Below are positions 1 to 64,000 of a stretch of DNA of 64,000 nucleotides, piece after piece. The first letter of the stretch is position 1, and the number at the start of each line of letters is the position of its first letter. The notes beneath the pieces are model-generated. The model made no database searches. It was not told the DNA's origin and saw only the letters and a program-made list of their open reading frames with translations. The DNA comes from Bacteroidota bacterium (lineage in GTDB: Bacteria > Bacteroidota > Ignavibacteria > Palsa-1295), in assembly GCA_018266755.1 (NCBI GenBank), contig JAFDZW010000001.1:521635-585634 (forward strand), in the 5' to 3' direction. Made by a program: the position numbers and the translations under genes.

Positions 1-1
1 C

Positions 2-304
2 AAGATCACACTATTTACGGCATCCGTTGTCGCCATCACCCTCGCATCGAATGTCCATGCACAACAAACGAACGACCGCCTCCTTAATCCCGTCGTCACG
101 TCCACCTCGGTCGCCACAACGCCTGCGGCCATCCCTGCTCGTGTTGCCACGCCGGTGAAGGACGCACACATAGCGCCCACACCGAATACGGCGCCCCGAG
201 CAGTCACAGTACAAGCCAAGCCACAGCATGTGCCTGCTGTGGCCGAGCCACTGCTCGTCCCGAACGCACAGGCTCGTAACACCGAGCAGAAAAAGCAGCA
301 GTAG
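2..304 (+). CDS. Small secreted protein, 3' part only
   Basis: An open frame runs from the window edge to a TAG at 302-304, so the true start lies outside the window. The first visible residues (KITLFTASVVAITLASNVHA) are a typical signal-peptide core ending in an AHA-like cleavage site before QQTND. The mature part is about 77 residues, rich in Ala, Pro, Thr and Val with no aromatic core, and ends in a Lys/Gln-rich tail. It is probably an exported, disordered or linker-like protein. I recognise no family. A strong hairpin lies 29 bases downstream and probably ends its transcript. The frame is clear; the function is unknown. Confidence 0.6.
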   Translation, partial: KITLFTASVVAITLASNVHAQQTNDRLLNPVVTSTSVATTPAAIPARVATPVKDAHIAPTPNTAPRAVTVQAKPQHVPAVAEPLLVPNAQARNTEQKKQQ

Positions 305-332
305 TTCTGCGCAGTTTTAGTAGTACGAATGC

Positions 333-368
333 AAGCCCAGCTATCTCAGCCGAGAGATAGCTGGGCTT
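333..368 (+). terminator. Intrinsic terminator-like hairpin
   Basis: A perfect 15-bp stem (arms 333-347 and 354-368, AAGCCCAGCTATCTC with its complement) encloses a 6-base loop. It lies just after the stop codon at 304. No long T run follows, so it may stabilise the 3' end or terminate weakly. Confidence 0.65.
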
Positions 369-432
369 AGTATTGAATTCGAACCGACTCGGTTCAGGCG
401 AGTAGCGGCATTGTTTGAACGCTTAACACAGA

Positions 433-606
433 CGTCATTCTGAGCGAAGCGAAGAATCCCTTCGGCGGAGCCTTACTGCGTTTCATTAAGGGATTCTTCG
501 CTTCGCTCAGAATGACGTACCTATGGGATTCTTCGCTCAGAACAACGTACCTATGGGATTCTTCGCGGAGTTTACACTGAGCGCAGCGAATGTGTTCGGA
601 ATGACG
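433..606. repeat. Palindromic repeat family A, composite copy 1
   Basis: Bases 433-517 form an inverted repeat whose outer arms read CGTCATTCTGAGCGAAGCG and the complement, flanking a GGCGGAGCC-type centre. Bases 518-606 hold two further degraded half-copies (GGGATTCTTCGC at about 526 and 555), the last ending GGAATGACG. Related copies occur at 7820, 15341, 20115 (partial), 22559, 26591 and 60939. The element is non-coding; the open frames across it are artefacts. Confidence 0.85.
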
Positions 607-695
607 TACTTCATAGAGTCAAACTGAGCTTCAAGCGCCTCCGAAGGGTGTAACAAACCATACGTTGCGTTGTTAATGACAATGCCGGACCACGT

Positions 696-730
696 TTTGC
701 CCCCGGCAATTATAGTATTGCTTATTTTTG
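696..730 (+). promoter_or_regulatory. Bacteroidota-type promoter for the gene at 783
   Basis: TTTG at 696-699 (the -33 element) and TATTTTTG at 723-730 (the -7 element, consensus TAnnTTTG) are separated by 23 bases. The transcript would start about 45 bases before the ATG at 783. The match is by eye; no transcription data were available. Confidence 0.5.
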
Positions 731-782
731 TGCAATCCCACATTAGGGGCTGTATTCCTATTTTTTTGATCAACGAGTAACC

Positions 783-2330
783 ATGAAAAAAATCGCTTCC
801 CTGACTCTCGTTCTGTTTCTGGGCGCAAGCGCGTCGTACGGCCAGTCCGGCCTCCGCGTATTCGGCGCACAGCAATTTCAGCTCGACGACAATATTGCCG
901 GTAATCCGAAAGGATATCTCAGTCTCAATAACGGATCGATCGGTATCGACGGCAGTGGTGTCGTGAACGGGACATTCCCGAACGCGAGCGCGCTGCTGAC
1001 GCTGCTTGCCGGCTCGAAGACCACGAACCTTCGTGTCGATGGCGGCTCGACGTGGGGCATCGACGTCGTCAATACGAACAACTCTGTTCGTACGTCCGGC
1101 CGCAGTATGCTTGGCGACGGTTCGGGAGCGGATGACGCGACGTTTAATATTGGCACCGGAAACATTATCATCAATACACTTCCGGCGCCGGCGCTTCCGG
1201 CTCCGCTGTCGAACGTCGTGTATATGAACGGGTCGAACCAGATGAACATGACCCCGGGCGGCGTGAATATCGTCACCGGTTCCGGCACGACCAATACGCT
1301 TCCGCTCTGGACGCCGAACGGGTTTCAGCTCGGCAACAGCTATATCAAGCAATCGACGAATGTTGCAGGCGGTACGCTGACCTCGAGCGAGCGCACGGTC
1401 ATCAACTCGACGGTCAATGGCGTCAATACGCTGACCGTGAACAACGCCGATAATACATCGACGGGCCTGAAGATCAATGCCAACGGCGGCATCGGTATCA
1501 ACGTCGATCCGGCGAGCACGGGTATTCAGATCGATGCGACGACACTCGGTATTGACCTCGGTACGGGTGCGACGAAACCGGCAACGGGTATGAATATCCA
1601 GGCGAAGGGTACCGGCGAGTCGATCACTGTGAACGGTCTGACGAGCGGTAATGTGGGTTCGCAGGTGAATGTCAGTGGCGCCAACGGCACAGGGAATGTC
1701 GGGTTCCGTGCGACATTGTCGTCGGGCGGCGGCTCCGGTTCGTGGAATCGGGGTATCGAGTTGAACATCAGCGGTAACGGCGCAACGGGTATCTCTGCGG
1801 GCATTCAAAATACCGGCACCGTCAATCCGACGTTCGGCGGTTCGTTCAGCGTCACTGGCGGCGGCTTCTCGAACACGACTGGTCTCTCGGCCGATGTGAA
1901 CGGCGTCAACTTCGGAACAGCCCGCGGTTTGTGGATCTTCACGAATTCGGCTGCAGGCTCGACCAACATCGGTGCAGAGTTGAATGTCAGCGGCGCAGGC
2001 TCGACGGGCCTGTTAGTCAGTGGCACGCCGACCAATGCGATTTCGGTTGCAACCGGTAACGTCGTGCTCGGTTCGACGGTGAACACCATCGCTTCCGGCG
2101 GTACCATCCCCGACGGTCAGGCAATCGTCGATGTCAACGACAACGGTGTCGGTGCATCGGTCGCGACCGTAACACTGCCGACCTCCCCGACGAACGGACA
2201 GGTTGTCTACGTGACCACCGAGGATCCGGACGGCGTAAAGATCACCGTCGGACTCGCCAGCGTAACGATCTCCAACGCCGAAGTCGGCCGCTTCATGTAC
2301 ATCAACGGAGCATGGCGCCTTGAGCACTAA
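783..2330 (+). CDS. Repetitive secreted beta-rich surface protein
   Basis: This is a 515-residue protein with a clear signal peptide (MKKIASLTLVLFLGASASYG, cut before QSGLR). The rest is dominated by Gly, Asn, Thr, Ser and Val with loosely repeated units such as NVSGANGTG, NISGNGATG and NVSGAGSTG. That pattern is expected of a beta-helix or fibre-like stalk. The C-terminus (from about residue 455: GQAIVDVNDNG, then GQVVYVTTEDPDG and RFMYINGAWRL) resembles the small end domain of tail-fibre-like proteins in Bacteroidota. No T9SS sorting motif is visible, so it may be anchored or released in another way. It has its own promoter (696-730) and a strong terminator (2351-2390), so it is probably a single-gene unit. 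Export is well supported; an adhesin or fibre role is inference. Confidence 0.75.
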   Translation: MKKIASLTLVLFLGASASYGQSGLRVFGAQQFQLDDNIAGNPKGYLSLNNGSIGIDGSGVVNGTFPNASALLTLLAGSKTTNLRVDGGSTWGIDVVNTNNSVRTSGRSMLGDGSGADDATFNIGTGNIIINTLPAPALPAPLSNVVYMNGSNQMNMTPGGVNIVTGSGTTNTLPLWTPNGFQLGNSYIKQSTNVAGGTLTSSERTVINSTVNGVNTLTVNNADNTSTGLKINANGGIGINVDPASTGIQIDATTLGIDLGTGATKPATGMNIQAKGTGESITVNGLTSGNVGSQVNVSGANGTGNVGFRATLSSGGGSGSWNRGIELNISGNGATGISAGIQNTGTVNPTFGGSFSVTGGGFSNTTGLSADVNGVNFGTARGLWIFTNSAAGSTNIGAELNVSGAGSTGLLVSGTPTNAISVATGNVVLGSTVNTIASGGTIPDGQAIVDVNDNGVGASVATVTLPTSPTNGQVVYVTTEDPDGVKITVGLASVTISNAEVGRFMYINGAWRLEH

Positions 2331-2350
2331 TGCGATTTGATCAACCAAGC

Positions 2351-2390
2351 AATGCCGCTGTGCGCATCGTTGTATGCGCACGGCGGCATT
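2351..2390 (+). terminator. Terminator hairpin after the 783 gene
   Basis: A 17-bp stem with one G-T wobble (arms 2351-2367 and 2374-2390, AATGCCGC paired with GCGGCATT at its base) and a 6-base loop starts 20 bases after the TAA. Only short T runs follow. Confidence 0.7.
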
Positions 2391-2443
2391 CGCTCGTTGT
2401 GTTTCGAGTTGTTGCCTTCTACCACACCTTATAAGGATTCACT

Positions 2444-5400
2444 GTGAAACGAGTCGTACTTGTCATACTTGCAGTCTTGTGTATCATCGGCGTACACAAT
2501 ACTCGCGCACAGGACGAACGCAACCGTCCGCAAGTTGCAGAACCCGGACTTGTCGAAGTCAAGATCGACGCTTCGGTCCGTAACGCCGTAGCTGCGGCAA
2601 AGGCAACGCGCACGCGTGCCGAACAAAAGTTAGCGACGTCGGCGCTCGAAGTACTCGCCCAGTACAAGGCCAACGGCAACAGCTTTCAGAAGGCGAAGCC
2701 GGAGCAGATGCCGCAGTCGCCGCTCGGGATCGTGCCGGTGACGATGGTAAAAGTCGATCGCAGCGACCGCGTGTATGTATACATCCGCATCGCCAAGGGG
2801 CACCGCATCGCGGAAGTGTTGCCGCTCGTGCGCAAGAACAAAGGCACGGCCGATTATTCCAACGACAAATTTCATCTGATCCAGGCATGGATCCCTGCAT
2901 CGAAACTCACGAGCATCGCCGCAAGCGCTGCGGTCGGGTCGATCGAACTGGTCGTGCCGCCACTGCATAACACCGGCCCGGTCAATAGCGAAGGCGATTC
3001 GCGTCTGCATGCCGATGTTGCGCGTTCGGTCATGACCGCCTCCGGTGCCGGAATCAAAGTCGGCGTCATGAGCGACGACTGCGGCTCGACGGAGAACCTC
3101 GTTGCACCGCGAATTGCAAACGGCGAGCTCGGCGCAACGACAACCGTGCTCGACGACAGCAAGGGCGGAACACGCACCCATGAAGGGCTTGCGATGATGG
3201 AGATTGTGCAGGATGTCGCGCCAAGTGCGCAGATATACTTCGCAACTGCGTCCACCGGCGAAGGCAATTTCGCTAAGAACATTCAGAATCTTGCCAACGC
3301 AGGATGCCGCGTCATTACCGACGACGTCATCTATTTCGACGAGCCGGTCTTCGAAGACGGCATCGTCGCGCAGGCTGTCGATGCTGTGGCAACCGTGAAT
3401 AACGTCGTTTATACCAGCTCGTCGACGAACGTCGGCAATTCGAGCTACTTCGGGACCTATAATCCGTTGGCGAACCAGCCGGTCGGTAACTCGGGCAACA
3501 AGAACGTCCACAATTTTTCGGGTGGGACGTATATCAATACATTCACGTGGCCGTCGGGTCGCACGCTGTTCTTCACACTGCACTGGGACGATCAGTACGG
3601 CGCCAGCGACAACGACTACGATCTCTATCTTGTCGATCCGGCAAACACCACGACATTCCTCTCGTCGACCACCACGCAGAACGGCTCGCAGAATCCGTTC
3701 GAGTCGTTTTCGGCAACGAATAGCGGTGCGACGGCGAACTACGCGCTCGTCATCGTTCGCAACGGCGTCTCGGGTACCGACCCGAATGGAAACGCACGGT
3801 TGAAGCTGACGATCTTCCAGGGGATTCCGATGACATACGGTTCGGCGGCATCGAGCACCTGGGGACATGCGTGCGCGGTGAACGCACTCGGTTGCGGCGC
3901 GATCGGCGCCGATCGTACCAGCGCCATCGGCGGCGAGAATAATTATAACACGCTCGAAGCATTCTCCGCGCAGGGACCGGTGTATATGGTGCAGTTCGGC
4001 GCGGGGCTTGTCGGCGGGAATCGTCCGCTGCTCTCGACGCGTACGAAACCGGATGTATCGTCGTTCGACGGCGTCACGACGAGTGTGCCGGGATTTGCGC
4101 CATTCTATGGCACGTCGGCATCGGCGCCGCATGTCGCGGGTGTGGCGGCGTTGCTCCTCGGGATGTTCCCGTCGATGTCGCATTCGAGCGCACGCGCCGC
4201 GATCCGAAACGGCTGTGTCGATTATGGCGCGGCAGGAATGGATAATGCCTTCGGCGCAGGACGCACCGATGCATTCAGAACCATCGCGTTAGAAAATGCA
4301 TCGTCGAATCCGTCAACGTATCTCGCGGCGTTCTCGACGCCAAGCGCTGCAATTCCCGACAATAACAGTGGCGGCGTAACGAGCACGGTGACGATCTCGC
4401 CGAGTTGCACGAACATTACGCCCGATTCGGTTTTTGTGCTCGTTACGGTTGACGGCCATCCCAAGATCGGCGATCTCGTCTATTCGCTCAACGGTCCCGA
4501 TAATCAAACCGTCACGTTAATGAATCGGCCCACGAGCGGCGGCGGGACGGCGACAGGGAAGAATCCGAACGTCGTCTTCGGCGATGTTGCCAGCAGCTCG
4601 ATCCAAACGACGAACGCATCGGGTGCAGAGCAGGTCGGTTTCTATATCCCGGCGAACGTCCTTTCTTCGACATCCGGTTTTCGAGGACATACACTCAGCG
4701 GTACATGGACACTGACCGTGAGCGATAATGCCGCCGGAAATACCGGCGCGCTCAAAGATTGGGGATTATACCTGAAGGAAGGACAACCGCTGCCGCCGAA
4801 TATGACGCTTGCGTGGAGTCCGCTCTTTCTATTCCCGAACGATCATACGCTTCGCAACATCACGGTGACGAACTCGGCGAGCGGCGGATGTTCGCCAACG
4901 CTCACGCTGCAATCGATCGTGAGCAACGAAGCCGACGCGAGTGCCGACCCCGGCGATGTTGCCGGCGATATTCAGGGCGCGACGCTCGGCACGAACGATC
5001 TGGCCTTTCAGCTTCGATCCGAGGCGCTCTCGACAGGGAACGGGAGATATTACACCGTGACATACCGCATCAGCGATGTCGGCGGTTATCAGCGCGATAC
5101 AATGTTTGCAATTCCCGCATTCTCGACGCCGGGCCGCATCGATCCGTCGGCAACAGTCGCGGCATCGGTCGGATCGGTGACGATGGATGTCGCCCCGAGC
5201 CCGAATCCGCTGACGACATCGAGCACGATCTCGTACACGATCACGGGGCCGTCGAGTGCGCCGGTGCTCTTGACGATCGTCAATAATCGCGGCAAGTGGG
5301 TGCGCAATCTCGACTACGGCACCCGCTCACCCGGCACGTATGCGTTGACATTCGATGGCAATGGGGCCGACGGTTCGCCGCTGCCGAACGGGGTCTATGC

Positions 5401-5470
5401 CTACCAACTCACGGCCGGCGCTCCGTACAACTCACTCAATAGCGGCATCGTGATCGTCAACAAACCGTAA
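2444..5470 (+). CDS. Secreted S8 (subtilisin-like) peptidase with P-domain and T9SS tail
   Basis: The start codon is GTG, with AAGG about seven bases upstream. The product has 1008 residues. Residues 1-22 are a signal peptide ending TRA. A propeptide-like region follows to about residue 190. The subtilase core carries the Asp region (VGVMSDDCGS, near 208), the His region (THEGLAMMEIV, near 245) and the Ser motif GTSASAPHVAG near 556. A proprotein-convertase P-domain spans about 650-775 (HTLSGTWTLTVSDNAAGN). The last 95 residues are a FlgD/T9SS-type sorting domain (SPNPLTTSSTISYTI, then GVYAYQL). Expected role: exported protease on the cell surface or in the medium. The Asp and His motifs differ from the classical DTG and HGT forms, which fits the divergent T9SS-linked S8 subfamily. 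The insert between His and Ser is long, at about 300 residues. Confidence 0.88.
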   Translation: MKRVVLVILAVLCIIGVHNTRAQDERNRPQVAEPGLVEVKIDASVRNAVAAAKATRTRAEQKLATSALEVLAQYKANGNSFQKAKPEQMPQSPLGIVPVTMVKVDRSDRVYVYIRIAKGHRIAEVLPLVRKNKGTADYSNDKFHLIQAWIPASKLTSIAASAAVGSIELVVPPLHNTGPVNSEGDSRLHADVARSVMTASGAGIKVGVMSDDCGSTENLVAPRIANGELGATTTVLDDSKGGTRTHEGLAMMEIVQDVAPSAQIYFATASTGEGNFAKNIQNLANAGCRVITDDVIYFDEPVFEDGIVAQAVDAVATVNNVVYTSSSTNVGNSSYFGTYNPLANQPVGNSGNKNVHNFSGGTYINTFTWPSGRTLFFTLHWDDQYGASDNDYDLYLVDPANTTTFLSSTTTQNGSQNPFESFSATNSGATANYALVIVRNGVSGTDPNGNARLKLTIFQGIPMTYGSAASSTWGHACAVNALGCGAIGADRTSAIGGENNYNTLEAFSAQGPVYMVQFGAGLVGGNRPLLSTRTKPDVSSFDGVTTSVPGFAPFYGTSASAPHVAGVAALLLGMFPSMSHSSARAAIRNGCVDYGAAGMDNAFGAGRTDAFRTIALENASSNPSTYLAAFSTPSAAIPDNNSGGVTSTVTISPSCTNITPDSVFVLVTVDGHPKIGDLVYSLNGPDNQTVTLMNRPTSGGGTATGKNPNVVFGDVASSSIQTTNASGAEQVGFYIPANVLSSTSGFRGHTLSGTWTLTVSDNAAGNTGALKDWGLYLKEGQPLPPNMTLAWSPLFLFPNDHTLRNITVTNSASGGCSPTLTLQSIVSNEADASADPGDVAGDIQGATLGTNDLAFQLRSEALSTGNGRYYTVTYRISDVGGYQRDTMFAIPAFSTPGRIDPSATVAASVGSVTMDVAPSPNPLTTSSTISYTITGPSSAPVLLTIVNNRGKWVRNLDYGTRSPGTYALTFDGNGADGSPLPNGVYAYQLTAGAPYNSLNSGIVIVNKP

Positions 5471-5508
5471 GCAATCTTCCGTAGCGATACGGAACGTCGT
5501 TCAAACAA

Positions 5509-5542
5509 AACGCCCTTCGCTACTTTGAAAGCGAAGGGCGTT
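5509..5542. terminator. Bidirectional terminator between convergent genes
   Basis: A perfect 13-bp stem (5509-5521 with 5530-5542, AACGCCCTTCGCT) has an 8-base loop, an A-rich left flank and a T-rich right flank. It lies between the stops at 5470 (+) and 5574 (-), so it can serve both genes. Confidence 0.85.
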
Positions 5543-5573
5543 GTAGTTTTCAGACGGTTCTTGCCGCAGCAAT

Positions 5574-7127
5574 TTATCGCTCGACGATGAACGAGACGGT
5601 CGCTTCCTCGGGGTCGTCATCATAGAGAAACTTCGCACGAGCGAAATATAGACCCGGCGAAAGCTGCCGCACCGGTAGATCGACCGTCCGGCCGGATACC
5701 GATCGCGATTCCATCACCCGACGGGCCATCGCATCGTAGATCTCGATCGACGTGAAAGAGCGACGTTCCAGCAATTGAAGATGCAGGACGTTCGAACATG
5801 GGTTCGGATATGTTTTGAGCAGGATATGCAAATAGTCGTCATGGACGGACTCTACCCCGCGTAACTGATCTGCCTCGTCATAGCGAAATACGTACGTCTG
5901 TGGGTTGTTGCCCGGTGAGAGGACTGCGGCGATCCAGCCATGACGCGGACCCGAGAACGTTACGATCCGTCCGTCGAGATATTCGGTCTCGATGCGAAGC
6001 GTCGTCGAGTCTTCGTCCCACGTGTTGCCGTTGTCGAGTGTTCTGGCGATTACATGATGCGACTCACCCCCTTGGACCAGGTACGGACGTTTCGCGGTAA
6101 TCCAGACCAGGCTATCGGCAACGGCCTCGAAACCCAACCTCGTCGTGCCATACGCATGTTGGGGCGCCCACGATGCACCATAGTCGGTCGAGTAGAGCCA
6201 ATTGATGCCATACTGCGCGTCGGCCCATACCGAGGATCGCTGCTCGCTTAACGATTTCCCTTCACCATCGTGTCCGCTGAAGTAATACACATGCGGTGTG
6301 TTCGGAATGCATGTGAGTGTTCCATGAAATCGTTCGTTAATGGTTTCCCCGTCGATCGGTGTTGTATAGCGTCTCCATGTTGCGCCGAAATCCGATGACA
6401 GGAGGGTTGTGAAACCGAGCGGTGCGTCTATTGTAGAATCATCGTCTAATTCGTCGATGGCGGCTGTCCAATGAAACTGGTCGCTCACATCGAAGGAAAG
6501 GCATTGTGGTCCTCTTGTGGAAGTGCGCCGCGAAGGTAACGGCCAGATCGCGGAATCGAATACTGGGTTTGGCGGCAGCGCTGCAAAGGTGGTCGCTGCA
6601 TCGGTTGACCAGTAGAGCCGACCCGACCTACGGTCATACGCGAGCACGTTCCTCTCGCGGAAGACATGAAGCGGTATCAGATCGACGTTCGAATTCATTC
6701 GTGTCCACGTCTTTCCGCTGTCTTCGCTGTGGACGATCCCGTTGTGTTGTATGCCGTCATCGCGAAGTTGTGTACTGATAAGATAGCGTGTACCAAGCGT
6801 CGGCAGAAAGATCGCAGGTGTGGGGAAGGGGAAATATATTAAATCCTCATTCGCTGGTGATAGTAGCGTATCGTTGACTCGTTGCCATGACCTACCACCA
6901 TCTGAGGTTACAAAGTACACGTTGTGTGCTGTTATCAATCCTACTGGCTGCACGACCCCAAGATATCCGTGCAGGCTGTCCGCAAACTCCATTGCGAACG
7001 GGATCACAGAATCGGCAGGGATTCTGATATGTTGCCAGGTCGGCATTTGCGCACGCAGTAGTCTCGGAGACCACAGCAGTATGATCGCTAAGCTTGCGGC
7101 CAGTCGGATGCAGCGAAATTTCAGCAT
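5574..7127 (-). CDS. Secreted BNR/Ycf48-like beta-propeller protein with T9SS tail
   Basis: A 517-residue protein. Residues 1-26 are a signal peptide (CIRLAASLAIILLWSP, cleavage near RAQ). The body holds several BNR/sialidase-type Asp-box repeats (SDGGRSWQRV, SEDSGKTWTRM, SSDFGATWRRY, STDYGASWAP, LDNGNTWDED), as in Ycf48-like and VPS10/sortilin-like propellers. About the last 85 residues are a T9SS type A sorting domain (TYPNPCSNVLHLQLL, IYDAMARRVMES, LSPGLYFARAKF). It is thus an exported propeller protein, perhaps binding glycans or proteins; enzymatic activity cannot be claimed. It converges with the S8 protease gene across a shared terminator. The propeller at 12924 has the same architecture. 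Confidence 0.85.
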   Translation of the reverse strand: MLKFRCIRLAASLAIILLWSPRLLRAQMPTWQHIRIPADSVIPFAMEFADSLHGYLGVVQPVGLITAHNVYFVTSDGGRSWQRVNDTLLSPANEDLIYFPFPTPAIFLPTLGTRYLISTQLRDDGIQHNGIVHSEDSGKTWTRMNSNVDLIPLHVFRERNVLAYDRRSGRLYWSTDAATTFAALPPNPVFDSAIWPLPSRRTSTRGPQCLSFDVSDQFHWTAAIDELDDDSTIDAPLGFTTLLSSDFGATWRRYTTPIDGETINERFHGTLTCIPNTPHVYYFSGHDGEGKSLSEQRSSVWADAQYGINWLYSTDYGASWAPQHAYGTTRLGFEAVADSLVWITAKRPYLVQGGESHHVIARTLDNGNTWDEDSTTLRIETEYLDGRIVTFSGPRHGWIAAVLSPGNNPQTYVFRYDEADQLRGVESVHDDYLHILLKTYPNPCSNVLHLQLLERRSFTSIEIYDAMARRVMESRSVSGRTVDLPVRQLSPGLYFARAKFLYDDDPEEATVSFIVER

Positions 7128-7183
7128 ACTAACAATAATGTTAACCAGTTGCTGCTAATATACGACCTTCCTACGGAATCTGT

Positions 7184-7759
7184 TCAGCCGTGCATGGTCG
7201 GCTCGGAGGGCAGTGCTTGCACGATCGTTGCCTCGACCGCTTGTAGGTGATGCAGGCGCTGTTCGACGGCGGCCTCGGGGAAATACTGCCGTGCGAGTTT
7301 GAGAAAGAGATTGCGGTGTCGTGCTTCGCTTGCAAGCAGCGATGCGTAGAAGCTGCGCAGGTCTTCATCGTCGGCATGTTCGCTCAGCAGCCGGAAGCGT
7401 TCGCACGAGCGCGCTTCGATGAGTGAACAGACGATGAGCCGGTCGAGGAAACGGTCGGGTTCTTGTTTGCGGATGTGTGCGCTTAGTAGTTGGGCGTAGG
7501 GGTCGCCGGGGTCGCGTTCGAGTTCGAGTCCTCGCTCAGCAAGTTTGCGCGTCGCCATTTTGAAATGCGACATTTCCTCGATGGCAAGGTCGGCCATGGC
7601 GTCCACCAACGCGGTGCGCGAAGGGTACCGGTTCAGGAGTGAGATCGCCATCGTCGCGGCTTTTTTCTCGCAGTGGGCGTGATCGGCAAGCAGTGCCGAC
7701 GCATTGGTGCGTACCCGCTCGATCCAGGCGGCGTTGGTTTCACAATGTAATCCGAGCAT
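7184..7759 (-). CDS. miaE: tRNA-(ms2io6A) hydroxylase, MiaE family
   Basis: MiaE hydroxylates the prenyl group of 2-methylthio-N6-isopentenyl-adenosine at position 37 of tRNAs that read U-starting codons. It acts after MiaA and MiaB. The frame shows the family's four-helix di-iron pattern: HCEKKAA, IEEMSHFKMA, SLIEARSCERF and SEARHRNLFLKL. These supply the Glu and His iron ligands. I chose the ATG at 7759 (MLGLHCETNAAW), giving 191 residues. The frame continues upstream to 7834, but that stretch runs into a palindromic repeat and does not look like MiaE. No partner genes (miaA, miaB) lie nearby. The family assignment is firm. Confidence 0.87.
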   Translation of the reverse strand: MLGLHCETNAAWIERVRTNASALLADHAHCEKKAATMAISLLNRYPSRTALVDAMADLAIEEMSHFKMATRKLAERGLELERDPGDPYAQLLSAHIRKQEPDRFLDRLIVCSLIEARSCERFRLLSEHADDEDLRSFYASLLASEARHRNLFLKLARQYFPEAAVEQRLHHLQAVEATIVQALPSEPTMHG

Positions 7760-7819
7760 GGTACGAGAACACGACGGATGCGGTTGAAGCTCCGTATCGA
7801 TTGGAAGGGTGCAAGCAAA

Positions 7820-7928
7820 CGTCATTCTGAGCACATTCGCTGAGCTCAGTGTAAACTCCGCGAAGAATCCCTTGATGAAACCCTGTGAGGCTCCGCCGAA
7901 GGGATTCTTCGCTTCGCTCAGAATGACG
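7820..7928. repeat. Palindromic repeat family A, copy 2
   Basis: It starts CGTCATTCTGAGC and ends GCTTCGCTCAGAATGACG. The left arm is interrupted by an insertion of about 25 bases (CTGAGCTCAGTGTAAACTCC), while the right arm is intact. The centre is GTGAGGCTCCGCCGAAGGG. The reverse complement of the interrupted arm matches the degraded third segment of copy 1 (about 555-606), so this arm variant is itself mobile or copied. Confidence 0.85.
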
Positions 7929-8257
7929 TTATATTAAAAATGGCAGCAATCACCATGCTATAAAGTCTACATTGTGCCACTGACGATCGGGTAGGAATAG
8001 ATTGGCCCCCACAAAATAAATGAATATTTATGCGTTCGGAATGCAGAATCGGGAATTTTTGTCATTTGAATGTACTTTTCTCTACTCAGTGAGGCATGCC
8101 ATGGATACACTGTGAGGGCGAATTGTCTCATTCCGGGTACATTTTTTCGGTTTTGTGTATTTTTTCTTGTAACTTCGGGTAGGGTGGGTAGTTTTACCTT
8201 GTGTCGGTAATTCCACCATAATAGGAATTTCAATACATCATTTCTTTTCGGTAACAC
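7929..8257. other. AT-rich gene-free stretch upstream of the 1509-residue gene
   Basis: No coding potential is seen. The stretch is markedly more AT-rich than its neighbours, with T runs at about 8044, 8145 and 8160. A loose -7-like TACCTTG (8196-8202) with a TTG at 8168-8170 is the best promoter candidate for the gene at 8258, but the spacing (25) and the box are imperfect. Confidence 0.45.
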
Positions 8258-11200
8258 ATGACGAACATGATGAAACGTACAGGGATATCGTTGCTTGTCG
8301 CGCTTCTGCTTCTGGTTGGTCTCGGCAGTCGTGGCAACGCACAGTCGCTTGGCGGCGGTTTGAACGCAGACGGTCGAGACTTCTATATCGGCCTGCTGTA
8401 TCCCTCGTTCAACGCGCAGTCCATTAACTTCTTCGGTCGTAACGTCCAAGGCTTCTTCGGCGTGTACGCACTGATCTCGAGCTATGATGACAACACCATC
8501 ACCGTCGGCTACTTCGACGATAATGGCAACGAGATCAACAAGCAAACCTACAACGTGGCGAAGCGCCGCGCGGTACAGGTCCCGCTCGACATTGCGCACA
8601 TGCGCATGACCGAGCCGGGCGAAGTCGCCGAATACAAGGCCTGCCACATCACGGCGAAGAAGTCGATCAACGTACAGTTTTTCAGCACGGGTTCGTGCTC
8701 GGGAGGTAGCTACCTTGCCATCCCGACGAACGTACTCGGCAAGACGTATGTCGTCCAGAGTTACCGTGATAACGAAGGCGGTGTCGGCGGCGCACTCTCG
8801 AACGAAGACGCGTCCGGTTATTTCATGGTCATCGCACCGTTCAGCGGTACGACCGTTACCATCACCCCGAGTTCGACCACAAAGAAGAAACATGCCGGTG
8901 TAAACTGCGGAAGCGGTGCAACGGGTGTTCCGGCGCCGTTCACCATTGGTCTCAATCAGGGCCAGTGTTACATGGTCAAAGGCGCTGCCGACGGATCGGG
9001 ATGCGATATCTCGAACTCGACGGTTATTGCGGATAAGCCGGTGGCAGTCATCGCCGGCCACGAAAATGCATTTACCGACGGCTCAGACCCGCAGCCAGGC
9101 GGTGCTCGCACGCTCGAAGCGCGCGACTATATGGTCGAGCAGATGCTTCCGGTTGAGTATTGGGATACGATGGGCTATATCTCAATCCCGTTCGTCGATT
9201 CGCAGGCTCCGTTCAATGCCGGCGAAGGCGACGAATACCAGGTCTTTACCGGTGTAATGAAAGAGTTGGGTGGTGTCGGTGGTTCGAACATTAATATGAA
9301 CGGCACACTTCGTACATACAATGGTATCGGCGAGTATCAGGTGCCTCCGCCGCAGTTACTCAACTGGACGTCGCCGGTCGATTTCTATTCGACCAATGGC
9401 ACAAAGATCGGCGTAGCGATGTACGATCAACGTATGCAGGGCGGCGGCGCCCCGTATCCGGCCCCGAGCCAGATGACGATCATTCCGAAGTCGCGCTGGA
9501 AAACATCGTTCCTCTGGTACGTCCCGAACAACACGTTCGAAATTTTGCAGGGCTACTATATCAATCTTATTTGTAATCGCAGCGATTACGATAATCGCAA
9601 GATCCTCATCGCGGTCAACGGCGGTAAGCCGGCGCCGCTTCCGAACGGACTGGCAGTCAAAAAGAAATACGCTGTCATCCCGGATTATCCCGAGTTGGTG
9701 GGGTATTCATTGTCACTCGGACCCGGTGCATATTATGCAACCGCCGATACTGGGAATACACATCCGTTCATGATCTATAACTATGGCTTTCGTGCTATCG
9801 ACCCCGATCGTGACCTTGGCGACTTCTGCGGTGATGACCACTTCTTTGCGTATGCATTGCCGGTCGGCTTTGCTGCGAAAGGTGATTCCGGTCAGTTAGA
9901 GATCACCGTCGATACGCTCTGCGCCAAGTGGCATATCTGTATTCACGATCATCGCACGAAGAATCCCGGTATTAAATCGCTGCAGATTCTCGACGATGCG
10001 TCGGGCGACTTTGTCCGTCCGGGCCGTGTGTATCATAATGTTCAGTTCGACGAGTCGGTGGACCCGGACCAGACGCGTGAAATCGATCTGACCGGTACCG
10101 ATACGCTCTATTGCGCAGACGTTCTCGTATCGAATCCGCTCGACACTGCATACGGACCGATCTATATCCTTGACAATCAAGGTAACGATTACCTTGTCGA
10201 GTTGCGCTACAAGGCGCCGAGTTTGAAGCTCGTCGTGAAGCCGAATTATCCGAACCAGAAGGACAGCGTTATCTATCCTGCGACGGTTCCGGGTGCGACC
10301 GATTGCGCGACGATCTACTACTATAACGGTGGAAAGAAGGGCGACAATACGCTCGAGATCGACAAAGCCGAGCTCAAGCGCAACGACGGCAACTTCACTA
10401 TTTCGAGTATTACTCCTGCATTGCCGGTCACACTGGCTCCGGGAGATACGCTTGCCGTTACGGTGTGCTTCTCGCCGCAGGACAAGAACGTGAAGATCGA
10501 TTCGCTGCCGCTGCATCTGGATTCGCTCATCATCACCACACCGTGCTTCAAGGCTCCGATGACCTTGGTCGGGCCGGTGGGTGTGCCGCTGATCTGGGCG
10601 TCGAATAAGAACTTCGGTTCGGTCGTCGTCGGCACTACCAAGTGCGATACCGTGACGGTTCGCAACGTCGGTAATGTGCCGTTCACGCTGACGGATTCGA
10701 TCATCGATGCAACGCTGCTCGGCAACCACGACTTCACATGGGATGGGTCGTCGAAGTATAATAAGAACCGTCTGCCAGTGATCTTGCAGCCGGGTCAGGG
10801 AATCCCGATCAGCTTCTGCTTTACGCCGAGCGTGAAGGGCTTCGATTCGACGAATGCTCACTGGATCACCGATGTGCAGGGTAAGTATAAGGATTCGTTG
10901 AAATCATATAGCGGACTCTACGGTAACGGTATCCGTCCGGGCGTCGTATGGGATCGCATCGTACAATACGATACGACGATCTGCGACTCTGCACTGACGA
11001 TCCGGGTCAACCTGATCAATACCGCTACGGCTCCGACACACGTTCAGAAGGTATTCTTCGACGGAGCGGATGCGCCGCAGTATGCAGTCGTGGATAACAA
11101 ATTCCACTACTCCCCGCTTGAAGGCTTCACGATGAATGTGGGCGACACATTGTGGGTCGACTACAAGTTCACGCCGGACCTTTCGAAGGGATTTGCCCCG

Positions 11201-12787
11201 CGCCACTCACACTTGGTTGCAACGTTCGATGCGCCGGGTGGAATTACAGACTCGACCGTGATCGATATGACGGGTATCGTAGAGTATCCGGCATTGCTCA
11301 TCGATCCGCCGTGCGTCGATCTCAAGACAAATATCGTTGTCGGTGTACCGACCCCAACGAACTTCCTCTTGACCGACACCGGAACGGCGCCGTACATCTT
11401 CTCGGCTGTCGATTTCTCTGCGCCGATCGTCTCGATCGTCGATGTCACGACGGGTGTTGCATTGCAGCCGGGTGACACGATCATGCCGGGGCAGCAGGTT
11501 GCAGTGACGGTGACGATCACGCGCAAGACCTACGGCGATACGACCGTGTATATGAACTTTGCGAGCAACAAATCGTGCGGTAATACACCGCAGCTCTGCA
11601 TCGGGTCCAACCCGAGCCAGACGTCGCTATTGCTGACGGGTTGGCCGGCACCGGACACGTACATCAATTGCCGCGATCATAAGAGCACCATCCTCGCTCG
11701 TAATCTGAGCACGGTAGGTTGGACGCTGAAGTCCCTCACGCTCGAACCGGCAGGGACAACGACCGGCCTGAACCAGTTCGATCTGATCGATTCGAACAAT
11801 AACTATCAGAAGCAGATCGTGTTCAATAAGTTTGTTCCCGGAAGCGGCACGAACCAGAACACGGTGACGGTCGGCGTCGTGTTCCATCCGGATCTCCAGG
11901 GCTCGGATAGCGTCCGCGTGATGGCAATTTGGGATAGCGCCGGCGTCACGAAGGACACCGTCTTCTCGGTACTCAGCGGTACGGGTATTGCCGAAGTGAC
12001 GGCTGTCTCGGCGGCGAACCCAGACCCGAATGCACCGATCCCGGGCTGGTACGTCTACACGACGGGCGAGACCTCGAGCATTCCGCTGCACTTCGAAACG
12101 AAGGCATTGCCGGCAAGCGCGAGCGCCAAGCGTGTCACGTTCGATGTGACCTGGAAACAGGATGTATTCGATGCTCCTGCGACCGGTGCATTCGTACCGA
12201 ATCGGCCGACCTATGACGGAACGTACACGCTGAATGCGGCAACACCGAGCCAGGCAACGGGCGCATCGATCGATGTATCGATCAGCAACGGTGTGATCAC
12301 GTCGCTCGATGAAGTCGGACGGTTGAATCTCGCTGTGCCGGTGAACAAGGATACGACAACGCAGATCCTGATTTCGAACGTCAAGTTCTACGACGACCTC
12401 GGAAACATCATCTGCTACATCGCAGCCGACACGATTCCGGGTAACTTCGTCTCGAAAGACGTGTGCGGTAACCTGGAGTTGCGCGACTTCCTGCGCAGCG
12501 ACGGCAAACAGGTCTCGACGCGTATCATCAGCCTGACGCCGAATCCGGTCACCGAGAATTCGACGCCGGTACTCAACTACGAGGTTCGCGAAGCCGGCGT
12601 GCCGGTGAAGGTTGAGGTCTTCAACATGCTGGGCGAGGTCGTCCGGACCGTTCGTGAGAGCGCTCCGCAGACGGTCGGTACCCATGCGTTGCAGATCAAT
12701 ACGACGGGTCTCGAAAGCGGAACCTACAACGTCCGAATTTCGACGCCGACGTCAACTCAAAACGCGCAGTTCGTGTTACATAAGTAA
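8258..12787 (+). CDS. Giant IgGFc-binding-like, choice-of-anchor T9SS surface protein (paralogue 1)
   Basis: A 1509-residue exported protein; starts at 8267 or 8270 are also possible. A signal peptide ends near NAQ (residue 29). Residues about 35-545 form a domain resembling the IgGFc-binding N-terminal domain (DGRDFYIGLLYPSFN, CSGGSYLA, HENAFTDGSDPQPGG, RDYMVEQMLPVEYWDTMG). A CAKWHIC motif follows near 553. Next come SPD-2/HYDIN-like choice-of-anchor domains (NVGNVPFTLTDS, VCFSPQDK, FCFTPSVKG) to about 1030, then further beta domains. A region near 1250-1410 looks cohesin-like, and the tail is a T9SS sorting domain (SLTPNPVTENSTPVLNYE, FNMLGEVVRT). Six shorter paralogues lie at 30-50 kb. The N-terminal half is closest to the one at 43318, while the middle resembles those at 46626 and 39844. 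Probable adhesion or matrix role; IgG binding is not implied. Confidence 0.8.
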   Translation: MTNMMKRTGISLLVALLLLVGLGSRGNAQSLGGGLNADGRDFYIGLLYPSFNAQSINFFGRNVQGFFGVYALISSYDDNTITVGYFDDNGNEINKQTYNVAKRRAVQVPLDIAHMRMTEPGEVAEYKACHITAKKSINVQFFSTGSCSGGSYLAIPTNVLGKTYVVQSYRDNEGGVGGALSNEDASGYFMVIAPFSGTTVTITPSSTTKKKHAGVNCGSGATGVPAPFTIGLNQGQCYMVKGAADGSGCDISNSTVIADKPVAVIAGHENAFTDGSDPQPGGARTLEARDYMVEQMLPVEYWDTMGYISIPFVDSQAPFNAGEGDEYQVFTGVMKELGGVGGSNINMNGTLRTYNGIGEYQVPPPQLLNWTSPVDFYSTNGTKIGVAMYDQRMQGGGAPYPAPSQMTIIPKSRWKTSFLWYVPNNTFEILQGYYINLICNRSDYDNRKILIAVNGGKPAPLPNGLAVKKKYAVIPDYPELVGYSLSLGPGAYYATADTGNTHPFMIYNYGFRAIDPDRDLGDFCGDDHFFAYALPVGFAAKGDSGQLEITVDTLCAKWHICIHDHRTKNPGIKSLQILDDASGDFVRPGRVYHNVQFDESVDPDQTREIDLTGTDTLYCADVLVSNPLDTAYGPIYILDNQGNDYLVELRYKAPSLKLVVKPNYPNQKDSVIYPATVPGATDCATIYYYNGGKKGDNTLEIDKAELKRNDGNFTISSITPALPVTLAPGDTLAVTVCFSPQDKNVKIDSLPLHLDSLIITTPCFKAPMTLVGPVGVPLIWASNKNFGSVVVGTTKCDTVTVRNVGNVPFTLTDSIIDATLLGNHDFTWDGSSKYNKNRLPVILQPGQGIPISFCFTPSVKGFDSTNAHWITDVQGKYKDSLKSYSGLYGNGIRPGVVWDRIVQYDTTICDSALTIRVNLINTATAPTHVQKVFFDGADAPQYAVVDNKFHYSPLEGFTMNVGDTLWVDYKFTPDLSKGFAPRHSHLVATFDAPGGITDSTVIDMTGIVEYPALLIDPPCVDLKTNIVVGVPTPTNFLLTDTGTAPYIFSAVDFSAPIVSIVDVTTGVALQPGDTIMPGQQVAVTVTITRKTYGDTTVYMNFASNKSCGNTPQLCIGSNPSQTSLLLTGWPAPDTYINCRDHKSTILARNLSTVGWTLKSLTLEPAGTTTGLNQFDLIDSNNNYQKQIVFNKFVPGSGTNQNTVTVGVVFHPDLQGSDSVRVMAIWDSAGVTKDTVFSVLSGTGIAEVTAVSAANPDPNAPIPGWYVYTTGETSSIPLHFETKALPASASAKRVTFDVTWKQDVFDAPATGAFVPNRPTYDGTYTLNAATPSQATGASIDVSISNGVITSLDEVGRLNLAVPVNKDTTTQILISNVKFYDDLGNIICYIAADTIPGNFVSKDVCGNLELRDFLRSDGKQVSTRIISLTPNPVTENSTPVLNYEVREAGVPVKVEVFNMLGEVVRTVRESAPQTVGTHALQINTTGLESGTYNVRISTPTSTQNAQFVLHK

Positions 12788-12839
12788 CAGTTCGTGCGAC
12801 CGCGGTCAGGACGCCGCGCGAGTTTGACAGAATCAGGAG

Positions 12840-12880
12840 CGGGTAATCCGCCGGGGCAATGAGCTCCGACGGATTACCCG
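12840..12880 (+). terminator. Terminator hairpin after the 8258 gene
   Basis: An 11-bp perfect stem (CGGGTAATCCG at 12840-12850 with 12870-12880) has a 19-base loop, followed by TTTCATG. It separates the 8258 and 12924 genes. Confidence 0.6.
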
Positions 12881-12923
12881 TTTCATGTTATTAGAAGTTA
12901 TATTTCATAAGACAGAGGAGAAG

Positions 12924-15230
12924 ATGACGATGAAACAGCTAATTCTTTCCTGTGCAGCACTCCTGTGCCTCCTGAGCCTTGGCGTCAGTCCGACGTCTGT
13001 GCAAGCCCAGAACAGCATGATCTGGCATCAAACGAACGGCCCGCAGGGCGGGGCGATCCGCGATGTGGCAGTCGATTCGACGAGTGGGCTCTGGGTGGCC
13101 ACGGGGCGCGCGGGTGCATATTATAGCGGCGACCATGGCGAGACCTGGGAGGCCGTCAATGCCGGCCTGCCGAAGATCGGTCTGATTACGATCGCTGCGG
13201 CGAAGGATCACTACATCTATGCGGCAAGCATCAACAATCAGGACCTCTTCCGCCTGAATGCGTCGCTGCCGAGAAGCCAGTGGCGTTGGGAAGCGGTCTT
13301 CCCCGATTCAACACAAGGACCGTATAACTATGTCGTGACACTTGCCAATAGCAACGTCTTTACGAATGTCGGCGGTCATGGCGTCATGCGCTCGACCGAT
13401 CACGGCACCACGTGGGTACAGTTCATCGATACGCTCAAGACCACGAACTGCATCGCCTTTGCGCACGGCAAAAATCTCTTTGCGGTGATTACCGGTAACC
13501 CCAGCGGCCCGACATTGCCGCATCCGATTTGGTCGACGACCGGATCGGGGCAGAATAAGCCGTGGGTCAAACGGGCGGACTTCCCGGATTTCTATCCGTC
13601 ACAGATCGTCATTGCGCATAACGGAAATCTCGTCGCTACGACGCTGATGAAGCATCAGGTCTTCACCAAGGATACCACGATCCATGGCGGACGCATCTGG
13701 ACTTCGACCGACACCGGAATGACCTGGACGAAGACGTACGAACGGCCCGACAATTCGGAAGACGGCAAGGACGACATCGACGATATCGGACTTGTCGACC
13801 AGACCGGCACGATCTATGCGAATGCGCATGGTATCACGATCCGCTCGACCGATAACGGCATGACCTGGACGACGCTCGACTCTGAAAAACGCGGTGACGA
13901 ACGCTTCAAGATCGCATCGAACCCAGACGAGACGCATACGTACCAGATCTGCGAACCCGATGGCGTGTTCCGCTCTGACGATCACGGTGCGACGTTCGTG
14001 GGGAAATACTCAGGGATCAAGGTCGAATTCCTCTACGGAATGGACATCAACTCGCGTCAGGATCTCTTCGCCCTTTACGAATTCGGGCTGTCGCGTTCGA
14101 CCGATCACGGCAATACATGGGGCGAGGCTGTGGAGTTCGGCGAAACATATTTCCCGACGTTCATTATCTCCCGCAATCCTTCAACCCGAGACCATATTTA
14201 CATCGGCTGTGAGTATGGGTTCTTCCGTTCGACGGATTTCGGCGAGACGATTCTGCCAATTCAAAGCTCGGGCGGAGATACGATCTTCCGACAGCTTGGC
14301 ATGACCTCGTCCGGAAAACTCTTTACCTACTTCACATCGAGCAACGGTTCGCGTGTGATGTATTCGACAAACGAAGGCGACAGTTGGACGCCGATCACCA
14401 ATCTGCCCGATCCGACCGACGACATCCGAGGGTTGGCCGTGACGAGCGATACGATCGCACTTGCCGGCACCGGCCCTTCGTTCTATCTCTCGGTCAATGG
14501 CGGCGGCAAATGGACGACCTCGACGACAACAGCCCCGTTTAATCAGCCGTCGAAGATGCTCTTCCATCCGGATGGCTCGCTCTTAGCCCTTGTTCCGGGA
14601 AATGGGTCGAAGTCGGGATGTTGGCGCTCGACCGACGCCGGGGCGAACTGGACGCATATTTTCCCCTTTGTCGATGCACCCACAGAACAATTCCGGAATG
14701 ATTACTACTCGCTCAACGTAGACGATCTGGGACAGATCTTCATCGGTTCCGACAGCGGTGTTTGGCGTACGTCGTTGCCACCGTATACCGTCTGGAAGAA
14801 CGTCAGCACAGGCTTGACATGGCCCGATTGGGATCGGCCGCTGTTCGTCAATGTGTCGGATGTCGTCCAGGATCCCGTCTCGCGCAAATACTACGCAGCG
14901 ACGCGCGGGTTGTCGGTGTACGAAAGTGTACCGAACATGGACGATGTACCGACAACACCGGTAACGGCAACCGGCAGCCGGGTCGTGAACTATCCGAATC
15001 CGTTTGCTCACTCGACCTACATTGCGTTCAACCTCGACGAGCCGTCGCAGGTCACTCTCGATGTGTACGATGCAATCGGACGACATATCGGCCAGACCGT
15101 GACCTCGTCGTTCGATGCAGGCCAGCACCAGCTTCCGTTCGACGGAAGTGCATTGCCGAACGGCAATTATCTGGTGAGCTTGCGCATCAACGGCGCCATC
15201 CGTTCGACATGGATGACGATCGCTCGGTAA
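12924..15230 (+). CDS. Secreted BNR/sortilin-like beta-propeller protein with T9SS tail
   Basis: I place the start at the ATG at 12924 (or the second ATG at 12930) because AGAGGAG at 12914-12920 is a good ribosome-binding site and the signal peptide then begins at MKQLILSC. An open frame continues upstream to 12885 but adds only a non-signal leader. The product has about 768 residues. The body has many Asp-box repeats (SGDHGETWEAV, STDHGTTWVQF, STDTGMTWTKT, STDNGMTWTTL, SDDHGATF, STDHGNTWGEA, STNEGDSWTPI, STDAGANWTHI), matching a VPS10/sortilin or Ycf48-type propeller. The C-terminus is a T9SS sorting domain (YPNPFAHSTYIAFNL, VYDAIGRHIGQT, LPNGNYLVSLR). It has the same architecture as the gene at 5574 and ends at a textbook terminator. 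Ligand unknown. Confidence 0.85.
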   Translation: MTMKQLILSCAALLCLLSLGVSPTSVQAQNSMIWHQTNGPQGGAIRDVAVDSTSGLWVATGRAGAYYSGDHGETWEAVNAGLPKIGLITIAAAKDHYIYAASINNQDLFRLNASLPRSQWRWEAVFPDSTQGPYNYVVTLANSNVFTNVGGHGVMRSTDHGTTWVQFIDTLKTTNCIAFAHGKNLFAVITGNPSGPTLPHPIWSTTGSGQNKPWVKRADFPDFYPSQIVIAHNGNLVATTLMKHQVFTKDTTIHGGRIWTSTDTGMTWTKTYERPDNSEDGKDDIDDIGLVDQTGTIYANAHGITIRSTDNGMTWTTLDSEKRGDERFKIASNPDETHTYQICEPDGVFRSDDHGATFVGKYSGIKVEFLYGMDINSRQDLFALYEFGLSRSTDHGNTWGEAVEFGETYFPTFIISRNPSTRDHIYIGCEYGFFRSTDFGETILPIQSSGGDTIFRQLGMTSSGKLFTYFTSSNGSRVMYSTNEGDSWTPITNLPDPTDDIRGLAVTSDTIALAGTGPSFYLSVNGGGKWTTSTTTAPFNQPSKMLFHPDGSLLALVPGNGSKSGCWRSTDAGANWTHIFPFVDAPTEQFRNDYYSLNVDDLGQIFIGSDSGVWRTSLPPYTVWKNVSTGLTWPDWDRPLFVNVSDVVQDPVSRKYYAATRGLSVYESVPNMDDVPTTPVTATGSRVVNYPNPFAHSTYIAFNLDEPSQVTLDVYDAIGRHIGQTVTSSFDAGQHQLPFDGSALPNGNYLVSLRINGAIRSTWMTIAR

Positions 15231-15253
15231 TCGATCATCTCCGATCTCTCTTC

Positions 15254-15281
15254 AAAGGGCAGCCAATAGGCTGCCCTTTTT
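15254..15281 (+). terminator. Rho-independent terminator
   Basis: An 11-bp perfect stem AAAGGGCAGCC / GGCTGCCCTTT (15254-15264, 15269-15279) with a 4-base loop runs directly into a T tract. It ends the 12924 transcript. Confidence 0.92.
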
Positions 15282-15340
15282 GTTTGTCCGATATCGAATT
15301 GGTTGGAAGTCCAATAAGAAGTGTAGAGGTGTATTCTAAG

Positions 15341-15427
15341 CACGTCATTCTTTGCAACGCGAAGAATCCCTCGATGAAACCCTGTGGGGCTCCGCCGAAG
15401 GGATTCTTCGCGTTGCTCAGAATGACG
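15341..15427. repeat. Palindromic repeat family A, copy 3 (AACGCG arm variant)
   Basis: Arms read CGTCATTCTTTGCAACGCG and GCGTTGCTCAGAATGACG. Relative to copies 1, 6 and 7 the inner arm is AACGCG instead of GAAGCG, and the change is mirrored on the other arm. The centre (TGGGGCTCCGCCGAAGGG) is conserved. The rest of the gap 15282-15665 holds no gene or clear signal. Confidence 0.85.
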
Positions 15428-15665
15428 ACTTCTTACACCGTTTCAAACTGAGCCACGAACGTCAAGGGACGACGGGAGCAAAAGAGCATAACATATTGTT
15501 GTATATGTTGTAAAATTGGAACTATGGGCACCTATCCGGCGGTGCCGATCAACAATCAATCACCCCGCGCAGTGTTCGAGACGCAAGTGCTGTACTACAT
15601 GTGCTCACAACAGTGGTATAGTATTCCGTCATCACCGTGCACTCGCCATATCGCACACAGAACCC

Positions 15666-16646
15666 ATGTTTGAAACAGAGATTATTACCCCCGAAGAGCT
15701 CGGCCGTTTGGCGGCCGAAGTGCCCGAACCGAAGACCGTCGGCGAATGCGACGGCGTGACGTTCAAGACCGAAGAAATCACACTCTATCGTTCTCCGAGC
15801 ACCGCGGCATCGCGCCGAACAGCGGCCCGTGTTGGGGGCATGCTTGCTCGAACGGCGCCGGTGATGATGCTCGACCGGCTTGGCTCGAAGAATGAAATGC
15901 TTCGTGCATATCACGAAGCAAAAGAAACGGATCCGGAATGCGCACTCTTTGAGCTTCGGCATTTTCATGGCAAAGAGGTCACGGACGAACTCGACGAGAT
16001 CAAGCAAGCGCTTGCTGGGGGCACATTCGGTACGATTATTCTATCCGATTTGGAGCGGGCAACCGACACCGAGCGGCATAAACAACTGCTCGTCTCTCGG
16101 CTGATCGACTGGGCCAAGAGTTTCGGCTTGGCGGTGATCGTCTTCTCCCGAGACGGCTCGAACAAATCGGAGGCAGGCCGCTATGGCCGCGGTGCGATGG
16201 GCAGGCTCGTCGGCAGTACCGACCGCATCCTCGTGGCCGTCGATCCCGTTCGCCAGGCACAAGAAGAAGCCGAGCGACGCAAGCCGGCCCCGAAGAGGGT
16301 TACCTACCGTGTCATACAGGATTTTTGGAATTGCAAGCAGCGTCTTGGAAAAAGTATCGGCCAGGTCACGGACCCGCGAGATTATGAAGTTATTCTTCAG
16401 GGATTGCGGGATAAAGAAGAGCTCGTTCGAGGCGGCTATTGGCTGATGAGAGGGGTAACCCGAAGCGCATTCGAGAAGATCAAAGAGGAATTTTACACCT
16501 CTAATGCACAGGAAATAAATGAGTTAGAAGAGTGCGTGTGTCGGCGTGGCCCTCTGAAAACCTACGAGGAAGAGCTCCGCGAAGAAATGGAAAATCCCTT
16601 CCTCGACGAGCCCGAACCGGACGAAGGACTGGCTGCGGCGGCATAA
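15666..16646 (+). CDS. Uncharacterised protein, possible degenerate RecA-like fold
   Basis: The start is set at the ATG at 15666 (MFETEIITPEELGR), giving 326 residues. The frame is open for 150 bases upstream, but that stretch is Cys/Arg-rich and not protein-like. I do not recognise a family. Residues about 120-200 show alternating hydrophobic strands (GTIILSDLERA, AVIVFSRDGSNKSEAGRYGRG, DRILVAVD) arranged like the Walker B and sensor strands of RecA/RepA-type ATPases. No Walker A loop (GxxxxGK[ST]) is present anywhere. The C-terminal 130 residues are charged, with a WNCKQRLGKS patch, and end in an acidic tail (ENPFLDEPEPDEG). The protein is probably cytosolic. It lies alone between a repeat and the cytochrome-like operon, with no telling neighbour. 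Confidence 0.6.
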   Translation: MFETEIITPEELGRLAAEVPEPKTVGECDGVTFKTEEITLYRSPSTAASRRTAARVGGMLARTAPVMMLDRLGSKNEMLRAYHEAKETDPECALFELRHFHGKEVTDELDEIKQALAGGTFGTIILSDLERATDTERHKQLLVSRLIDWAKSFGLAVIVFSRDGSNKSEAGRYGRGAMGRLVGSTDRILVAVDPVRQAQEEAERRKPAPKRVTYRVIQDFWNCKQRLGKSIGQVTDPRDYEVILQGLRDKEELVRGGYWLMRGVTRSAFEKIKEEFYTSNAQEINELEECVCRRGPLKTYEEELREEMENPFLDEPEPDEGLAAAA

Positions 16647-16819
16647 GAATGCAGGCGGATGAAGTATTTTTCACCGCCCGTGGTGAAACAACACCTGCGT
16701 ACACGGGTCTAAGAAAGGAGGGTAGGTGCGGCAGGATATGCCAACCCCATCCCCATGGAAATAGACAGTTGCTGACCACCCGTTTTATTCGCGTTTACCC
16801 GCTCCCCAGAATATTATTC

Positions 16820-17632
16820 ATGATGCAGAAGTATTTGTTGTCAGTTGTAATCGCAGTGATCTTCGGGTCGGTGTTGGCAGTGTCGCTTGACTCGTGTAAG
16901 CACGATGCGTTTCATCCGCTCTCGCCTGCGGACACAACCGGAAAGCACGACACCACGGGCAACGGTGCCAAGGATACGACCGGCACCGGCGGAAAAGATA
17001 CTACCGGCACCGGTGGCGGGACGAATTGGGGCTTCGATACGTCGCTCTATGTTCCGAGCCATCCGTGCAGTTCGGACAGCGTCTATTTCACCAACGATAT
17101 TTTACCGCTCATTGGCTCGAACTGTGCAATGAGCGGATGCCATGACGGTGGGCAAGGCGAAGGACGCTTCGCGTTGAATTCGTACCCGAGTATCAAAGCG
17201 TATGTCCGCACGTCGAGCCCTACGACGAGCAAGCTCTACACGGTGCTCAGCGCGCGAGGGGAAGATGCAATGCCGCGCAACGGCACTCCGTTTACTGCCG
17301 CGCAAAAAGCGCAGGTGCTGAAATGGATCCAGCAGGGCGCGAAGAATAATAGTTGCGACGGGAACTGCGACACGGTCGCAACCTATTCTCAAACGATCGT
17401 TCCGATCATGCAGAATGCATGCCTTGGTTGCCATGCCGCTCCGGCCACTAACGGAGGCGGATTTGTGCTCGAGACGTACAGCCAACTACAGGTGTACGTG
17501 AAGAACGGGAAACTCATGGGAGACCTGACGAAAGCACCCGGCTATAATGCCATGCCCCAACAGGGTGCGATCTCTCCGTGTGACCTCAATGCGTTCAAGA
17601 TTTGGGCCATGCATGGTGCGCCGAATAATTGA
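16820..17632 (+). CDS. Lipoprotein with two cytochrome c-like CH motifs
   Basis: The ATG at 16820 (MMQKYLLSVV) gives 270 residues. The longer upstream frame overlaps the preceding gene and lacks any sensible start. A lipoprotein signal ends in SLDSC (Cys at about residue 24). A Thr/Gly/Asp linker follows with three KDTTG-type repeats. The folded part has two tandem units resembling the planctomycete-type cytochrome c domain: NDILPLIGSNCAMSGCHD (C-x4-C-H) and QTIVPIMQNACLGCHA (C-x-x-C-H). Each is followed by a distal Met-Pro (DAMPRNG, NAMPQQG) that could supply the axial ligand. Expected place: periplasm or outer-membrane lipid anchor, electron transfer. The C-x4-C-H spacing is atypical, so heme binding at that site is uncertain. 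It is the first gene of a run extending to 20105. Confidence 0.75.
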   Translation: MMQKYLLSVVIAVIFGSVLAVSLDSCKHDAFHPLSPADTTGKHDTTGNGAKDTTGTGGKDTTGTGGGTNWGFDTSLYVPSHPCSSDSVYFTNDILPLIGSNCAMSGCHDGGQGEGRFALNSYPSIKAYVRTSSPTTSKLYTVLSARGEDAMPRNGTPFTAAQKAQVLKWIQQGAKNNSCDGNCDTVATYSQTIVPIMQNACLGCHAAPATNGGGFVLETYSQLQVYVKNGKLMGDLTKAPGYNAMPQQGAISPCDLNAFKIWAMHGAPNN

Positions 17633-17675
17633 GTCGTCATGTAGCATTTACAACTGATTTCGTGTCTATACAATA

Positions 17676-18083
17676 ATGATGAAGCATTCTGTCATCCTGA
17701 TGGTGCTCGCCCTGGTGTTTCTTGCGAGCTGCTACTACGACAACGAGGCCTCGCTGTATCCGCCATCGTCGAATTCGATCGATACGACGGGCGGCGGCGG
17801 ATGCGATACGTCGAACGTTACCTATGCCGCAACGATCGCACCGCTCGTTTCGCAGCGATGCTTGCCCGCCTGTCATTCGGCAACGACCTTTGCCGCCAGC
17901 GGTGGCAATGTGAATCTCGATGGCTACAACAACATCAAGATCTATGCCGGCAATGGCCGCCTGCTCGGTGCGACCACGCACTCGCAAGGCTACGTCCCGA
18001 TGCCGAACGACAATACGACGCTCACGTCGTGTCAGGTCGCATACTTCCGTGTGTGGATTCGCGCAGGGTTTGCCAATAACTAA
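17676..18083 (+). CDS. Small cytochrome-like lipoprotein
   Basis: A 135-residue lipoprotein: signal MKHSVILMVLALVFLASC with the lipobox LASC. Residues 48-135 form one unit like those in the preceding gene (ATIAPLVSQRCLPACHSA, VNLDGYNNIKIYAGNGRLLG, YVPMPND). The heme-type motif is C-x3-C-H (CLPACH), again not the canonical C-x2-C-H. The MPND at the far end matches the MPRN and MPQQ of the neighbour. It starts 43 bases after the preceding stop. The two probably act together in the periplasm; the redox role is inference. Confidence 0.75.
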   Translation: MMKHSVILMVLALVFLASCYYDNEASLYPPSSNSIDTTGGGGCDTSNVTYAATIAPLVSQRCLPACHSATTFAASGGNVNLDGYNNIKIYAGNGRLLGATTHSQGYVPMPNDNTTLTSCQVAYFRVWIRAGFANN

Positions 18084-18092
18084 GGAGCCGGT

Positions 18093-18545
18093 ATGAAACG
18101 TATATGGAAGATCCTGATCGTCGTCGTCGTGCTTGGTGCCATCGGCGCAGGCTACGGCTACTACCAGTTCAGCCGTCCGAATAAAGATCTTGCAACGGCA
18201 CGGCCCGATGTTACCGTCACCGCTTCCGATCTTGTGAATGCCTACAGCGCCGACGAGACTGCCGCCACAGCTAAGTACGCGGCGAGGGATAAGGTAATTC
18301 TCGTGCGCGGAGTACTGAAGTCGATCGAACGCGATTCGGCAGGCACGGCGAGCCTGGTGCTCGACGGCGGCATGCCGACGTCGGTTGTCTCGTGCCAGCT
18401 TGCGCAGGCGCACATCGGCGATGCGCAGTGGGTGCATGCCGGTGACAGCGTCTCGGTGATCGGGTCGTGCAGCGGGTTCGAGAATCTCATCGACGTCCGG
18501 GTCGTCATGACCCGATGTGCCGTCGAACGTCCGCATGCCGAGTAG
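18093..18545 (+). CDS. Membrane-anchored OB-fold (tRNA_anti-like) protein
   Basis: A 150-residue protein with a good Shine-Dalgarno sequence (AAGGAG, five bases before the ATG). Residues 5-25 are a membrane anchor (WKILIVVVVLGAIGAGYGYY). The remainder resembles the small tRNA_anti-like OB-fold family: TASDLVNAYSADETAATAKY, then VILVRGVLKSI, then DSVSVIGSCSGFENLIDVRV. That family name comes from fold similarity and does not imply tRNA binding; these proteins face the periplasm. It starts 9 bases after the cytochrome-like gene and is followed by YceI, a grouping seen in other Bacteroidota (from memory). Confidence 0.72.
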   Translation: MKRIWKILIVVVVLGAIGAGYGYYQFSRPNKDLATARPDVTVTASDLVNAYSADETAATAKYAARDKVILVRGVLKSIERDSAGTASLVLDGGMPTSVVSCQLAQAHIGDAQWVHAGDSVSVIGSCSGFENLIDVRVVMTRCAVERPHAE

Positions 18546-18666
18546 GGGAAGATGAGAAATTGTTCATTTGTCGTGAGGATCAGCCTATCGAAGATCGATA
18601 CTATGTGTTTCTAGTGTTTATCATGCCGTGACCACATTGGTCATAGCAATTTTACGAATGACTACT

Positions 18667-19224
18667 ATGAACAGGATCCGGATCATCACGACCGCAGTGC
18701 TTGTCGTTTTGGCGTCGCAGGTGCTGGCGCAGGGCAAGTACTTTACAAAATCGGGCTACGTGCATTTTTATGCGTCGACTGCGGTCGAGAACATCGAAGC
18801 GAAAAACAACAAGGGTACATGCGTCCTCGATGCCAAGACCGGCGCCGTCGAGATGCAGATTCTGCTGAAGGCCTTCGAGTTCGAACGCGCACTGATGCAG
18901 GAGCACTTCAACGAGAACTACGTCGAGAGCGACAAATATCCGAAGTCTACCTTCAAAGGTTCGATCTCCAACATCGCATCGATCGACTTCTCGAAGGACG
19001 GGACGTATCCCGTCGAGATGAAGGGCACGCTCACCATTCACGGCGTAACGAAGAACATCACGCCGAAATCGAAGATCGTGATCAAAGGCGGCAAAGTAAA
19101 CGCGCTCACCTCGTTTACGATCTTGCTTGCCGACTACAATATCGAGATTCCGTCGGTCGTGGCCGATAAGATCTCGAAGACCGTGAAGATCGACGCCAAC
19201 ATGTGGCTGGACCCGCTGAAATGA
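18667..19224 (+). CDS. YceI-family periplasmic protein
   Basis: About 185 residues, with the start at 18667 (MNRIRIITTAVLVVLASQVLAQ, a signal peptide); an in-frame ATG at 18658 is the alternative. The mature part fits YceI, a lipocalin-like barrel that binds polyisoprenoid or amphiphilic molecules: SGYVHFYASTAVENIEAKN, then SDKYPKSTFKG, then GTLTIHGVTKNI and a closing KTVKIDANMWL. The stop overlaps the next start (ATGA at 19221-19224), so it is translationally coupled to the DUF5777 barrel gene. The neighbours suggest a role in an outer-membrane or periplasmic redox system, but the ligand is unknown. Confidence 0.85.
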   Translation: MNRIRIITTAVLVVLASQVLAQGKYFTKSGYVHFYASTAVENIEAKNNKGTCVLDAKTGAVEMQILLKAFEFERALMQEHFNENYVESDKYPKSTFKGSISNIASIDFSKDGTYPVEMKGTLTIHGVTKNITPKSKIVIKGGKVNALTSFTILLADYNIEIPSVVADKISKTVKIDANMWLDPLK

Positions 19225-20105
19225 AAACACGAATCGCACTCTTCGCCGCGCTGCTCCTGCTTGCGGCCACGACGACGCGCACCTTCGCTCAGGAAAGCGG
19301 AGACTTGTTAGATCTTGTGAAGGACACGACACAAGAGACCGAGTACGTCAATAATGCGTTCAAGTCGACACGTGTGATCAACGGACAGTCGATCGAAATG
19401 CTCGGCGCCGGAACGCTCGACTTCCGTATTCTTCATCGCTTCGGGGCGATCAAGACCGGGGTGGACGGCTTGTGGGGGCTCGACCAATCGACGATGCGTT
19501 TCAGCTTCGATTGGGTGCCGATCACGGACCTGCAGGTCGGTGTCGGACGTTCGACGGCCAACCGCGAATACGATGCACTCGTGAAATACCGTCTGTTGCA
19601 TCAATCCACTGGCGCCCGGAATATGCCGGTCTCGGTGGTGCTCGATGCGGGTGTAACGTGTTGGACAGGACCGTGGACCGATCCGACGCGGCCAAATTAC
19701 TTTTCGTCGCGCCTGTCGTACTATCAGCAAGTGCTCGTCGGTTCGAAACTCAGCGAAGACCTTTCGCTGCAAATCTCGCCGACGCTCATCCATCGTAATC
19801 TTGTGCCGACGGCCGGCGATCCGAACGATATCTTCGCGCTTGGCTTCGGCGGACGCTTCAAGCTGACGAATCGTATCGCGTTCGTCGTGGATTATTACCA
19901 CGCCTTCAACGGCATGGTGAAGGATCTCAACTACGATCCGCTATCGATCGGCTTCGATATCGAAACCGGCGGACACGTGTTCCAACTGCATATTACCAAT
20001 ACGAAGGGCATGAACGAACGAGCGTTCGTGACCGAAACGTATCAGAATTTCTTCAAAGGCGACATTCAGTTCGGCTTCAACATCAGCCGCGTGTTCCAGC
20101 TATAA
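19221..20105 (+). CDS. DUF5777-type outer-membrane beta-barrel protein
   Basis: The start is at the ATG at 19221, overlapping the YceI stop by four bases; 294 residues. A signal peptide (MKTRIALFAALLLLAATTTRTFA) precedes SGDLLDLV. The rest has many amphipathic strands with aromatic ends (TLDFRILHRFGAIKTG, MRFSFDWVPI, LQVGVGRS, NYFSSRLSYYQQVLVGSKL) and finishes with FNISRVFQL, whose terminal aromatic residues are typical of barrels inserted by BamA. Motifs match DUF5777 (TFDxRxxHRFG-like start, GLDQSTMRFS). It closes the cytochrome/OB-fold/YceI run and is probably its outer-membrane component. No terminator is visible except the partial palindrome at 20115. Confidence 0.8.
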   Translation: MKTRIALFAALLLLAATTTRTFAQESGDLLDLVKDTTQETEYVNNAFKSTRVINGQSIEMLGAGTLDFRILHRFGAIKTGVDGLWGLDQSTMRFSFDWVPITDLQVGVGRSTANREYDALVKYRLLHQSTGARNMPVSVVLDAGVTCWTGPWTDPTRPNYFSSRLSYYQQVLVGSKLSEDLSLQISPTLIHRNLVPTAGDPNDIFALGFGGRFKLTNRIAFVVDYYHAFNGMVKDLNYDPLSIGFDIETGGHVFQLHITNTKGMNERAFVTETYQNFFKGDIQFGFNISRVFQL

Positions 20106-20114
20106 CGAACGATA

Positions 20115-20163
20115 CGTCATTCCGAGCGCAGTGGGAAACCGCATTCCAACGCTCAGAATGACG
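20115..20163. repeat. Palindromic repeat family A, short degenerate copy 4
   Basis: CGTCATTCCGAGCGCAG on the left and CGCTCAGAATGACG on the right keep the outer arms only; the usual centre is missing. It sits between the convergent genes ending at 20105 (+) and 20175 (-) and could form a shared hairpin. Confidence 0.7.
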
Positions 20164-20174
20164 ACGCCGCTTGA

Positions 20175-20561
20175 TTAGAGCGATTCGATCACTCGTTTGA
20201 GCTTTGCTTGCACTTCGGTTGCGATCGGCATGAGCGACTCGTTCTCCACCGCTTGCATCGAGGCAATAGGATCGATCGCCGAGACTTCGATGCCTCCGTC
20301 GTCGTGCTGCTGAACGATGACCGAGCAGGGGAGCATGGTGCCGATTTTATCTTCCGCACTAATCGCCTTGTGCGCGTAGTGCGGATTGCAGGCGCCGAGA
20401 ATGCGGTAGTTGCGAAAATCGACATCCAGCTTCTTTTTCATCGTCGCCTTGACGTCGATATCTGTAAGAACGCCGAATCCCTCGGTTGCCAGCGCTTCGG
20501 TCACGCGGGTGATGGCTTCGTCGAATGAACACTGCAAGTTCTTGGTGAAATAGTAGGGCAT
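20175..20561 (-). CDS. DUF302-domain protein
   Basis: A 128-residue cytosolic protein matching DUF302: FDEAITRVTEALATEGFGVLTDIDVKATMKKKL (split here: FDEAITRVTEAL, then EGFGVLTDIDV), then YRILGACNPHYAHKA, then GTMLPCSVIV. The CNP-containing motif and the cysteine in LPCS are family hallmarks. The function of DUF302 is not established; links with sulfur or stress genes exist in some bacteria. GGAG lies four bases before the ATG. It is divergent from the TIR-protein gene, so the promoters of the two share about 100 bases. Confidence 0.87.
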   Translation of the reverse strand: MPYYFTKNLQCSFDEAITRVTEALATEGFGVLTDIDVKATMKKKLDVDFRNYRILGACNPHYAHKAISAEDKIGTMLPCSVIVQQHDDGGIEVSAIDPIASMQAVENESLMPIATEVQAKLKRVIESL

Positions 20562-20632
20562 AGTTCTCCGGTTGTTCGTTTCTCATTAGATGCGCCATCT
20601 GCGGAAACGATGCGGCCGGAGGAAGACTACCG

Positions 20633-20640
20633 TAAATTTG
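20633..20640 (+). promoter_or_regulatory. -7 box for the TIR-protein gene
   Basis: TAAATTTG is a perfect match to TAnnTTTG, 19 bases before the ATG at 20660, giving a very short leader. No TTG is found at the expected -33 distance. The same CGTAAATTTG occurs before purN (52667). Confidence 0.5.
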
Positions 20641-20659
20641 CCCTTCATTCTCAATTCGC

Positions 20660-22528
20660 ATGGCCGACGTATTCATCTCGTATTCTTCCGCCGATCACGA
20701 CGAGGCGCTCGCCTTGGCCGGACGGCTTCGTGCGGCCGGCTATACCGTTTGGATCGACGAATCCGCCATCGGCGCCGCGTCCAAATGGACAAAAGAGATC
20801 GTCCTTGGCATCGAGGAATGCAACGTGTTCATCCTCCTGATCAGCAAGCATTCGTTCGCGTCGCATAATGTGATCAAAGAATTGTCGCTTGCATCCGAGG
20901 CGAACAAGAGCATCGTTCCGGTGGACATCGAAGCGGTCGAGCTCACACACGATGTAAAGTACCAACTCGCGGGTATTCAGCGAGTCCCGTATTCCGATAG
21001 CGCCCGCATCATCGAAGCCGTCGGTCGCTTCCTGGTGCCGAAGGCACCAGTATCGAAGTGGAGCAAGCTGCGCAGCAGAATCCGCCTTGCGCCACGACTC
21101 AAGAAGAAGCTCGTGCGCACGGTCATCGTGCTTGCGTGCCTGATCGTCTTCGGAGAAGTATTCGATCTGCTGACGCCATCCGACCCGAAACATGCGGTGG
21201 CTGCGACGACGACGAAAAAGATGGTCGTCGTGCCGTTCCAGAGTTTGTCGTCGAACAAAGACGACGAGTTCTTTGCCGACGGGTTGACGACGGAGCTGAT
21301 TGCCACGTTGTCGCACCAGTCGGATCTCGACGTCGTCGACCGGCAAACGACGATGCAGCTTAAAGGCCGCAAGGACGATGTGAAGGAGATCGCGTCCGAT
21401 CTCGGCGTGCGCTATGTGGTCGATGGCACGGTGCGTAAGCAGGACAAAACCGTTCGCATCACCGCGGAGCTTGTCGATGTGCAAACCGGAAAGGTGACAA
21501 ACCTGGAGAACCTCGACGGCAACACCGACGATCTGCTTGAATTGCAGACGCGGTTGGCAATGACTATCGCATTTCAGTTGCAAGGGACGATCGGAGAGGG
21601 TAGCTTCCTCGACTCGACGACGATGCGCAATGCAACCTCGAAGCTGGAGGCATACACCGCACTTGCCGAAGGACTCAAGCATTTTACGCGAGTCACAACC
21701 GACGAGCAGCTCCAGCGCGGCTTCGCGTCGATGCAGGCGGCGTCGAAGATCGACCCCAAGTACGTCTATCCGTACTTCCTGAGTGCCGGAGGGTATCTCG
21801 CGCGATTCTCGGGCTTCACGCACGATCCGCGCGACTTGCAGAAGGCGGACTCCTTTGCACGGGTCTGTGTGCGTACGGATCCCAACTTCTTCGAAGCGTA
21901 TACGTTGCTCGTGCAGACGTCGCTGATCCGTTCGCAGTTCGACTCGGCAATCTATTTCGCTCAACGAATCGTCGCGCTGCAGCCAAAGCAAAGCACCGGG
22001 TATTCGTTGCTCGGCAGTACGTACTACAAACTCGGGAGGTTCGACCGCGCGGCGGAGAATCTCGAACAGGCGGTTCGCCTGAGCATCACCGATCTGCCCG
22101 ACTGGAGCACGCTCATCGATTGTTACGGGGCGCTCGGCGACACCGCACATCGCAACCAGCGTATCCACGATTCTAAGCCGCTCTACGATCTTTTCCTGCA
22201 ACGCTACCCAACTAACACGGCCGTGCGGCTGCAATACGCAGTAAACCTCGCTAACTTCGGCGACCGCGCGGGGACTCATGCGCAGATCGAACGCGTGCTC
22301 TCGGCAAGCAAGCTCGAGCCGACGGAGATCTACAACATTGCGTGCTGTTATGCGCTGCTCGGTGAAACGAACGAAGCGCTTGCGATGCTTCGTCGCTCAC
22401 TCGACGCAGGGTATGACGAGGGCGGAGATATCGCAACGGATCCGGACTTCGCAAAGATCAAGCACCTCGCCGAGTTCAAAGAACTCGCCGCGAAATTCGC
22501 CGCATCGAAAACTTCCGCCAAACGCTAA
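20660..22528 (+). CDS. TIR-domain membrane protein with TolB/FlgO-like and TPR domains
   Basis: A 622-residue protein. Residues 1-130 are a TIR domain (DVFISYSSADHDEALALAGR, YTVWIDE, NVFILLISKHSFASH) with the Glu expected at the NAD-cleavage site of catalytic TIRs (IKEL, E74). A basic patch precedes one membrane helix at about 153-172 (LVRTVIVLACLIVFGEVF). Residues about 185-310 match the FlgO/TolB N-terminal-like domain found in adenylate-cyclase-type sensors (VVVPFQSLSSNKDDEFFADGL, YVVDGTVRKQDKTVRITAEL). The rest is TPR helices (GYSLLGSTYYKLGRFDRAAENL, YNIACCYALLGETNEALAML). The TIR should be cytosolic and the TPR part periplasmic. It could be a signalling adaptor or an anti-phage NADase, but no defence partner lies beside it. 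Domain calls are good; the role is open. Confidence 0.85.
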   Translation: MADVFISYSSADHDEALALAGRLRAAGYTVWIDESAIGAASKWTKEIVLGIEECNVFILLISKHSFASHNVIKELSLASEANKSIVPVDIEAVELTHDVKYQLAGIQRVPYSDSARIIEAVGRFLVPKAPVSKWSKLRSRIRLAPRLKKKLVRTVIVLACLIVFGEVFDLLTPSDPKHAVAATTTKKMVVVPFQSLSSNKDDEFFADGLTTELIATLSHQSDLDVVDRQTTMQLKGRKDDVKEIASDLGVRYVVDGTVRKQDKTVRITAELVDVQTGKVTNLENLDGNTDDLLELQTRLAMTIAFQLQGTIGEGSFLDSTTMRNATSKLEAYTALAEGLKHFTRVTTDEQLQRGFASMQAASKIDPKYVYPYFLSAGGYLARFSGFTHDPRDLQKADSFARVCVRTDPNFFEAYTLLVQTSLIRSQFDSAIYFAQRIVALQPKQSTGYSLLGSTYYKLGRFDRAAENLEQAVRLSITDLPDWSTLIDCYGALGDTAHRNQRIHDSKPLYDLFLQRYPTNTAVRLQYAVNLANFGDRAGTHAQIERVLSASKLEPTEIYNIACCYALLGETNEALAMLRRSLDAGYDEGGDIATDPDFAKIKHLAEFKELAAKFAASKTSAKR

Positions 22529-22558
22529 GACCTCCGGCATTTCGGAGTGTAAGCAGAT

Positions 22559-22641
22559 GTCATTCTGAGCAACGCGAAGAATCCCTCGATTCAACGCAGT
22601 GAGGCTCCGCCGCAGAGATTCTTCGCGTTGCTCAGAATGAC
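22559..22641. repeat. Palindromic repeat family A, copy 5 (AACGCG arm variant)
   Basis: GTCATTCTGAGCAACGCG on the left and CGCGTTGCTCAGAATGAC on the right, with a GTGAGGCTCCGCCGC centre. Like copy 3 it carries the AACGCG variant on both arms. The rest of the 22529-22848 gap has a TACCTTG box at about 22826-22832, 16 bases before the ATG at 22849, which may be the helicase promoter. Confidence 0.85.
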
Positions 22642-22848
22642 GATTGGAATAGAGCCAAAACTGAGTCATTACCGCCGATTTGCGGCTGAATTACCTTGTC
22701 GGCATCGGTGTTATAGAAGCGTTGGGAATCTTGCTCTTTGTATTTTGCGGCAAGCGGAACAACCCGCATATTGGATCGGAAGCACGTTTGTCACGCCGCA
22801 TTCTCTCTGGTATGTACTCACACAATACCTTGACACAACACTGTTCTT

Positions 22849-24528
22849 ATGGGTTTTGAGGAATTACAAATAATCGAACCGATCCTGAAGGCGCTTCAGG
22901 AAGAAGGCTACAAACAACCGACGCCGATCCAGGCACAAGCCATCCCCATCGTACTGGAAGGCCACGATCTCCTGGGCATCGCCCAGACGGGCACCGGCAA
23001 GACCGCCGCATTCGCTATTCCGATATTGCAAAAGCTGCACGCCGTGCGGCCGCAGGGCAAAGAACGTCGCATCCGCGCACTCGTCGTTACGCCGACGCGC
23101 GAACTTGCGATCCAGATCGAAGAAAGCTTTCGGGCATACGGCCGGCACCTGCACCTTACGTGCACCGTCATCTTCGGCGGTGTCAACCAGAGTCGCCAGA
23201 TCGCTGCGTTGCGCAAGGGCGTGGATGTTGTGATCGCCACGCCTGGTCGCTTGCTGGATCTCTTCCAGCAGGGGCACATCTCGCTCGACGACATCCACAT
23301 GTTCGTCCTTGACGAGGCCGACCGCATGCTCGACATGGGCTTTCTGCCCGATGTGAAGAAGCTTGTTGCGCGCTTGCCGCAGAAACGGCAGTCGCTCTTC
23401 TTCTCGGCAACCATGCCGTACGTGATCTCGCAGCTTGCGCATCAGATTCTCGATCATCCGCAGCGTGTCGAAGTCACGCCGCCGTCGACCACGGTCGAGC
23501 GTATCGATCAGACGGTCTATTATATCGGGAAGCCGAAGAAGTCGCAGCTATTGATTCATCTTCTCGACGAGCTCAATATCGAATCGGCCCTCGTCTTCAC
23601 GCGCACGAAGCACGGGGCCGATGTGGTGACCCGCATTCTCAATCGCGCGAACATCGCCGCCGAAGCGATTCATTCGAACAAGACGCAGAACGCCCGACAG
23701 AAGGCGCTGACGGCGTTCAAAGCCGGGCGCATGCGCGTACTCGTCGCAACCGACATTGCCGCACGCGGCATCGACATCGACGATCTCGAGTACGTCTTCA
23801 ACTATGATATTCCCGATGTAGCGGAAACTTACGTGCACCGCATCGGCCGCACAGGTCGCGCAGGGGCGGCAGGAAAGGCGATTGCGTTTTGTTCGTCGGA
23901 CGAGCGCGATAACCTTCGCGCGATCGAGCGGTTGACGGGCAAGAAGATCGAGACCGTACCCGATCATCCGTTTGCGTCGAGCGACGTCCCGGCGCACCGA
24001 CCGGCAGTAGCAAAGACGCCGCCGAACGCCAGCGCCGATGTGGTCGCCGAACGCATGCGCGAACTGGCGAAGCACTCGCAGCAAGGCGGCGCCAAAGCGC
24101 CCACAGAACCTCGCGAACGCAAAGACCGCAGCGGCGGCGGCGAACAACGACAACGCGGCGGCAATGCGCGACGCGAGCGTCCGCCCGTTGAGCACGGTTC
24201 ACGCCGTCGAGAGATGACACGCGAACGCGAAGAGCGCATCCGGGGCGAGCATACTCCGCACGAAGGAGCAAAACCGCAACGTCGCGACAACGAACAGAAG
24301 CAGCACGAGCCGAAGTCGAATCGCCAGAACGATCATCGTCCGAAAAAGCAGGGCGAGCACACCGCTCGTAAACCGGCCGAACACAAACCGGTTCGCCGCG
24401 AACATGCCCACGAGCATTCCCAGGAACACAAGCACCCGACACACTCGCATCCGCATCAGGAGTCGGGAAAAGCAAAAAAGAAACGCGGCGGTTGGCTCGG
24501 CGGGATCTTCCGTCGGAAGAAAAAATAA
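22849..24528 (+). CDS. DEAD-box RNA helicase, RhlE type, with long basic tail
   Basis: 559 residues. All helicase motifs are present in order: the Q motif (GYKQPTPIQAQAIP), Walker A AQTGTGKT, motif Ia PTRELAIQ, DEAD near residue 152 (VLDEADRMLDMGF), SAT (FFSATMP), motif IV-like ALVFTRTKHGAD, VATDIAARGIDI and HRIGRTGRAG. It unwinds short RNA duplexes in ribosome assembly, mRNA decay or cold adaptation. From about residue 380 there is a disordered tail of some 180 residues, rich in Arg, Lys, Glu, His and Gln (HEHSQEHKHPTHSHPHQ) and ending GGWLGGIFRRKKK, probably for RNA binding. It sits 21 bases upstream of the ABC-F gene, so co-transcription is likely. Confidence 0.92.
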   Translation: MGFEELQIIEPILKALQEEGYKQPTPIQAQAIPIVLEGHDLLGIAQTGTGKTAAFAIPILQKLHAVRPQGKERRIRALVVTPTRELAIQIEESFRAYGRHLHLTCTVIFGGVNQSRQIAALRKGVDVVIATPGRLLDLFQQGHISLDDIHMFVLDEADRMLDMGFLPDVKKLVARLPQKRQSLFFSATMPYVISQLAHQILDHPQRVEVTPPSTTVERIDQTVYYIGKPKKSQLLIHLLDELNIESALVFTRTKHGADVVTRILNRANIAAEAIHSNKTQNARQKALTAFKAGRMRVLVATDIAARGIDIDDLEYVFNYDIPDVAETYVHRIGRTGRAGAAGKAIAFCSSDERDNLRAIERLTGKKIETVPDHPFASSDVPAHRPAVAKTPPNASADVVAERMRELAKHSQQGGAKAPTEPRERKDRSGGGEQRQRGGNARRERPPVEHGSRRREMTREREERIRGEHTPHEGAKPQRRDNEQKQHEPKSNRQNDHRPKKQGEHTARKPAEHKPVRREHAHEHSQEHKHPTHSHPHQESGKAKKKRGGWLGGIFRRKKK

Positions 24529-24549
24529 GACGCAGATCCCTTCGCGCAC

Positions 24550-26442
24550 ATGCCTGTTCTTTCGGTTAACAAAGTCAGCAAGGACTTTCGGTACAAGCCG
24601 CTCTTTAGCGACGTCACGTTCAGCATCGACTGGTCCGAACGACTCGGGCTCATCGGTACGAACGGCAGTGGCAAGAGTACGCTCATGCGAATCGTCTCCG
24701 GCGAAGTCATCCCCGATAGCGGCGAGGTCGTCGTTGCAGAGTCGAGCCACGTCGGATATCTGCCACAGAACCCGATCTTCGATCCCGAGCACACCGTGCT
24801 CGATGCGATCTTCTCGCGTAACTCCGAAGCGCTCTCGCTCATACACGATTACGAGCAGGCCTGCGAAGACCTGATTCATAGTCACGGCGATGCAGCAGTT
24901 ACGCGCCGTGTCACAGAACTTGCCGCCAAGCTCGACGCTGCCGGAGCATGGGACGTCGAGACGAATGCGAAGGTCATCCTTTCGAAACTTGGGATTACCG
25001 ATCTCACAGCCAAGATGGGGACGCTCAGCGGCGGTCAGCGCAAGCGCGTGGCCCTCGCTCATGCGCTCATCGTGCAACCCGATCTCTTGATGCTCGACGA
25101 GCCGACGAATCATCTCGATGCCGAGACGATCTCGTGGCTCGAACAATATCTGAAACGATACAGCGGCGCGCTCTTGCTCGTCACCCATGATCGTTACTTC
25201 CTCGATCGCGTCACCGATCACATCCTCGAAGTAGATCGCGGCACCACGCAGGTCTTCAACGGCAACTACCAGTATTACCTCGAACGCAAGGCAGAACAGG
25301 AAGAGCTGCGAAAGGTCGAAGGACAGAAACGCCGCTCGCTCGCAAAGCGCGAACTCGCGTGGCTCAAGCGCGGCGCCAAGGCCCGCACGACGAAGCAGAA
25401 GGCCCGCGTCGATCGCGCGACAGAGTTGATAAATACGCCGCAAGATCAGGAGAAGGAAGTGCTGGAGCTGAAGATCGCTCCGAGGAAGCTCGGTTCGAAG
25501 GTCGTTGATTTCGAAAAGGTGACCAAGTCGTTCGGCGATAAAGTTCTGCTCAAAGACTTCACATACTCGGTCACCAAAGGCGAACGCATCGGCATTATCG
25601 GTCCGAACGGTTCGGGGAAGACGACGCTGCTCGAGATGATCTCCGAGCGCATGAAGCCGACGAGCGGGAAGATCGAAGTCGGTTCGTCCGTCGTGATCGG
25701 ATACTACGATCAGGAAAGCCGCGACCTCAATGAGAACTCGCGCGTGATCGACTACATCAAAGAGATCGGCGAAAACCTGCCGACCGCCGACGGCGGGACG
25801 ATCTCCGCGAGCCAGATGCTCGAGCGATTTTTGTTCGCGCCGGAGATGCAGTACTCCGTCATCGGCAAGCTCTCGGGCGGCGAACGGCGCAGACTCTATC
25901 TGCTTCGCCTCTTGATGACAAATCCGAATGTGCTGCTCCTTGACGAGCCGACGAACGATCTCGACATCCCGACGCTCGTCGCGCTCGAAAGTTTTCTCGA
26001 TGATTTCGAAGGGACGCTTGTCGTCGTGAGCCACGACCGGTATTTCCTCGATCGCACGATCGATCACATTTTCCGCTTCGAAGGCGAAGGTCGCATTCGC
26101 GAATATCCCGGCGATTACTCTGCCTTCCTCGAAATCCGCGACCGTGAAGAACGCGAAGCTGAAGAGCATGCTCGGTCACAATCGAAGAAACAAGCGGCTT
26201 CGGCCACGCAAGAGCCTGCAAAGAAAGCCAAGCTCTCCTTTAAAGAGCAAAAGGAATTCGAGCAGTTGGAAAAAGATATTCCAACAGCAGAGGCACGCAA
26301 AGCAGAACTCGAGTCGCAGCTATCGAATGCCGGTTCCGATTACGAACTGATCCAAACGGTCTCGAACGAACTCGGCGCACTCAGCACTGCACTCGACGCC
26401 AAGGTCGAACGGTGGATGGAGTTGGCGGAGTTTGCGAAGTAA
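24550..26442 (+). CDS. ABC-F family ATPase
   Basis: 630 residues with two ABC ATPase cassettes and no membrane segment. Cassette 1: Walker A GTNGSGKST, signature LSGGQRKRVALAHAL, Walker B LLMLDEPTNHLD, H-loop VTHDRYF. Cassette 2: GPNGSGKTT, LSGGERRRLYLLRLL, VLLLDEPTNDLD, VSHDRYF. An Arg/Lys-rich linker (AKRELAWLKRGAKARTTKQK) joins them, and a C-terminal coiled coil (from about 545, FKEQKEFEQLEKDIPTAEAR) ends the protein, as in Uup. ABC-F proteins act on the ribosome (E-site gating, quality control, sometimes antibiotic protection). The coiled-coil tail favours an Uup-like housekeeping role. Confidence 0.92.
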   Translation: MPVLSVNKVSKDFRYKPLFSDVTFSIDWSERLGLIGTNGSGKSTLMRIVSGEVIPDSGEVVVAESSHVGYLPQNPIFDPEHTVLDAIFSRNSEALSLIHDYEQACEDLIHSHGDAAVTRRVTELAAKLDAAGAWDVETNAKVILSKLGITDLTAKMGTLSGGQRKRVALAHALIVQPDLLMLDEPTNHLDAETISWLEQYLKRYSGALLLVTHDRYFLDRVTDHILEVDRGTTQVFNGNYQYYLERKAEQEELRKVEGQKRRSLAKRELAWLKRGAKARTTKQKARVDRATELINTPQDQEKEVLELKIAPRKLGSKVVDFEKVTKSFGDKVLLKDFTYSVTKGERIGIIGPNGSGKTTLLEMISERMKPTSGKIEVGSSVVIGYYDQESRDLNENSRVIDYIKEIGENLPTADGGTISASQMLERFLFAPEMQYSVIGKLSGGERRRLYLLRLLMTNPNVLLLDEPTNDLDIPTLVALESFLDDFEGTLVVVSHDRYFLDRTIDHIFRFEGEGRIREYPGDYSAFLEIRDREEREAEEHARSQSKKQAASATQEPAKKAKLSFKEQKEFEQLEKDIPTAEARKAELESQLSNAGSDYELIQTVSNELGALSTALDAKVERWMELAEFAK

Positions 26443-26448
26443 TCCGAA

Positions 26449-26554
26449 GTAGCGCCGACTTTAGTCGGCGCCTGCAAGTGACACTCCGGATCCGCCAACT
26501 GAAGTGTGCGCATATAGAATGCCTATCGTATGCGCCGACTGAAGTCGGCGCTAC
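26449..26554. repeat. Palindrome pair, GCGCCGACT family
   Basis: Two near-identical palindromes, GCGCCGACTTTAGTCGGCGC (26452-26471) and GCGCCGACTGAAGTCGGCGC (26532-26551), with GTAG and CTAC at the outer edges, form an inverted-repeat element of about 106 bases just after the ABC-F stop. It may double as a transcript end. A TACATTTG box at 26566-26573 follows it and could start the thr leader transcript, but no -33 partner is seen. Confidence 0.7.
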
Positions 26555-26590
26555 TTATTTTGCAGTACATTTGTGTCTTTCATGATCGAT

Positions 26591-26702
26591 GTCATTCTGA
26601 GCGAAGCGAAGAATCCCTTTCGGTGAGACACGACCGTTCGGGCAGTTCCGAAGGGATTCTTCGCTTCTGCTCCTGTGGTCGCAGAAGAATGCTCAGAATG
26701 AC
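26591..26702. repeat. Palindromic repeat family A, copy 6 with insertion
   Basis: GTCATTCTGAGCGAAGCG on the left. The right arm is split by a 25-30-base insertion with its own small hairpin (TTCTGC-TCCTGTGGTC-GCAGAA) before GCTCAGAATGAC. The centre (GGTGAGACACGACC) differs from the other copies. It lies between the possible promoter at 26566 and the leader peptide at 26751. Confidence 0.8.
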
Positions 26703-26750
26703 GCATGTATCCGATGGAACCCCAGTCTCAATTATGCGTTAGCATTAACG

Positions 26751-26813
26751 ATGAATAGCTTCAACACTACGACCACGACCACGACGCCCTCCGGCGCCCG
26801 GGTCTGCTCGTAG
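26751..26813 (+). CDS. Threonine leader peptide of an attenuator
   Basis: A 20-codon frame, MNSFNTTTTTTTPSGARVCS, contains seven consecutive Thr codons (ACT ACG ACC ACG ACC ACG ACG, 26766-26786). It is followed 26 bases after its TAG by an intrinsic terminator (26839-26864). This is the layout of amino-acid attenuators such as thrL. The next gene, at 27075, is thrS, so stalling at Thr codons when charged tRNA-Thr is scarce would favour read-through into threonyl-tRNA synthetase. GGTCTGC (26801-26807), which a ribosome at the stop codon would cover, can pair with GCAGGCC (26843-26849), the terminator's left arm, as an antiterminator. The sequence layout is clear; the regulation is inferred. 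Confidence 0.78.
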   Translation: MNSFNTTTTTTTPSGARVCS

Positions 26814-26849
26814 TTCTGCAAGCACAAAGTGTGATGCGAACGGCAGGCC
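26801..26849 (+). promoter_or_regulatory. Candidate antiterminator pairing of the thr attenuator
   Basis: GGTCTGC (26801-26807) is complementary, with one G-U pair, to GCAGGCC (26843-26849). Because the second segment is part of the terminator stem, the two structures are mutually exclusive. The first segment overlaps the end of the leader frame, as attenuation requires. Confidence 0.55.
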
Positions 26850-26872
26850 AGAAGGCCTGCCGTTTTGCGTTT
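26839..26872 (+). terminator. Attenuator terminator upstream of thrS
   Basis: An 11-bp perfect stem AACGGCAGGCC / GGCCTGCCGTT (26839-26849, 26854-26864) with an AGAA loop, followed by TTGCGTTTGG. It is placed between the Thr leader and thrS. Confidence 0.85.
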
Positions 26873-26896
26873 GGTAGCAACGTCACGTGCCAGTGC

Positions 26897-27006
26897 CATT
26901 GCGAGGAAGACGCGAAGCGTCGACGAAGCAATCTAAAAACTTGACCCGAGGTGCAAGCTCGAAGATTCCAGATTGCTTCGTTCGGGCTAAAGCCCTCCTC
27001 GCAATG
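26897..27006. repeat. Palindromic repeat family B, copy 1
   Basis: Outer arms CATTGCGAGG and CCTCGCAATG; inner arms GACGAAGCAATCT and AGATTGCTTCGTTC. The same family occurs at 62200-62315. It lies in the untranslated region between the attenuator and thrS. Confidence 0.8.
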
Positions 27007-27074
27007 ACATTCGAGAAGAACGAGCCGGAAAACTGCCGGAGAGGAAAGTCCAAGTTTATTGTTTCACACAACCT

Positions 27075-29012
27075 ATGAGTTCGAACATCAAAATTACATT
27101 CCCGGACGGTGCGGTGAAGGAATTCGCCGCTGGCACCACCGGCATGCAGATCGCCGAATCGATTTCACCGCGGCTGGCGCAGGTGGCGCTGGGCATTATC
27201 GCCAACGGCAAGCCGCTCGATCTTGCTACGCCTATCACGGAAGACGCCGCCGTGAACATCGTCAAGTGGGAATCCGACGAAGGGAAGTCCATCTTCTGGC
27301 ATTCGAGCGCGCACTTGATGGCCGAGGCCGTCGAAGCGCTCTATCCGGGTACGCGGTTTGGTATCGGTCCGCCGATCGAGAACGGCTGGTACTACGATAT
27401 GCAGCTTCCGGAAGGCGTGAAGTTGCAGCCGGACGATCTCGTGAAGATCGAAGAGAAGATGTACGAACTCTCCTCGCGTGACGTGCCCTACAAGCGCATC
27501 CCGATCGAATGGGACAAGGCCGTTGCATATTTCAAAGAGAAGAACGACTGGCTGAAACTCGAACTGCTCGATGGCCTCAAGGGAGTGCCCGTCACGTTCT
27601 ACGAGCAAGGCAACTTCGTCGATCTATGTCGCGGTACCCACGTCCCGTCGACGGGGAAGATCAAATTCCCGAAGCTGCTGTCGATCGCAGGCGCATACTG
27701 GCGCGGCGACGAGAAGCGGCCGATGCTCACACGCGTGTATGGCATCAGCTTCCCGACGAAGAAAGAGCTTGAAGAGTATTTGAAGGCGCGCGAGGAAGCC
27801 GAGAAGCGCGACCACCGCAAGCTTGGCAAAGAGCTTGAGCTCTTTATGATCACGCCGAAGATCGGCGGCGGCCTGCCTGTGTGGCTGCCGAACGGCGCCG
27901 TCGTGCGCAATCAGCTGGAGACCTTCCTGCGCAAGGCCCAGCAGAAATCGGGTTACCTGCAAGTCGTCACGCCGCACATCGGCAACATCGAGTTGTATAA
28001 GACCAGCGGACACTACCCATATTATAAAGACAGTCAGTTCACGCCGATCGAAGTGGATGACGAACAGTATCTGCTCAAGCCGATGAACTGTCCGCATCAC
28101 CATATGATCTATGCGTCGAAGCCGCGCAGTTATCGCGATCTACCGCTTCGCTTCGCCGAGTTCGGTACGGTGTATCGCTACGAGCAGTCGGGTGAACTCA
28201 ACGGTCTTTCACGCGTGCGCTCGTTCACGCAGGACGACGCGCATATTTACATGATGCCCGAACAGTTGAAGGACGAACTGATGAGCGTCATCAAGCTCAC
28301 GCAGTTCGTTTCGACGACGCTCGGCTTCAACGACTTCAATATCCGCCTGTCGTTCCGCGATCCCGCCAACACCACCAAGTACGGTGGAAGCGACGAGCAA
28401 TGGATCCAGGCCGAAAAGGACGTAAAGGAAGCAGCCGATGCGATGGGTCTTGACTACAAGATTGGCATCGGCGAGGCCGCGTTCTACGGGCCGAAAATCG
28501 ACTTCATGCTCAAGGATGCGCTCGGCCGTTCATGGCAGCTTGGCACGGTTCAAGTAGACTATGTCATGCCGGAGCGATTCAACCTCGAGTACATCGGCGC
28601 GGACAACCAGAAGCATCGCCCGGTGATCATCCACCGTGCACCGTTCGGTTCGTTCGAGCGGTTCATCAGCTTGCTCATCGAGCACTATGCCGGTAACTTC
28701 CCGGTCTGGCTTGCCCCAACGCAGGTTGCAGTGCTGCCGATCACCGATGCGCAGACCCCCTACGCCGAGGAGATCGCGAACATTCTTCGCGAAAAAGGAG
28801 TCCGGGTCGTGCTCGACGCCTCGAACGAGAAGGTGAACGCCCGAATCCGTGACCAGGAGGTCAAGAAGGTGCCGATCATGTTCGTGGTCGGTGGCAAAGA
28901 GGCCGAGGCACGTTCTGTGGCCCTCAGACGCCACGGAAAGGGGAATTTAGGAACGATTCCGCTTGAGGAAGCATTAACGCTTGTCACATCGGAATCCGCG
29001 ATTCCGGAATGA
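27075..29012 (+). CDS. thrS: Threonyl-tRNA synthetase
   Basis: Charges tRNA-Thr with threonine using ATP, in the cytosol; 645 residues, the normal length. Domains: TGS (residues 1-63, ITFPDGAVKEFAAGTTG), the editing/second additional domain with the zinc-site motif HSSAHLMAEAV and CRGTHVPSTG, the class II core (motif 2 FRF-like LRFAEFGTVYRYEQSGEL, catalytic zinc ligand Cys in MNCPHHH, TQDDAHIY) and the anticodon-binding domain (QVAVLPITD to the end). The Thr-leader attenuator upstream suggests control by threonine supply. infC and rpmI follow, which is the widely conserved thrS-infC-rpmI(-rplT) order. Confidence 0.97.
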   Translation: MSSNIKITFPDGAVKEFAAGTTGMQIAESISPRLAQVALGIIANGKPLDLATPITEDAAVNIVKWESDEGKSIFWHSSAHLMAEAVEALYPGTRFGIGPPIENGWYYDMQLPEGVKLQPDDLVKIEEKMYELSSRDVPYKRIPIEWDKAVAYFKEKNDWLKLELLDGLKGVPVTFYEQGNFVDLCRGTHVPSTGKIKFPKLLSIAGAYWRGDEKRPMLTRVYGISFPTKKELEEYLKAREEAEKRDHRKLGKELELFMITPKIGGGLPVWLPNGAVVRNQLETFLRKAQQKSGYLQVVTPHIGNIELYKTSGHYPYYKDSQFTPIEVDDEQYLLKPMNCPHHHMIYASKPRSYRDLPLRFAEFGTVYRYEQSGELNGLSRVRSFTQDDAHIYMMPEQLKDELMSVIKLTQFVSTTLGFNDFNIRLSFRDPANTTKYGGSDEQWIQAEKDVKEAADAMGLDYKIGIGEAAFYGPKIDFMLKDALGRSWQLGTVQVDYVMPERFNLEYIGADNQKHRPVIIHRAPFGSFERFISLLIEHYAGNFPVWLAPTQVAVLPITDAQTPYAEEIANILREKGVRVVLDASNEKVNARIRDQEVKKVPIMFVVGGKEAEARSVALRRHGKGNLGTIPLEEALTLVTSESAIPE

Positions 29013-29143
29013 GTTCAAGGATCGGGGCGGGAGTGATTCCGCCCCGTATCCGTCATACGAACAAGGACATATACACTAAACAAGAACGTATTTGACACTG
29101 GGTACTATTTGCTCGGTATGCTTAGACCATCACGACTCCAATA

Positions 29144-29887
29144 ATGGCTAAGATACCGTTTACTCCGACACTAACACCGAAGCCGAATCCGCGGCAGAAT
29201 CGCTTCAGCCGCGAAATGCCTGTCAAGAATTTCGGCGTTCGACTCAACGAGCAGATCCGCGTTCCGCAGATCCGCGTCGTCGACGAAAATGGCGCACTGG
29301 GAGTGATGACTCCGCAGGATGCGCTTCGTATTGCACGCGAGCGTGGCGTCGATCTCATCGAGATCGCCCCGACGGCAGATCCGCCGGTCTGCAAGCTCAT
29401 GGATTTCGGTAAGTACCGATACGAGCAGCAGAAGCGTGATCGTGTCGCGAAAGCGTCGCAGCATAAGCAATTGATGAAAGAGCTGCGCTTTCATCCGGGT
29501 ACCGATACGCACGACTTCGACTTCAAGCTGCGACATGCACGCGCCTGGATCGAAGAAGGCCACAAGGTCAAGGCGACGGTACAATTCCGCGGTCGACAGA
29601 TCGCGTATAAAGAATTCGGTGAGAATCTTCTGAAGAAATTCACCGAAGCGCTGAGCGACATCGCGAAGGTCGATCAGGACGTCAGCCTCTCGGGCAAGCT
29701 CATGACCATGGTGTTCTCACCCGGCAAAGGCAAGAGCAAAGGCAAGGGCGGCGACGGCAGCGACAACGACGCGCCGCGCTCGAGCGAGCCGACCGAATTC
29801 GCGCTGAAGTTGAAAAAGGCGACGGCCGCACAAGCGCCGGCCCCAGCCCCTGCTGAAACGGATGCGGAAGCTCCGGCGTCAGAATAA
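29144..29887 (+). CDS. infC: Translation initiation factor IF-3
   Basis: IF-3 binds the 30S subunit, checks the start codon and prevents early 50S joining. The 247 residues include the N-domain (VRLNEQIRVPQIRVVDENGA, split as NEQIRVPQIRVVDE), a linker, and the C-domain (KELRFHPGTDTHDFDFKLRHA, DVSLSGKLMTMVFSP). It is longer than the usual 170-180 residues: about 25 extra at the start and a disordered tail of about 55 rich in Gly, Lys, Ala and Pro. Its own start here is ATG rather than the rare AUU used for autoregulation in E. coli. It lies 131 bases after thrS and 33 before rpmI. Confidence 0.95.
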   Translation: MAKIPFTPTLTPKPNPRQNRFSREMPVKNFGVRLNEQIRVPQIRVVDENGALGVMTPQDALRIARERGVDLIEIAPTADPPVCKLMDFGKYRYEQQKRDRVAKASQHKQLMKELRFHPGTDTHDFDFKLRHARAWIEEGHKVKATVQFRGRQIAYKEFGENLLKKFTEALSDIAKVDQDVSLSGKLMTMVFSPGKGKSKGKGGDGSDNDAPRSSEPTEFALKLKKATAAQAPAPAPAETDAEAPASE

Positions 29888-29920
29888 TATATGAAGTGTA
29901 AATAAATACTAGAAACGACA

Positions 29921-30115
29921 ATGCCAAAGCAGAAGACTCACTCCGGCGCGAAGAAGCGCTTTACGGTAACCGCTTCCGGTAAGGTGAAGCGCGAGAAGCC
30001 GTTCCATAGCCACATCTTGACTTCGAAGACGCAGAAGCGCAAGCGCTCGCTCCGTCAGTCGGCGATCCTCAACGGCACCGACTCGAAGATGATCAAGAAA
30101 CTGCTTGCCGAGTAA
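29921..30115 (+). CDS. rpmI: 50S ribosomal protein L35
   Basis: A 64-residue basic protein with the full bL35 pattern ([44 protein letters not shown]). It is a component of the large subunit. In most bacteria rplT (L20) follows immediately; here a terminator and then a surface-protein gene follow instead. Confidence 0.95.
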
Positions 30116-30173
30116 CCGTTCGAACGTGTACGGCAAGGGAGGTCTGCGCCTTCCTTGCCGCCAAACGGTTTTT
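30114..30173 (+). terminator. Strong two-part terminator after rpmI
   Basis: The inner 12-bp stem CGGCAAGGGAGG / CCTTCCTTGCCG (30131-30142, 30149-30160) is enclosed by an outer perfect stem AACCGTT / AACGGTT (30114-30120, 30164-30170), then TTT. It begins inside the stop codon of rpmI and closes the thrS operon. Confidence 0.85.
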
Positions 30174-30286
30174 CCTCCCCGGTTGTTTTTTTAGGCCCCA
30201 CACAGTCCTTCTCCATGTGTGCGGTGCGTCCTGACGCTATTTCCACGTCCCCATTCGTGTGTTGTATTTGTGTTGTTTGATGAACC

Positions 30287-33200
30287 ATGAAACGATCACT
30301 CTACGTACTACTTGCTATTCTATTGCCCGTTGTAAGTATTGCTCAACGCGGTATCCGCAACGACGGTCGTGAATTTTATCTTGGGTTGCTGACTCCGGGA
30401 AATGTGACGCAAGTACCGAACGGGGCGAACCAGTTCAATGCGTTCGCCGAGGTCTATGCCGTGAGCGGCGCGACGGTGCGATTCTCTTATTTCGATGAAC
30501 TGGGAAATGAAGAGATCCTGAAAGTGGTGAAGGTCGCTGCCCGCCAGAGCACTCAGGTGCAGCTTGATGTGCGCAAAATGCGCATGCGCGATACCGGCGA
30601 AGTGCCCGAATACAAAGCCTGCCATGTGGTTTCTGACGCTCCGATCTCACTGCAATTTTTGAGCGCCGGTCCGTCCGACGACGGCTCGTATCTCGCGCTG
30701 CCGATGCAATGCCTCGGCAAGAAGTATGTGGTCATGTCCTATCATGACAATGTCGGCGGCTTGGGCAGCTTGCTCAAACACCCCGACGATCCGGGAGCGA
30801 ACACCGCGGGATATTTCCTGATCATCGCTACCGAAGATGGCACTTCGGTGCAATACGCACCCAACGTTACGACGGCAGCAGGAAAAGTCGGCGCCCATGG
30901 CTATCAGGCAGACGGCTCCGTTCGAGTGTATGGGACGGTGCTCAATCGCGGCGATTGTTATCTCGTCAAGTCGCCGGCATCGAGCGAGACCGACGACATC
31001 TCGGGCTCGCTCGTCGAGACAAGCCGTCCGGTCGTTGTGCTTGCCGGTCACGAGAATGCCTACACCGATGGCAGCGATGTCGGGACGGCATCGGTCGAGC
31101 AGCGTGACTTCATGATCGAGCAGATGATTCCGTCCGACTGTTTCGACACGATGGGATATATCACGATCCCGCTGATCGATTCGCCGCCTCCGACCTCCGG
31201 CGGTACGGGCGATGAATTCCACATTTTTGTTGCCAACGACAAGACTGCTGTGGCGACCATCAATAATGCATACGATATTAACGGCGCCTACTTCGCGAGT
31301 ACCGTCCAAGGGATTCTCGGCATCTCGACACCGGCCGTGATCCATGCGAAAAACGGCGTGCCGTTCGGGGCAATGATGTACGATCAGCGTATGCAAACAA
31401 CGACCCCGAACGCAGCAAACCCGGCACCGTCGATGACTTCGATCGTCGCAGAATCGGGATGGAAGTCGGAGTATGCGCTTGCATTTCCGAAGGATACGAA
31501 TTCGACTGCCTACCAGCAATACTATTTGAATATCATCTGCTCGTCGTCCGATTGGAACCGGCAGTTGATCCAAAATATCTACAATGGCAAACCGTCGCAA
31601 CCGGTCCAGAGCTCCGGTCTGCTTGTCAAGAAGACATGGGTCGTCCCCGGTGGCGAAGGATTGATGGGAGCGCAAATCTCGGTGCCCGTGAGTTCGAACT
31701 GTTACGTGTACAGCGTACCGTTCGGAGCCGATACCGTTCGCCCGAAGTTCATGGCCTACGTGACAGGGATGCGCAACACCTTCGGTACATACTCCGAGTT
31801 CTCGAACCCTGCGGGCATGGCATGCAACCGTATCGGCGCGCCGGACCCCGAACTCGCTCTGTCTGTCAAGCAGAACTGTGCAAACTGGAATATCTGCGCC
31901 GAAGTGAAGGGCGATTCGGCAAGCGCTGTTCGTTATGTCGAACTGCTGAACTACACCAATAATACGTTCTATCCCACGGCTCGGGTCGCGAAGAATATCG
32001 TGCTCGATCCGTCGCTCGATACGCTCGGCAAAGGCGATATCATTCGTTCGGATAATGCGAAGAAATTGTGCTTCGACGTCTTCACGCCGAACCCGGCGGA
32101 TTCGTCGTATGGGACCATTGCAGTCTACGACAATTCGGGCTACGTGCAAACGGTAACACTGAACTCGAAGCCGATCATCAATGCCGCGATTGCACCCGGT
32201 ATGACTCGAATCGCGTCCGATACATTCGCATTCCCGGTGTTTGCGGCAGACAGTGAAGGCTGCGGTTATATCGATATTTCGGCATTGTCGAAGAACGAAG
32301 CGATCCCGTTCGGTATCGATAGTATCTATGTCAAAGGCGATGCGGCGAGCATGCGCATCAATCCGCCGATGACGAACTTCCCGATCACCGTGCAAGCAGG
32401 CCAGTCGCTGCGCGTACCGATCTGCTTCCGGCCGGACGATACGAGCAACTACTCCGCGCAGATCGTCTTTGCAAAAGAGTGCGGCGGAACATTCCGCTTC
32501 GTGGTGCAAGGGAAGGGCGCAACTGGCTTGATCCAAGCGACCGACCTTGCGATCGGTGCGACGGATTCCAACGATGTTAACTGCGGGAAAGTCACGATCA
32601 GTAACACCGGGACGCGTCCGTACACGCTCACCGGTGCGGTCGTCAGCGATCCGATGTTCACCGTCGACCCTGCATTCCTTGCGACGCTCCCGAAAACGTT
32701 CGCACCCGGAGATCGTGTCGATGTACAAGTCTGCTTCAAGCCGACCGATCGCGAATTTCATACTGCAACGATCACGTGGCAGACGAACCTTTCGCCGAAT
32801 GCACGCCTGGCTGCGGAGACCAAAAACATCTCGTTCCTCAGCGGTCAAGGGTACGATCCGAGCGTTTTGTGGTCACCGCGTTCCGTTGTTCTGCTCGGCG
32901 ATACGAGCAAGCCCACCTTGCAACCGAAGATTCGTGTCTACCTGACGAATCGAGGCGCTCTCAAGCGTATACAAGTTCATAGCATTACCCTCACCGGGGA
33001 GAATGCATCGGAATTTCAGATCACGGATAACGAATATGGGCTCAGCCCGCTTTCGAACTTCTACATCAACGTGAAGGATAGTATGTGGGTCGAGGTACAG
33101 TTCACACCGAATCTGACGAAACCATATCCTGCGAAGTGGGCCGATCGCTCGGTATTCCTATCCGCATTATACGATATCGAGAATTCGGGCGTGAAGAACA

Positions 33201-33505
33201 ACACCCTGCTCGATCCGCTCACCGGTCGTTTCCTGGAGCCGGATGCCGTGTGGCTGCGACCGGACGCGCCAGGGTCGCTCTATGCAGTCATGCAAGAAGG
33301 TCGCATCCTGATTCTCGCCGCGAACGATGCGCACCGTGCCTTCGAGTGCTCGCTCTACGATCTGCTCGGCCGCAAGGTTGCCGATTGGGGAAGCGTCACG
33401 CCGCCGGGCGACGGCAGCTACCTTGCGTTGCCGACGAATTCGATGCCGTCTGGCATGTACATCCTGCGTCTTGGCGCGGCAACAACCCGCGTGATCAAGC
33501 GCTGA
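30287..33505 (+). CDS. IgGFc-binding-like T9SS surface protein (paralogue 2, first of tandem array)
   Basis: 1072 residues; signal peptide MKRSLYVLLAILLPVVSIA. The N-terminal domain is the most divergent of the set (NDGREFYLGLLTPGN, CHVVSDAPISLQF, HENAYTDGSDVGTASVEQRDFMIEQMIPSDCFDTMGY split here: HENAYTDGSD, QRDFMIEQMIP). The conserved Cys motif near residue 530 reads CANWNIC, with Asn in place of His. Choice-of-anchor/SPD-2-like units follow (VCFKPTDREFHTATITW). The T9SS tail (SLYDLLGRKVADWG, MPSGMYILRLG) is short and lacks the usual YPNP entry. A TGTATTTG box at 30263-30270 suggests a short-leader promoter. Likely an exported adhesive protein; ligand unknown. Confidence 0.8.
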   Translation: MKRSLYVLLAILLPVVSIAQRGIRNDGREFYLGLLTPGNVTQVPNGANQFNAFAEVYAVSGATVRFSYFDELGNEEILKVVKVAARQSTQVQLDVRKMRMRDTGEVPEYKACHVVSDAPISLQFLSAGPSDDGSYLALPMQCLGKKYVVMSYHDNVGGLGSLLKHPDDPGANTAGYFLIIATEDGTSVQYAPNVTTAAGKVGAHGYQADGSVRVYGTVLNRGDCYLVKSPASSETDDISGSLVETSRPVVVLAGHENAYTDGSDVGTASVEQRDFMIEQMIPSDCFDTMGYITIPLIDSPPPTSGGTGDEFHIFVANDKTAVATINNAYDINGAYFASTVQGILGISTPAVIHAKNGVPFGAMMYDQRMQTTTPNAANPAPSMTSIVAESGWKSEYALAFPKDTNSTAYQQYYLNIICSSSDWNRQLIQNIYNGKPSQPVQSSGLLVKKTWVVPGGEGLMGAQISVPVSSNCYVYSVPFGADTVRPKFMAYVTGMRNTFGTYSEFSNPAGMACNRIGAPDPELALSVKQNCANWNICAEVKGDSASAVRYVELLNYTNNTFYPTARVAKNIVLDPSLDTLGKGDIIRSDNAKKLCFDVFTPNPADSSYGTIAVYDNSGYVQTVTLNSKPIINAAIAPGMTRIASDTFAFPVFAADSEGCGYIDISALSKNEAIPFGIDSIYVKGDAASMRINPPMTNFPITVQAGQSLRVPICFRPDDTSNYSAQIVFAKECGGTFRFVVQGKGATGLIQATDLAIGATDSNDVNCGKVTISNTGTRPYTLTGAVVSDPMFTVDPAFLATLPKTFAPGDRVDVQVCFKPTDREFHTATITWQTNLSPNARLAAETKNISFLSGQGYDPSVLWSPRSVVLLGDTSKPTLQPKIRVYLTNRGALKRIQVHSITLTGENASEFQITDNEYGLSPLSNFYINVKDSMWVEVQFTPNLTKPYPAKWADRSVFLSALYDIENSGVKNNTLLDPLTGRFLEPDAVWLRPDAPGSLYAVMQEGRILILAANDAHRAFECSLYDLLGRKVADWGSVTPPGDGSYLALPTNSMPSGMYILRLGAATTRVIKR

Positions 33506-33517
33506 CGACTTATTGCT

Positions 33518-33553
33518 CTGCGGCCCAAGGTCCAGATGGACCTTGGGCCGCAG
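33518..33553 (+). terminator. Strong hairpin after paralogue 2
   Basis: A 16-bp perfect stem (33518-33533 with 33538-33553, core GCGGCCCAAGGTCC) has a 4-base AGAT loop, 12 bases after the stop. No T run follows, so it may be a processing or stability element rather than a full terminator. Confidence 0.7.
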
Positions 33554-33611
33554 TGTGTTCAACGTGTGTCGTATGATTTTTCGGTCCGATTCCCTCGTAA
33601 CTTGACGGGGG

Positions 33612-33642
33612 GCTGAGCGTTCTCCTTCTGAGAACGCTCAGC
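33612..33642 (+). promoter_or_regulatory. Hairpin directly before the start codon at 33648
   Basis: A 13-bp perfect stem GCTGAGCGTTCTC / GAGAACGCTCAGC (33612-33624, 33630-33642) with a 5-base loop ends five bases before the ATG. If transcribed it would hide the ribosome entry region. It could instead be a terminator of upstream transcripts if the real start is 33693. Confidence 0.5.
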
Positions 33643-33647
33643 TATCT

Positions 33648-36566
33648 ATGAAGCACAGTTCCTCTATATCCTATTCGATTATACGTCGGTTGATGCCCTC
33701 TGTGCGAGTATGGTTGTTGCTCGGATGTTCGTTGCTGGGCCTGCCCGTGGTACAAGCACAAGGTGTTTCGAATGAGGGGAGGGATTTTTATCTCGGGTTA
33801 CTTAGTCCTTCATTTAATAAACAATCGGTCAACTACTTCGGTAAAAACTTGCAAGGGTTATATAAGGCGTATGCTGTTGTATCCACTTATTCCGACAATC
33901 AGATCACTCTGAACTACTTCGACGATAATGGCTACGAGGTGAATTTTTCAAGCTATTCAGTCGCAGGCGGACATAGTATCCGTATCCCGCTCGACATAGA
34001 GCGTATGCAGATGGCAGAACCTGGGGAGGTAGCGGAAATGAAAGCGTGCCACATTCGCGCTGTAAAGCCTGTGACCGTCCAGTTCTATTCGGCAGGTTCG
34101 AATTCCGGAGAGAGTTATCTCGCATTGCCGACCGCTACGTTAGGTAAGGTATACGTGGTTCAGAGCTACTTCGACAACGAGGGTGGCATCGGTGGTGTAC
34201 TGAGCAATGAAAACGCCTCGGGCTGCTTCATGGTAATCGCAACATTCGATGCCACGACGGTTACGATTATTCCGAGCTCGACCACGATAAAGAAACATCA
34301 AGGGGTCAACTGTGGAGCAGGAAATACTGGCATCGAGGAGCCGTTCACCGTCCGGTTGAACCACGGTCAGGCGTATCTGGTGAAGGGGAAGGCCGATGGG
34401 TCGGGATGCGACATGTCGAATTCGCAGGTTATTGCAGATAAACCAGTCGTAGTAATTGCCGGTCATGAGAATGCGTTCACAATCGGAAGTGACCCGGCAC
34501 TCGTCGGGTCGTCAGGACTTGAAGCTCGTAACTACATGGTTGAGCAGATGCTGCCTGTGAATATTTGGGATACGATGGGATACGTGTCCATCCCGTTCCT
34601 AGATTCACCGGGCGCGTCAGCAGGGAAGGGAGACGAGTTCGCATTTTACTCCGGCGTCATTCCCAGTTTAAATTTGCCGGGCCCGTCGGGCACGAAGATC
34701 AATGTTACGCCAAGCCATTATCTCGATGACGTAGCGCCGTATGCTGTGCCACCACCGGACATCATCGGTGATACCATGCCGATTGAAGCGCACGCAACGA
34801 ATGGTGTGAAGATGGCGATGGTGCAATACGATCAACGAATGCAAGGCAGCGCACCGCCATTCCCGGCGCCAACACAGATGACGATCGTCCCGATGTCACG
34901 CTGGAAGCGAACCTACATCCTCAACGTCCCAAACGATTCCGTCGATCAGGGACACTCGCACTTTATCAATGTAATCTGCAACACATCGGATTATACATCA
35001 GGATACATCACGGTCTCGAAAGATGGTGCGCCGGCCGTAGCACTCAATGCATTTGGCACTGTGCGAGCGACGTGGCCGAAGATACCGAACTTCGATTCGC
35101 TCTCAGGATACTCGATCGCTGTAGATCCCGGCACGCTTCTCATCCGAGGTGCCACAGCATCGCCATACATGGTCTATAACTATGGCGACCCGACATACGA
35201 CTTCGACAGCATGTCATTCAAGATCAAGCCGGCCGTTTTCGCAACGACCTATTCGAATCCTGCTGGATTCATGCTTGCCGGGAATGGACAGTCGATCGGC
35301 AGTAGCGTCGACACACTTTGTGCGAAGTGGCATCTGTGCGCACAGATTCCAACCGGAGAAAAGCGGGCAATTCAGAGTTTCCAAATCGTCGATGATGCGA
35401 AAGGAGATTTCCTTCCTCAACCCGGCCGGTCGTTCAACGTGCGGCTATATTCGTTGATTTTTCCAGATCAGATTGGGGAGATTGCGTTCGGTGCACGCAA
35501 TCGCTCCGAGTGTGCCGATATAGTGGTGGAGAACCCATTCGACACAGCCGAGGCGACGGTTCAGGTCAATGACGATCAAGGCAATACGGAGATTGTGCAT
35601 CTTCATTGGTCGCCCATGCCGGTCATGGTTTCGACAATCCCTCGGACGGTTCTTCAACATGATACGGTGCGATTCCCTGTCGTCTCTCTTCACGGAGATA
35701 CTTGTGTAACGATTAATTACTCGGTACATGACGCCGACACATCGGTGCGCATCGAGGCATTATCTCTTACGCATGGCGACGCTGGTTTTCGAATTGCTTC
35801 CACCACGCCCGCACTTCCGGTCTCACTCTCGAATGGTGATTCGTTGGCTGTGACCGTGTGTTACTCGTCGGTCGATACAGTACATCGCGCAGATTCGCTC
35901 GTTGTTAGATTGTCATGCGCAAACCAATATATAGGGGTTTTCGCGCGCGGTGGAGTTGGGCGTTTCTCGGCAGGAGATCTGAGCATCGACAGTGTGCCGC
36001 TTTCGGCGATCGGTTGCGGCGAAGTCGAATTACGTAATCTTGGAGATTTCCCTATAAGCATCACTGATACAAGCATTGTCGGTGACGGAGCGATCACCTG
36101 GGATCCTGCGAACACCGTCCGTCTTCCGTTTACGATTCCACCTGGTGGCAGCGTTCCAGTCCGGTTTTGCTTCCATCCGGTCGTTGCCAAGAGCGATACT
36201 GTTATCGTGTACTGGACCGTTGCCGATGCAGATGGAGTAAGGTATGCGATCAAGTCCACTTCTTCGTTGCGTGGTTCAACACTTAATCCGGCATTGGTCT
36301 CATCTCAAGGTGAGTCCTTGCACCGGATGTATGCAACACAAACGAACGGTCTGTTAAGGGTGAAGATGACAGAAGATGTCGGTGCGGTGTCGTCAGCAAT
36401 GCTCTACGATGTCCTCGGACGCTGTGTCGGTGTATGGGCTCGCGATGAAATCAGTATCGCAGGCAACGAGCTACGGGTGCATTTGCCGCCGCTTGCGGCT
36501 GGCTCGTATATCCTCCGAGTGGATGCAGGTAACAATCCAGCTACATTGACGATCATCATCTTCTAA
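33648..36566 (+). CDS. IgGFc-binding-like T9SS surface protein (paralogue 3)
   Basis: 972 residues, the shortest of the set. With the start at 33648 the signal peptide has a long n-region; the in-frame ATG at 33693 (MPSVRVWLLLGCSLLGLPVV) gives a standard one. The N-domain carries NEGRDFYLGLLSPSFNKQ, FDDNGYEVNFSS, NSGESYLALP (Asn in place of the first Cys), HENAFTIGSDPA and RNYMVEQMLPVNIWDTMGY. CAKWHLC lies near 556. One or two Cys-containing beta domains follow (TCVTINYSVHDADTS, VTVCYSS, FCFHPVV), then a sorting tail (AMLYDVLGRCVGVW, LAAGSYILRV). Codon choice is less GC-biased than in paralogues 1 and 6, which hints at a different age or origin. Its stop is six bases before the next start. 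Confidence 0.8.
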   Translation: MKHSSSISYSIIRRLMPSVRVWLLLGCSLLGLPVVQAQGVSNEGRDFYLGLLSPSFNKQSVNYFGKNLQGLYKAYAVVSTYSDNQITLNYFDDNGYEVNFSSYSVAGGHSIRIPLDIERMQMAEPGEVAEMKACHIRAVKPVTVQFYSAGSNSGESYLALPTATLGKVYVVQSYFDNEGGIGGVLSNENASGCFMVIATFDATTVTIIPSSTTIKKHQGVNCGAGNTGIEEPFTVRLNHGQAYLVKGKADGSGCDMSNSQVIADKPVVVIAGHENAFTIGSDPALVGSSGLEARNYMVEQMLPVNIWDTMGYVSIPFLDSPGASAGKGDEFAFYSGVIPSLNLPGPSGTKINVTPSHYLDDVAPYAVPPPDIIGDTMPIEAHATNGVKMAMVQYDQRMQGSAPPFPAPTQMTIVPMSRWKRTYILNVPNDSVDQGHSHFINVICNTSDYTSGYITVSKDGAPAVALNAFGTVRATWPKIPNFDSLSGYSIAVDPGTLLIRGATASPYMVYNYGDPTYDFDSMSFKIKPAVFATTYSNPAGFMLAGNGQSIGSSVDTLCAKWHLCAQIPTGEKRAIQSFQIVDDAKGDFLPQPGRSFNVRLYSLIFPDQIGEIAFGARNRSECADIVVENPFDTAEATVQVNDDQGNTEIVHLHWSPMPVMVSTIPRTVLQHDTVRFPVVSLHGDTCVTINYSVHDADTSVRIEALSLTHGDAGFRIASTTPALPVSLSNGDSLAVTVCYSSVDTVHRADSLVVRLSCANQYIGVFARGGVGRFSAGDLSIDSVPLSAIGCGEVELRNLGDFPISITDTSIVGDGAITWDPANTVRLPFTIPPGGSVPVRFCFHPVVAKSDTVIVYWTVADADGVRYAIKSTSSLRGSTLNPALVSSQGESLHRMYATQTNGLLRVKMTEDVGAVSSAMLYDVLGRCVGVWARDEISIAGNELRVHLPPLAAGSYILRVDAGNNPATLTIIIF

Positions 36567-36572
36567 CACATC

Positions 36573-39500
36573 ATGAAGATTCGAAATATCTGTGCTGCAG
36601 CGCTTGCGCTTGTCGCCGCCCGGATCGGTACAGTCGACGCCCAGGGCCTCAACTCCGACGGTCGTGATTTCTATGTGGGATTTCTTTCTCCGTCGGTGTT
36701 GAACCAGCATATCGACACGAACTTTACGCGCTACTTCGGTGCGTACGCTCTCGTGTCGAGCTATGCCGACAACGAGGTGTCGGTTTCGTATTTCGATAAC
36801 AGCGGCAACGAGACTGCGGCGAAGACCTATACAGTAGGTAAGTTGCGGGCCGTTCAGATCCCGCTCGATACCAGGCAGATGCGCATGAGCGACCCCGGAG
36901 AAATACCGGAGTACCGTGCTTGCCATATCAGCGCGCGAGGGCCGGTGAACGTTACGTATTTCAGTGTCGGGCCGTGTTCCGGCGGGAGTTATCTCGCAAG
37001 TTCGACGGCTGCACTCGGCACGAAGTACGTCGTACAGAGCTACCACGATAATATCGGCGGGGTCGGAGGGCTTGTATCTCGTGAAAACTCCGCGGGCTAC
37101 TTCATGGTCATTGGTGCATTTGACGGGACGACGGTCACCATCACGCCGAGCGCAACGACAGCCGGTGGACATACGGGCGTGAACTGTGGTGCCGGTGCGA
37201 CGGGAGTGCCAGTGCCGTTCACGATCGGCCTCAACCGCGGACAGTGTTACATGGTCAAAAGTGCCGCAAGTGGTACGGGATGCAATATCTCGGGCTCGAC
37301 CGTCGTATCCGACAAGCCGGTTGCCGTTCTCGCCGGACATGAGAATGCACTGACCGATGGGAGCGATCCGCAACTGGGTGGCGGACGTGCACTCGAAGCC
37401 CGAGACTATATGGTCGAACAGATGTTGCCGGTTGAATTCTGGGATACGTCGGGATATTTTTCCGTGCCATTCATCGATTCGCAGGAGCCAGCCAACGCAG
37501 GGCAAGGGGATGAGTACGAACCCTTCACCGGAATAATCCCTGGGCTTGGCGGCCCTGGTCCGAGTGCCTCGAATATATCTATGAATACGGGTACCAAGAC
37601 GTACACAAACGTAGCCCCCTACAAGACGCCGCCGCAGTTGTTGAACTGGGCATCGCCGGTCGACTTCACCTCGACGAACGGCACGAAGATCGCGGTTGTG
37701 CAATACGACCAGCGAATGCAAGGCGCGGGTGCCCCGTATCCTGCACCAAGCCAGCTAACGGTCATCCCTCGATCTACGTGGAGATCAAGCTACGCATTCT
37801 TCATCCCGAATAATCAGTTCGAGATCCTGCAGGGGTATTATTTAAACCTTATCTGTTCTCGCTCAAGCTATGACAATCGGAAGATACTCGTGAGTGTGAA
37901 CGGCGCGAAGCCCGCACCGCTTCCCAATGGGCTGGCGACAAAAAAGAAGTATGCTGTTATCCCTGACACACCGGAGCTTGTTGGGTATTCTCTTTCGCTC
38001 GGACCCGGGAGTTATTATCTGACCGATACATCGGGACAGCCGTTTCAACTGGTCAACTACGGCTTCCGAGCATTCGACCCCGACCGTGATCTTGGCGACT
38101 TCGACGGTGACGATTTCTTCTTCTCGTACGCATCTCCGGCCGGCTTCGTCGCGAAGGGTGACTCTGCGTCGGCAGGGAAGCTTGTGGTCACGGTCGATAC
38201 ACTCTGTGATCATTGGCATATCTGTGCAATAGACCGCAGAATCTACATGCCCGGTATCAAAGCATTTCAATTGGCCGACGATCCGAACGGCTACCTGACT
38301 CAGATGCCGATCGCGCGGCACAATCTTCGCTTCGATCCGACGGATGCCGGGGTGATCGCTCACTACCCGTACGAGCTGATTCGTAGTGGTTTCGATACGC
38401 AACTCTGCGCGGACATGTATCCGGAGTTTCCGGGCGATACGGCTTACGGTTCGGTGTTCATCGTCGATAACGCCGGACATTCATACCGTGTCGATTTGCG
38501 CAGTATGCCGAAGCACCTAACAATCACTGCGTCGCCGAATTATCTTAGTGGCCGCGATACGCTCTTCTTCCCGAGCACGCTTGCTGGTGGCGATACGTGT
38601 GCAACATTGTTCGTGATCAATAACGGGAACAAAGACGATTCGTCGATTATAGTAACAGCGGCCACACTCGACAATACGTCTCGGTTCGCTGTCGCAGGTC
38701 TTGCACCGACGCTGCCCATAATGCTTGCGCCTGGCGATTCGCTCAGGATTACAATCTGCTATACACCATCGGCTACCGACACTGCCAATGGGATGCTACA
38801 CATTCAGACCCTGTGCGGCGAGACCGACGTGACGCTTCGCGGTACATCCGGCTATCCGGTGATTACCGCAACCGATCTGAACTTCGGAACGCTCGGTATC
38901 GGGAAGACGTCGTGCAAGCCGCTTACCGTGACGAATATCGGTGCAATACCATTTACACTCGTGAAGGGTATACTCAGCGATACCGTCCATTACTCCATCG
39001 ATCCGCAAAGCCTCAGCCGATTGCCGATGGTACTGACGCCCGGTCGGATCGACACGATTACTGTCTGCTACCGTCCGAACGGTGCATCGGCCGATTCGGC
39101 TCGGATCGATTGGGTCACCGATCAGAAGAATCAGAGTACGTACGGACTGAAAACCTTCTCGATGCTTACTGGCTTCGGACAGAATCAGGATGTTCAATGG
39201 ACGAGCGACTCGCTCACGATCGCTGCCGATACGACGATTAATCCCGTCGAAGGAATTGGGATCGCAACCCTCTGGAATGCACGCTCAACTACGGCGTTCA
39301 TTCGCGATATTCACCTGAGTGGACCGGACGCAGCGGAATTCCAAATTGCGGAAAATCAACGCGGGATCGATCCTCCGCGAAACTTCAACCTGACTTCGGG
39401 CGAGATGATGTGGCAGAAAGTACGGTATTCGCCGGATCTGTCGCGGGCATGGGCAAACGTCGCTCGCCATGCGTTGCTCGTCGTCTCGTTCAACAACGAA

Positions 39501-39839
39501 GCCGGGACTCGGGTCGACTCGGATGTCGTAGCGCTTACCGGGACGTTCAAGGAGCAATCGTCGTCGGTGTCAGTTGGCGACGAACTGCATACGCCGCCCA
39601 CCGTTCGGGTGGTAGGGAAATATCTCGTTGTGAGTATCGCACCCAAGGCGGACGACCCTGCTACATTCGAGCTGTTCGATCTTCTCGGCAGGAAGATCGC
39701 GATGTGGCCGCAGTACTTCCAACCCACAACCGAAGGCAACGTAGTGCTCCCGTTGCCTCAGCTCACGGGAGGGTTATATGCACTACGCATCTCGTGTCGT
39801 GCGGAGCAACATGTGTCCAAGATCATTCTTGCACCATAG
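36573..39839 (+). CDS. IgGFc-binding-like T9SS surface protein (paralogue 4)
   Basis: 1088 residues; signal peptide MKIRNICAAALALVAARIG to VDAQG. N-domain motifs: SDGRDFYVGFLSPSVLNQH, CHISARGPVNVTYFS, CSGGSYLAS, HENALTDGSDPQLGGG, RDYMVEQMLPVEFWDTSGYF. CDHWHIC lies near residue 544. SPD-2-like units follow (TCATLFVINNGNKDDS, ITICYTPSATD, KPLTVTNIGAIPFTLVKG, VCYRPNGASADSARIDW), then a T9SS-like tail (FELFDLLGRKIAMWP, LTGGLYALRI). The intergenic distances (6 bases before, 4 after) make co-translation with its neighbours very likely. Probable secreted adhesin or matrix component. Confidence 0.82.
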   Translation: MKIRNICAAALALVAARIGTVDAQGLNSDGRDFYVGFLSPSVLNQHIDTNFTRYFGAYALVSSYADNEVSVSYFDNSGNETAAKTYTVGKLRAVQIPLDTRQMRMSDPGEIPEYRACHISARGPVNVTYFSVGPCSGGSYLASSTAALGTKYVVQSYHDNIGGVGGLVSRENSAGYFMVIGAFDGTTVTITPSATTAGGHTGVNCGAGATGVPVPFTIGLNRGQCYMVKSAASGTGCNISGSTVVSDKPVAVLAGHENALTDGSDPQLGGGRALEARDYMVEQMLPVEFWDTSGYFSVPFIDSQEPANAGQGDEYEPFTGIIPGLGGPGPSASNISMNTGTKTYTNVAPYKTPPQLLNWASPVDFTSTNGTKIAVVQYDQRMQGAGAPYPAPSQLTVIPRSTWRSSYAFFIPNNQFEILQGYYLNLICSRSSYDNRKILVSVNGAKPAPLPNGLATKKKYAVIPDTPELVGYSLSLGPGSYYLTDTSGQPFQLVNYGFRAFDPDRDLGDFDGDDFFFSYASPAGFVAKGDSASAGKLVVTVDTLCDHWHICAIDRRIYMPGIKAFQLADDPNGYLTQMPIARHNLRFDPTDAGVIAHYPYELIRSGFDTQLCADMYPEFPGDTAYGSVFIVDNAGHSYRVDLRSMPKHLTITASPNYLSGRDTLFFPSTLAGGDTCATLFVINNGNKDDSSIIVTAATLDNTSRFAVAGLAPTLPIMLAPGDSLRITICYTPSATDTANGMLHIQTLCGETDVTLRGTSGYPVITATDLNFGTLGIGKTSCKPLTVTNIGAIPFTLVKGILSDTVHYSIDPQSLSRLPMVLTPGRIDTITVCYRPNGASADSARIDWVTDQKNQSTYGLKTFSMLTGFGQNQDVQWTSDSLTIAADTTINPVEGIGIATLWNARSTTAFIRDIHLSGPDAAEFQIAENQRGIDPPRNFNLTSGEMMWQKVRYSPDLSRAWANVARHALLVVSFNNEAGTRVDSDVVALTGTFKEQSSSVSVGDELHTPPTVRVVGKYLVVSIAPKADDPATFELFDLLGRKIAMWPQYFQPTTEGNVVLPLPQLTGGLYALRISCRAEQHVSKIILAP

Positions 39840-39843
39840 AACA

Positions 39844-42800
39844 ATGAAGTGTATACTGTGCGCGCTAATCGTCTGTGTCGTGTCGGTTTCGATCGGCCAC
39901 ACTCAGGGGCTCACGTCTGAAGGGAGAGACTTCTATCTGGGGTATGTCGAGCCGTCGTTCGTTCGACAGACGTTCGCGAATACTACGAATGCCTACTACG
40001 GCGTGTACGCGCTCGTGAGTAGCTACGATGATGCCCAAGTCACGGTTTCGTATTTCGATCAGAACGGAAGCGAGCATGTGAGCGGGACGTATCAGATCGC
40101 AAAACGACGCTCGGTGCAGATCCCGCTTGATCTGAGCAAGATGCGCATGAGCCTGCCGGGTGAGGTGGCGGAGTATAAAGCGTGCCATCTTTCGGCGAAC
40201 CGACCGATAGCCGTGACGTATTTCAGCACCGGCGCGTGTGCCGGAGGCAGTTACCTGGCGGCAACGACTGCCGCGTTGGGGAAAACGTATGTCATACAAA
40301 GCTATCGTGACAACTCAGACGGGATCGGTGGCGTCATGACCCACGAACCGTCAGCCGGATACTTTATGGTCGTCGGCGCATTCGATGGGACTCATGTGCA
40401 GATCATTCCAAGCAGCACAACCGCCGGCGGCCATGCAGGTGTAAACTGTGGCAACGGAGCCAGCGGTACGCCGCGACCGTTCACGGTATCACTTTCGCGC
40501 TGTCAATGCTACCTTGTCCGAGGTGCTCTCGATGGGTCGGATTGCGATCTGTCGAACTCGGTTGTCATCGCGGATAAGCCGGTCGCCGTGCTTGCCGGGC
40601 ACGAAAATGTATTCACCGATGGCTCCGACCCGAATCCGGGCGGAAAGCACCTGCTCGACGCTCGCGATTTTATGATCGAGGAGATGCTGCCGGTCGAGTA
40701 CTGGGATACGATGGGCTATATCTCGATTCCCTTCATCGATTCACAAGCTCCGTTCAATGCCGGTGAAGGTGACGAGTATCGGTTCTTTACGGGTGTAATA
40801 AAAGAGTTGGGTAGTGGCGGACCTGGTGGTTCGAATGTCACCATAAACAATCATATCCGCGACTACAATGGTATAGGTGAATACCAGATCCCTCCGCCGC
40901 AGGTGATCAACTGGATGTCGCCAATCGATTGCTATTCGACAAACGGTACAAAGATAGGCGTGGCGATGTACGATCAGCGGATGCATGGTGGAGGCGCACC
41001 GTATCCGGCACCGAGCCAGTTGACGATCATTCCGAAATCGCGGTGGAAATCGTCGTACTTGTTCTATGTGCCGAACAACCCGTTCGAGGTGTTGCAAGGA
41101 TATTATGTGAACCTGATCTGCAACAGGTCGGACTTTAGCAATCGAAAGCTGTTGTTGAGCATTAACGGGGGCAAACTTACGCCCTTGCCGGCTGGGTTAG
41201 CCACAAAGAAGATATATTCGGTGATACCTGAATTCCCGGAGTTAGTCGGTTATACGTTCGCTATCGGACCAGGATCGTACTACATTACTGCCGATACCGG
41301 AGCTGTCCAACCCTTTATGGCCTATGCCTACGGTAACCGGGCAGTGGATAGCGATAACAACCTCGGGGATATGGACAGCGACGATTTCTTTTTTAGTTAT
41401 GCCAGTCCGTCCGGTTTCTCAATGCACGGCGATTCGAACGAACGGCTGAGTGTCACGGTCGATTCGCTCTGTGCGAGATGGCATCTCTGTATTCATGACA
41501 GTCGCAGCAAGAATCCGGGCATCAAGGCGATCGAGATCGTGGATGATATCAACGGGAATCGGATCAAGCCCGGCTATCAATATCACAATGTGCGGTTCGA
41601 CGCATCGGTTGATCCGAACGGCACCCGCGAGATCGCACTGACGGGCAACGATTCCGTGTACTGCCTCGATGTATGGATATCGAACCCTTTCGATTCGGCG
41701 TACGCACCAATCTACATCGTCGATAACGAGGGCAACGGGCGGCTGATCGAATTACATTACAAGAAGCCGAACATCACTATTGGGGTTGTACCGAATTATC
41801 CGAATCAGCGCGACAGTATCGTCTTCCCACCGACTCGCTCCGGGGAGAGTTCGTGCGCAACAATGTCGTATGTCAACTCAGGGAAGCCGGGCGAACCCAA
41901 CATCGAAGTGGATAATGTAACCCTGTTACATAGTGACGGTAATTATTCGATCACGAGTATAAAACCTGCACTCCCTGTCATGCTCGCGCCGGGAGATACA
42001 CTTGCAGTTACCGTGTGCTACCATCCACAGAATATTTCAACTCGCACCGATTCATTTCCTTTATATGTTGACTCGTTGGTGGTATCCACACCGTGTCTGC
42101 GTGCCCCTATTACGTTGGTAGGTCCGCTGGCTCTGCCGCTGATCCATGCGACAGACAAAGATTTCGGGAGGGTGGTGATCGGCAGCTCCAAGTGTGATTC
42201 TGTGACAGTGCGTAATATCGGGAATGTTCCGTTCACACTTACCGATACGGTGATACTACAGAGCGTCTTCCACAATAACAACGACTTCACGTGGGACGCA
42301 TCGTCGAGATTAAACAAAAACCGGTTGCCGGTCGTCCTGCAGCCTGGACAGTTCGTACGCGTCAGCTTCTGCTTCACTCCGAGCGTGAAAGGATACGACT
42401 CCACCGCAGTTGATTGGAAAACCGATGTGCAAGGTGGACTGAAGGATTCAGTAAAGGCGTGGAGTGGCCTCAGAGGCACGGGGATCGCACCCGGATTACT
42501 TTGGGATCCTGACAGCAGCATCCGAATGGAAGACTCTTCGATAACACCCATCAGCGACCGAGTTAGAGTTCTATTGATACAGACAGGGACTTCGAAAGTA
42601 CACTTGCGGCAAACACTGCTTGAGGGGCAGGATGCTGCGGAATTCCAACTTGGCGCAAACAAGCTGAACTACTATCCTCTGGCGGATCTGGATATTCAGG
42701 TTGGAGATACCATTTGGGTCGACGTTGATTGGCAAGCTGATCTGACGATTCCGTATCCGAACAAATTTCGAGACCGAATAGCGTTGCTGGTGGCGACGTT

Positions 42801-43155
42801 CGACCAGTCCGGTGGAGGGGTAGACAGCACGGTGATAGTGCTTGTCCGGAAATTCGTAAGTACAGGTCAAGGGGTTCCGACCCATGTTGCTGAACAATCT
42901 GCGGCGCAGGTGCAGGCATTTGTCGTAGATGGGAGGCTCGTAGTTCGCATCCCCACAGATTTCCATGACGCCCGGCTCGAACTGTTCGATCTGCTCGGCA
43001 GAAGGATCTGGCGTGCCGAAGCCGAAGATTTGCCGGTGTCTGCCAGCGGCTACTCCGTCTGTTCGGTACCAACGCTGCCATCGGGGATGTATTCGCTTCG
43101 CGCAGTTGGTATTGACGGGAAAACGGCTGTTGGAAAAATTCTCATAGAAAAATGA
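39844..43155 (+). CDS. IgGFc-binding-like T9SS surface protein (paralogue 5)
   Basis: The start at 39844 (MKCILCALIVCVVSVSIGHT, a signal peptide) lies four bases after the previous stop; the frame stays open upstream inside the preceding gene but without a signal peptide. 1103 residues. Motifs: SEGRDFYLGYVEPSFV, CAGGSYLA, HENVFTDGSDPNPGG, RDFMIEEMLPVEYWDTMGY, CARWHLC near 542, then SPD-2-like units (SCATMSYVNSGKPGEPN, VTVCYHPQN, NIGNVPFTLTDT, FCFTPSVKGYDST). The tail is LELFDLLGRRIWRAE and LPSGMYSLRAVG. The half after the Cys motif closely resembles paralogues 1 and 7. Function as for the others, unproven. Confidence 0.82.
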   Translation: MKCILCALIVCVVSVSIGHTQGLTSEGRDFYLGYVEPSFVRQTFANTTNAYYGVYALVSSYDDAQVTVSYFDQNGSEHVSGTYQIAKRRSVQIPLDLSKMRMSLPGEVAEYKACHLSANRPIAVTYFSTGACAGGSYLAATTAALGKTYVIQSYRDNSDGIGGVMTHEPSAGYFMVVGAFDGTHVQIIPSSTTAGGHAGVNCGNGASGTPRPFTVSLSRCQCYLVRGALDGSDCDLSNSVVIADKPVAVLAGHENVFTDGSDPNPGGKHLLDARDFMIEEMLPVEYWDTMGYISIPFIDSQAPFNAGEGDEYRFFTGVIKELGSGGPGGSNVTINNHIRDYNGIGEYQIPPPQVINWMSPIDCYSTNGTKIGVAMYDQRMHGGGAPYPAPSQLTIIPKSRWKSSYLFYVPNNPFEVLQGYYVNLICNRSDFSNRKLLLSINGGKLTPLPAGLATKKIYSVIPEFPELVGYTFAIGPGSYYITADTGAVQPFMAYAYGNRAVDSDNNLGDMDSDDFFFSYASPSGFSMHGDSNERLSVTVDSLCARWHLCIHDSRSKNPGIKAIEIVDDINGNRIKPGYQYHNVRFDASVDPNGTREIALTGNDSVYCLDVWISNPFDSAYAPIYIVDNEGNGRLIELHYKKPNITIGVVPNYPNQRDSIVFPPTRSGESSCATMSYVNSGKPGEPNIEVDNVTLLHSDGNYSITSIKPALPVMLAPGDTLAVTVCYHPQNISTRTDSFPLYVDSLVVSTPCLRAPITLVGPLALPLIHATDKDFGRVVIGSSKCDSVTVRNIGNVPFTLTDTVILQSVFHNNNDFTWDASSRLNKNRLPVVLQPGQFVRVSFCFTPSVKGYDSTAVDWKTDVQGGLKDSVKAWSGLRGTGIAPGLLWDPDSSIRMEDSSITPISDRVRVLLIQTGTSKVHLRQTLLEGQDAAEFQLGANKLNYYPLADLDIQVGDTIWVDVDWQADLTIPYPNKFRDRIALLVATFDQSGGGVDSTVIVLVRKFVSTGQGVPTHVAEQSAAQVQAFVVDGRLVVRIPTDFHDARLELFDLLGRRIWRAEAEDLPVSASGYSVCSVPTLPSGMYSLRAVGIDGKTAVGKILIEK

Positions 43156-43206
43156 GAAATACTGTGTCACGTGTCGGATATTCAGGTGTCCTTTAGGGGA
43201 CAATAA

Positions 43207-43231
43207 CAAGCCGGCGGCACGCTGCCGACTT
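43207..43231 (+). terminator. Weak imperfect hairpin between paralogues 5 and 6
   Basis: CAAGCCGGC... and ...GCCGACTTG can pair over about eight bases with one mismatch. The 162-base gap also holds a small TGTCC/GGACA hairpin. No convincing promoter is seen. Confidence 0.3.
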
Positions 43232-43317
43232 GCATTTAAGTAATGTCAGTGTAACAAACGGGGTAGTAGACGGTTGTTCCTCCAGGAGTAGCTTCTACTA
43301 TCCCCCTCGGTTCGACT

Positions 43318-46300
43318 ATGAAACGCATACTCATTCTTGTTCTTGCGATCGTACTTGGTTCTTCGGTGAGATCGTGGTCTCAGGGTCTCAATGCAGACGG
43401 CAAAGATTTCTATCTCGGCTTGCTCTATCCCTCGTTCAATGCACAGTCGATAAACTTCTTCGGACGAAACGTCCAGGGATTCTTCGGCGTGTACGCACTG
43501 ATCTCGAGCTATGAGGACAACGTCATCACCCTCGGCTATTTCGACGACAACGGTAACGAGATCAACCAGCAGACCTACAATGTGGCGAAACACCGCTCAG
43601 TGCAGGTCCCGCTCGACATTGCGCACATGCGCATGACCGAGCCGGGCGAGATCGCCGAATACAAGTCCTGCCACATCATGGCGAAGAAGCCGGTCAACGT
43701 ACAGTTTTTCAGCACTGGCTCGTGCTCCGGCGGAAGTTATCTTGCGCTATCGACAGGGATGCTCGGGAAAACGTACGTCGTCGAGAGCTATCATGATAAC
43801 GAAGGCGGTGTCGGCGGTGCTCTCTCGAACGAAGATGCCTCCGGCTACTTCATGGTCATCGCAGCGTTTGATAGTACCACTGTTGTAATCACCCCGAGTT
43901 CGACCACGAAAAAGAAGCATGCCGGTGTGAACTGCGGAAGCGGTGCGACGGGTGTTCCTCAGCCGTTCACAATAAATCTCCATCGTGGGCAGTGTTACAT
44001 GGTCAAGGGCGCAGCCGACGGTTCGGGATGCGACATCTCGAACTCGACCGTTATTGCCGATAAGCCGGTAGCAGTCATCGCCGGGCATGAGAATGCATTT
44101 ACCGACGGTTCCGACCCGCAACCGGGCGGTGCGCGCACGCTCGAAGCGCGTGACTATATGGTCGAGCAGATGATCCCGGTTGAATACTGGGATTCGGTGG
44201 GCTACGTATCGATTCCTTTTGTCGATTCACAGGCTCCGTTCAATGCCGGTGAAGGTGACGAGTATCAGGTTTTTACCGGTGTAATCAAAGAGTTGGGTGG
44301 TAGCGGGCCTGCAGGTTCAGATATTAAGATGAATGATGGAGGCCGTTTCTACAAAGGCATCGCGGAATATCAGGTGCCCCCACCGCAGTTGCTCAACTGG
44401 ACGTCGCCGGTCGATTTTAGTTCGACCAACGGTACGAAGATAGGCGTAGCAATGTACGATCAACGTATGCAAGGCGGCGGTGCGCCGTATCCGGCTCCGA
44501 GCCAGACGACGATCATTCCGAAATCGAGATGGAAGAAGTCGTTTTTATGGAACGTCCCGAACAACACGTTCGAAATTATGCAAGGCTACTATATCAATCT
44601 GATTTGTAATCGTAGCGATTACGATAACAATAAGATACTTATCGGGGTCAACGGGGGCAAGCTGGCGCCACTTCCGAATGGATTGGCTGTCAAAAGGAAA
44701 TATGCCACTATCCCGGATTATCCAGATCTTGTCGGCTATAGTATTGCGCTCAGTCCGGGCGCATATTATGCTACTGCCGATACGGGTAACACACACCCGT
44801 TCATGATCTATAACTATGGCTTCCGCGCGATCGACCCCGACCGCGACCTCGGTGACTTCTGCGGTGACGACCATTTCTTCGCGTACTCGTTGCCCGTAGG
44901 CTTCGATCTGCCGGGCAAACAGATTCCGATGGGCGCGACGGTCGACACCGGTTGTGCTACTTGGCACGTATGCGTCCATACGTCGCACGGCATTCGGCAG
45001 GTGTCGTTGCTGCGTGACACAATCGGTACGTTCACTACGAGCGGTGGGATATCGTATAATACGGAGTTTGATCCGACAATCGACGTGAACGGGACAGGCG
45101 AACTGAACCTCAGCGGCAACGATACGACGTACTGCTTCGATGTTCAGGCAATCCAACCGCTCGATAGCGCGAGGGCGGTCGTCTACGTACTTAACTCAGA
45201 GGGCAACTGGTACTCGCTCGACCTTCGATCCACGGGGACACGCTTGACGCTCGACATCCCACAAAGCTGGCAGGGGCCGACCGGCGGAATCGTGTTCCCG
45301 CAGGTGCTTGTCCCACACGACACATGCGTGACTGTTCGTCTGTATAATAATGCATCCAAAGGCTCGGCGGGCGAGACGGTCAGTGATGTTCGATTGGCGA
45401 CGACCTCATCCGCTATCAGACTGACGAACGTCAGTCCCGCACCTCCGCTCGTACTGAGTCCCGGCGATTCACTCACTGCGACGATCTGCTTCACGGCGCT
45501 CGATACGATGCCGGCGTACAACGAACTCCGCATCACCACATCGTGCCCGCTCTCGAAGATCCCGATCACTGCGCAGGGGAGTATGCCTCGGATCGCTGCG
45601 ACCGATCTCCGAAATCTTGTCAGCAAGATCGGAGACCGTAAATGCACGACGGTCGTGGTTCGAAACGTCGGTAATGTTGCGATCACACTTCGCTCCGCCG
45701 TCTCGACGCAGGGAAGCCGCTTCCATTTGGATACTGCCGGACTCCCGCGCCTGCCGTACTATCTGCGTCCGCACGACAGTGTAGCGTTCGGTGTCTGCTT
45801 CCGTCCCGATAGCATCGGCACATTCAACGACACAATCGAGTGGCTTACTGACGTCGCACCGCCGCTGACCGATTCCATCAAACGTTTCTCCTACTTGCAA
45901 GGCAAAGGCGTGCGGCCGGTGCTCACATGGTCGGGGGATGAGATTTTCATTTTTGCCGATTCGCTCACGAATTCACCTGTTGGCATCCGTCGTGCGATAT
46001 TGTCGAACCAATCGACCACCGCCGCGGTCGTGACGAGAGTCGGGTTCATCGGCGGCGACCAGAGCGAGTTTGCGATCGTCGGCAATCAGCTTGGCTATTC
46101 GCCGCTCTGGAATTTCGGCATGGGGCCGAACTCCAGCATTTGGGTCGATCTTGGTTGGAGTCCTGACGTGACTAAGCCGTACCCCGATCGGTACGCTCAA
46201 CGCCTGACCCGAGCATACGCATCGTATTGGCTCAACGACACCGAGACTATCGCCGATACTGCGTTCATGAAGGTCTTCGGGACGTTCGACGTACGTTATG

Positions 46301-46578
46301 CCGATGTCATTCCCACGCCTCCGGCGAAACCCGGGCGGCTGTCGGTACAGGCTTCTGCCGGTTCGCTCTTTGTCCGCGTACCGCAGGAGCTTGCAGGTTC
46401 GAACGATATCGAGCTGTGCGATCTGCTCGGTCACGTTGTCGCACGCTGGCCTGGGGTGATGTTGGCGCAGGACGAAATGGCAAAATTTGTGTTACCCAAC
46501 CTTGCGACAGGTGTGTATATTGTCCGCAGTACACACAACGATCTGATCAGGAGCGAAAAGCTTCTGATCAGTCGATAG
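43318..46578 (+). CDS. IgGFc-binding-like T9SS surface protein (paralogue 6)
   Basis: 1086 residues; signal peptide MKRILILVLAIVLGSSVRSW. Residues about 24-535 are nearly identical to paralogue 1 (ADGKDFYLGLLYPSFNAQSI, IAHMRMTEPGEIAEYK, KKKHAGVNCGSGATGVP, DYMVEQMIPVEYWDSVGY, RDLGDFCGDDHFFAYSLPVG). The similarity stops abruptly after the LPVGF motif. From there the protein is its own type: CATWHVC near 545, HGIRQVSLLRD, TCVTVRLYNNASKGSAG, KCTTVVVRNVGNVAITLRS and VCFRPDSIGTFNDTIEW. The tail is IELCDLLGHVVARWP and LATGVYIVRS. The sharp boundary suggests domain swapping or gene conversion with the gene at 8258. It is 47 bases upstream of paralogue 7. Confidence 0.83.
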   Translation: MKRILILVLAIVLGSSVRSWSQGLNADGKDFYLGLLYPSFNAQSINFFGRNVQGFFGVYALISSYEDNVITLGYFDDNGNEINQQTYNVAKHRSVQVPLDIAHMRMTEPGEIAEYKSCHIMAKKPVNVQFFSTGSCSGGSYLALSTGMLGKTYVVESYHDNEGGVGGALSNEDASGYFMVIAAFDSTTVVITPSSTTKKKHAGVNCGSGATGVPQPFTINLHRGQCYMVKGAADGSGCDISNSTVIADKPVAVIAGHENAFTDGSDPQPGGARTLEARDYMVEQMIPVEYWDSVGYVSIPFVDSQAPFNAGEGDEYQVFTGVIKELGGSGPAGSDIKMNDGGRFYKGIAEYQVPPPQLLNWTSPVDFSSTNGTKIGVAMYDQRMQGGGAPYPAPSQTTIIPKSRWKKSFLWNVPNNTFEIMQGYYINLICNRSDYDNNKILIGVNGGKLAPLPNGLAVKRKYATIPDYPDLVGYSIALSPGAYYATADTGNTHPFMIYNYGFRAIDPDRDLGDFCGDDHFFAYSLPVGFDLPGKQIPMGATVDTGCATWHVCVHTSHGIRQVSLLRDTIGTFTTSGGISYNTEFDPTIDVNGTGELNLSGNDTTYCFDVQAIQPLDSARAVVYVLNSEGNWYSLDLRSTGTRLTLDIPQSWQGPTGGIVFPQVLVPHDTCVTVRLYNNASKGSAGETVSDVRLATTSSAIRLTNVSPAPPLVLSPGDSLTATICFTALDTMPAYNELRITTSCPLSKIPITAQGSMPRIAATDLRNLVSKIGDRKCTTVVVRNVGNVAITLRSAVSTQGSRFHLDTAGLPRLPYYLRPHDSVAFGVCFRPDSIGTFNDTIEWLTDVAPPLTDSIKRFSYLQGKGVRPVLTWSGDEIFIFADSLTNSPVGIRRAILSNQSTTAAVVTRVGFIGGDQSEFAIVGNQLGYSPLWNFGMGPNSSIWVDLGWSPDVTKPYPDRYAQRLTRAYASYWLNDTETIADTAFMKVFGTFDVRYADVIPTPPAKPGRLSVQASAGSLFVRVPQELAGSNDIELCDLLGHVVARWPGVMLAQDEMAKFVLPNLATGVYIVRSTHNDLIRSEKLLISR

Positions 46579-46625
46579 ACGAGACAACCGAACTCTCGAA
46601 TAACATCATCTCAAGCCTGACATCG

Positions 46626-49600
46626 ATGAAGAAATATGTGATCAGTCTGTTGCTGCTGCTTACAGCAGCGATGCCGTCGTACTCGCAATCGAGCGACGGA
46701 CGGGATTTTTATCTCGGTTTACTCACGCCGTCGATCAATCGACAGACCATCAACTTCTTGGGGCGCAATATCACTGGGTTCTATGGCGTCTATGCGTTGA
46801 TCACGTCCTACGATGCAAGCGTTGTAACCGTGGGCTATTTTGATGATAACGGAAACGAGATCAACAAACAGACATATAATGTGCTCGCTCGGCGTAGTGT
46901 GCAGGTGCCGCTCGATGTTGCTCATATGAGACCGGACTCGACGACTGGTGGGATCGCATATACGACCTGTCATATTACTTCAAATAGGAATATTTCCGTT
47001 ACCTTCTTCAGTACGGGTGCGTGTTCCGGTGGGTCGTATCTCGCGCTGCCGACGCCCGTGCTTGGCACCCGATATACGGTGCTTACGTACCACGACAATC
47101 CAAATGGCTACGCGAACGGCACGCTCAGCAACGAAAATGGTCGGAGCGTTGCACAGGTGATCGCGGCGTATGATAATACGACGGTAACCATTACACCGTC
47201 GACAACGACGGCTGACGGGCACATCGGATTTCTCACCGGCGCACAAAGCAACCGGCTCGATCCGCATCCGTATAAGATTACACTCAACCGAGGACAAGCA
47301 TACACGTTCTATTCAACGGGAACGGATGCGTCGTTCGACCTCAGCGGTACATCCATCGTTGCGAACAAATCAATCGCAGTGATCGCTGGTAACGAGAATG
47401 GTTTTGTCGATGGCGGCAATCCGGACCCAGGGCAGGGCAAAGCCCTCGACGGACGCGACTTTATGATTGAGCAGATGCTCCCAAGCAGCGCGCTCGACAC
47501 TGCCGGATATTATTCGATACCATTCTATCGGCCCGTGACTCAGACGACACAGTTCGCAGGCGACTCGTATGTCGTCACTGCGGCGACCGACACGCTCGGC
47601 GCAGTCGTCGTTGGTACGGGCGGTTCGGTTGCCGCGATGGGCGCCGGGCCATACAGCGTGCATCAGGATTCGAACGTGACCGGACCCGTCGAATACCATT
47701 CGACCAACGGACAGAAGTTCGGGGTCATTGCTGCGGAGCATCGGTATCAGGGATCGACATCGCCATTCTCGTCTCCATCGATCATGACACTGGTGCCGCG
47801 CTCCAGATGGAAGTCGTCCTATCTTTGGTACGTCCCGAACAATACGTTCGAGATCATGCAAGGATATTACGTGAATGTGATATGCCGAGCGGTGGACTTC
47901 GACAACGATTCGTTGTTCGTTGCAACAAACGCCGGGAAGTTGGTTTCCGTACGAAGCAGCGGACTTGCAGTGAAATCGCGCTATAACGCTATCCCGAACG
48001 CACCGGATCTCATCGGGCTGACACTCTCCGTCGGCCCCGGTTCATACTATATGACCACGACAGGATCGATGCCGTTCATGGTCTATCAATACGGTTTTCG
48101 TGCTATCGATCCCGATCGCGATCTCGGGGATATGGATGGTGACGATTTCTTCTTCAGCTACGCAGCGCCCGTCGGCTGTGCAATCAGTGATAGCTCGGCG
48201 AACATGAGCGTCACTGTTGACACAAGCTGTGCAACATGGCATGTCTGTGTTCGAGACCATTCCGGCCTTTCTTCGGGAATAAAATCGATACAAATACTTG
48301 ATGACGCTGCCGGAGATTTCGTTCGACCAGGGAGAAAGTACTACAACGTCCAGTTCGATCCTTCGGTCGATCCTTACGTCACGCGCGAGATCGATCTGCC
48401 TGGCACCGACTCGGTCTATTGCTTTGACGTCCTCGTGAGCAATCCGTTGGATTCTGCGTATGGGCCGATCTACATTCTCGACAACAATGGCAACAGCGTT
48501 ATCGTGGACCTGCACTACCGTACGATCAAGATGGCAGTCATGGGGTCGCAAGGGCTAACGTATAGGGCTGACTCGATGGTGTTCCAGCCAACTGCGATCG
48601 GATCTTCGAATTGTGTCACGATTCAGTACGTGAACAACGGAAAACCGGGTGATCCGCCGCTGCAAATAACCGACATCTCTCTTAAACGTAACGACCCGGC
48701 CTACTACATCGACAATACGACGCCGAAGCTCCCGGTGAGTCTGGCAAGTGGCGATACGTTAACGGTTGATCTCTGCTTCCGTCCGCGAGATACGAAGATC
48801 GATGAGTACAATCCCCCTGTCCATCTGGACTCGCTCGTGCTTACCACACCATGCTTTAAGGCACCCATCACGCTCGTCGGGCCCGTGGGCGTGCCGTTGC
48901 TCTACGCGACCGACAAAGACTTCGGTTTGGTTGTGGTCGGTAATTCAAAGTGCGATACCGTAACGGTAAGCAATATAGGTAATATACCAATCACCGTGAC
49001 CGATACGATCATCAACGCGAGCCTGTTCGGCAATAAGGATTTCTCGTGGGACGGCTCGTCGAAGTACAATAAGAACCGCTTACCCGTAATCTTACAGCCC
49101 GGTCAGTACGTGCGGGTATCGTTCTGCTTCACTCCGAGCGTCGTCGGCCACGATTCCGCGTCTGTCATCTGGCAAACGGATGTAACGGGTTCGATGCGCG
49201 ACTCGATCAAACGCTGGAGCGCACTCAAAGGCACCGGCATCATTCCAGGCGTCAAGTGGGACCGCAAGACGCAAGTGGACTATGTTGATACACTCGCAGC
49301 CTCCCCGCAATCCTATCGTCGAGTGAATCTGCTGGGCGGTGCTACTGCACCGACCCATGTCCAGCGGGTGTTCTTTGACGAAGCCGACTCATCTGAATTC
49401 CACATCGTTGCAAATAAATACTACTATCAGCCGCTTGAAGGCTTCGTTATGAATGTTGGCGATACCTTGTGGGTGGACTATATCTGGGCACCGGATCTCA
49501 CAAAAGGTACCTACCCCAGACACGCACAGTTACGCGCAACATTTGACTACCCAGGTGGCCGGCTCGACAGCACGGTCATCGACATCACCGGCTCGTTCGA

Positions 49601-49892
49601 TAGCAAAGACCGCGACGGTGTTGCTATGAGTAGTTCGGCCGACGGCAGGTTCACAGCGTATTTCATTGGTAACGCACTCGTGATACACAGTGGAACAGCC
49701 AGCCCGAGCATCACTCAGATTGTGATCTATGATGTGCTGGGTCGCGAAGTCCAGCACACGGCGGCGGAGGCAATTGCAAAAGGCGATCACGAGATCGTGT
49801 GGCCCCTACCGCAGCTCGCAAGCGGCACGTACTTCGTCAAGCTCGTTGCCGACGGCCGGATGTATTCGTTACCAATAAACAAGCTGCGCTGA
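46626..49892 (+). CDS. IgGFc-binding-like T9SS surface protein (paralogue 7, last of array)
   Basis: The start at 46626 (MKKYVISLLLLLTAAMPSYS) gives a clean signal peptide and 1088 residues; a longer frame overlaps paralogue 6 and is rejected. The N-domain is divergent in the middle (TCHITSNRNISVTFFSTGA, YHDNPNGYANGTLSNENG, NENGFVDGGNPDPGQGKALD with Asn replacing the usual His of HEN). CATWHVC lies near 534. The downstream half resembles paralogue 1 (SIQILDDAAGDFVRPGRKYY, SNPLDSAYGPIYILDN, TPCFKAPITLVGPVGVPLL, SKYNKNRLPVILQPGQ, PLEGFVMNVGDTLWVDY). The sorting tail is IVIYDVLGREVQHTA and LASGTYFVKLVADG. It ends the array; a hairpin and a new promoter follow. Confidence 0.82.
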   Translation: MKKYVISLLLLLTAAMPSYSQSSDGRDFYLGLLTPSINRQTINFLGRNITGFYGVYALITSYDASVVTVGYFDDNGNEINKQTYNVLARRSVQVPLDVAHMRPDSTTGGIAYTTCHITSNRNISVTFFSTGACSGGSYLALPTPVLGTRYTVLTYHDNPNGYANGTLSNENGRSVAQVIAAYDNTTVTITPSTTTADGHIGFLTGAQSNRLDPHPYKITLNRGQAYTFYSTGTDASFDLSGTSIVANKSIAVIAGNENGFVDGGNPDPGQGKALDGRDFMIEQMLPSSALDTAGYYSIPFYRPVTQTTQFAGDSYVVTAATDTLGAVVVGTGGSVAAMGAGPYSVHQDSNVTGPVEYHSTNGQKFGVIAAEHRYQGSTSPFSSPSIMTLVPRSRWKSSYLWYVPNNTFEIMQGYYVNVICRAVDFDNDSLFVATNAGKLVSVRSSGLAVKSRYNAIPNAPDLIGLTLSVGPGSYYMTTTGSMPFMVYQYGFRAIDPDRDLGDMDGDDFFFSYAAPVGCAISDSSANMSVTVDTSCATWHVCVRDHSGLSSGIKSIQILDDAAGDFVRPGRKYYNVQFDPSVDPYVTREIDLPGTDSVYCFDVLVSNPLDSAYGPIYILDNNGNSVIVDLHYRTIKMAVMGSQGLTYRADSMVFQPTAIGSSNCVTIQYVNNGKPGDPPLQITDISLKRNDPAYYIDNTTPKLPVSLASGDTLTVDLCFRPRDTKIDEYNPPVHLDSLVLTTPCFKAPITLVGPVGVPLLYATDKDFGLVVVGNSKCDTVTVSNIGNIPITVTDTIINASLFGNKDFSWDGSSKYNKNRLPVILQPGQYVRVSFCFTPSVVGHDSASVIWQTDVTGSMRDSIKRWSALKGTGIIPGVKWDRKTQVDYVDTLAASPQSYRRVNLLGGATAPTHVQRVFFDEADSSEFHIVANKYYYQPLEGFVMNVGDTLWVDYIWAPDLTKGTYPRHAQLRATFDYPGGRLDSTVIDITGSFDSKDRDGVAMSSSADGRFTAYFIGNALVIHSGTASPSITQIVIYDVLGREVQHTAAEAIAKGDHEIVWPLPQLASGTYFVKLVADGRMYSLPINKLR

Positions 49893-49938
49893 AGATGACA
49901 ACGGGGGTGCTGCACCAGTTACAATGGAGGTCTGTCGT

Positions 49939-49967
49939 CCGCTCGGCGAAGCTCGTTCGCTGAGCGG
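49939..49967 (+). terminator. Hairpin closing the tandem array
   Basis: A 12-bp stem with one wobble, CCGCTCGGCGAA / TTCGCTGAGCGG (49939-49950, 49956-49967), and a 5-base loop lies 47 bases after the stop of paralogue 7. No T run follows. Confidence 0.6.
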
Positions 49968-49970
49968 GGC

Positions 49971-50001
49971 TTGGGTGTGGGGAGGCGATGCCTTATATTT
50001 G
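49971..50001 (+). promoter_or_regulatory. Bacteroidota-type promoter for the lipoprotein gene at 50025
   Basis: TTG at 49971-49973, then a 20-base spacer, then TATATTTG (49994-50001), a perfect TAnnTTTG. Transcription would begin about 15-17 bases before the ATG. This is the best promoter match in the window and indicates that the genes after the array are a separate unit. Confidence 0.65.
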
Positions 50002-50024
50002 TAGTCTCACGAACCCATTCAGTT

Positions 50025-50948
50025 ATGACGTTTCGCTCCGTTTGTGCCATCGCTATCGTTGCTGCACCGCTTGTGTTTGCCGCGTGCAGTTCGAGCTCTA
50101 CATCGTCGGACCCATCGAATTCTACCCCCGTCCCGACCGGGATCATCGACCTGAATGTATCCGACTCGTCGGATTACGTTACGACGGTCGATCTCGATAC
50201 CAAGAAAGTGACGAACCCATTCTTCGGCTATGCACCCGATCGTACCCACGACGGGAAATTGGTGTACCGCGACAATTCGGGCGATCTGATCGAAGGAAAC
50301 CCCGATGGTACGGGGCGCAGGTTGATCGTCAAGCAGAATCTTGACGTCCCGTTCGAGGATCATCACGACGATTACTTCGGCAATCCGCGCGCATCTGCCG
50401 ACGGCAAGTATGTTGCGTACGAGGGCATCGGAGGCAATCTCTATGTTGTCGATCGCTTGAACGGTAATGTCATTGCATCGTGGGAGTATTCGGGATCGAA
50501 TCCTGCCGGGTATCGCTGTCCGTCATGGTCAAGCACGGGCCGGCTGATCGTTCAGGGCGACGTGTCGCTCAATCCCGGCCTCTACGAGTTGAACATTACT
50601 ACGAAGACGGCGACACCGATCGGAAGCGGGCTTAACAAGCCGCAGTATCCGAACGTCTCGGGCGACGGTCATATCGCATTTGTCATGAACGGGTACGTGT
50701 ATACGATGCTTCTCGACGGTTCGTCGAGTTCGCTCAAGCAACTCACCGATTCGAGCATTACGTGGATCAATACGGCGCGTTTCCCGACCTGGTCGCCGGA
50801 TAGCAAGTTCGTTGCGGTGTATGCGAATAACAGTACCGTGAAGTTGGTCCCGTTCGTCAGCGGCGCGTCGATCGTCGATATCCGGACGTTCATTACCGAC
50901 CCGAACGTGCAGATCGACAATACATCGACGCACATCAGTTGGCGCTGA
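50025..50948 (+). CDS. Lipoprotein with TolB/PD40-type beta-propeller
   Basis: The start is set at 50025 (MTFRSVCAIAIVAAPLVFAAC), where the lipobox FAAC lies; a longer frame runs upstream through the promoter and is rejected. 307 residues. After a Ser/Thr linker the body has PD40/WD40-like repeats (PFFGYAPDRTHDGKLVYRDN in part, PRASADGKYVAYEGIGGNL, CPSWSSTGRLIV, YPNVSGDGHIAFVM, FPTWSPDSKFVAVYA), as in the propeller of TolB. The product is an envelope lipoprotein, perhaps a binding module. No Tol-Pal genes lie nearby, so it should not be called TolB. Confidence 0.8.
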   Translation: MTFRSVCAIAIVAAPLVFAACSSSSTSSDPSNSTPVPTGIIDLNVSDSSDYVTTVDLDTKKVTNPFFGYAPDRTHDGKLVYRDNSGDLIEGNPDGTGRRLIVKQNLDVPFEDHHDDYFGNPRASADGKYVAYEGIGGNLYVVDRLNGNVIASWEYSGSNPAGYRCPSWSSTGRLIVQGDVSLNPGLYELNITTKTATPIGSGLNKPQYPNVSGDGHIAFVMNGYVYTMLLDGSSSSLKQLTDSSITWINTARFPTWSPDSKFVAVYANNSTVKLVPFVSGASIVDIRTFITDPNVQIDNTSTHISWR

Positions 50949-50995
50949 TCGATCAGCGGAGTTAAACTTCAGGCGCAAGTCGGGCTCTAAGCGAT

Positions 50996-52600
50996 ATGAT
51001 CAAAACCACCCTTGTCTTGGGAGCGCTGTTGGTTGCCATGACGCTGCGGGCGCAGCCGACGAACGAGAATCTGCCGGGCGGTATCCTCTTCGATGCTGAG
51101 CCCTCGCTTGCCGTAAATCCGACCGATCCGAACAACATCATCGTTGCTTGGATGTCGGAAGTGTTGACCGATCTGCAGATTGGCATTCGTACGTCCATGA
51201 CGACCGATGGCGGCCGCACCTGGAGCCAAAGCACTGTGCTTCCGCACATGGGGCAGAAGTGGCACTCCGCCGACGTCTCGATCGTCTTCTCGACACATGG
51301 TATTGCATACCTAAGCTATATCGACTACCGTCAAGCGCCCGATAGCGGCGGGGTGATGGTGACGCACTCGACCGATGGCGGGGCGACGTGGTCATTGCCG
51401 GACCAGGCGTTCGACGTGACGGAAGTAGCAGGGAAGTCGGCGATCGATCGGCCCTGGATTGCCATCGATAACTCCGGCACGGCAAGCGATGGATGGCTCT
51501 ATATCACCACGAAACCGGCACCGTGGATCCTACCGTCAAAGAGCTCTCCGAACGAACCCTACTTCAAACGCTCGACCGATCACGGAAAGACGTGGAGTGC
51601 AGTTGCCCCGCTCGATGGCGCCCCATATCCCACCGGTTATTTGATCGCTGCACCCATGGCCACACCGAACGTAACAGCCTCGGGAGCTTTCGTTGCAGTG
51701 TATCCCAGTTACGAACTACTGCAACCGGCGCGCCACATTATCGCGCGTTCTTACGATGGAGGGATGAATTTCGAGCGATCGGTCGTCGCAGAGAAAAAGA
51801 CCGCGAATATTCAGAGCGATACGCTCTCGAAACTCGGCTATTGCCTACTCGCGAATCCGTATGACAGCAACCGGTTGGCACTCATTTTGCCGAACGACTC
51901 GCTCGGCGATTGGGATGCATTTGCCATTGGTTCGAACGATGGCGGCCGAACCTGGAGCCATCCGATGCGCATCAATGACGATGTGATCGGGAATGGCGTA
52001 GTGCAGGATCTCGTCTGGGGCGCATACGCAGCAAACGGCGATCTCGTCGCTGCATGGCGTGACCGACGCAATGCAAGTGGTACCGGCTACCGTCAGGCCG
52101 CCGACATATACTTTGCGGTGTCGAAGGATAACGGAATAAGCTTCGGGAAGAACATACGTCTCTCAAGCACGACCGCCGACTATGCGAGCGTGCTCGATGG
52201 CAATGGAAACGACTTTCTTTCGTGCGCGGTCTGTCGCGATTCGATCTGCACGGCATGGGGCGATACACGAACGGGCAAGTTGAAAGTATATTTTGCGAAA
52301 GCCGCTCTCGCCGATGGGATTGCGTCGGTCTCAGAGATTGGCACCGACGAACCGGAACTGGTTATTACACCCTCGGTCGTACGGACGTCGTTCGATTGTG
52401 TGTTGTCGTTTGGTTGTGTCAACGAACCTCGGGTATCCATCACGGATATTGCAGGTCATGTGTTTGACATCGTGGCTACCGATAGAACCGAGAACAAACT
52501 GCATATCGAACTGCCCTCGGGGATTGCGTCGGGAACATATATCCTTACGGCTGCATGCGGATCCTCCCGGACTGCCGGAAAGCTCGTCGTCGTTCGATAA
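50996..52600 (+). CDS. Secreted sialidase-like (BNR) protein with T9SS tail
   Basis: 534 residues; signal peptide MIKTTLVLGALLVAMTLRAQ. The body is a six-bladed sialidase-type propeller with Asp boxes (TTDGGRTWSQS, STDGGATWSLP, STDHGKTWSAV, SYDGGMNFERS, SNDGGRTWSHP, SKDNGISFGKN). The opening EPSLAVNPTDPNNIIVAW is typical of this exo-alpha-sialidase-like family. About the last 75 residues are a T9SS-like tail (VSITDIAGHVFDIV, IASGTYILTAACG). The catalytic Arg triad and Tyr of true sialidases cannot be assigned by eye, so activity is unproven. It follows the lipoprotein gene by 47 bases and may share its promoter. Confidence 0.82.
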   Translation: MIKTTLVLGALLVAMTLRAQPTNENLPGGILFDAEPSLAVNPTDPNNIIVAWMSEVLTDLQIGIRTSMTTDGGRTWSQSTVLPHMGQKWHSADVSIVFSTHGIAYLSYIDYRQAPDSGGVMVTHSTDGGATWSLPDQAFDVTEVAGKSAIDRPWIAIDNSGTASDGWLYITTKPAPWILPSKSSPNEPYFKRSTDHGKTWSAVAPLDGAPYPTGYLIAAPMATPNVTASGAFVAVYPSYELLQPARHIIARSYDGGMNFERSVVAEKKTANIQSDTLSKLGYCLLANPYDSNRLALILPNDSLGDWDAFAIGSNDGGRTWSHPMRINDDVIGNGVVQDLVWGAYAANGDLVAAWRDRRNASGTGYRQAADIYFAVSKDNGISFGKNIRLSSTTADYASVLDGNGNDFLSCAVCRDSICTAWGDTRTGKLKVYFAKAALADGIASVSEIGTDEPELVITPSVVRTSFDCVLSFGCVNEPRVSITDIAGHVFDIVATDRTENKLHIELPSGIASGTYILTAACGSSRTAGKLVVVR

Positions 52601-52668
52601 TTCGTACCGGCGGTCGCGTTCTCCATATCCAATTCTTCATTCTCAAATCATCTCGTCACGACGTGTCG

Positions 52669-52676
52669 TAAATTTG
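52669..52676 (+). promoter_or_regulatory. -7 box for purN-purH
   Basis: TAAATTTG, a perfect TAnnTTTG, lies 21 bases before the GTG at 52698. It supports a short leader and therefore a non-ATG start for purN. No -33 TTG is visible. Confidence 0.5.
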
Positions 52677-52697
52677 TGTTTTCCGCTTTTGAACGCA

Positions 52698-53300
52698 GTG
52701 TTCCGGCTGGCCGTCTTTGCTTCGGGGAAAGGATCGAATCTTCGGGAGATTGACCATGCGATTACGTCGGGTCGGTTAACCGGCATCGAGATCGTCCTTG
52801 TGCTGTCGAACAATTCGACTGCCGACGCGCTGGAATACGCTCGCTCGCGCGGGATCGATGCCGTTCACTGCTCTGTCGTTACGGCCGGTTCCGAAGTTGC
52901 ACACGAAACGCAGATGCTTGCGGCCCTACGAGCCCACTCGGTTGACATCATCGCGTTGGCAGGATACATGAAGCAGATTCCGCCAGCCGTCGTGATGGCA
53001 TACGAGGGGCGGATGATCAATGTCCATCCGGCGTTGCTGCCGGACTTCGGGGGGCAGGGAATGTACGGCATGCACGTCCATCGGGCTGTTGTCGAAGCGC
53101 GGCGTAAGACCACCGGTGCGACCGTGCATTATGTCAGCGATGAGTACGACTCGGGCACGATCATTGCACAAGCCGAATGCCCGGTTGAGGAAAGCGATAC
53201 GCCGGAGACCGTCGCGCGCAAGGTCTTGCAGGTCGAGCATGAGTTATACCCGCGCGCATTGCAGATCGTCGTGGACCGATTACGCCAAGCATCAGAATGA
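52698..53300 (+). CDS. purN: Phosphoribosylglycinamide formyltransferase
   Basis: Transfers a formyl group from 10-formyl-THF to GAR in purine synthesis. The start is probably GTG at 52698 ([M]FRLAVFASGKGSNLREI), giving 200 residues, the normal length; TTG at 52689 is an alternative. No ATG precedes the conserved N-terminus, and a -7 box sits just upstream. Motifs: GKGSN (phosphate binding), ALAGYMKQIP, INVHPALLPDFGG with the catalytic Asn and His, and VHYVSDEYDSGTIIAQ with the catalytic Asp. The stop overlaps the purH start by four bases (ATGA), so the two are coupled. Confidence 0.93.
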   Translation: MFRLAVFASGKGSNLREIDHAITSGRLTGIEIVLVLSNNSTADALEYARSRGIDAVHCSVVTAGSEVAHETQMLAALRAHSVDIIALAGYMKQIPPAVVMAYEGRMINVHPALLPDFGGQGMYGMHVHRAVVEARRKTTGATVHYVSDEYDSGTIIAQAECPVEESDTPETVARKVLQVEHELYPRALQIVVDRLRQASE

Positions 53301-54832
53301 CACATCCGATCAAGATCAAGACCGCCGTACTATCCGTCTCCGACAAGACGGGCCTCAAAGAACTTGCGACCGAACTGACGCATCATGGCGTCGAACTTTA
53401 CTCGACCGGCGGTACCGAACGGTTCCTGCGCGATCATGGCTTCGCTGTGAAAAGCATTTCGGACCTGACGAATTTTCCGGAGATGATGGACGGCCGTGTC
53501 AAAACACTGCATCCGGGTGTGCATGGAGGCTTGTTGTTCCGCCGCGACGATCCGGTGCATGTCGTGCAGGCGAGCGAACACCGCATCGTTCCGATCGATC
53601 TGCTCGTCGTCAATCTTTATCCCTTTGAAGCGACAGTCGCAAACCCGAAGTCCACGCACGATGAGATCGTGGAGAACATCGACATCGGCGGTCCGGCAAT
53701 GTTGCGAAGCGCAGGAAAAAATTACGAGTTTGTGACACTGCTGACCTCTCCCTCGCAATATCCGGCATTCATCGAAGAGCTGACGAAACACGAAGGGAAA
53801 ACCACCGGCGAATTACGATTGACGTTGGCCGCCGAGGGCTTCGAACATGTGGCCCGCTACGATCGCGCCATTTCGGATTATTTCCTCGGCTTTACCGGCG
53901 CGAAACTGCGCTATGGCGAGAATCCGCACCAGAACGCCATCGTCAGCGGCGCCGCATTGCATGAATTATACCATCAGTTGTGGGGCAAAGAACTCTCGTT
54001 CAATAACTATGTCGATGCGTCGGCATCGCTGGAGTTGATCGGCGAATTCCTGGATTCCGACAAGGCGGTCGTTGGTATCATCAAGCACACAAATCCCTGT
54101 GGCATGGCCGAGGGGAAGGACGTGCTCGATGCATTCGAGCGAGCGTTCAGCACGGATACCGAAAGCCCGTACGGCGGCATCATCGTCATGAACCGTCCGT
54201 GCTCGAAGGAATTGGCGCAGCGTGTGAACGAGTTCTTTTCCGAGGTCATCCTGGCCCCAAGTTTCGAACCGGAGGCTCTCGACCTGCTGAAGAAGAAGAA
54301 AGACCGCCGCCTGTTGCGGTTCGACTCGGCGACGCTTGCCGAGACGCTGAAAACCGAAAAACAAGCCCGTTCAATCGTCGGCGGGACACTGACCCAGGAC
54401 CGTGACACGCCGCTCTTTGCCGTCAGCGACCTCAGCTCGGTCACCGACCGGCGCGCCAACACCCAAGAACTGGAGGCAATGGTGTTTGCGTGGAAAATTT
54501 GTAAGCACGTAAAAAGCAATGCGATTGTTTATGCGCGTACCGAATCAGGGTATGCACGGACGATCGGGATCGGCGGCGGCCAGACGTCGCGCGTCGCCTC
54601 GAGTCGTATTGCCGTATCGAATGCCCGCCGATTCGGCCATGACCTCGCCGGTTCGGTCGTTGCCTCGGATGCGTTCTTCCCGTTCGCGGACGGACTCCTC
54701 GAAGCTGCCGATGCCGGTGCCGTTGCCGTCATCCAGCCGGGCGGATCGATTCGCGACGAAGAGGTGATCACCGCCGCAAAGGAACGCGGGGTCTCGCTCG
54801 TTCTCACGGGCATGAGACATTTCAAGCACTGA
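53297..54832 (+). CDS. purH: AICAR transformylase / IMP cyclohydrolase
   Basis: Catalyses the last two steps of IMP synthesis. 511 residues, the full bifunctional length. The N-terminal cyclohydrolase (MGS-like) domain has KTAVLSVSDKTGLKELA, ELYSTGGT, KTLHPGVHGGLL and NLYPFEATVA. The AICAR transformylase part has LRYGENPHQNA, IIKHTNPCGMAEG (catalytic Lys and His region), ERAFSTDTESPYGGI, SNAIVYAR, GGQTSRV and a closing VLTGMRHFKH. It is coupled to purN by the four-base overlap. mreB follows after 57 bases without an evident terminator. Confidence 0.97.
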   Translation: MTHPIKIKTAVLSVSDKTGLKELATELTHHGVELYSTGGTERFLRDHGFAVKSISDLTNFPEMMDGRVKTLHPGVHGGLLFRRDDPVHVVQASEHRIVPIDLLVVNLYPFEATVANPKSTHDEIVENIDIGGPAMLRSAGKNYEFVTLLTSPSQYPAFIEELTKHEGKTTGELRLTLAAEGFEHVARYDRAISDYFLGFTGAKLRYGENPHQNAIVSGAALHELYHQLWGKELSFNNYVDASASLELIGEFLDSDKAVVGIIKHTNPCGMAEGKDVLDAFERAFSTDTESPYGGIIVMNRPCSKELAQRVNEFFSEVILAPSFEPEALDLLKKKKDRRLLRFDSATLAETLKTEKQARSIVGGTLTQDRDTPLFAVSDLSSVTDRRANTQELEAMVFAWKICKHVKSNAIVYARTESGYARTIGIGGGQTSRVASSRIAVSNARRFGHDLAGSVVASDAFFPFADGLLEAADAGAVAVIQPGGSIRDEEVITAAKERGVSLVLTGMRHFKH

Positions 54833-54889
54833 CATATCGGAGCCGCACGGCCGGCGCCGACATACGAATCGTTCTTCTCTAGAGTGAGC

Positions 54890-55909
54890 ATGCTCAATCT
54901 TTTCAGCGCAGATATTGCGATCGATCTCGGGACTGCCAACACCCTCATTTACATGAAGGGCAAAGGCATCGTCCTTAACGAACCGTCGATCGTCGCCTAC
55001 GATACGACAACCAAGAAGATCATTGCTGTTGGCCGCGAGGCACAGGCAATGCTTGGCCGTACGCATCGCGACATCCAGACGATCCGGCCCATGAAGGACG
55101 GCGTGATCGCCGACTTTGAGATTGCCGAAGGCATGCTGCGTTCGCTCATCAAGAAGTGTCACCCGTCATGGCTGCCGTCACGCCGCATCATTGTGAGCGT
55201 GCCGAGCGGCATCACGGAAGTAGAAAAACGCGCCGTGCGTGACAGTGCCGAACACGCCGGTGCGAAGGAAGTGCATCTTATCTATGAGCCGATGGCTGCC
55301 GCCATCGGTATCGGTCTCGACGTCGATGCAGCCGTTGGGAATATCATTATCGACATCGGCGGTGGTACGACGGAGATCGCCGTTATCGCACTCTCCGGTA
55401 TCGTAAACCAAGAGTCGCTCCGCACGGCAGGCGACGAGCTTACCGAGGCCATCGTCCTGTTCTTTAAGAAGAACTACAATATGCTCATCGGCGAGCGCAC
55501 GGCAGAATTGATCAAGTGTCAGGTCGGCAGCGCAATGCCGCTCGAAGAAGAGCTGATGGTCGAGGTGAAAGGCCGCGATCTGGTCGCGGGTATTCCCAAG
55601 ACGATCGAGGTATCGAGTGTCGAAGTCCGAGATGCGCTTGCCGAGCCGGTCAATCAAATCGTCGAGGCGGTCAAACGCAGCCTCGAACGAACCCCGCCGG
55701 AGCTGTCGGCAGATATTCTCGACCGAGGAATGATGCTCTCGGGCGGTGGCGCACTCTTGAAGGGGCTCGACGAACGTCTCCGACTCGAGACGAACCTCCC
55801 GGTGCACGTCGCCGACGATCCGCTCACCGCCGTTGTTCGTGGCGCCGGTCGTGTGATGGAGGACATCCCGAAGTTCATGAAAGTACTCCTCAAGAGTAAG
55901 CGTTACTAA
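54890..55909 (+). CDS. mreB: Rod-shape protein MreB
   Basis: A bacterial actin homologue that forms membrane-bound filaments guiding lateral wall synthesis. With ATG 54890 it has 339 residues; a GTG six bases upstream is the alternative. Actin-fold motifs: phosphate 1 IAIDLGTANTLIY, IRPMKDGVIADFE, SVPSGITEVEKRAV, phosphate 2 IIDIGGGTTEIAV and adenosine SGGGALLKGLDERL. The N-terminal MLNLFSAD supplies a short amphipathic membrane anchor. It heads mreBCD, which implies rod-shaped or elongated cells. Confidence 0.96.
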   Translation: MLNLFSADIAIDLGTANTLIYMKGKGIVLNEPSIVAYDTTTKKIIAVGREAQAMLGRTHRDIQTIRPMKDGVIADFEIAEGMLRSLIKKCHPSWLPSRRIIVSVPSGITEVEKRAVRDSAEHAGAKEVHLIYEPMAAAIGIGLDVDAAVGNIIIDIGGGTTEIAVIALSGIVNQESLRTAGDELTEAIVLFFKKNYNMLIGERTAELIKCQVGSAMPLEEELMVEVKGRDLVAGIPKTIEVSSVEVRDALAEPVNQIVEAVKRSLERTPPELSADILDRGMMLSGGGALLKGLDERLRLETNLPVHVADDPLTAVVRGAGRVMEDIPKFMKVLLKSKRY

Positions 55910-56026
55910 GCCCCGCATGGCGAGATCCGAGTGGCCCACGCATCTGCGTACGTTCGGACCTCGCGTCCACGAGCGCCCATCGTCTCGCCGCTGCTCTCGG
56001 CCTGAACGCAAACGCAGTGCCGCCGA

Positions 56027-56893
56027 ATGAGACGCCTCTTTAACCTGATCGTTCTCTTCAAAGAGTACGTCGTGCTTGCGGCGCTTATCCTTGTATCGTT
56101 TCTGTTGATGGCGTTCTCTCGTTCGAGCGAGATCCAACCGCTTCGTGCCGCGACGACCGTGATCGTCGGCTCGCTGCAATCGACCGGAGCGTGGATTCCG
56201 AATCCGTTTGCCATCTCGCGCGAGAATGCCGAACTTCGCGACCGCAACATCCTGATGACTTCCGAACTCGCAGCATTGCGCCGCGCAAAAGGGGAGAACG
56301 ACGAACTGCGGAAATTACTTGGGCTGAAACTCCCGTCGGGATGGAAATCGGTTGCCGCCGACATCGAAGGGAAGACCACGATTAACGAGCGCAATATGCT
56401 GACGCTCTCGGTCGGCGAATCGAGCGGCGTCGAAAAGGGGATGCCTGTGATCACCGATGCCGGTCTTGTCGGACGCATCTATGCGACGAGCGGCGGCTTC
56501 TCGATGGCAGAAGGATTGTATAATACGAATCTGCGTATTGCGGTGAAGATGGCTCGTACCCGTGTCGATGGCATCCTCAGTTGGGAAGGCGGAGAGGAAC
56601 TGGTCGTCAGAAGTATTCCGAAGGCGTTGGATGTGCAAGTAGGCGACGAAGTCGTGACGAGTGTCTATTCGACCTTGTTTCCGTCTGACATTCCTGTCGG
56701 GACTGTCGTTCGGATCGTCCCCGAACCGAACTCGCTTTTCCGCAAGGTGTATATCGAGCCCGCAGCCCATCCGCTCAAGATCGAGCATTGTTTTGTAGTC
56801 ATTAAGGATGGCGCCGGCGATAAAGAGCGCGACGCGTTGCAACAACGTGTTACCGAAGAGCTCAACAAACCTGTCAAGAAACCCACCAAGTAA
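56027..56893 (+). CDS. mreC: Cell-shape protein MreC
   Basis: 288 residues. One N-terminal membrane helix (about 14-30, YVVLAALILVSFLLMAF), a coiled coil (ENAELRDRNILMTSELAALR), then the periplasmic double beta-barrel (GVEKGMPVITDAGLVGRIY, NLRIAVKMARTRVDGILSWEG, VQVGDEVVTSVYSTLFPSDI, PVGTVVRI). It links MreB to the elongasome enzymes. There is a 117-base gap after mreB with no visible gene. The Lys/Glu-rich tail is normal. Confidence 0.93.
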   Translation: MRRLFNLIVLFKEYVVLAALILVSFLLMAFSRSSEIQPLRAATTVIVGSLQSTGAWIPNPFAISRENAELRDRNILMTSELAALRRAKGENDELRKLLGLKLPSGWKSVAADIEGKTTINERNMLTLSVGESSGVEKGMPVITDAGLVGRIYATSGGFSMAEGLYNTNLRIAVKMARTRVDGILSWEGGEELVVRSIPKALDVQVGDEVVTSVYSTLFPSDIPVGTVVRIVPEPNSLFRKVYIEPAAHPLKIEHCFVVIKDGAGDKERDALQQRVTEELNKPVKKPTK

Positions 56894-56898
56894 CCGCC

Positions 56899-57381
56899 AT
56901 GCCATACTTGATCGAAGCAGCGGTCGCGGTACTTGCAGTGGTGTTGCAAGTAATCTTGAGCAATACGCTCTCGGTGCTCGGTGCCGTGCCCGATCTGGCC
57001 CTCGTGTATTTGATGTGGGTGGTGATCCGCCGAGGGCAACTACCTGCCGAGCTCATCGGGTTTGGCCTCGGACTCCTGGTCGATATTCTTTCGAGTGGTG
57101 CGCTTGGGTCGCATTCGCTCACGTATACCATCGTCGGATTTCTGCTCGGATATTTTTCGGACGCCGATCAGATCGAGCAGCGGTTGCGCAACTGGCCGTT
57201 TCTGTTGTTCGTCGCAGCCGGAACCTTGCTCAACGGTCTGATCTATTATCTGCTATTCAAGCTCACCGCAGGTGTAAGCCTCGAAGACTATTTCACCGGT
57301 CAGATCGGTCTTGCGACGGTGTACACGACGATCGTTGCGATCGGCCCGATGTTCTACGCGTCGCGCCGCCCGCTTTACTAA
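56899..57381 (+). CDS. mreD: Rod-shape protein MreD
   Basis: A 160-residue integral membrane protein with five to six hydrophobic helices (AAVAVLAVVLQVILSNTL, VPDLALVYLMWVVI, ELIGFGLGLLVDILSSGALG, LTYTIVGFLLGYFSD, FLLFVAAGTLLNGLIYYLLF, GLATVYTTIVAIGPMFYA). The GLLVDILSS motif is characteristic of MreD. It starts five bases after mreC. The usual next genes for penicillin-binding protein 2 and RodA are absent here. Confidence 0.9.
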   Translation: MPYLIEAAVAVLAVVLQVILSNTLSVLGAVPDLALVYLMWVVIRRGQLPAELIGFGLGLLVDILSSGALGSHSLTYTIVGFLLGYFSDADQIEQRLRNWPFLLFVAAGTLLNGLIYYLLFKLTAGVSLEDYFTGQIGLATVYTTIVAIGPMFYASRRPLY

Positions 57382-57454
57382 ACGGATTCTCTACTCTGTC
57401 TTCATTGTTATAGTGCATGCGCAACACGTCATGCGCACTCACAATCACATGGAC

Positions 57455-58072
57455 ATGGCAAAACTTATCTTGCTCCGTCACGGAGAATCGCAATGGAATC
57501 TGGAGAATCGCTTCACGGGTTGGATCGACATCGGTCTGACGGAGAAAGGGCGTCGCGATGCCTATGAAGCAGGAAAACTTCTGAAAGATATTCCGATCGA
57601 TTGTGCCTTTACGTCGGTGCTTGTCCGAGCGATCGATACCACCACCGAAGCCTTGCGCGGGGCGGATCAGGAACTGGTGCCCGTGGTGAAAGACGCGGCG
57701 CTCAACGAACGCATGTATGGCGATTTGCAGGGCAAGAACAAAGCTGAATGCGCGAAGGAGTTCGGTGACGCACAAGTGAAGATCTGGCGCCGCAGCTACG
57801 ATATCCCACCTCCGAACGGCGAGAGCCTCAAAGATACTGCTGCACGGACACTTCCGTATTTCGAGCAGAATATCTTACCACTTGTCAAAGAGGGAAAGAA
57901 TGTACTCGTCTCAGCACACGGTAATTCGCTTCGCGCGATCGTGATGGTACTCGACAGTCTGACGAAGGAGCAGGTGATCGAGCTGAATATTCCAAACTCG
58001 GAGCCGATTATTTACGAGGTGGATGCTACAGGAATGGTACTCTCGAAGCAGGTTCTCATTCCGGTGGCCTAA
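57455..58072 (+). CDS. gpmA: 2,3-bisphosphoglycerate-dependent phosphoglycerate mutase
   Basis: Interconverts 3- and 2-phosphoglycerate in glycolysis. The start at 57455 (MAKLILLRHGESQWN) gives 205 residues; ATG 57449 is an alternative, and the longer frame overlaps mreD. Catalytic His in LLRHG, NRFTGWIDIGLTEKG, SVLVRAIDT, ALNERMYGDLQGKNK with the acid Glu, and the second His in VLVSAHGNSLRA. The family usually has about 230-250 residues; this shorter form lacks part of the C-terminal region, as in several Bacteroidota (from memory). It probably has its own promoter after mreD. Confidence 0.93.
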   Translation: MAKLILLRHGESQWNLENRFTGWIDIGLTEKGRRDAYEAGKLLKDIPIDCAFTSVLVRAIDTTTEALRGADQELVPVVKDAALNERMYGDLQGKNKAECAKEFGDAQVKIWRRSYDIPPPNGESLKDTAARTLPYFEQNILPLVKEGKNVLVSAHGNSLRAIVMVLDSLTKEQVIELNIPNSEPIIYEVDATGMVLSKQVLIPVA

Positions 58073-58078
58073 CGGCAC

Positions 58079-58113
58079 GCTCCTTGCTCAAATCCACCTA
58101 AGAGAGAAGGAGC
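58079..58113. terminator. Weak hairpin between convergent genes
   Basis: GCTCCTT (58079-58085) pairs with AAGGAGC (58107-58113) around a 21-base loop, between gpmA (+) and the lipoprotein gene (-). It is a modest candidate. Confidence 0.4.
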
Positions 58114-58135
58114 CTCTAACCGCGACGCATTCAGT

Positions 58136-58786
58136 TCAGCGGGCGATTAGCAGCCATTCTTGTACATGTTTCGGATATCCAGCAGGATAGTAATATCGAA
58201 AGTCAATATCACCAACACCGGGCGAAAGTAGTCTCGTACTGATCGTATCGGTATGTGTAACCGCTGACGAATTTCTATCCAATTGTTCTTTCAGACATGC
58301 GTACTCGATACAGGTGAAGGTCCCTGCAGGCGTCGTTATTTGTTTTGCGGTGCTGACGGTTTTGATGAATGCTGCCGTGAATGGCCCCGAAGTGTCGATT
58401 GGGAAGTTTTCGACGAGTCCAAAGGTATCGCCAACAGTGGTTGGATACTTACATAACAGCGAAGGTGACGGATCGTAACGAGGCCATTGCCATAGACCGT
58501 CGGTACGCATGAGCATCCAGTTCGTGTCGTATAGGAACTCCTGATTGGAGTGAACCAGCGGCATCCAGCCCGGTCGAAGAGCGGATGAGGCCGTTAGCAC
58601 AGTTATGGTATCGAGTCGCACTCGGAGCACCTGTCCCAGTGAATCAAAATCCGTGATCGAGTACACCCAATGTTCGCCGGGCTGCAGTGGGAAGAATGTC
58701 GTTGTGGACGTCGAAGGCATCGAACTGTTCGAGCAGCCGAAGAACGCCAGTAGCGAAAACATGACTATCGGGATAAGGATGCGCAT
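58136..58786 (-). CDS. Lipoprotein of unknown function (pair member A)
   Basis: 216 residues; lipoprotein signal MRILIPIVMFSLLAFFGC with the lipobox AFFGC. The mature part begins with a Ser/Thr linker, then FFPLQPGEHWVYSITDFDSL, a central region (KYPTTVGDTFGLVEN, KQITTPAGTFTCIEYACLKE) and ends SPGVGDIDFRYYYPAGYP...WLLI. The shape resembles small beta-sandwich lipoproteins of Bacteroidota. The gene at 58870 shares the opening (NLTPGNHWTYRIEARDP) and the late TYTCNIYQY motif, so they are a tandem duplicate pair, 83 bases apart. Function not known. Confidence 0.75.
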   Translation of the reverse strand: MRILIPIVMFSLLAFFGCSNSSMPSTSTTTFFPLQPGEHWVYSITDFDSLGQVLRVRLDTITVLTASSALRPGWMPLVHSNQEFLYDTNWMLMRTDGLWQWPRYDPSPSLLCKYPTTVGDTFGLVENFPIDTSGPFTAAFIKTVSTAKQITTPAGTFTCIEYACLKEQLDRNSSAVTHTDTISTRLLSPGVGDIDFRYYYPAGYPKHVQEWLLIAR

Positions 58787-58869
58787 AGATAGACCCTAAG
58801 GATACGATGAATGTACAGATGGAAAACAAAAGGGGACGCAAGTGTTCCGCCCGCCTTGATGTTGGATTG

Positions 58870-59490
58870 TTAGGGCTGAAGCGTATATGTGGTGGTATCC
58901 AACCCGGTGCTCGAATCCGATATGTAGACGCCTTTGATGATGGAATAGCCTGGTGCGATGTAGATCGTTCGAAGCTGTCCGTAATGTCCTCCGGCCATGA
59001 GATACTGGTAGATGTTGCAGGTATAAGTAGTACTGCCGACGGTGAGGACCGTCGTCCCGATCATCGTACATTTATTCAGATATTGGTCCGGTCCGGTGTA
59101 GGTCGAGTCGAGCTTCCAGGATTCGTTGATTGTCGCCGGAGACTTGAAGAGATGGTACTGCCCCTCGCCAGCGCTCCACCGAACCCATGTGCCGTCCTCC
59201 CGGTCTGACATCTGAGGAAAAAAATCGGGAATACTGTTCGATGGATTGGATTGTATCACCGTGTCCCAGAGGTCGCTACTGAGCGAATCCGGATAGGCAA
59301 GTACCGTGATTTGGTTTATCTGAGAGAACATGCGTCCCGAAAACGGATCCCGTGCTTCGATCCGATAGGTCCAGTGATTTCCGGGCGTGAGATTGATCAG
59401 ATGTTGTCGGCCGGTGCCGCTCTCCTGCGGGTTGGAACAACCCAAGTAGAGCAGTGAAAAGAAGAGGACTGCATACAGACCGTAACGCAT
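58870..59490 (-). CDS. Lipoprotein of unknown function (pair member B)
   Basis: 206 residues; signal MRYGLYAVLFFSLLYLGC with the lipobox LYLGC. Motifs: INLTPGNHWTYRIEARDP, NQITVLAYPDSL, SPATINESWKLDSTY, TTVLTVGSTTYTCNIYQYLM, RTIYIAPGYSIIKGVYIS. It aligns with pair member A in order (PGxHWxY, ITVL, TxG, T[FY]TC, APG/SPG). It lies between A and the dehydrogenase gene on the same strand. Envelope location is likely; no function can be given. Confidence 0.75.
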   Translation of the reverse strand: MRYGLYAVLFFSLLYLGCSNPQESGTGRQHLINLTPGNHWTYRIEARDPFSGRMFSQINQITVLAYPDSLSSDLWDTVIQSNPSNSIPDFFPQMSDREDGTWVRWSAGEGQYHLFKSPATINESWKLDSTYTGPDQYLNKCTMIGTTVLTVGSTTYTCNIYQYLMAGGHYGQLRTIYIAPGYSIIKGVYISDSSTGLDTTTYTLQP

Positions 59491-59531
59491 CTTAATAGTT
59501 AGATAGAGTTAAACTACTGGAAGAATGCAAA

Positions 59532-59559
59532 ACGGGGTGACAAAGTTGCCGCCCCGTTC
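59532..59559 (-). terminator. Terminator after the dehydrogenase gene
   Basis: On the minus strand AACGGGGC pairs with the downstream arm ACCCCGTT over nine bases plus an inner CAA/TTG, then TTTGC. It lies 25 bases after the stop at 59584. Confidence 0.7.
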
Positions 59560-59583
59560 TTAGAAAACCGTTGTCATGGCGCT

Positions 59584-60786
59584 CTATCGCTTCCAGCTTT
59601 CGCCGAATCGGCCGGCAAAATTGCTGGACGAAGCATAGATACGCTTCGTTGCGGCGATCGAGTTGATGCGCTCTTCGACGATATGGTTTGCCGCTTCGAT
59701 GGAAGTGATTCCCAATTCGTTCGACCGTTGGAGAATCTTCTTCATCGTGTTATAAATATTCTCCGCCTGCTTGAGCGCACGCGATTGCGAGTAGCCCTCG
59801 AGTTCGCTGGCGACATTGATCAAGCCGCCGGCATTGATCACGTAATCCGGTGCGTACAGGATGTCGCGCTTTGCAAGCTCTTTCGAATGCTTATCTTCGT
59901 CGGCGAGCTGATTGTTCGCCGGACCGGCAATGATCGAGCACTTGAGCTTCGGGATCGTCTCGTCGTTGATGCCTGCTCCGAGCGCCGCCGGAGTGAAGAT
60001 ATCGCAGGCGACGTCGAAGATTTCGCCCGGGGCGACGACAGTCGCACCCGTTGCGGCAGCGACTTCCTGCGCTTTGTCGGCGTAGATGTCGGTGATAAAG
60101 ATCTTCGCACCCGCGTCGTGCAAATGTTTGGCAAGTGTCGAGGCAACATGCCCGGCACCCTGAATGGCAACCGTCTTGCCCTCGAGCGAATCGCTGCCGA
60201 AGCGGACGTTTGCGCAGGCTTTGATGCCGCAGAACGTACCGTATGCCGTCACCGGCGACGGATCGCCCGAACCGCCAAGCTCGAACGGAATGCCGGTCAC
60301 GTACTTCGTCTCGTGGAAGATGTGCACCATCTCGTTGACCGACGTGCCGACATCCTCTGCCGTGATATAGCGTCCGCCGAGGCCTTCGATGAACCGACCG
60401 AATGCACGGAAGAGCGCCTCGCTCTTTTGCGTACGCGGATCGCCGATGATGACGGCCTTACCGCCGCCGAGATTCAAACCGGCTGCGGCTGCTTTGTAGG
60501 TCATGCCTCGCGAAAGTCGGAGCACGTCGCGTAAGGCATCGTAATCGCTGGCGTACGTCCACATGCGGGCACCGCCCAAGGCAGGGCCGAGTGTCGTATT
60601 GTGGACACCGATGATCGCGCGAAGTCCCGATGCCTTATCCGAGCAGAAGACAACCTGCTCGTGGTCGAACTGGCGAAAAAGATCGAACAACTCAGGGCGC
60701 TCCATGGACGATTCCGGTGAAAGCTGTGCGGTGTGAGAGCCGTTGACAGCTGTGGAAGTCTTCTTGGGGGCTGCAACTACGGACAT
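59584..60786 (-). CDS. Leucine/phenylalanine/valine-type dehydrogenase
   Basis: Reversible NAD-linked oxidative deamination of branched-chain or aromatic amino acids. The start at 60786 (MSVVAAPKKTSTAVNG) gives 400 residues; an upstream extension to 60861 is unlikely. Motifs: GLRAIIGVHNTTLGPALGGA, RGMTYKAAAAGLNLGGGKAV with the catalytic Lys, RYITAEDVGTS, the Rossmann motif VAIQGAGHVASTLAKHL (GxGxxA), PAALGAGIN, IIAGPANNQLA and VINAGGLINVASE. The GGGK and short-enzyme features favour leucine dehydrogenase over glutamate dehydrogenase. There are about 35 extra residues at the N-terminus. Substrate preference cannot be fixed by eye. Confidence 0.9.
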   Translation of the reverse strand: MSVVAAPKKTSTAVNGSHTAQLSPESSMERPELFDLFRQFDHEQVVFCSDKASGLRAIIGVHNTTLGPALGGARMWTYASDYDALRDVLRLSRGMTYKAAAAGLNLGGGKAVIIGDPRTQKSEALFRAFGRFIEGLGGRYITAEDVGTSVNEMVHIFHETKYVTGIPFELGGSGDPSPVTAYGTFCGIKACANVRFGSDSLEGKTVAIQGAGHVASTLAKHLHDAGAKIFITDIYADKAQEVAAATGATVVAPGEIFDVACDIFTPAALGAGINDETIPKLKCSIIAGPANNQLADEDKHSKELAKRDILYAPDYVINAGGLINVASELEGYSQSRALKQAENIYNTMKKILQRSNELGITSIEAANHIVEERINSIAATKRIYASSSNFAGRFGESWKR

Positions 60787-60938
60787 TATGGTTTTTCCGT
60801 TTAGTAGTGGTGAATTCTGCCTAACGATTGCCGTTCGGGGAGCGGTCACCGCGAAGCACATTTAAAACGAATGCAACAGTGCTTCGGTTCGGACGGAAGG
60901 AATTCCGGTAGAGCCTCCGTTTGCTCGGTTTATCAAGA

Positions 60939-61023
60939 CGTCATTCTGAGCGAAGCGAAGAATCCCTTGGTGAAACGCAGTGAGGCTCCGCCGTAGGGAT
61001 TCTTCGCTTCGCTCAGAATGACG
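60939..61023. repeat. Palindromic repeat family A, copy 7
   Basis: An intact 85-base form: CGTCATTCTGAGCGAAGCG, a centre GTGAGGCTCCGCCGTAGGG and the mirrored arm ending GAATGACG. It lies in the 322-base gap between the minus-strand genes at 59584 and 61109, which otherwise holds nothing recognisable. Confidence 0.88.
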
Positions 61024-61108
61024 ATGCAATAACAATACGGATAAGGTCAACAGGGGACCACGACCAGCATCTGCGTGGAAGCAATCGTTCGTCAATGTGG
61101 ATGAATCG

Positions 61109-62128
61109 TTACTTCCCGAGAATCCAATACGCCAGTAGCGCGACGCTCTCGCGCACGCGGTAGTAGGCGAGGTCTTGAAAGGTCTGACGGATATTCGATG
61201 GCGTACCGATGGCATCGACGCCATTGAAGCGGCACATTTCGATCACGCGGGCAAGGTGATACTGGTCGCTAACGATCACAAAGCGATTCCAACCCTGTTT
61301 CTTTTGCAGTTCGTCTCGCAGGTACAAAACTTGTTCAAGGGTGCTGTGACTGCGCGATTCGGCGACGATCCGGTTCTCTTCGATCCCTCGTTTGACCAGC
61401 TCGGCCTTCGCGATTTCCGCTTCGGTGCGTTCGCCCGTTGCATTCGAACCGGTGACGACGAGTTTCGGGACGATCGAGAGCTTGAGAAGATCCTCGCCGA
61501 CTTTGATACGCTCCGAAAGCGTGGGGCTCGGCCGTTCTCCGCGCTCGTTGCCGTGCCACACCGCAGCGCCGAGCACTACGCCTGCATCGGGATCGAATTT
61601 CTTCAGTTCGCTATAGTCCGAAGTGACGTTATACGTGAACGAGAATACAAATGCGACAATGATCGCCGAGATGAATACGCTGAGGGTGACCCTGAGTACT
61701 CGGAGGATTCCGGCAAAATGAGAGAAGTCATATTCCCGTCTCGGAACAAGCAGCGATAAAAACAGCGAGCGGCATGTGAGGTAGCCAATCGATGCGATGC
61801 GCGGGAATTCGCCGGCCTCGAAATTTCTCGCCTCGAACGTGATCGCAAGAATGACGGCTGCCACGATCGTCACTGCAACGGCGCGCCGACGACTCACGAG
61901 TATCGGACGAATAAACGCCCGCAATAACATTGCGACCGTGAACAAGAACAACAGGTTGGAGATCGTATCGCTTTTGGTCGAGAACCGGAAAAACTGCGGA
62001 ATGAGACCCTGACCTTCGAAGCGGGCGTTGGTCAACAGATAAAACGACATGCACTCGAGCATGATCGCTAGCCCGATGAGCGCACGCTTGAGTCCGCTCG
62101 TCGCTGGGTTCGACAGGGTCGCTTGCAT
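61109..62128 (-). CDS. YdcF/SanA-like membrane protein (DUF218)
   Basis: The start is placed at ATG 62128 (MQATLSNPATSG); a TTG at 62140 in the same frame is less likely. 339 residues. The N-terminal 180 contain about five membrane helices (ALIGLAIMLECMSFYLL, ISNLLFLFTVAMLLRAFI, AVAVTIVAAVILAITFE, TLSVFISAIIVAFVFSFTY). The rest is the DUF218 domain (DAGVVLGAAVWHGNERGERP, LVVTGSNATGERTEAEIA, IVAESRSHSTLEQVLYLRDE, VIVSDQYHLARVIEMC). SanA and ElyC in this family affect envelope integrity; YdcF binds S-adenosylmethionine. The precise role here is unknown. Confidence 0.85.
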   Translation of the reverse strand: MQATLSNPATSGLKRALIGLAIMLECMSFYLLTNARFEGQGLIPQFFRFSTKSDTISNLLFLFTVAMLLRAFIRPILVSRRRAVAVTIVAAVILAITFEARNFEAGEFPRIASIGYLTCRSLFLSLLVPRREYDFSHFAGILRVLRVTLSVFISAIIVAFVFSFTYNVTSDYSELKKFDPDAGVVLGAAVWHGNERGERPSPTLSERIKVGEDLLKLSIVPKLVVTGSNATGERTEAEIAKAELVKRGIEENRIVAESRSHSTLEQVLYLRDELQKKQGWNRFVIVSDQYHLARVIEMCRFNGVDAIGTPSNIRQTFQDLAYYRVRESVALLAYWILGK

Positions 62129-62199
62129 CGATGCATACAACAGTCAGCCGACGCGAAAAGTAATGGAAAAGTGGTGGCTGTGCGAACTCCATATTCTCT

Positions 62200-62315
62200 G
62201 TCATTGCAAGGAAATCCGTGTGCGGACGACCATGCAATCTGCAATCCTAATGTATGCGCCACGATTCAAGATTGTAGATTGCTTCGTCGTCGCTTCGCAA
62301 CTTCCTCGCAATGAC
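62200..62315. repeat. Palindromic repeat family B, copy 2
   Basis: GTCATTGCAAGGA on the left and TCCTCGCAATGAC on the right, with an internal AGATTGTAGATTGCTTCGTCG segment. It is related to 26897-27006, but with a duplicated inner part and weaker left arm. Confidence 0.75.
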
Positions 62316-62324
62316 ATGGGGGGG

Positions 62325-62355
62325 CAAATAAAAAAGGCGACCATCGGTCGCCTTT
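62325..62355 (-). terminator. Rho-independent terminator after nusG
   Basis: On the minus strand AAAGGCGACC / GGTCGCCTTT (62346-62355, 62333-62342) with a 3-base loop is followed by TTTATTTG. It starts 21 bases past the nusG stop and ends the secE-nusG transcript. Confidence 0.92.
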
Positions 62356-62376
62356 GATCTGCATCTATACACTTTC

Positions 62377-62937
62377 TTATTCCGGCTCGACCTGTGCGTA
62401 GTCGAGTTCGACAGGAGTCTTGCGGCCGAAGATCGAGACTTCCACCTTGAGCTTCTGCTTGTCCTCGTTGACCTCTTTGATCTGCGCCTGGAAGCCGTTG
62501 AACGGTCCGTCGATGACCTTGACCGGCTGACCGAGATAGTATCGGACTTCCGGCACTTCGAGATCCTTGCGCTCTTCGACCTTACCGAGGATGCGGCGCA
62601 TCTCGTCGGGCTGTAGCGCGGTCGGTCGGTCTTTCGACGGGCCGACGAAGCTCACGACACTCGGGATCGACAGGATAATATCGATCAGCCTCTTGTCGAG
62701 CGCCGCTTCGAGGAGGATATAGCCGGGGAGGAAACTCTTGGTTTTGACGCGCTTTTTACCGTCGCGTACTTCAAACACTTTTTCGTTGGGGATAACGACC
62801 TCGAGGACGCGATCGGAGAGGCCGCGGCGCTGCATCTCATCTTCGATGTAGGCCTTGACCTTGCTCTCGTGCCCGGTGAAGCACCGCAGCGCGTACCATT
62901 TGGTTTGTGTGGCTTGCAGTTCGCTCATGGTCGTCAT
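62377..62937 (-). CDS. nusG: Transcription antitermination factor NusG
   Basis: 186 residues. NGN domain ([41 protein letters not shown]) binding RNA polymerase, and a KOW domain ([20 protein letters not shown]). The start could be 62937 (MTTMSEL) or 62928. It begins three bases after the secE stop. In most bacteria rplK follows; here a terminator and a repeat follow. Confidence 0.96.
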
Positions 62938-62940
62938 TGG

Positions 62941-63186
62941 TTACATTCCATAGACCAGTCGTAGCACTACTTCGAAGATCTTATCGACACCGAAGATGAA
63001 CGCCGAGGTAATGATCGTCAGAACGAGCGTAACCATCGTCGCGTCTTGCAACTGCTCGCGTGACGGCCAGGTGACCTTCTTCATCTCCTTTTGAACTTCG
63101 GTGATGAAGCTGCTCACGCGACCGCCCATGCCCTTCTTTTCCGGGGCGAGCTGTGTCGAAGTGGTTGTCAGTGTTGTCTCTGCCAT
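62941..63186 (-). CDS. secE: Preprotein translocase subunit SecE
   Basis: An 81-residue short SecE with one C-terminal membrane helix (about 51-77, MVTLVLTIITSAFIFGVDKI) after the conserved amphipathic region FITEVQKEMKKVTWPSREQL. It stabilises SecY in the export channel, which all the secreted proteins of this window need. It is coupled to nusG. Confidence 0.95.
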   Translation of the reverse strand: MAETTLTTTSTQLAPEKKGMGGRVSSFITEVQKEMKKVTWPSREQLQDATMVTLVLTIITSAFIFGVDKIFEVVLRLVYGM

Positions 63187-63226
63187 AAACGTGCGCGGTT
63201 AGTGTGTATGTGCGCGTAATCGAACG

Positions 63227-63302
63227 TGGCACGTGCGGAGGGACTCGAACCCCCAACCGGCGGTTTTGGAGACCGCTACTCTACCAATTGAGCTACGCAC
63301 GT
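63227..63302 (-). tRNA. tRNA-Trp (CCA anticodon)
   Basis: A 76-base cloverleaf on the minus strand: acceptor ACGTGCG/CGCACGT, D-arm GCTCAATTGGTAGAGT, anticodon arm GCGGTCTCCAAAACCGC (anticodon CCA), T-arm GGGGGTTCGAGTCCC, discriminator G and an encoded CCA end. Confidence 0.95.
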
Positions 63303-63349
63303 ATCGACTGTAGAATTAAAAAATGACTTCTCAATTCTACAGTGTCAAT

Positions 63350-63499
63350 TTACTTGGTTTCCTTGTGCGTCGTGCGCTTGTTGCAGCGCGAGCAATACTT
63401 CTTGTATTCGACGCGACCGGACTGCTTGCGCTTGTTCTTGGTCGTCGAATAGTTGCGCTCTTTGCATTCGGTGCACTCAAGTGTGATAATGTCTCTCAT
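63350..63499 (-). CDS. rpmG: 50S ribosomal protein L33
   Basis: A 49-residue frame, [20 protein letters not shown] and onward ([20 protein letters not shown], then [10 protein letters not shown]), matches bL33. Two CxxC pairs (CTEC, CSRC) make it the zinc-binding form. It lies between tRNA-Gly and tRNA-Trp on the same strand, the usual position ahead of secE-nusG. Confidence 0.94.
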
Positions 63500-63555
63500 C
63501 GTCGTATCCTTTCAAAAAAATCGTTTGCTGCGAGCCACCGGCATCGAAGCAGTGT

Positions 63556-63628
63556 GAGCGGGAGACGGGACTCGAACCCGCGACCAACAGCTTGGAAGGC
63601 TGTGACTCTACCAACTGAGTTACTCCCG
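63556..63628 (-). tRNA. tRNA-Gly (TCC anticodon)
   Basis: 73 bases on the minus strand: acceptor GCGGGAG/CTCCCGC, D-arm ACTCAGTTGGTAGAGT, anticodon arm CAGCCTTCCAAGCTG (TCC), T-arm CGGGTTCGAGTCCCG, discriminator T, no encoded CCA. Confidence 0.94.
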
Positions 63629-63796
63629 CCTCAGATTGAGGGCAATAGAAATTCCTGCCCTCTGCAGAGCCATTAGATAGCAAAAAAATACATCTAATGG
63701 TTCCGAAATTCGCGCAATGATATAGATAATCAATCAGTTGCGGGGAAGTTCTGCATTCGGAGCGGGGATGGGGTGCTCCGCAAGGATCGTAGGCTG
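63629..63796. other. Spacer between tRNA-Gly and tRNA-Thr with hairpin
   Basis: No gene is seen. A 9-bp stem CCATTAGAT / ATCTAATGG (63670-63678, 63692-63700) has a 13-base AT-rich loop. On the minus strand the loop reads TATTTTTTTGC, so this may be a transcript end after tRNA-Thr or a promoter for tRNA-Gly-rpmG. Confidence 0.4.
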
Positions 63797-63869
<73 letters not shown>

Positions 63870-63873
63870 GGTG

Positions 63874-63956
<83 letters not shown>

Positions 63957-64000
63957 AAACAATTTTGAACATTGAATACTACGACTCGAATGTGAGTGGG

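Follow-up and report, generated by a model that had tools for sequence, protein, structure and literature searches.

Why would a bacterium carry six large, similar genes for putative surface proteins in a single tandem array, and how did the copies come to differ? This question is raised by a 64,000-nucleotide stretch of DNA from a Bacteroidota bacterium (the entire stretch is hereafter called the window). The original prediction was an array of six genes sharing one layout (signal peptide, large N-domain, Cys-Trp motif, SPD-2-like beta domains, and short sorting tail), with a further paralogue elsewhere in the same 64 kb. All six open reading frames, between positions 30287 and 49892, were confirmed as intact, free of internal stops, and encoded on the same (+) strand, with stop-to-start spacings of 142, 6, 4, 162, and 47 bases, exactly as predicted. 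The count of seven paralogues, six in the array (g1 to g6) and one outside it (g0, starting at 8258), is also correct. The lengths, originally given as about 970 to 1100 codons, are 972 to 1103 for the array copies. The genes, and the head of g5, are the following:

8258–12787, + strand: g0, 1509 aa, out-of-array paralogue; PF17517 E-value 3.4e-26; syntenic orthologues L063 and L067
30287–33505, + strand: g1, 1072 aa, the most divergent copy of the array; PF17517 E-value 1.3e-26; TIGR04183 26.1 bits (above cut-off)
33648–36566, + strand: g2, 972 aa, one C-half segment missing in the alignment; PF17517 E-value 3.7e-25; TIGR04183 21.1 bits (below the cut-off of 23)
36573–39839, + strand: g3, 1088 aa; PF17517 E-value 1.9e-29; choice_anch_D 47.5 bits (above cut-off)
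39844–43155, + strand: g4, 1103 aa; PF17517 E-value 2.9e-23; head patch at about residues 240–400 in common with g0 and g5; no TIGR04183 match
43318–46578, + strand: g5, 1086 aa; PF17517 E-value 2e-24; head in common with g0, C-half unrelated in appearance; break at codon 529
46626–49892, + strand: g6, 1088 aa; PF17517 E-value 3.9e-29; TIGR04183 28.2 bits; C-half nearest to that of g0
43381–44904, + strand: head (N-domain) of g5 up to the recombination break at codon 529; AlphaFold2 model and breakpoint

The IgGFc_binding profile (PF17517) matches all seven predicted proteins with E-values of 1e-23 to 1e-29 and scores of 83 to 103 bits, well over the gathering score of 25.6, which bears out the proposed assignment of the N-domain; all 29 aligned heads are matched as well. 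Seven long paralogous open reading frames with such scores are not a product of chance. "IgGFc-binding" is a family name only: nothing points to binding of IgG, which is not expected in the source organism. A G[RK][DE]FY opening and a CxxWxxC motif (C546, W549, and C552 in g5) are likewise present in all seven copies. To this extent, the layout is indeed common to the set; the Pfam ASH profile, however, finds no match in g2, the copy that lacks one segment. PF22544 (ASH) scores over the cut-off in g0, g1, g3, g4, and g6, and below it or not at all in g2 and g5; NF012200 (choice-of-anchor D) exceeds its cut-off in g3 only. The C-halves of most copies carry Ig domains of the ASH/Cep192/HYDIN type, with ASH/Ig-like or choice-of-anchor D domains in g0, g1, and g3 to g6. 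In addition, g0 is extended at its C-terminus by about 450 aa (codons about 1050–1509); this segment is present in its orthologues, absent from the array copies, and 27–54% identical between species in most blocks. Among the array copies, the heads are mutually 35–64% identical and the C-halves 25–46%, the heads being better conserved than the C-halves in most pairs of copies.

PF17517 is common to bacteria and to animal mucus and glue proteins. The array copies share a profile match and a beta-rich extracellular domain with human FCGBP, the namesake of the family, with metazoan IgGFcBD proteins, such as PRIT of frog glue, and with the bacterial members. Related PF17517 proteins are contained in frog glue, and vertebrate genes of the PF17517 type also form clustered gene families (PMC11237159). 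Unlike the metazoan proteins, the array copies display a bacterial type IX secretion system (T9SS) architecture, with ASH domains replacing VWD domains or disordered repeats, and their head comprises about 510 residues, compared to 297 positions in the PF17517 profile.

The original description of the products as T9SS surface proteins is backed by the secretion machinery and by the tails, with the reservation that four of the tails are below the cut-off or unrecognized. The genome encodes SprA (SprA_N, 173.9 bits) and PorU (686.6 bits) and contains 150 matches to Por_Secre_tail; the GldM model found no match in the genome and was equally silent on its own controls. The N-termini, inspected by eye, look like signal peptides, with a basic n-region, a hydrophobic stretch, and an AQ-type end. 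All seven copies end in what appears to be a type-A tail: TIGR04183, the model for this tail, scores over its curated cut-off in g1, g6, and g0, just below it in g2, g3, and g5, and is silent on g4, where the motif is visible by eye. These proteins thus resemble T9SS type-A cargo (TIGR04183/PF18962 tail) in the signal-peptide-like N-terminus, the type-A-like tail, and the presence of SprA and PorU, and differ from it in that the tails match weakly or, in g4, escape the model. Under the mechanism we propose, the proteins would be exported by the T9SS, and PorU would cleave off the tail and, in the process, fix the protein to the cell surface. Each protein would comprise an all-beta N-terminal head of the PF17517 type, about 510 residues long, followed by an ASH/Ig-like stalk holding the head outward; we infer surface display of the g0 to g6 proteins and this orientation from the domain families. 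A literature search for IgGFc-binding combined with type IX secretion returned no paper.

The source genome (3.55 Mb, 11 contigs) contains 23 PF17517 matches, 13 of which belong to the subfamily with the GRDFY opening, seven in the window and six elsewhere. The six score at least 380 bits with the head profile, compared to less than 75 bits for the other PF17517 matches. In a survey of 119 genomes of the class (E-value at most 1e-30, no more than 12 candidates per genome scored), the GRDFY subfamily was detected in 11 of the 13 genomes of the Kapabacteria-related family that includes the source of the window, and in none of the 106 others. Thirteen genomes have between 9 and 26 PF17517 matches apiece. 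GRDFY copies stand three or four in a row in G002, G005, and G006, which belong to two further genera of the family; these tandem runs, together with the existing Pfam entry for the domain, temper the earlier statement that no characterized system is built like this array. Under our scheme, the protein family would have expanded by duplication inside this one bacterial family.

A conserved position of the array was not found among the relatives compared (G001, G002, G003, G005, G008, and G009). In the source genome, the array directly follows rpmI (L35; 29921–30112), which itself follows infC as usual, and rplT is located on another contig (C5:690603). The infC, rpmI, and rplT genes are close together in G003, G005, G008, and G009, and in G002, rpmI is followed on its contig by no array gene. 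As for the sister species, G001, infC is cut short by the end of a contig, and the BNR-purH block is preceded by a different T9SS-tailed protein. An array-type copy of this species, L064 (positions 2–2754 of G001:C263), starts at the contig end and occupies two frames (289 and 646 aa), being either a broken gene or the result of an assembly error.

In sequence terms, the set combines PF17517 with T9SS cargo. What is chiefly new is the mosaic nature of the array copies and g0. Orthologues of g0 were identified, independently of the head sequence, in G001 (same genus) and G006: they have the same extension of about 450 residues as g0 and lie beside the same neighbors (MiaE and/or a sortilin-like gene). 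In the head, g0 is 88.2% identical to g5 of its own genome and only 65.8% identical to the G001 orthologue, whereas in the C-half the values are 31.5% for g5 and 55.2% for the orthologue. Between g0 and g5, there is one sharp switch, at g0 codon 538 and g5 codon 529, the end of the N-domain (chi2 of 415 versus a shuffle maximum of 21, in a test that treats sites as exchangeable). The g0–g6 and g4–g6 pairs are reversed, their C-halves being more alike than their heads, and g4 has an internal head patch in common with g0 and g5. The proportion of synonymous differences is 0.44–0.58 in the shared tracts, compared to about 0.65–0.9 in most other blocks; this drop at silent sites in the same tracts argues for exchange of DNA, not convergence of proteins.

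If the array consisted of old tandem duplicates that never recombined, slowly evolving heads and fast C-halves could mimic mosaics, and the greater conservation of the heads in most pairs, as well as the assumption of exchangeable sites in the shuffle test, leave some room for this explanation. Slower evolution of heads alone is nevertheless insufficient because in g0–g6 and g4–g6 it is the C-half that is similar, not the head, and a rate difference between the halves was rejected as a full explanation of the mosaic pattern. With silent sites tracing the same tracts and the head of g0 resembling a paralogue more than the orthologue, descent without recombination is very improbable.

Phylogenetic analysis of the two halves produced conflicting topologies. 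AU tests reject the orthologue clade with either half (heads, p = 1e-49; C-halves, p = 9e-8). They also reject a g0+g4+g6+g2 grouping for the heads (p = 2.6e-4) and, more weakly, g0+g5 for the C-halves (p = 0.026); the tested groups were picked post hoc, which makes these p-values optimistic, and the argument rests on effect sizes. The sequences from G006, a second genus, point to a parallel mosaic case: the head of its g0 orthologue groups with an array copy of the same genome (100/100), and the C-half is placed outside a group of array copies. Formation of the predicted g0 to g6 proteins as head/stalk mosaics, by recombination between paralogues, is well supported, so that the diversified set foreseen in the original prediction is borne out and extended. 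In the proposed mechanism, domain-scale gene conversion would keep the family mosaic, placing one head on differing C-halves (g0 and g5) and patching some heads (g4) and C-halves (g0 and g6) in part, and heads and stalks would be re-paired by paralogue recombination over evolutionary time.

The exchanges are old, given that dS between the heads of g0 and g5 is 0.66–1.03 and the longest identical word they have in common is 47 bases. Within the g0–g5 head tract and the g0–g4 patch, dN/dS is 0.07–0.16; the heads are under purifying selection, which, strong as it is in the shared tract, is not by itself a pointer to ligand diversification. That a head has been swapped naturally while under purifying selection suggests a portable module, and the swap locates the edge of that module. 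A locus of rapid antigenic or phase variation, with heads switching within a population, would also account for tracts common to the array and the out-of-array g0, and a phase-specific repertoire was among the roles originally suggested. Searches for homopolymer tracts (8 or more), significant tandem repeats, and invertible segments came back empty, and all copies are intact; there are no silent cassettes, each copy having its own start and tail; and the tracts are old. Such switching is extremely improbable. A mobile or phage origin was considered separately and rejected: searches of phages, plasmids, PHROGs, and viral contigs yielded no relatives, and the GC content equals that of the window.

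In its diversification, the set resembles the gingipains and HagA of Porphyromonas gingivalis, whose adhesin domains are rearranged; the published account is of alleles exchanged and domain variants differing among strains of a single species (PMC5266723). These are likewise T9SS surface proteins diversified through domain rearrangement and recombination; in the present case, however, the exchange is old, occurred between paralogues within one genome, and involves unrelated domains. The array extends to an uncultured lineage what is known from P. gingivalis, namely T9SS surface proteins diversified through recombination.

The full-length model of g5 is nearly all beta (pLDDT 79.6, pTM 0.63), and the search of PDB folds with it was dominated by ASH/Ig chains, so the head was modeled separately with AlphaFold2, with a confident result (pLDDT 86.7, pTM 0.89). 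No solved relative of the whole head was found in the PDB by sequence or fold. Part of the head model resembles TM1070 (PDB 1nc7; probability 0.99–1.00, TM to target 0.57–0.62, E-value 0.007–0.03) over about 130 columns only, with no supporting sequence match in Pfam or PDB. TM1070 belongs to the ASRT/ASRAH beta-sandwich superfamily, which has been proposed to bind sugars (PMC2739507). Among viral models, the best fold match to the head model (43381–45003) is FirrV-1-C4, a predicted protein from the brown-alga virus Feldmannia irregularis virus a; it aligns along the g5 head with an E-value of 1.7e-10 and TM of 0.42–0.44. Both fold matches are leads only. The least conserved stretch of the head, residues 322–361 of g5 (mean pairwise identity 0.10–0.16), is a candidate specificity loop. 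The possibility that the head consists of four sequence repeats was not supported by profile-profile comparison.

What, then, might these proteins do? Our preferred reading, which we consider about evenly poised, is that they are T9SS-displayed head-on-stalk proteins whose variety arose through duplication and domain-scale gene conversion, and that they most likely adhere to or cross-link extracellular glycans or biofilm matrix. The head would bind glycans, matrix, or other cells, and differing head/stalk pairs would serve different ligands or surfaces. Alternatively, the proteins could form a structural coat, an outer layer or matrix lattice that assembles itself, in which the copies provide dosage and redundancy and conversion only homogenizes the packing heads. 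The many large copies per genome, the beta-only architecture, and the purifying selection on heads are compatible with such a coat, but the sequence variety of both heads and C-halves is large for a single lattice, and known S-layer families were unmatched in profile searches; we regard this as rather unlikely. Capture of nutrients, with the heads binding polysaccharides for degradation or uptake at the surface and the copies matching different polymers, not serving attachment, is unlikely: a bacterial PF17517 protein is present in a secretome on cellulose (PMC12055684) and the TM1070-like part of the head hints at sugars, but this fold match is partial, and the array neighbors examined include no carbohydrate-active enzyme or transporter. 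It is quite unlikely that the array and g0 constitute a recombination-fed kit, with sugar-binding PF17517 heads passed like cassettes from one T9SS stalk to another at a constant domain boundary; if they do, the products would be a diversified lectin or adhesin coat, and the head, which animal mucus and glue proteins also possess, would be a glycan-binding module.

The two long gaps of the array, g1–g2 and g4–g5, contain very stable hairpins (z-scores of -9.5 and -3.8 versus shuffles):

33518–33553, + strand: 17-bp perfect hairpin just downstream of g1, terminator-like, with no T run
33612–33642, + strand: 13-bp perfect hairpin, ending 5 bases upstream of the g2 start
43260–43305, + strand: long hairpin, ending about 12 bases upstream of the g5 start

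These hairpins may function in termination, attenuation, or translation control. Gap sizes suggest the transcription units g1, g2-g3-g4, and g5-g6. The earlier proposal that at least three genes are co-translated is weakened by starts and stops that do not overlap; a single g2-g3-g4 transcript is likely, given the gaps of 6 and 4 bases. Promoter-like sites in a sigma-70-type scan were no more common than in shuffled sequence.

Elsewhere in the window, the open reading frame at 20660–22528 encodes a 622-aa fusion of a TIR_2 domain, an FlgO-like segment, and TPR repeats. In addition, CGTCATTCTGAGCGAAGCGAAGAATCCCT and its complement form a dispersed intergenic palindromic repeat, with arms of up to 31 nt, of which the window contains at least seven copies:

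432–518, 7860–7912, 15343–15427, 20115–20163, 22559–22641, 26603–26667, 60939–61023: sites of the CGTCATTCTGAGCGAAGCGAAGAATCCCT palindromic repeat
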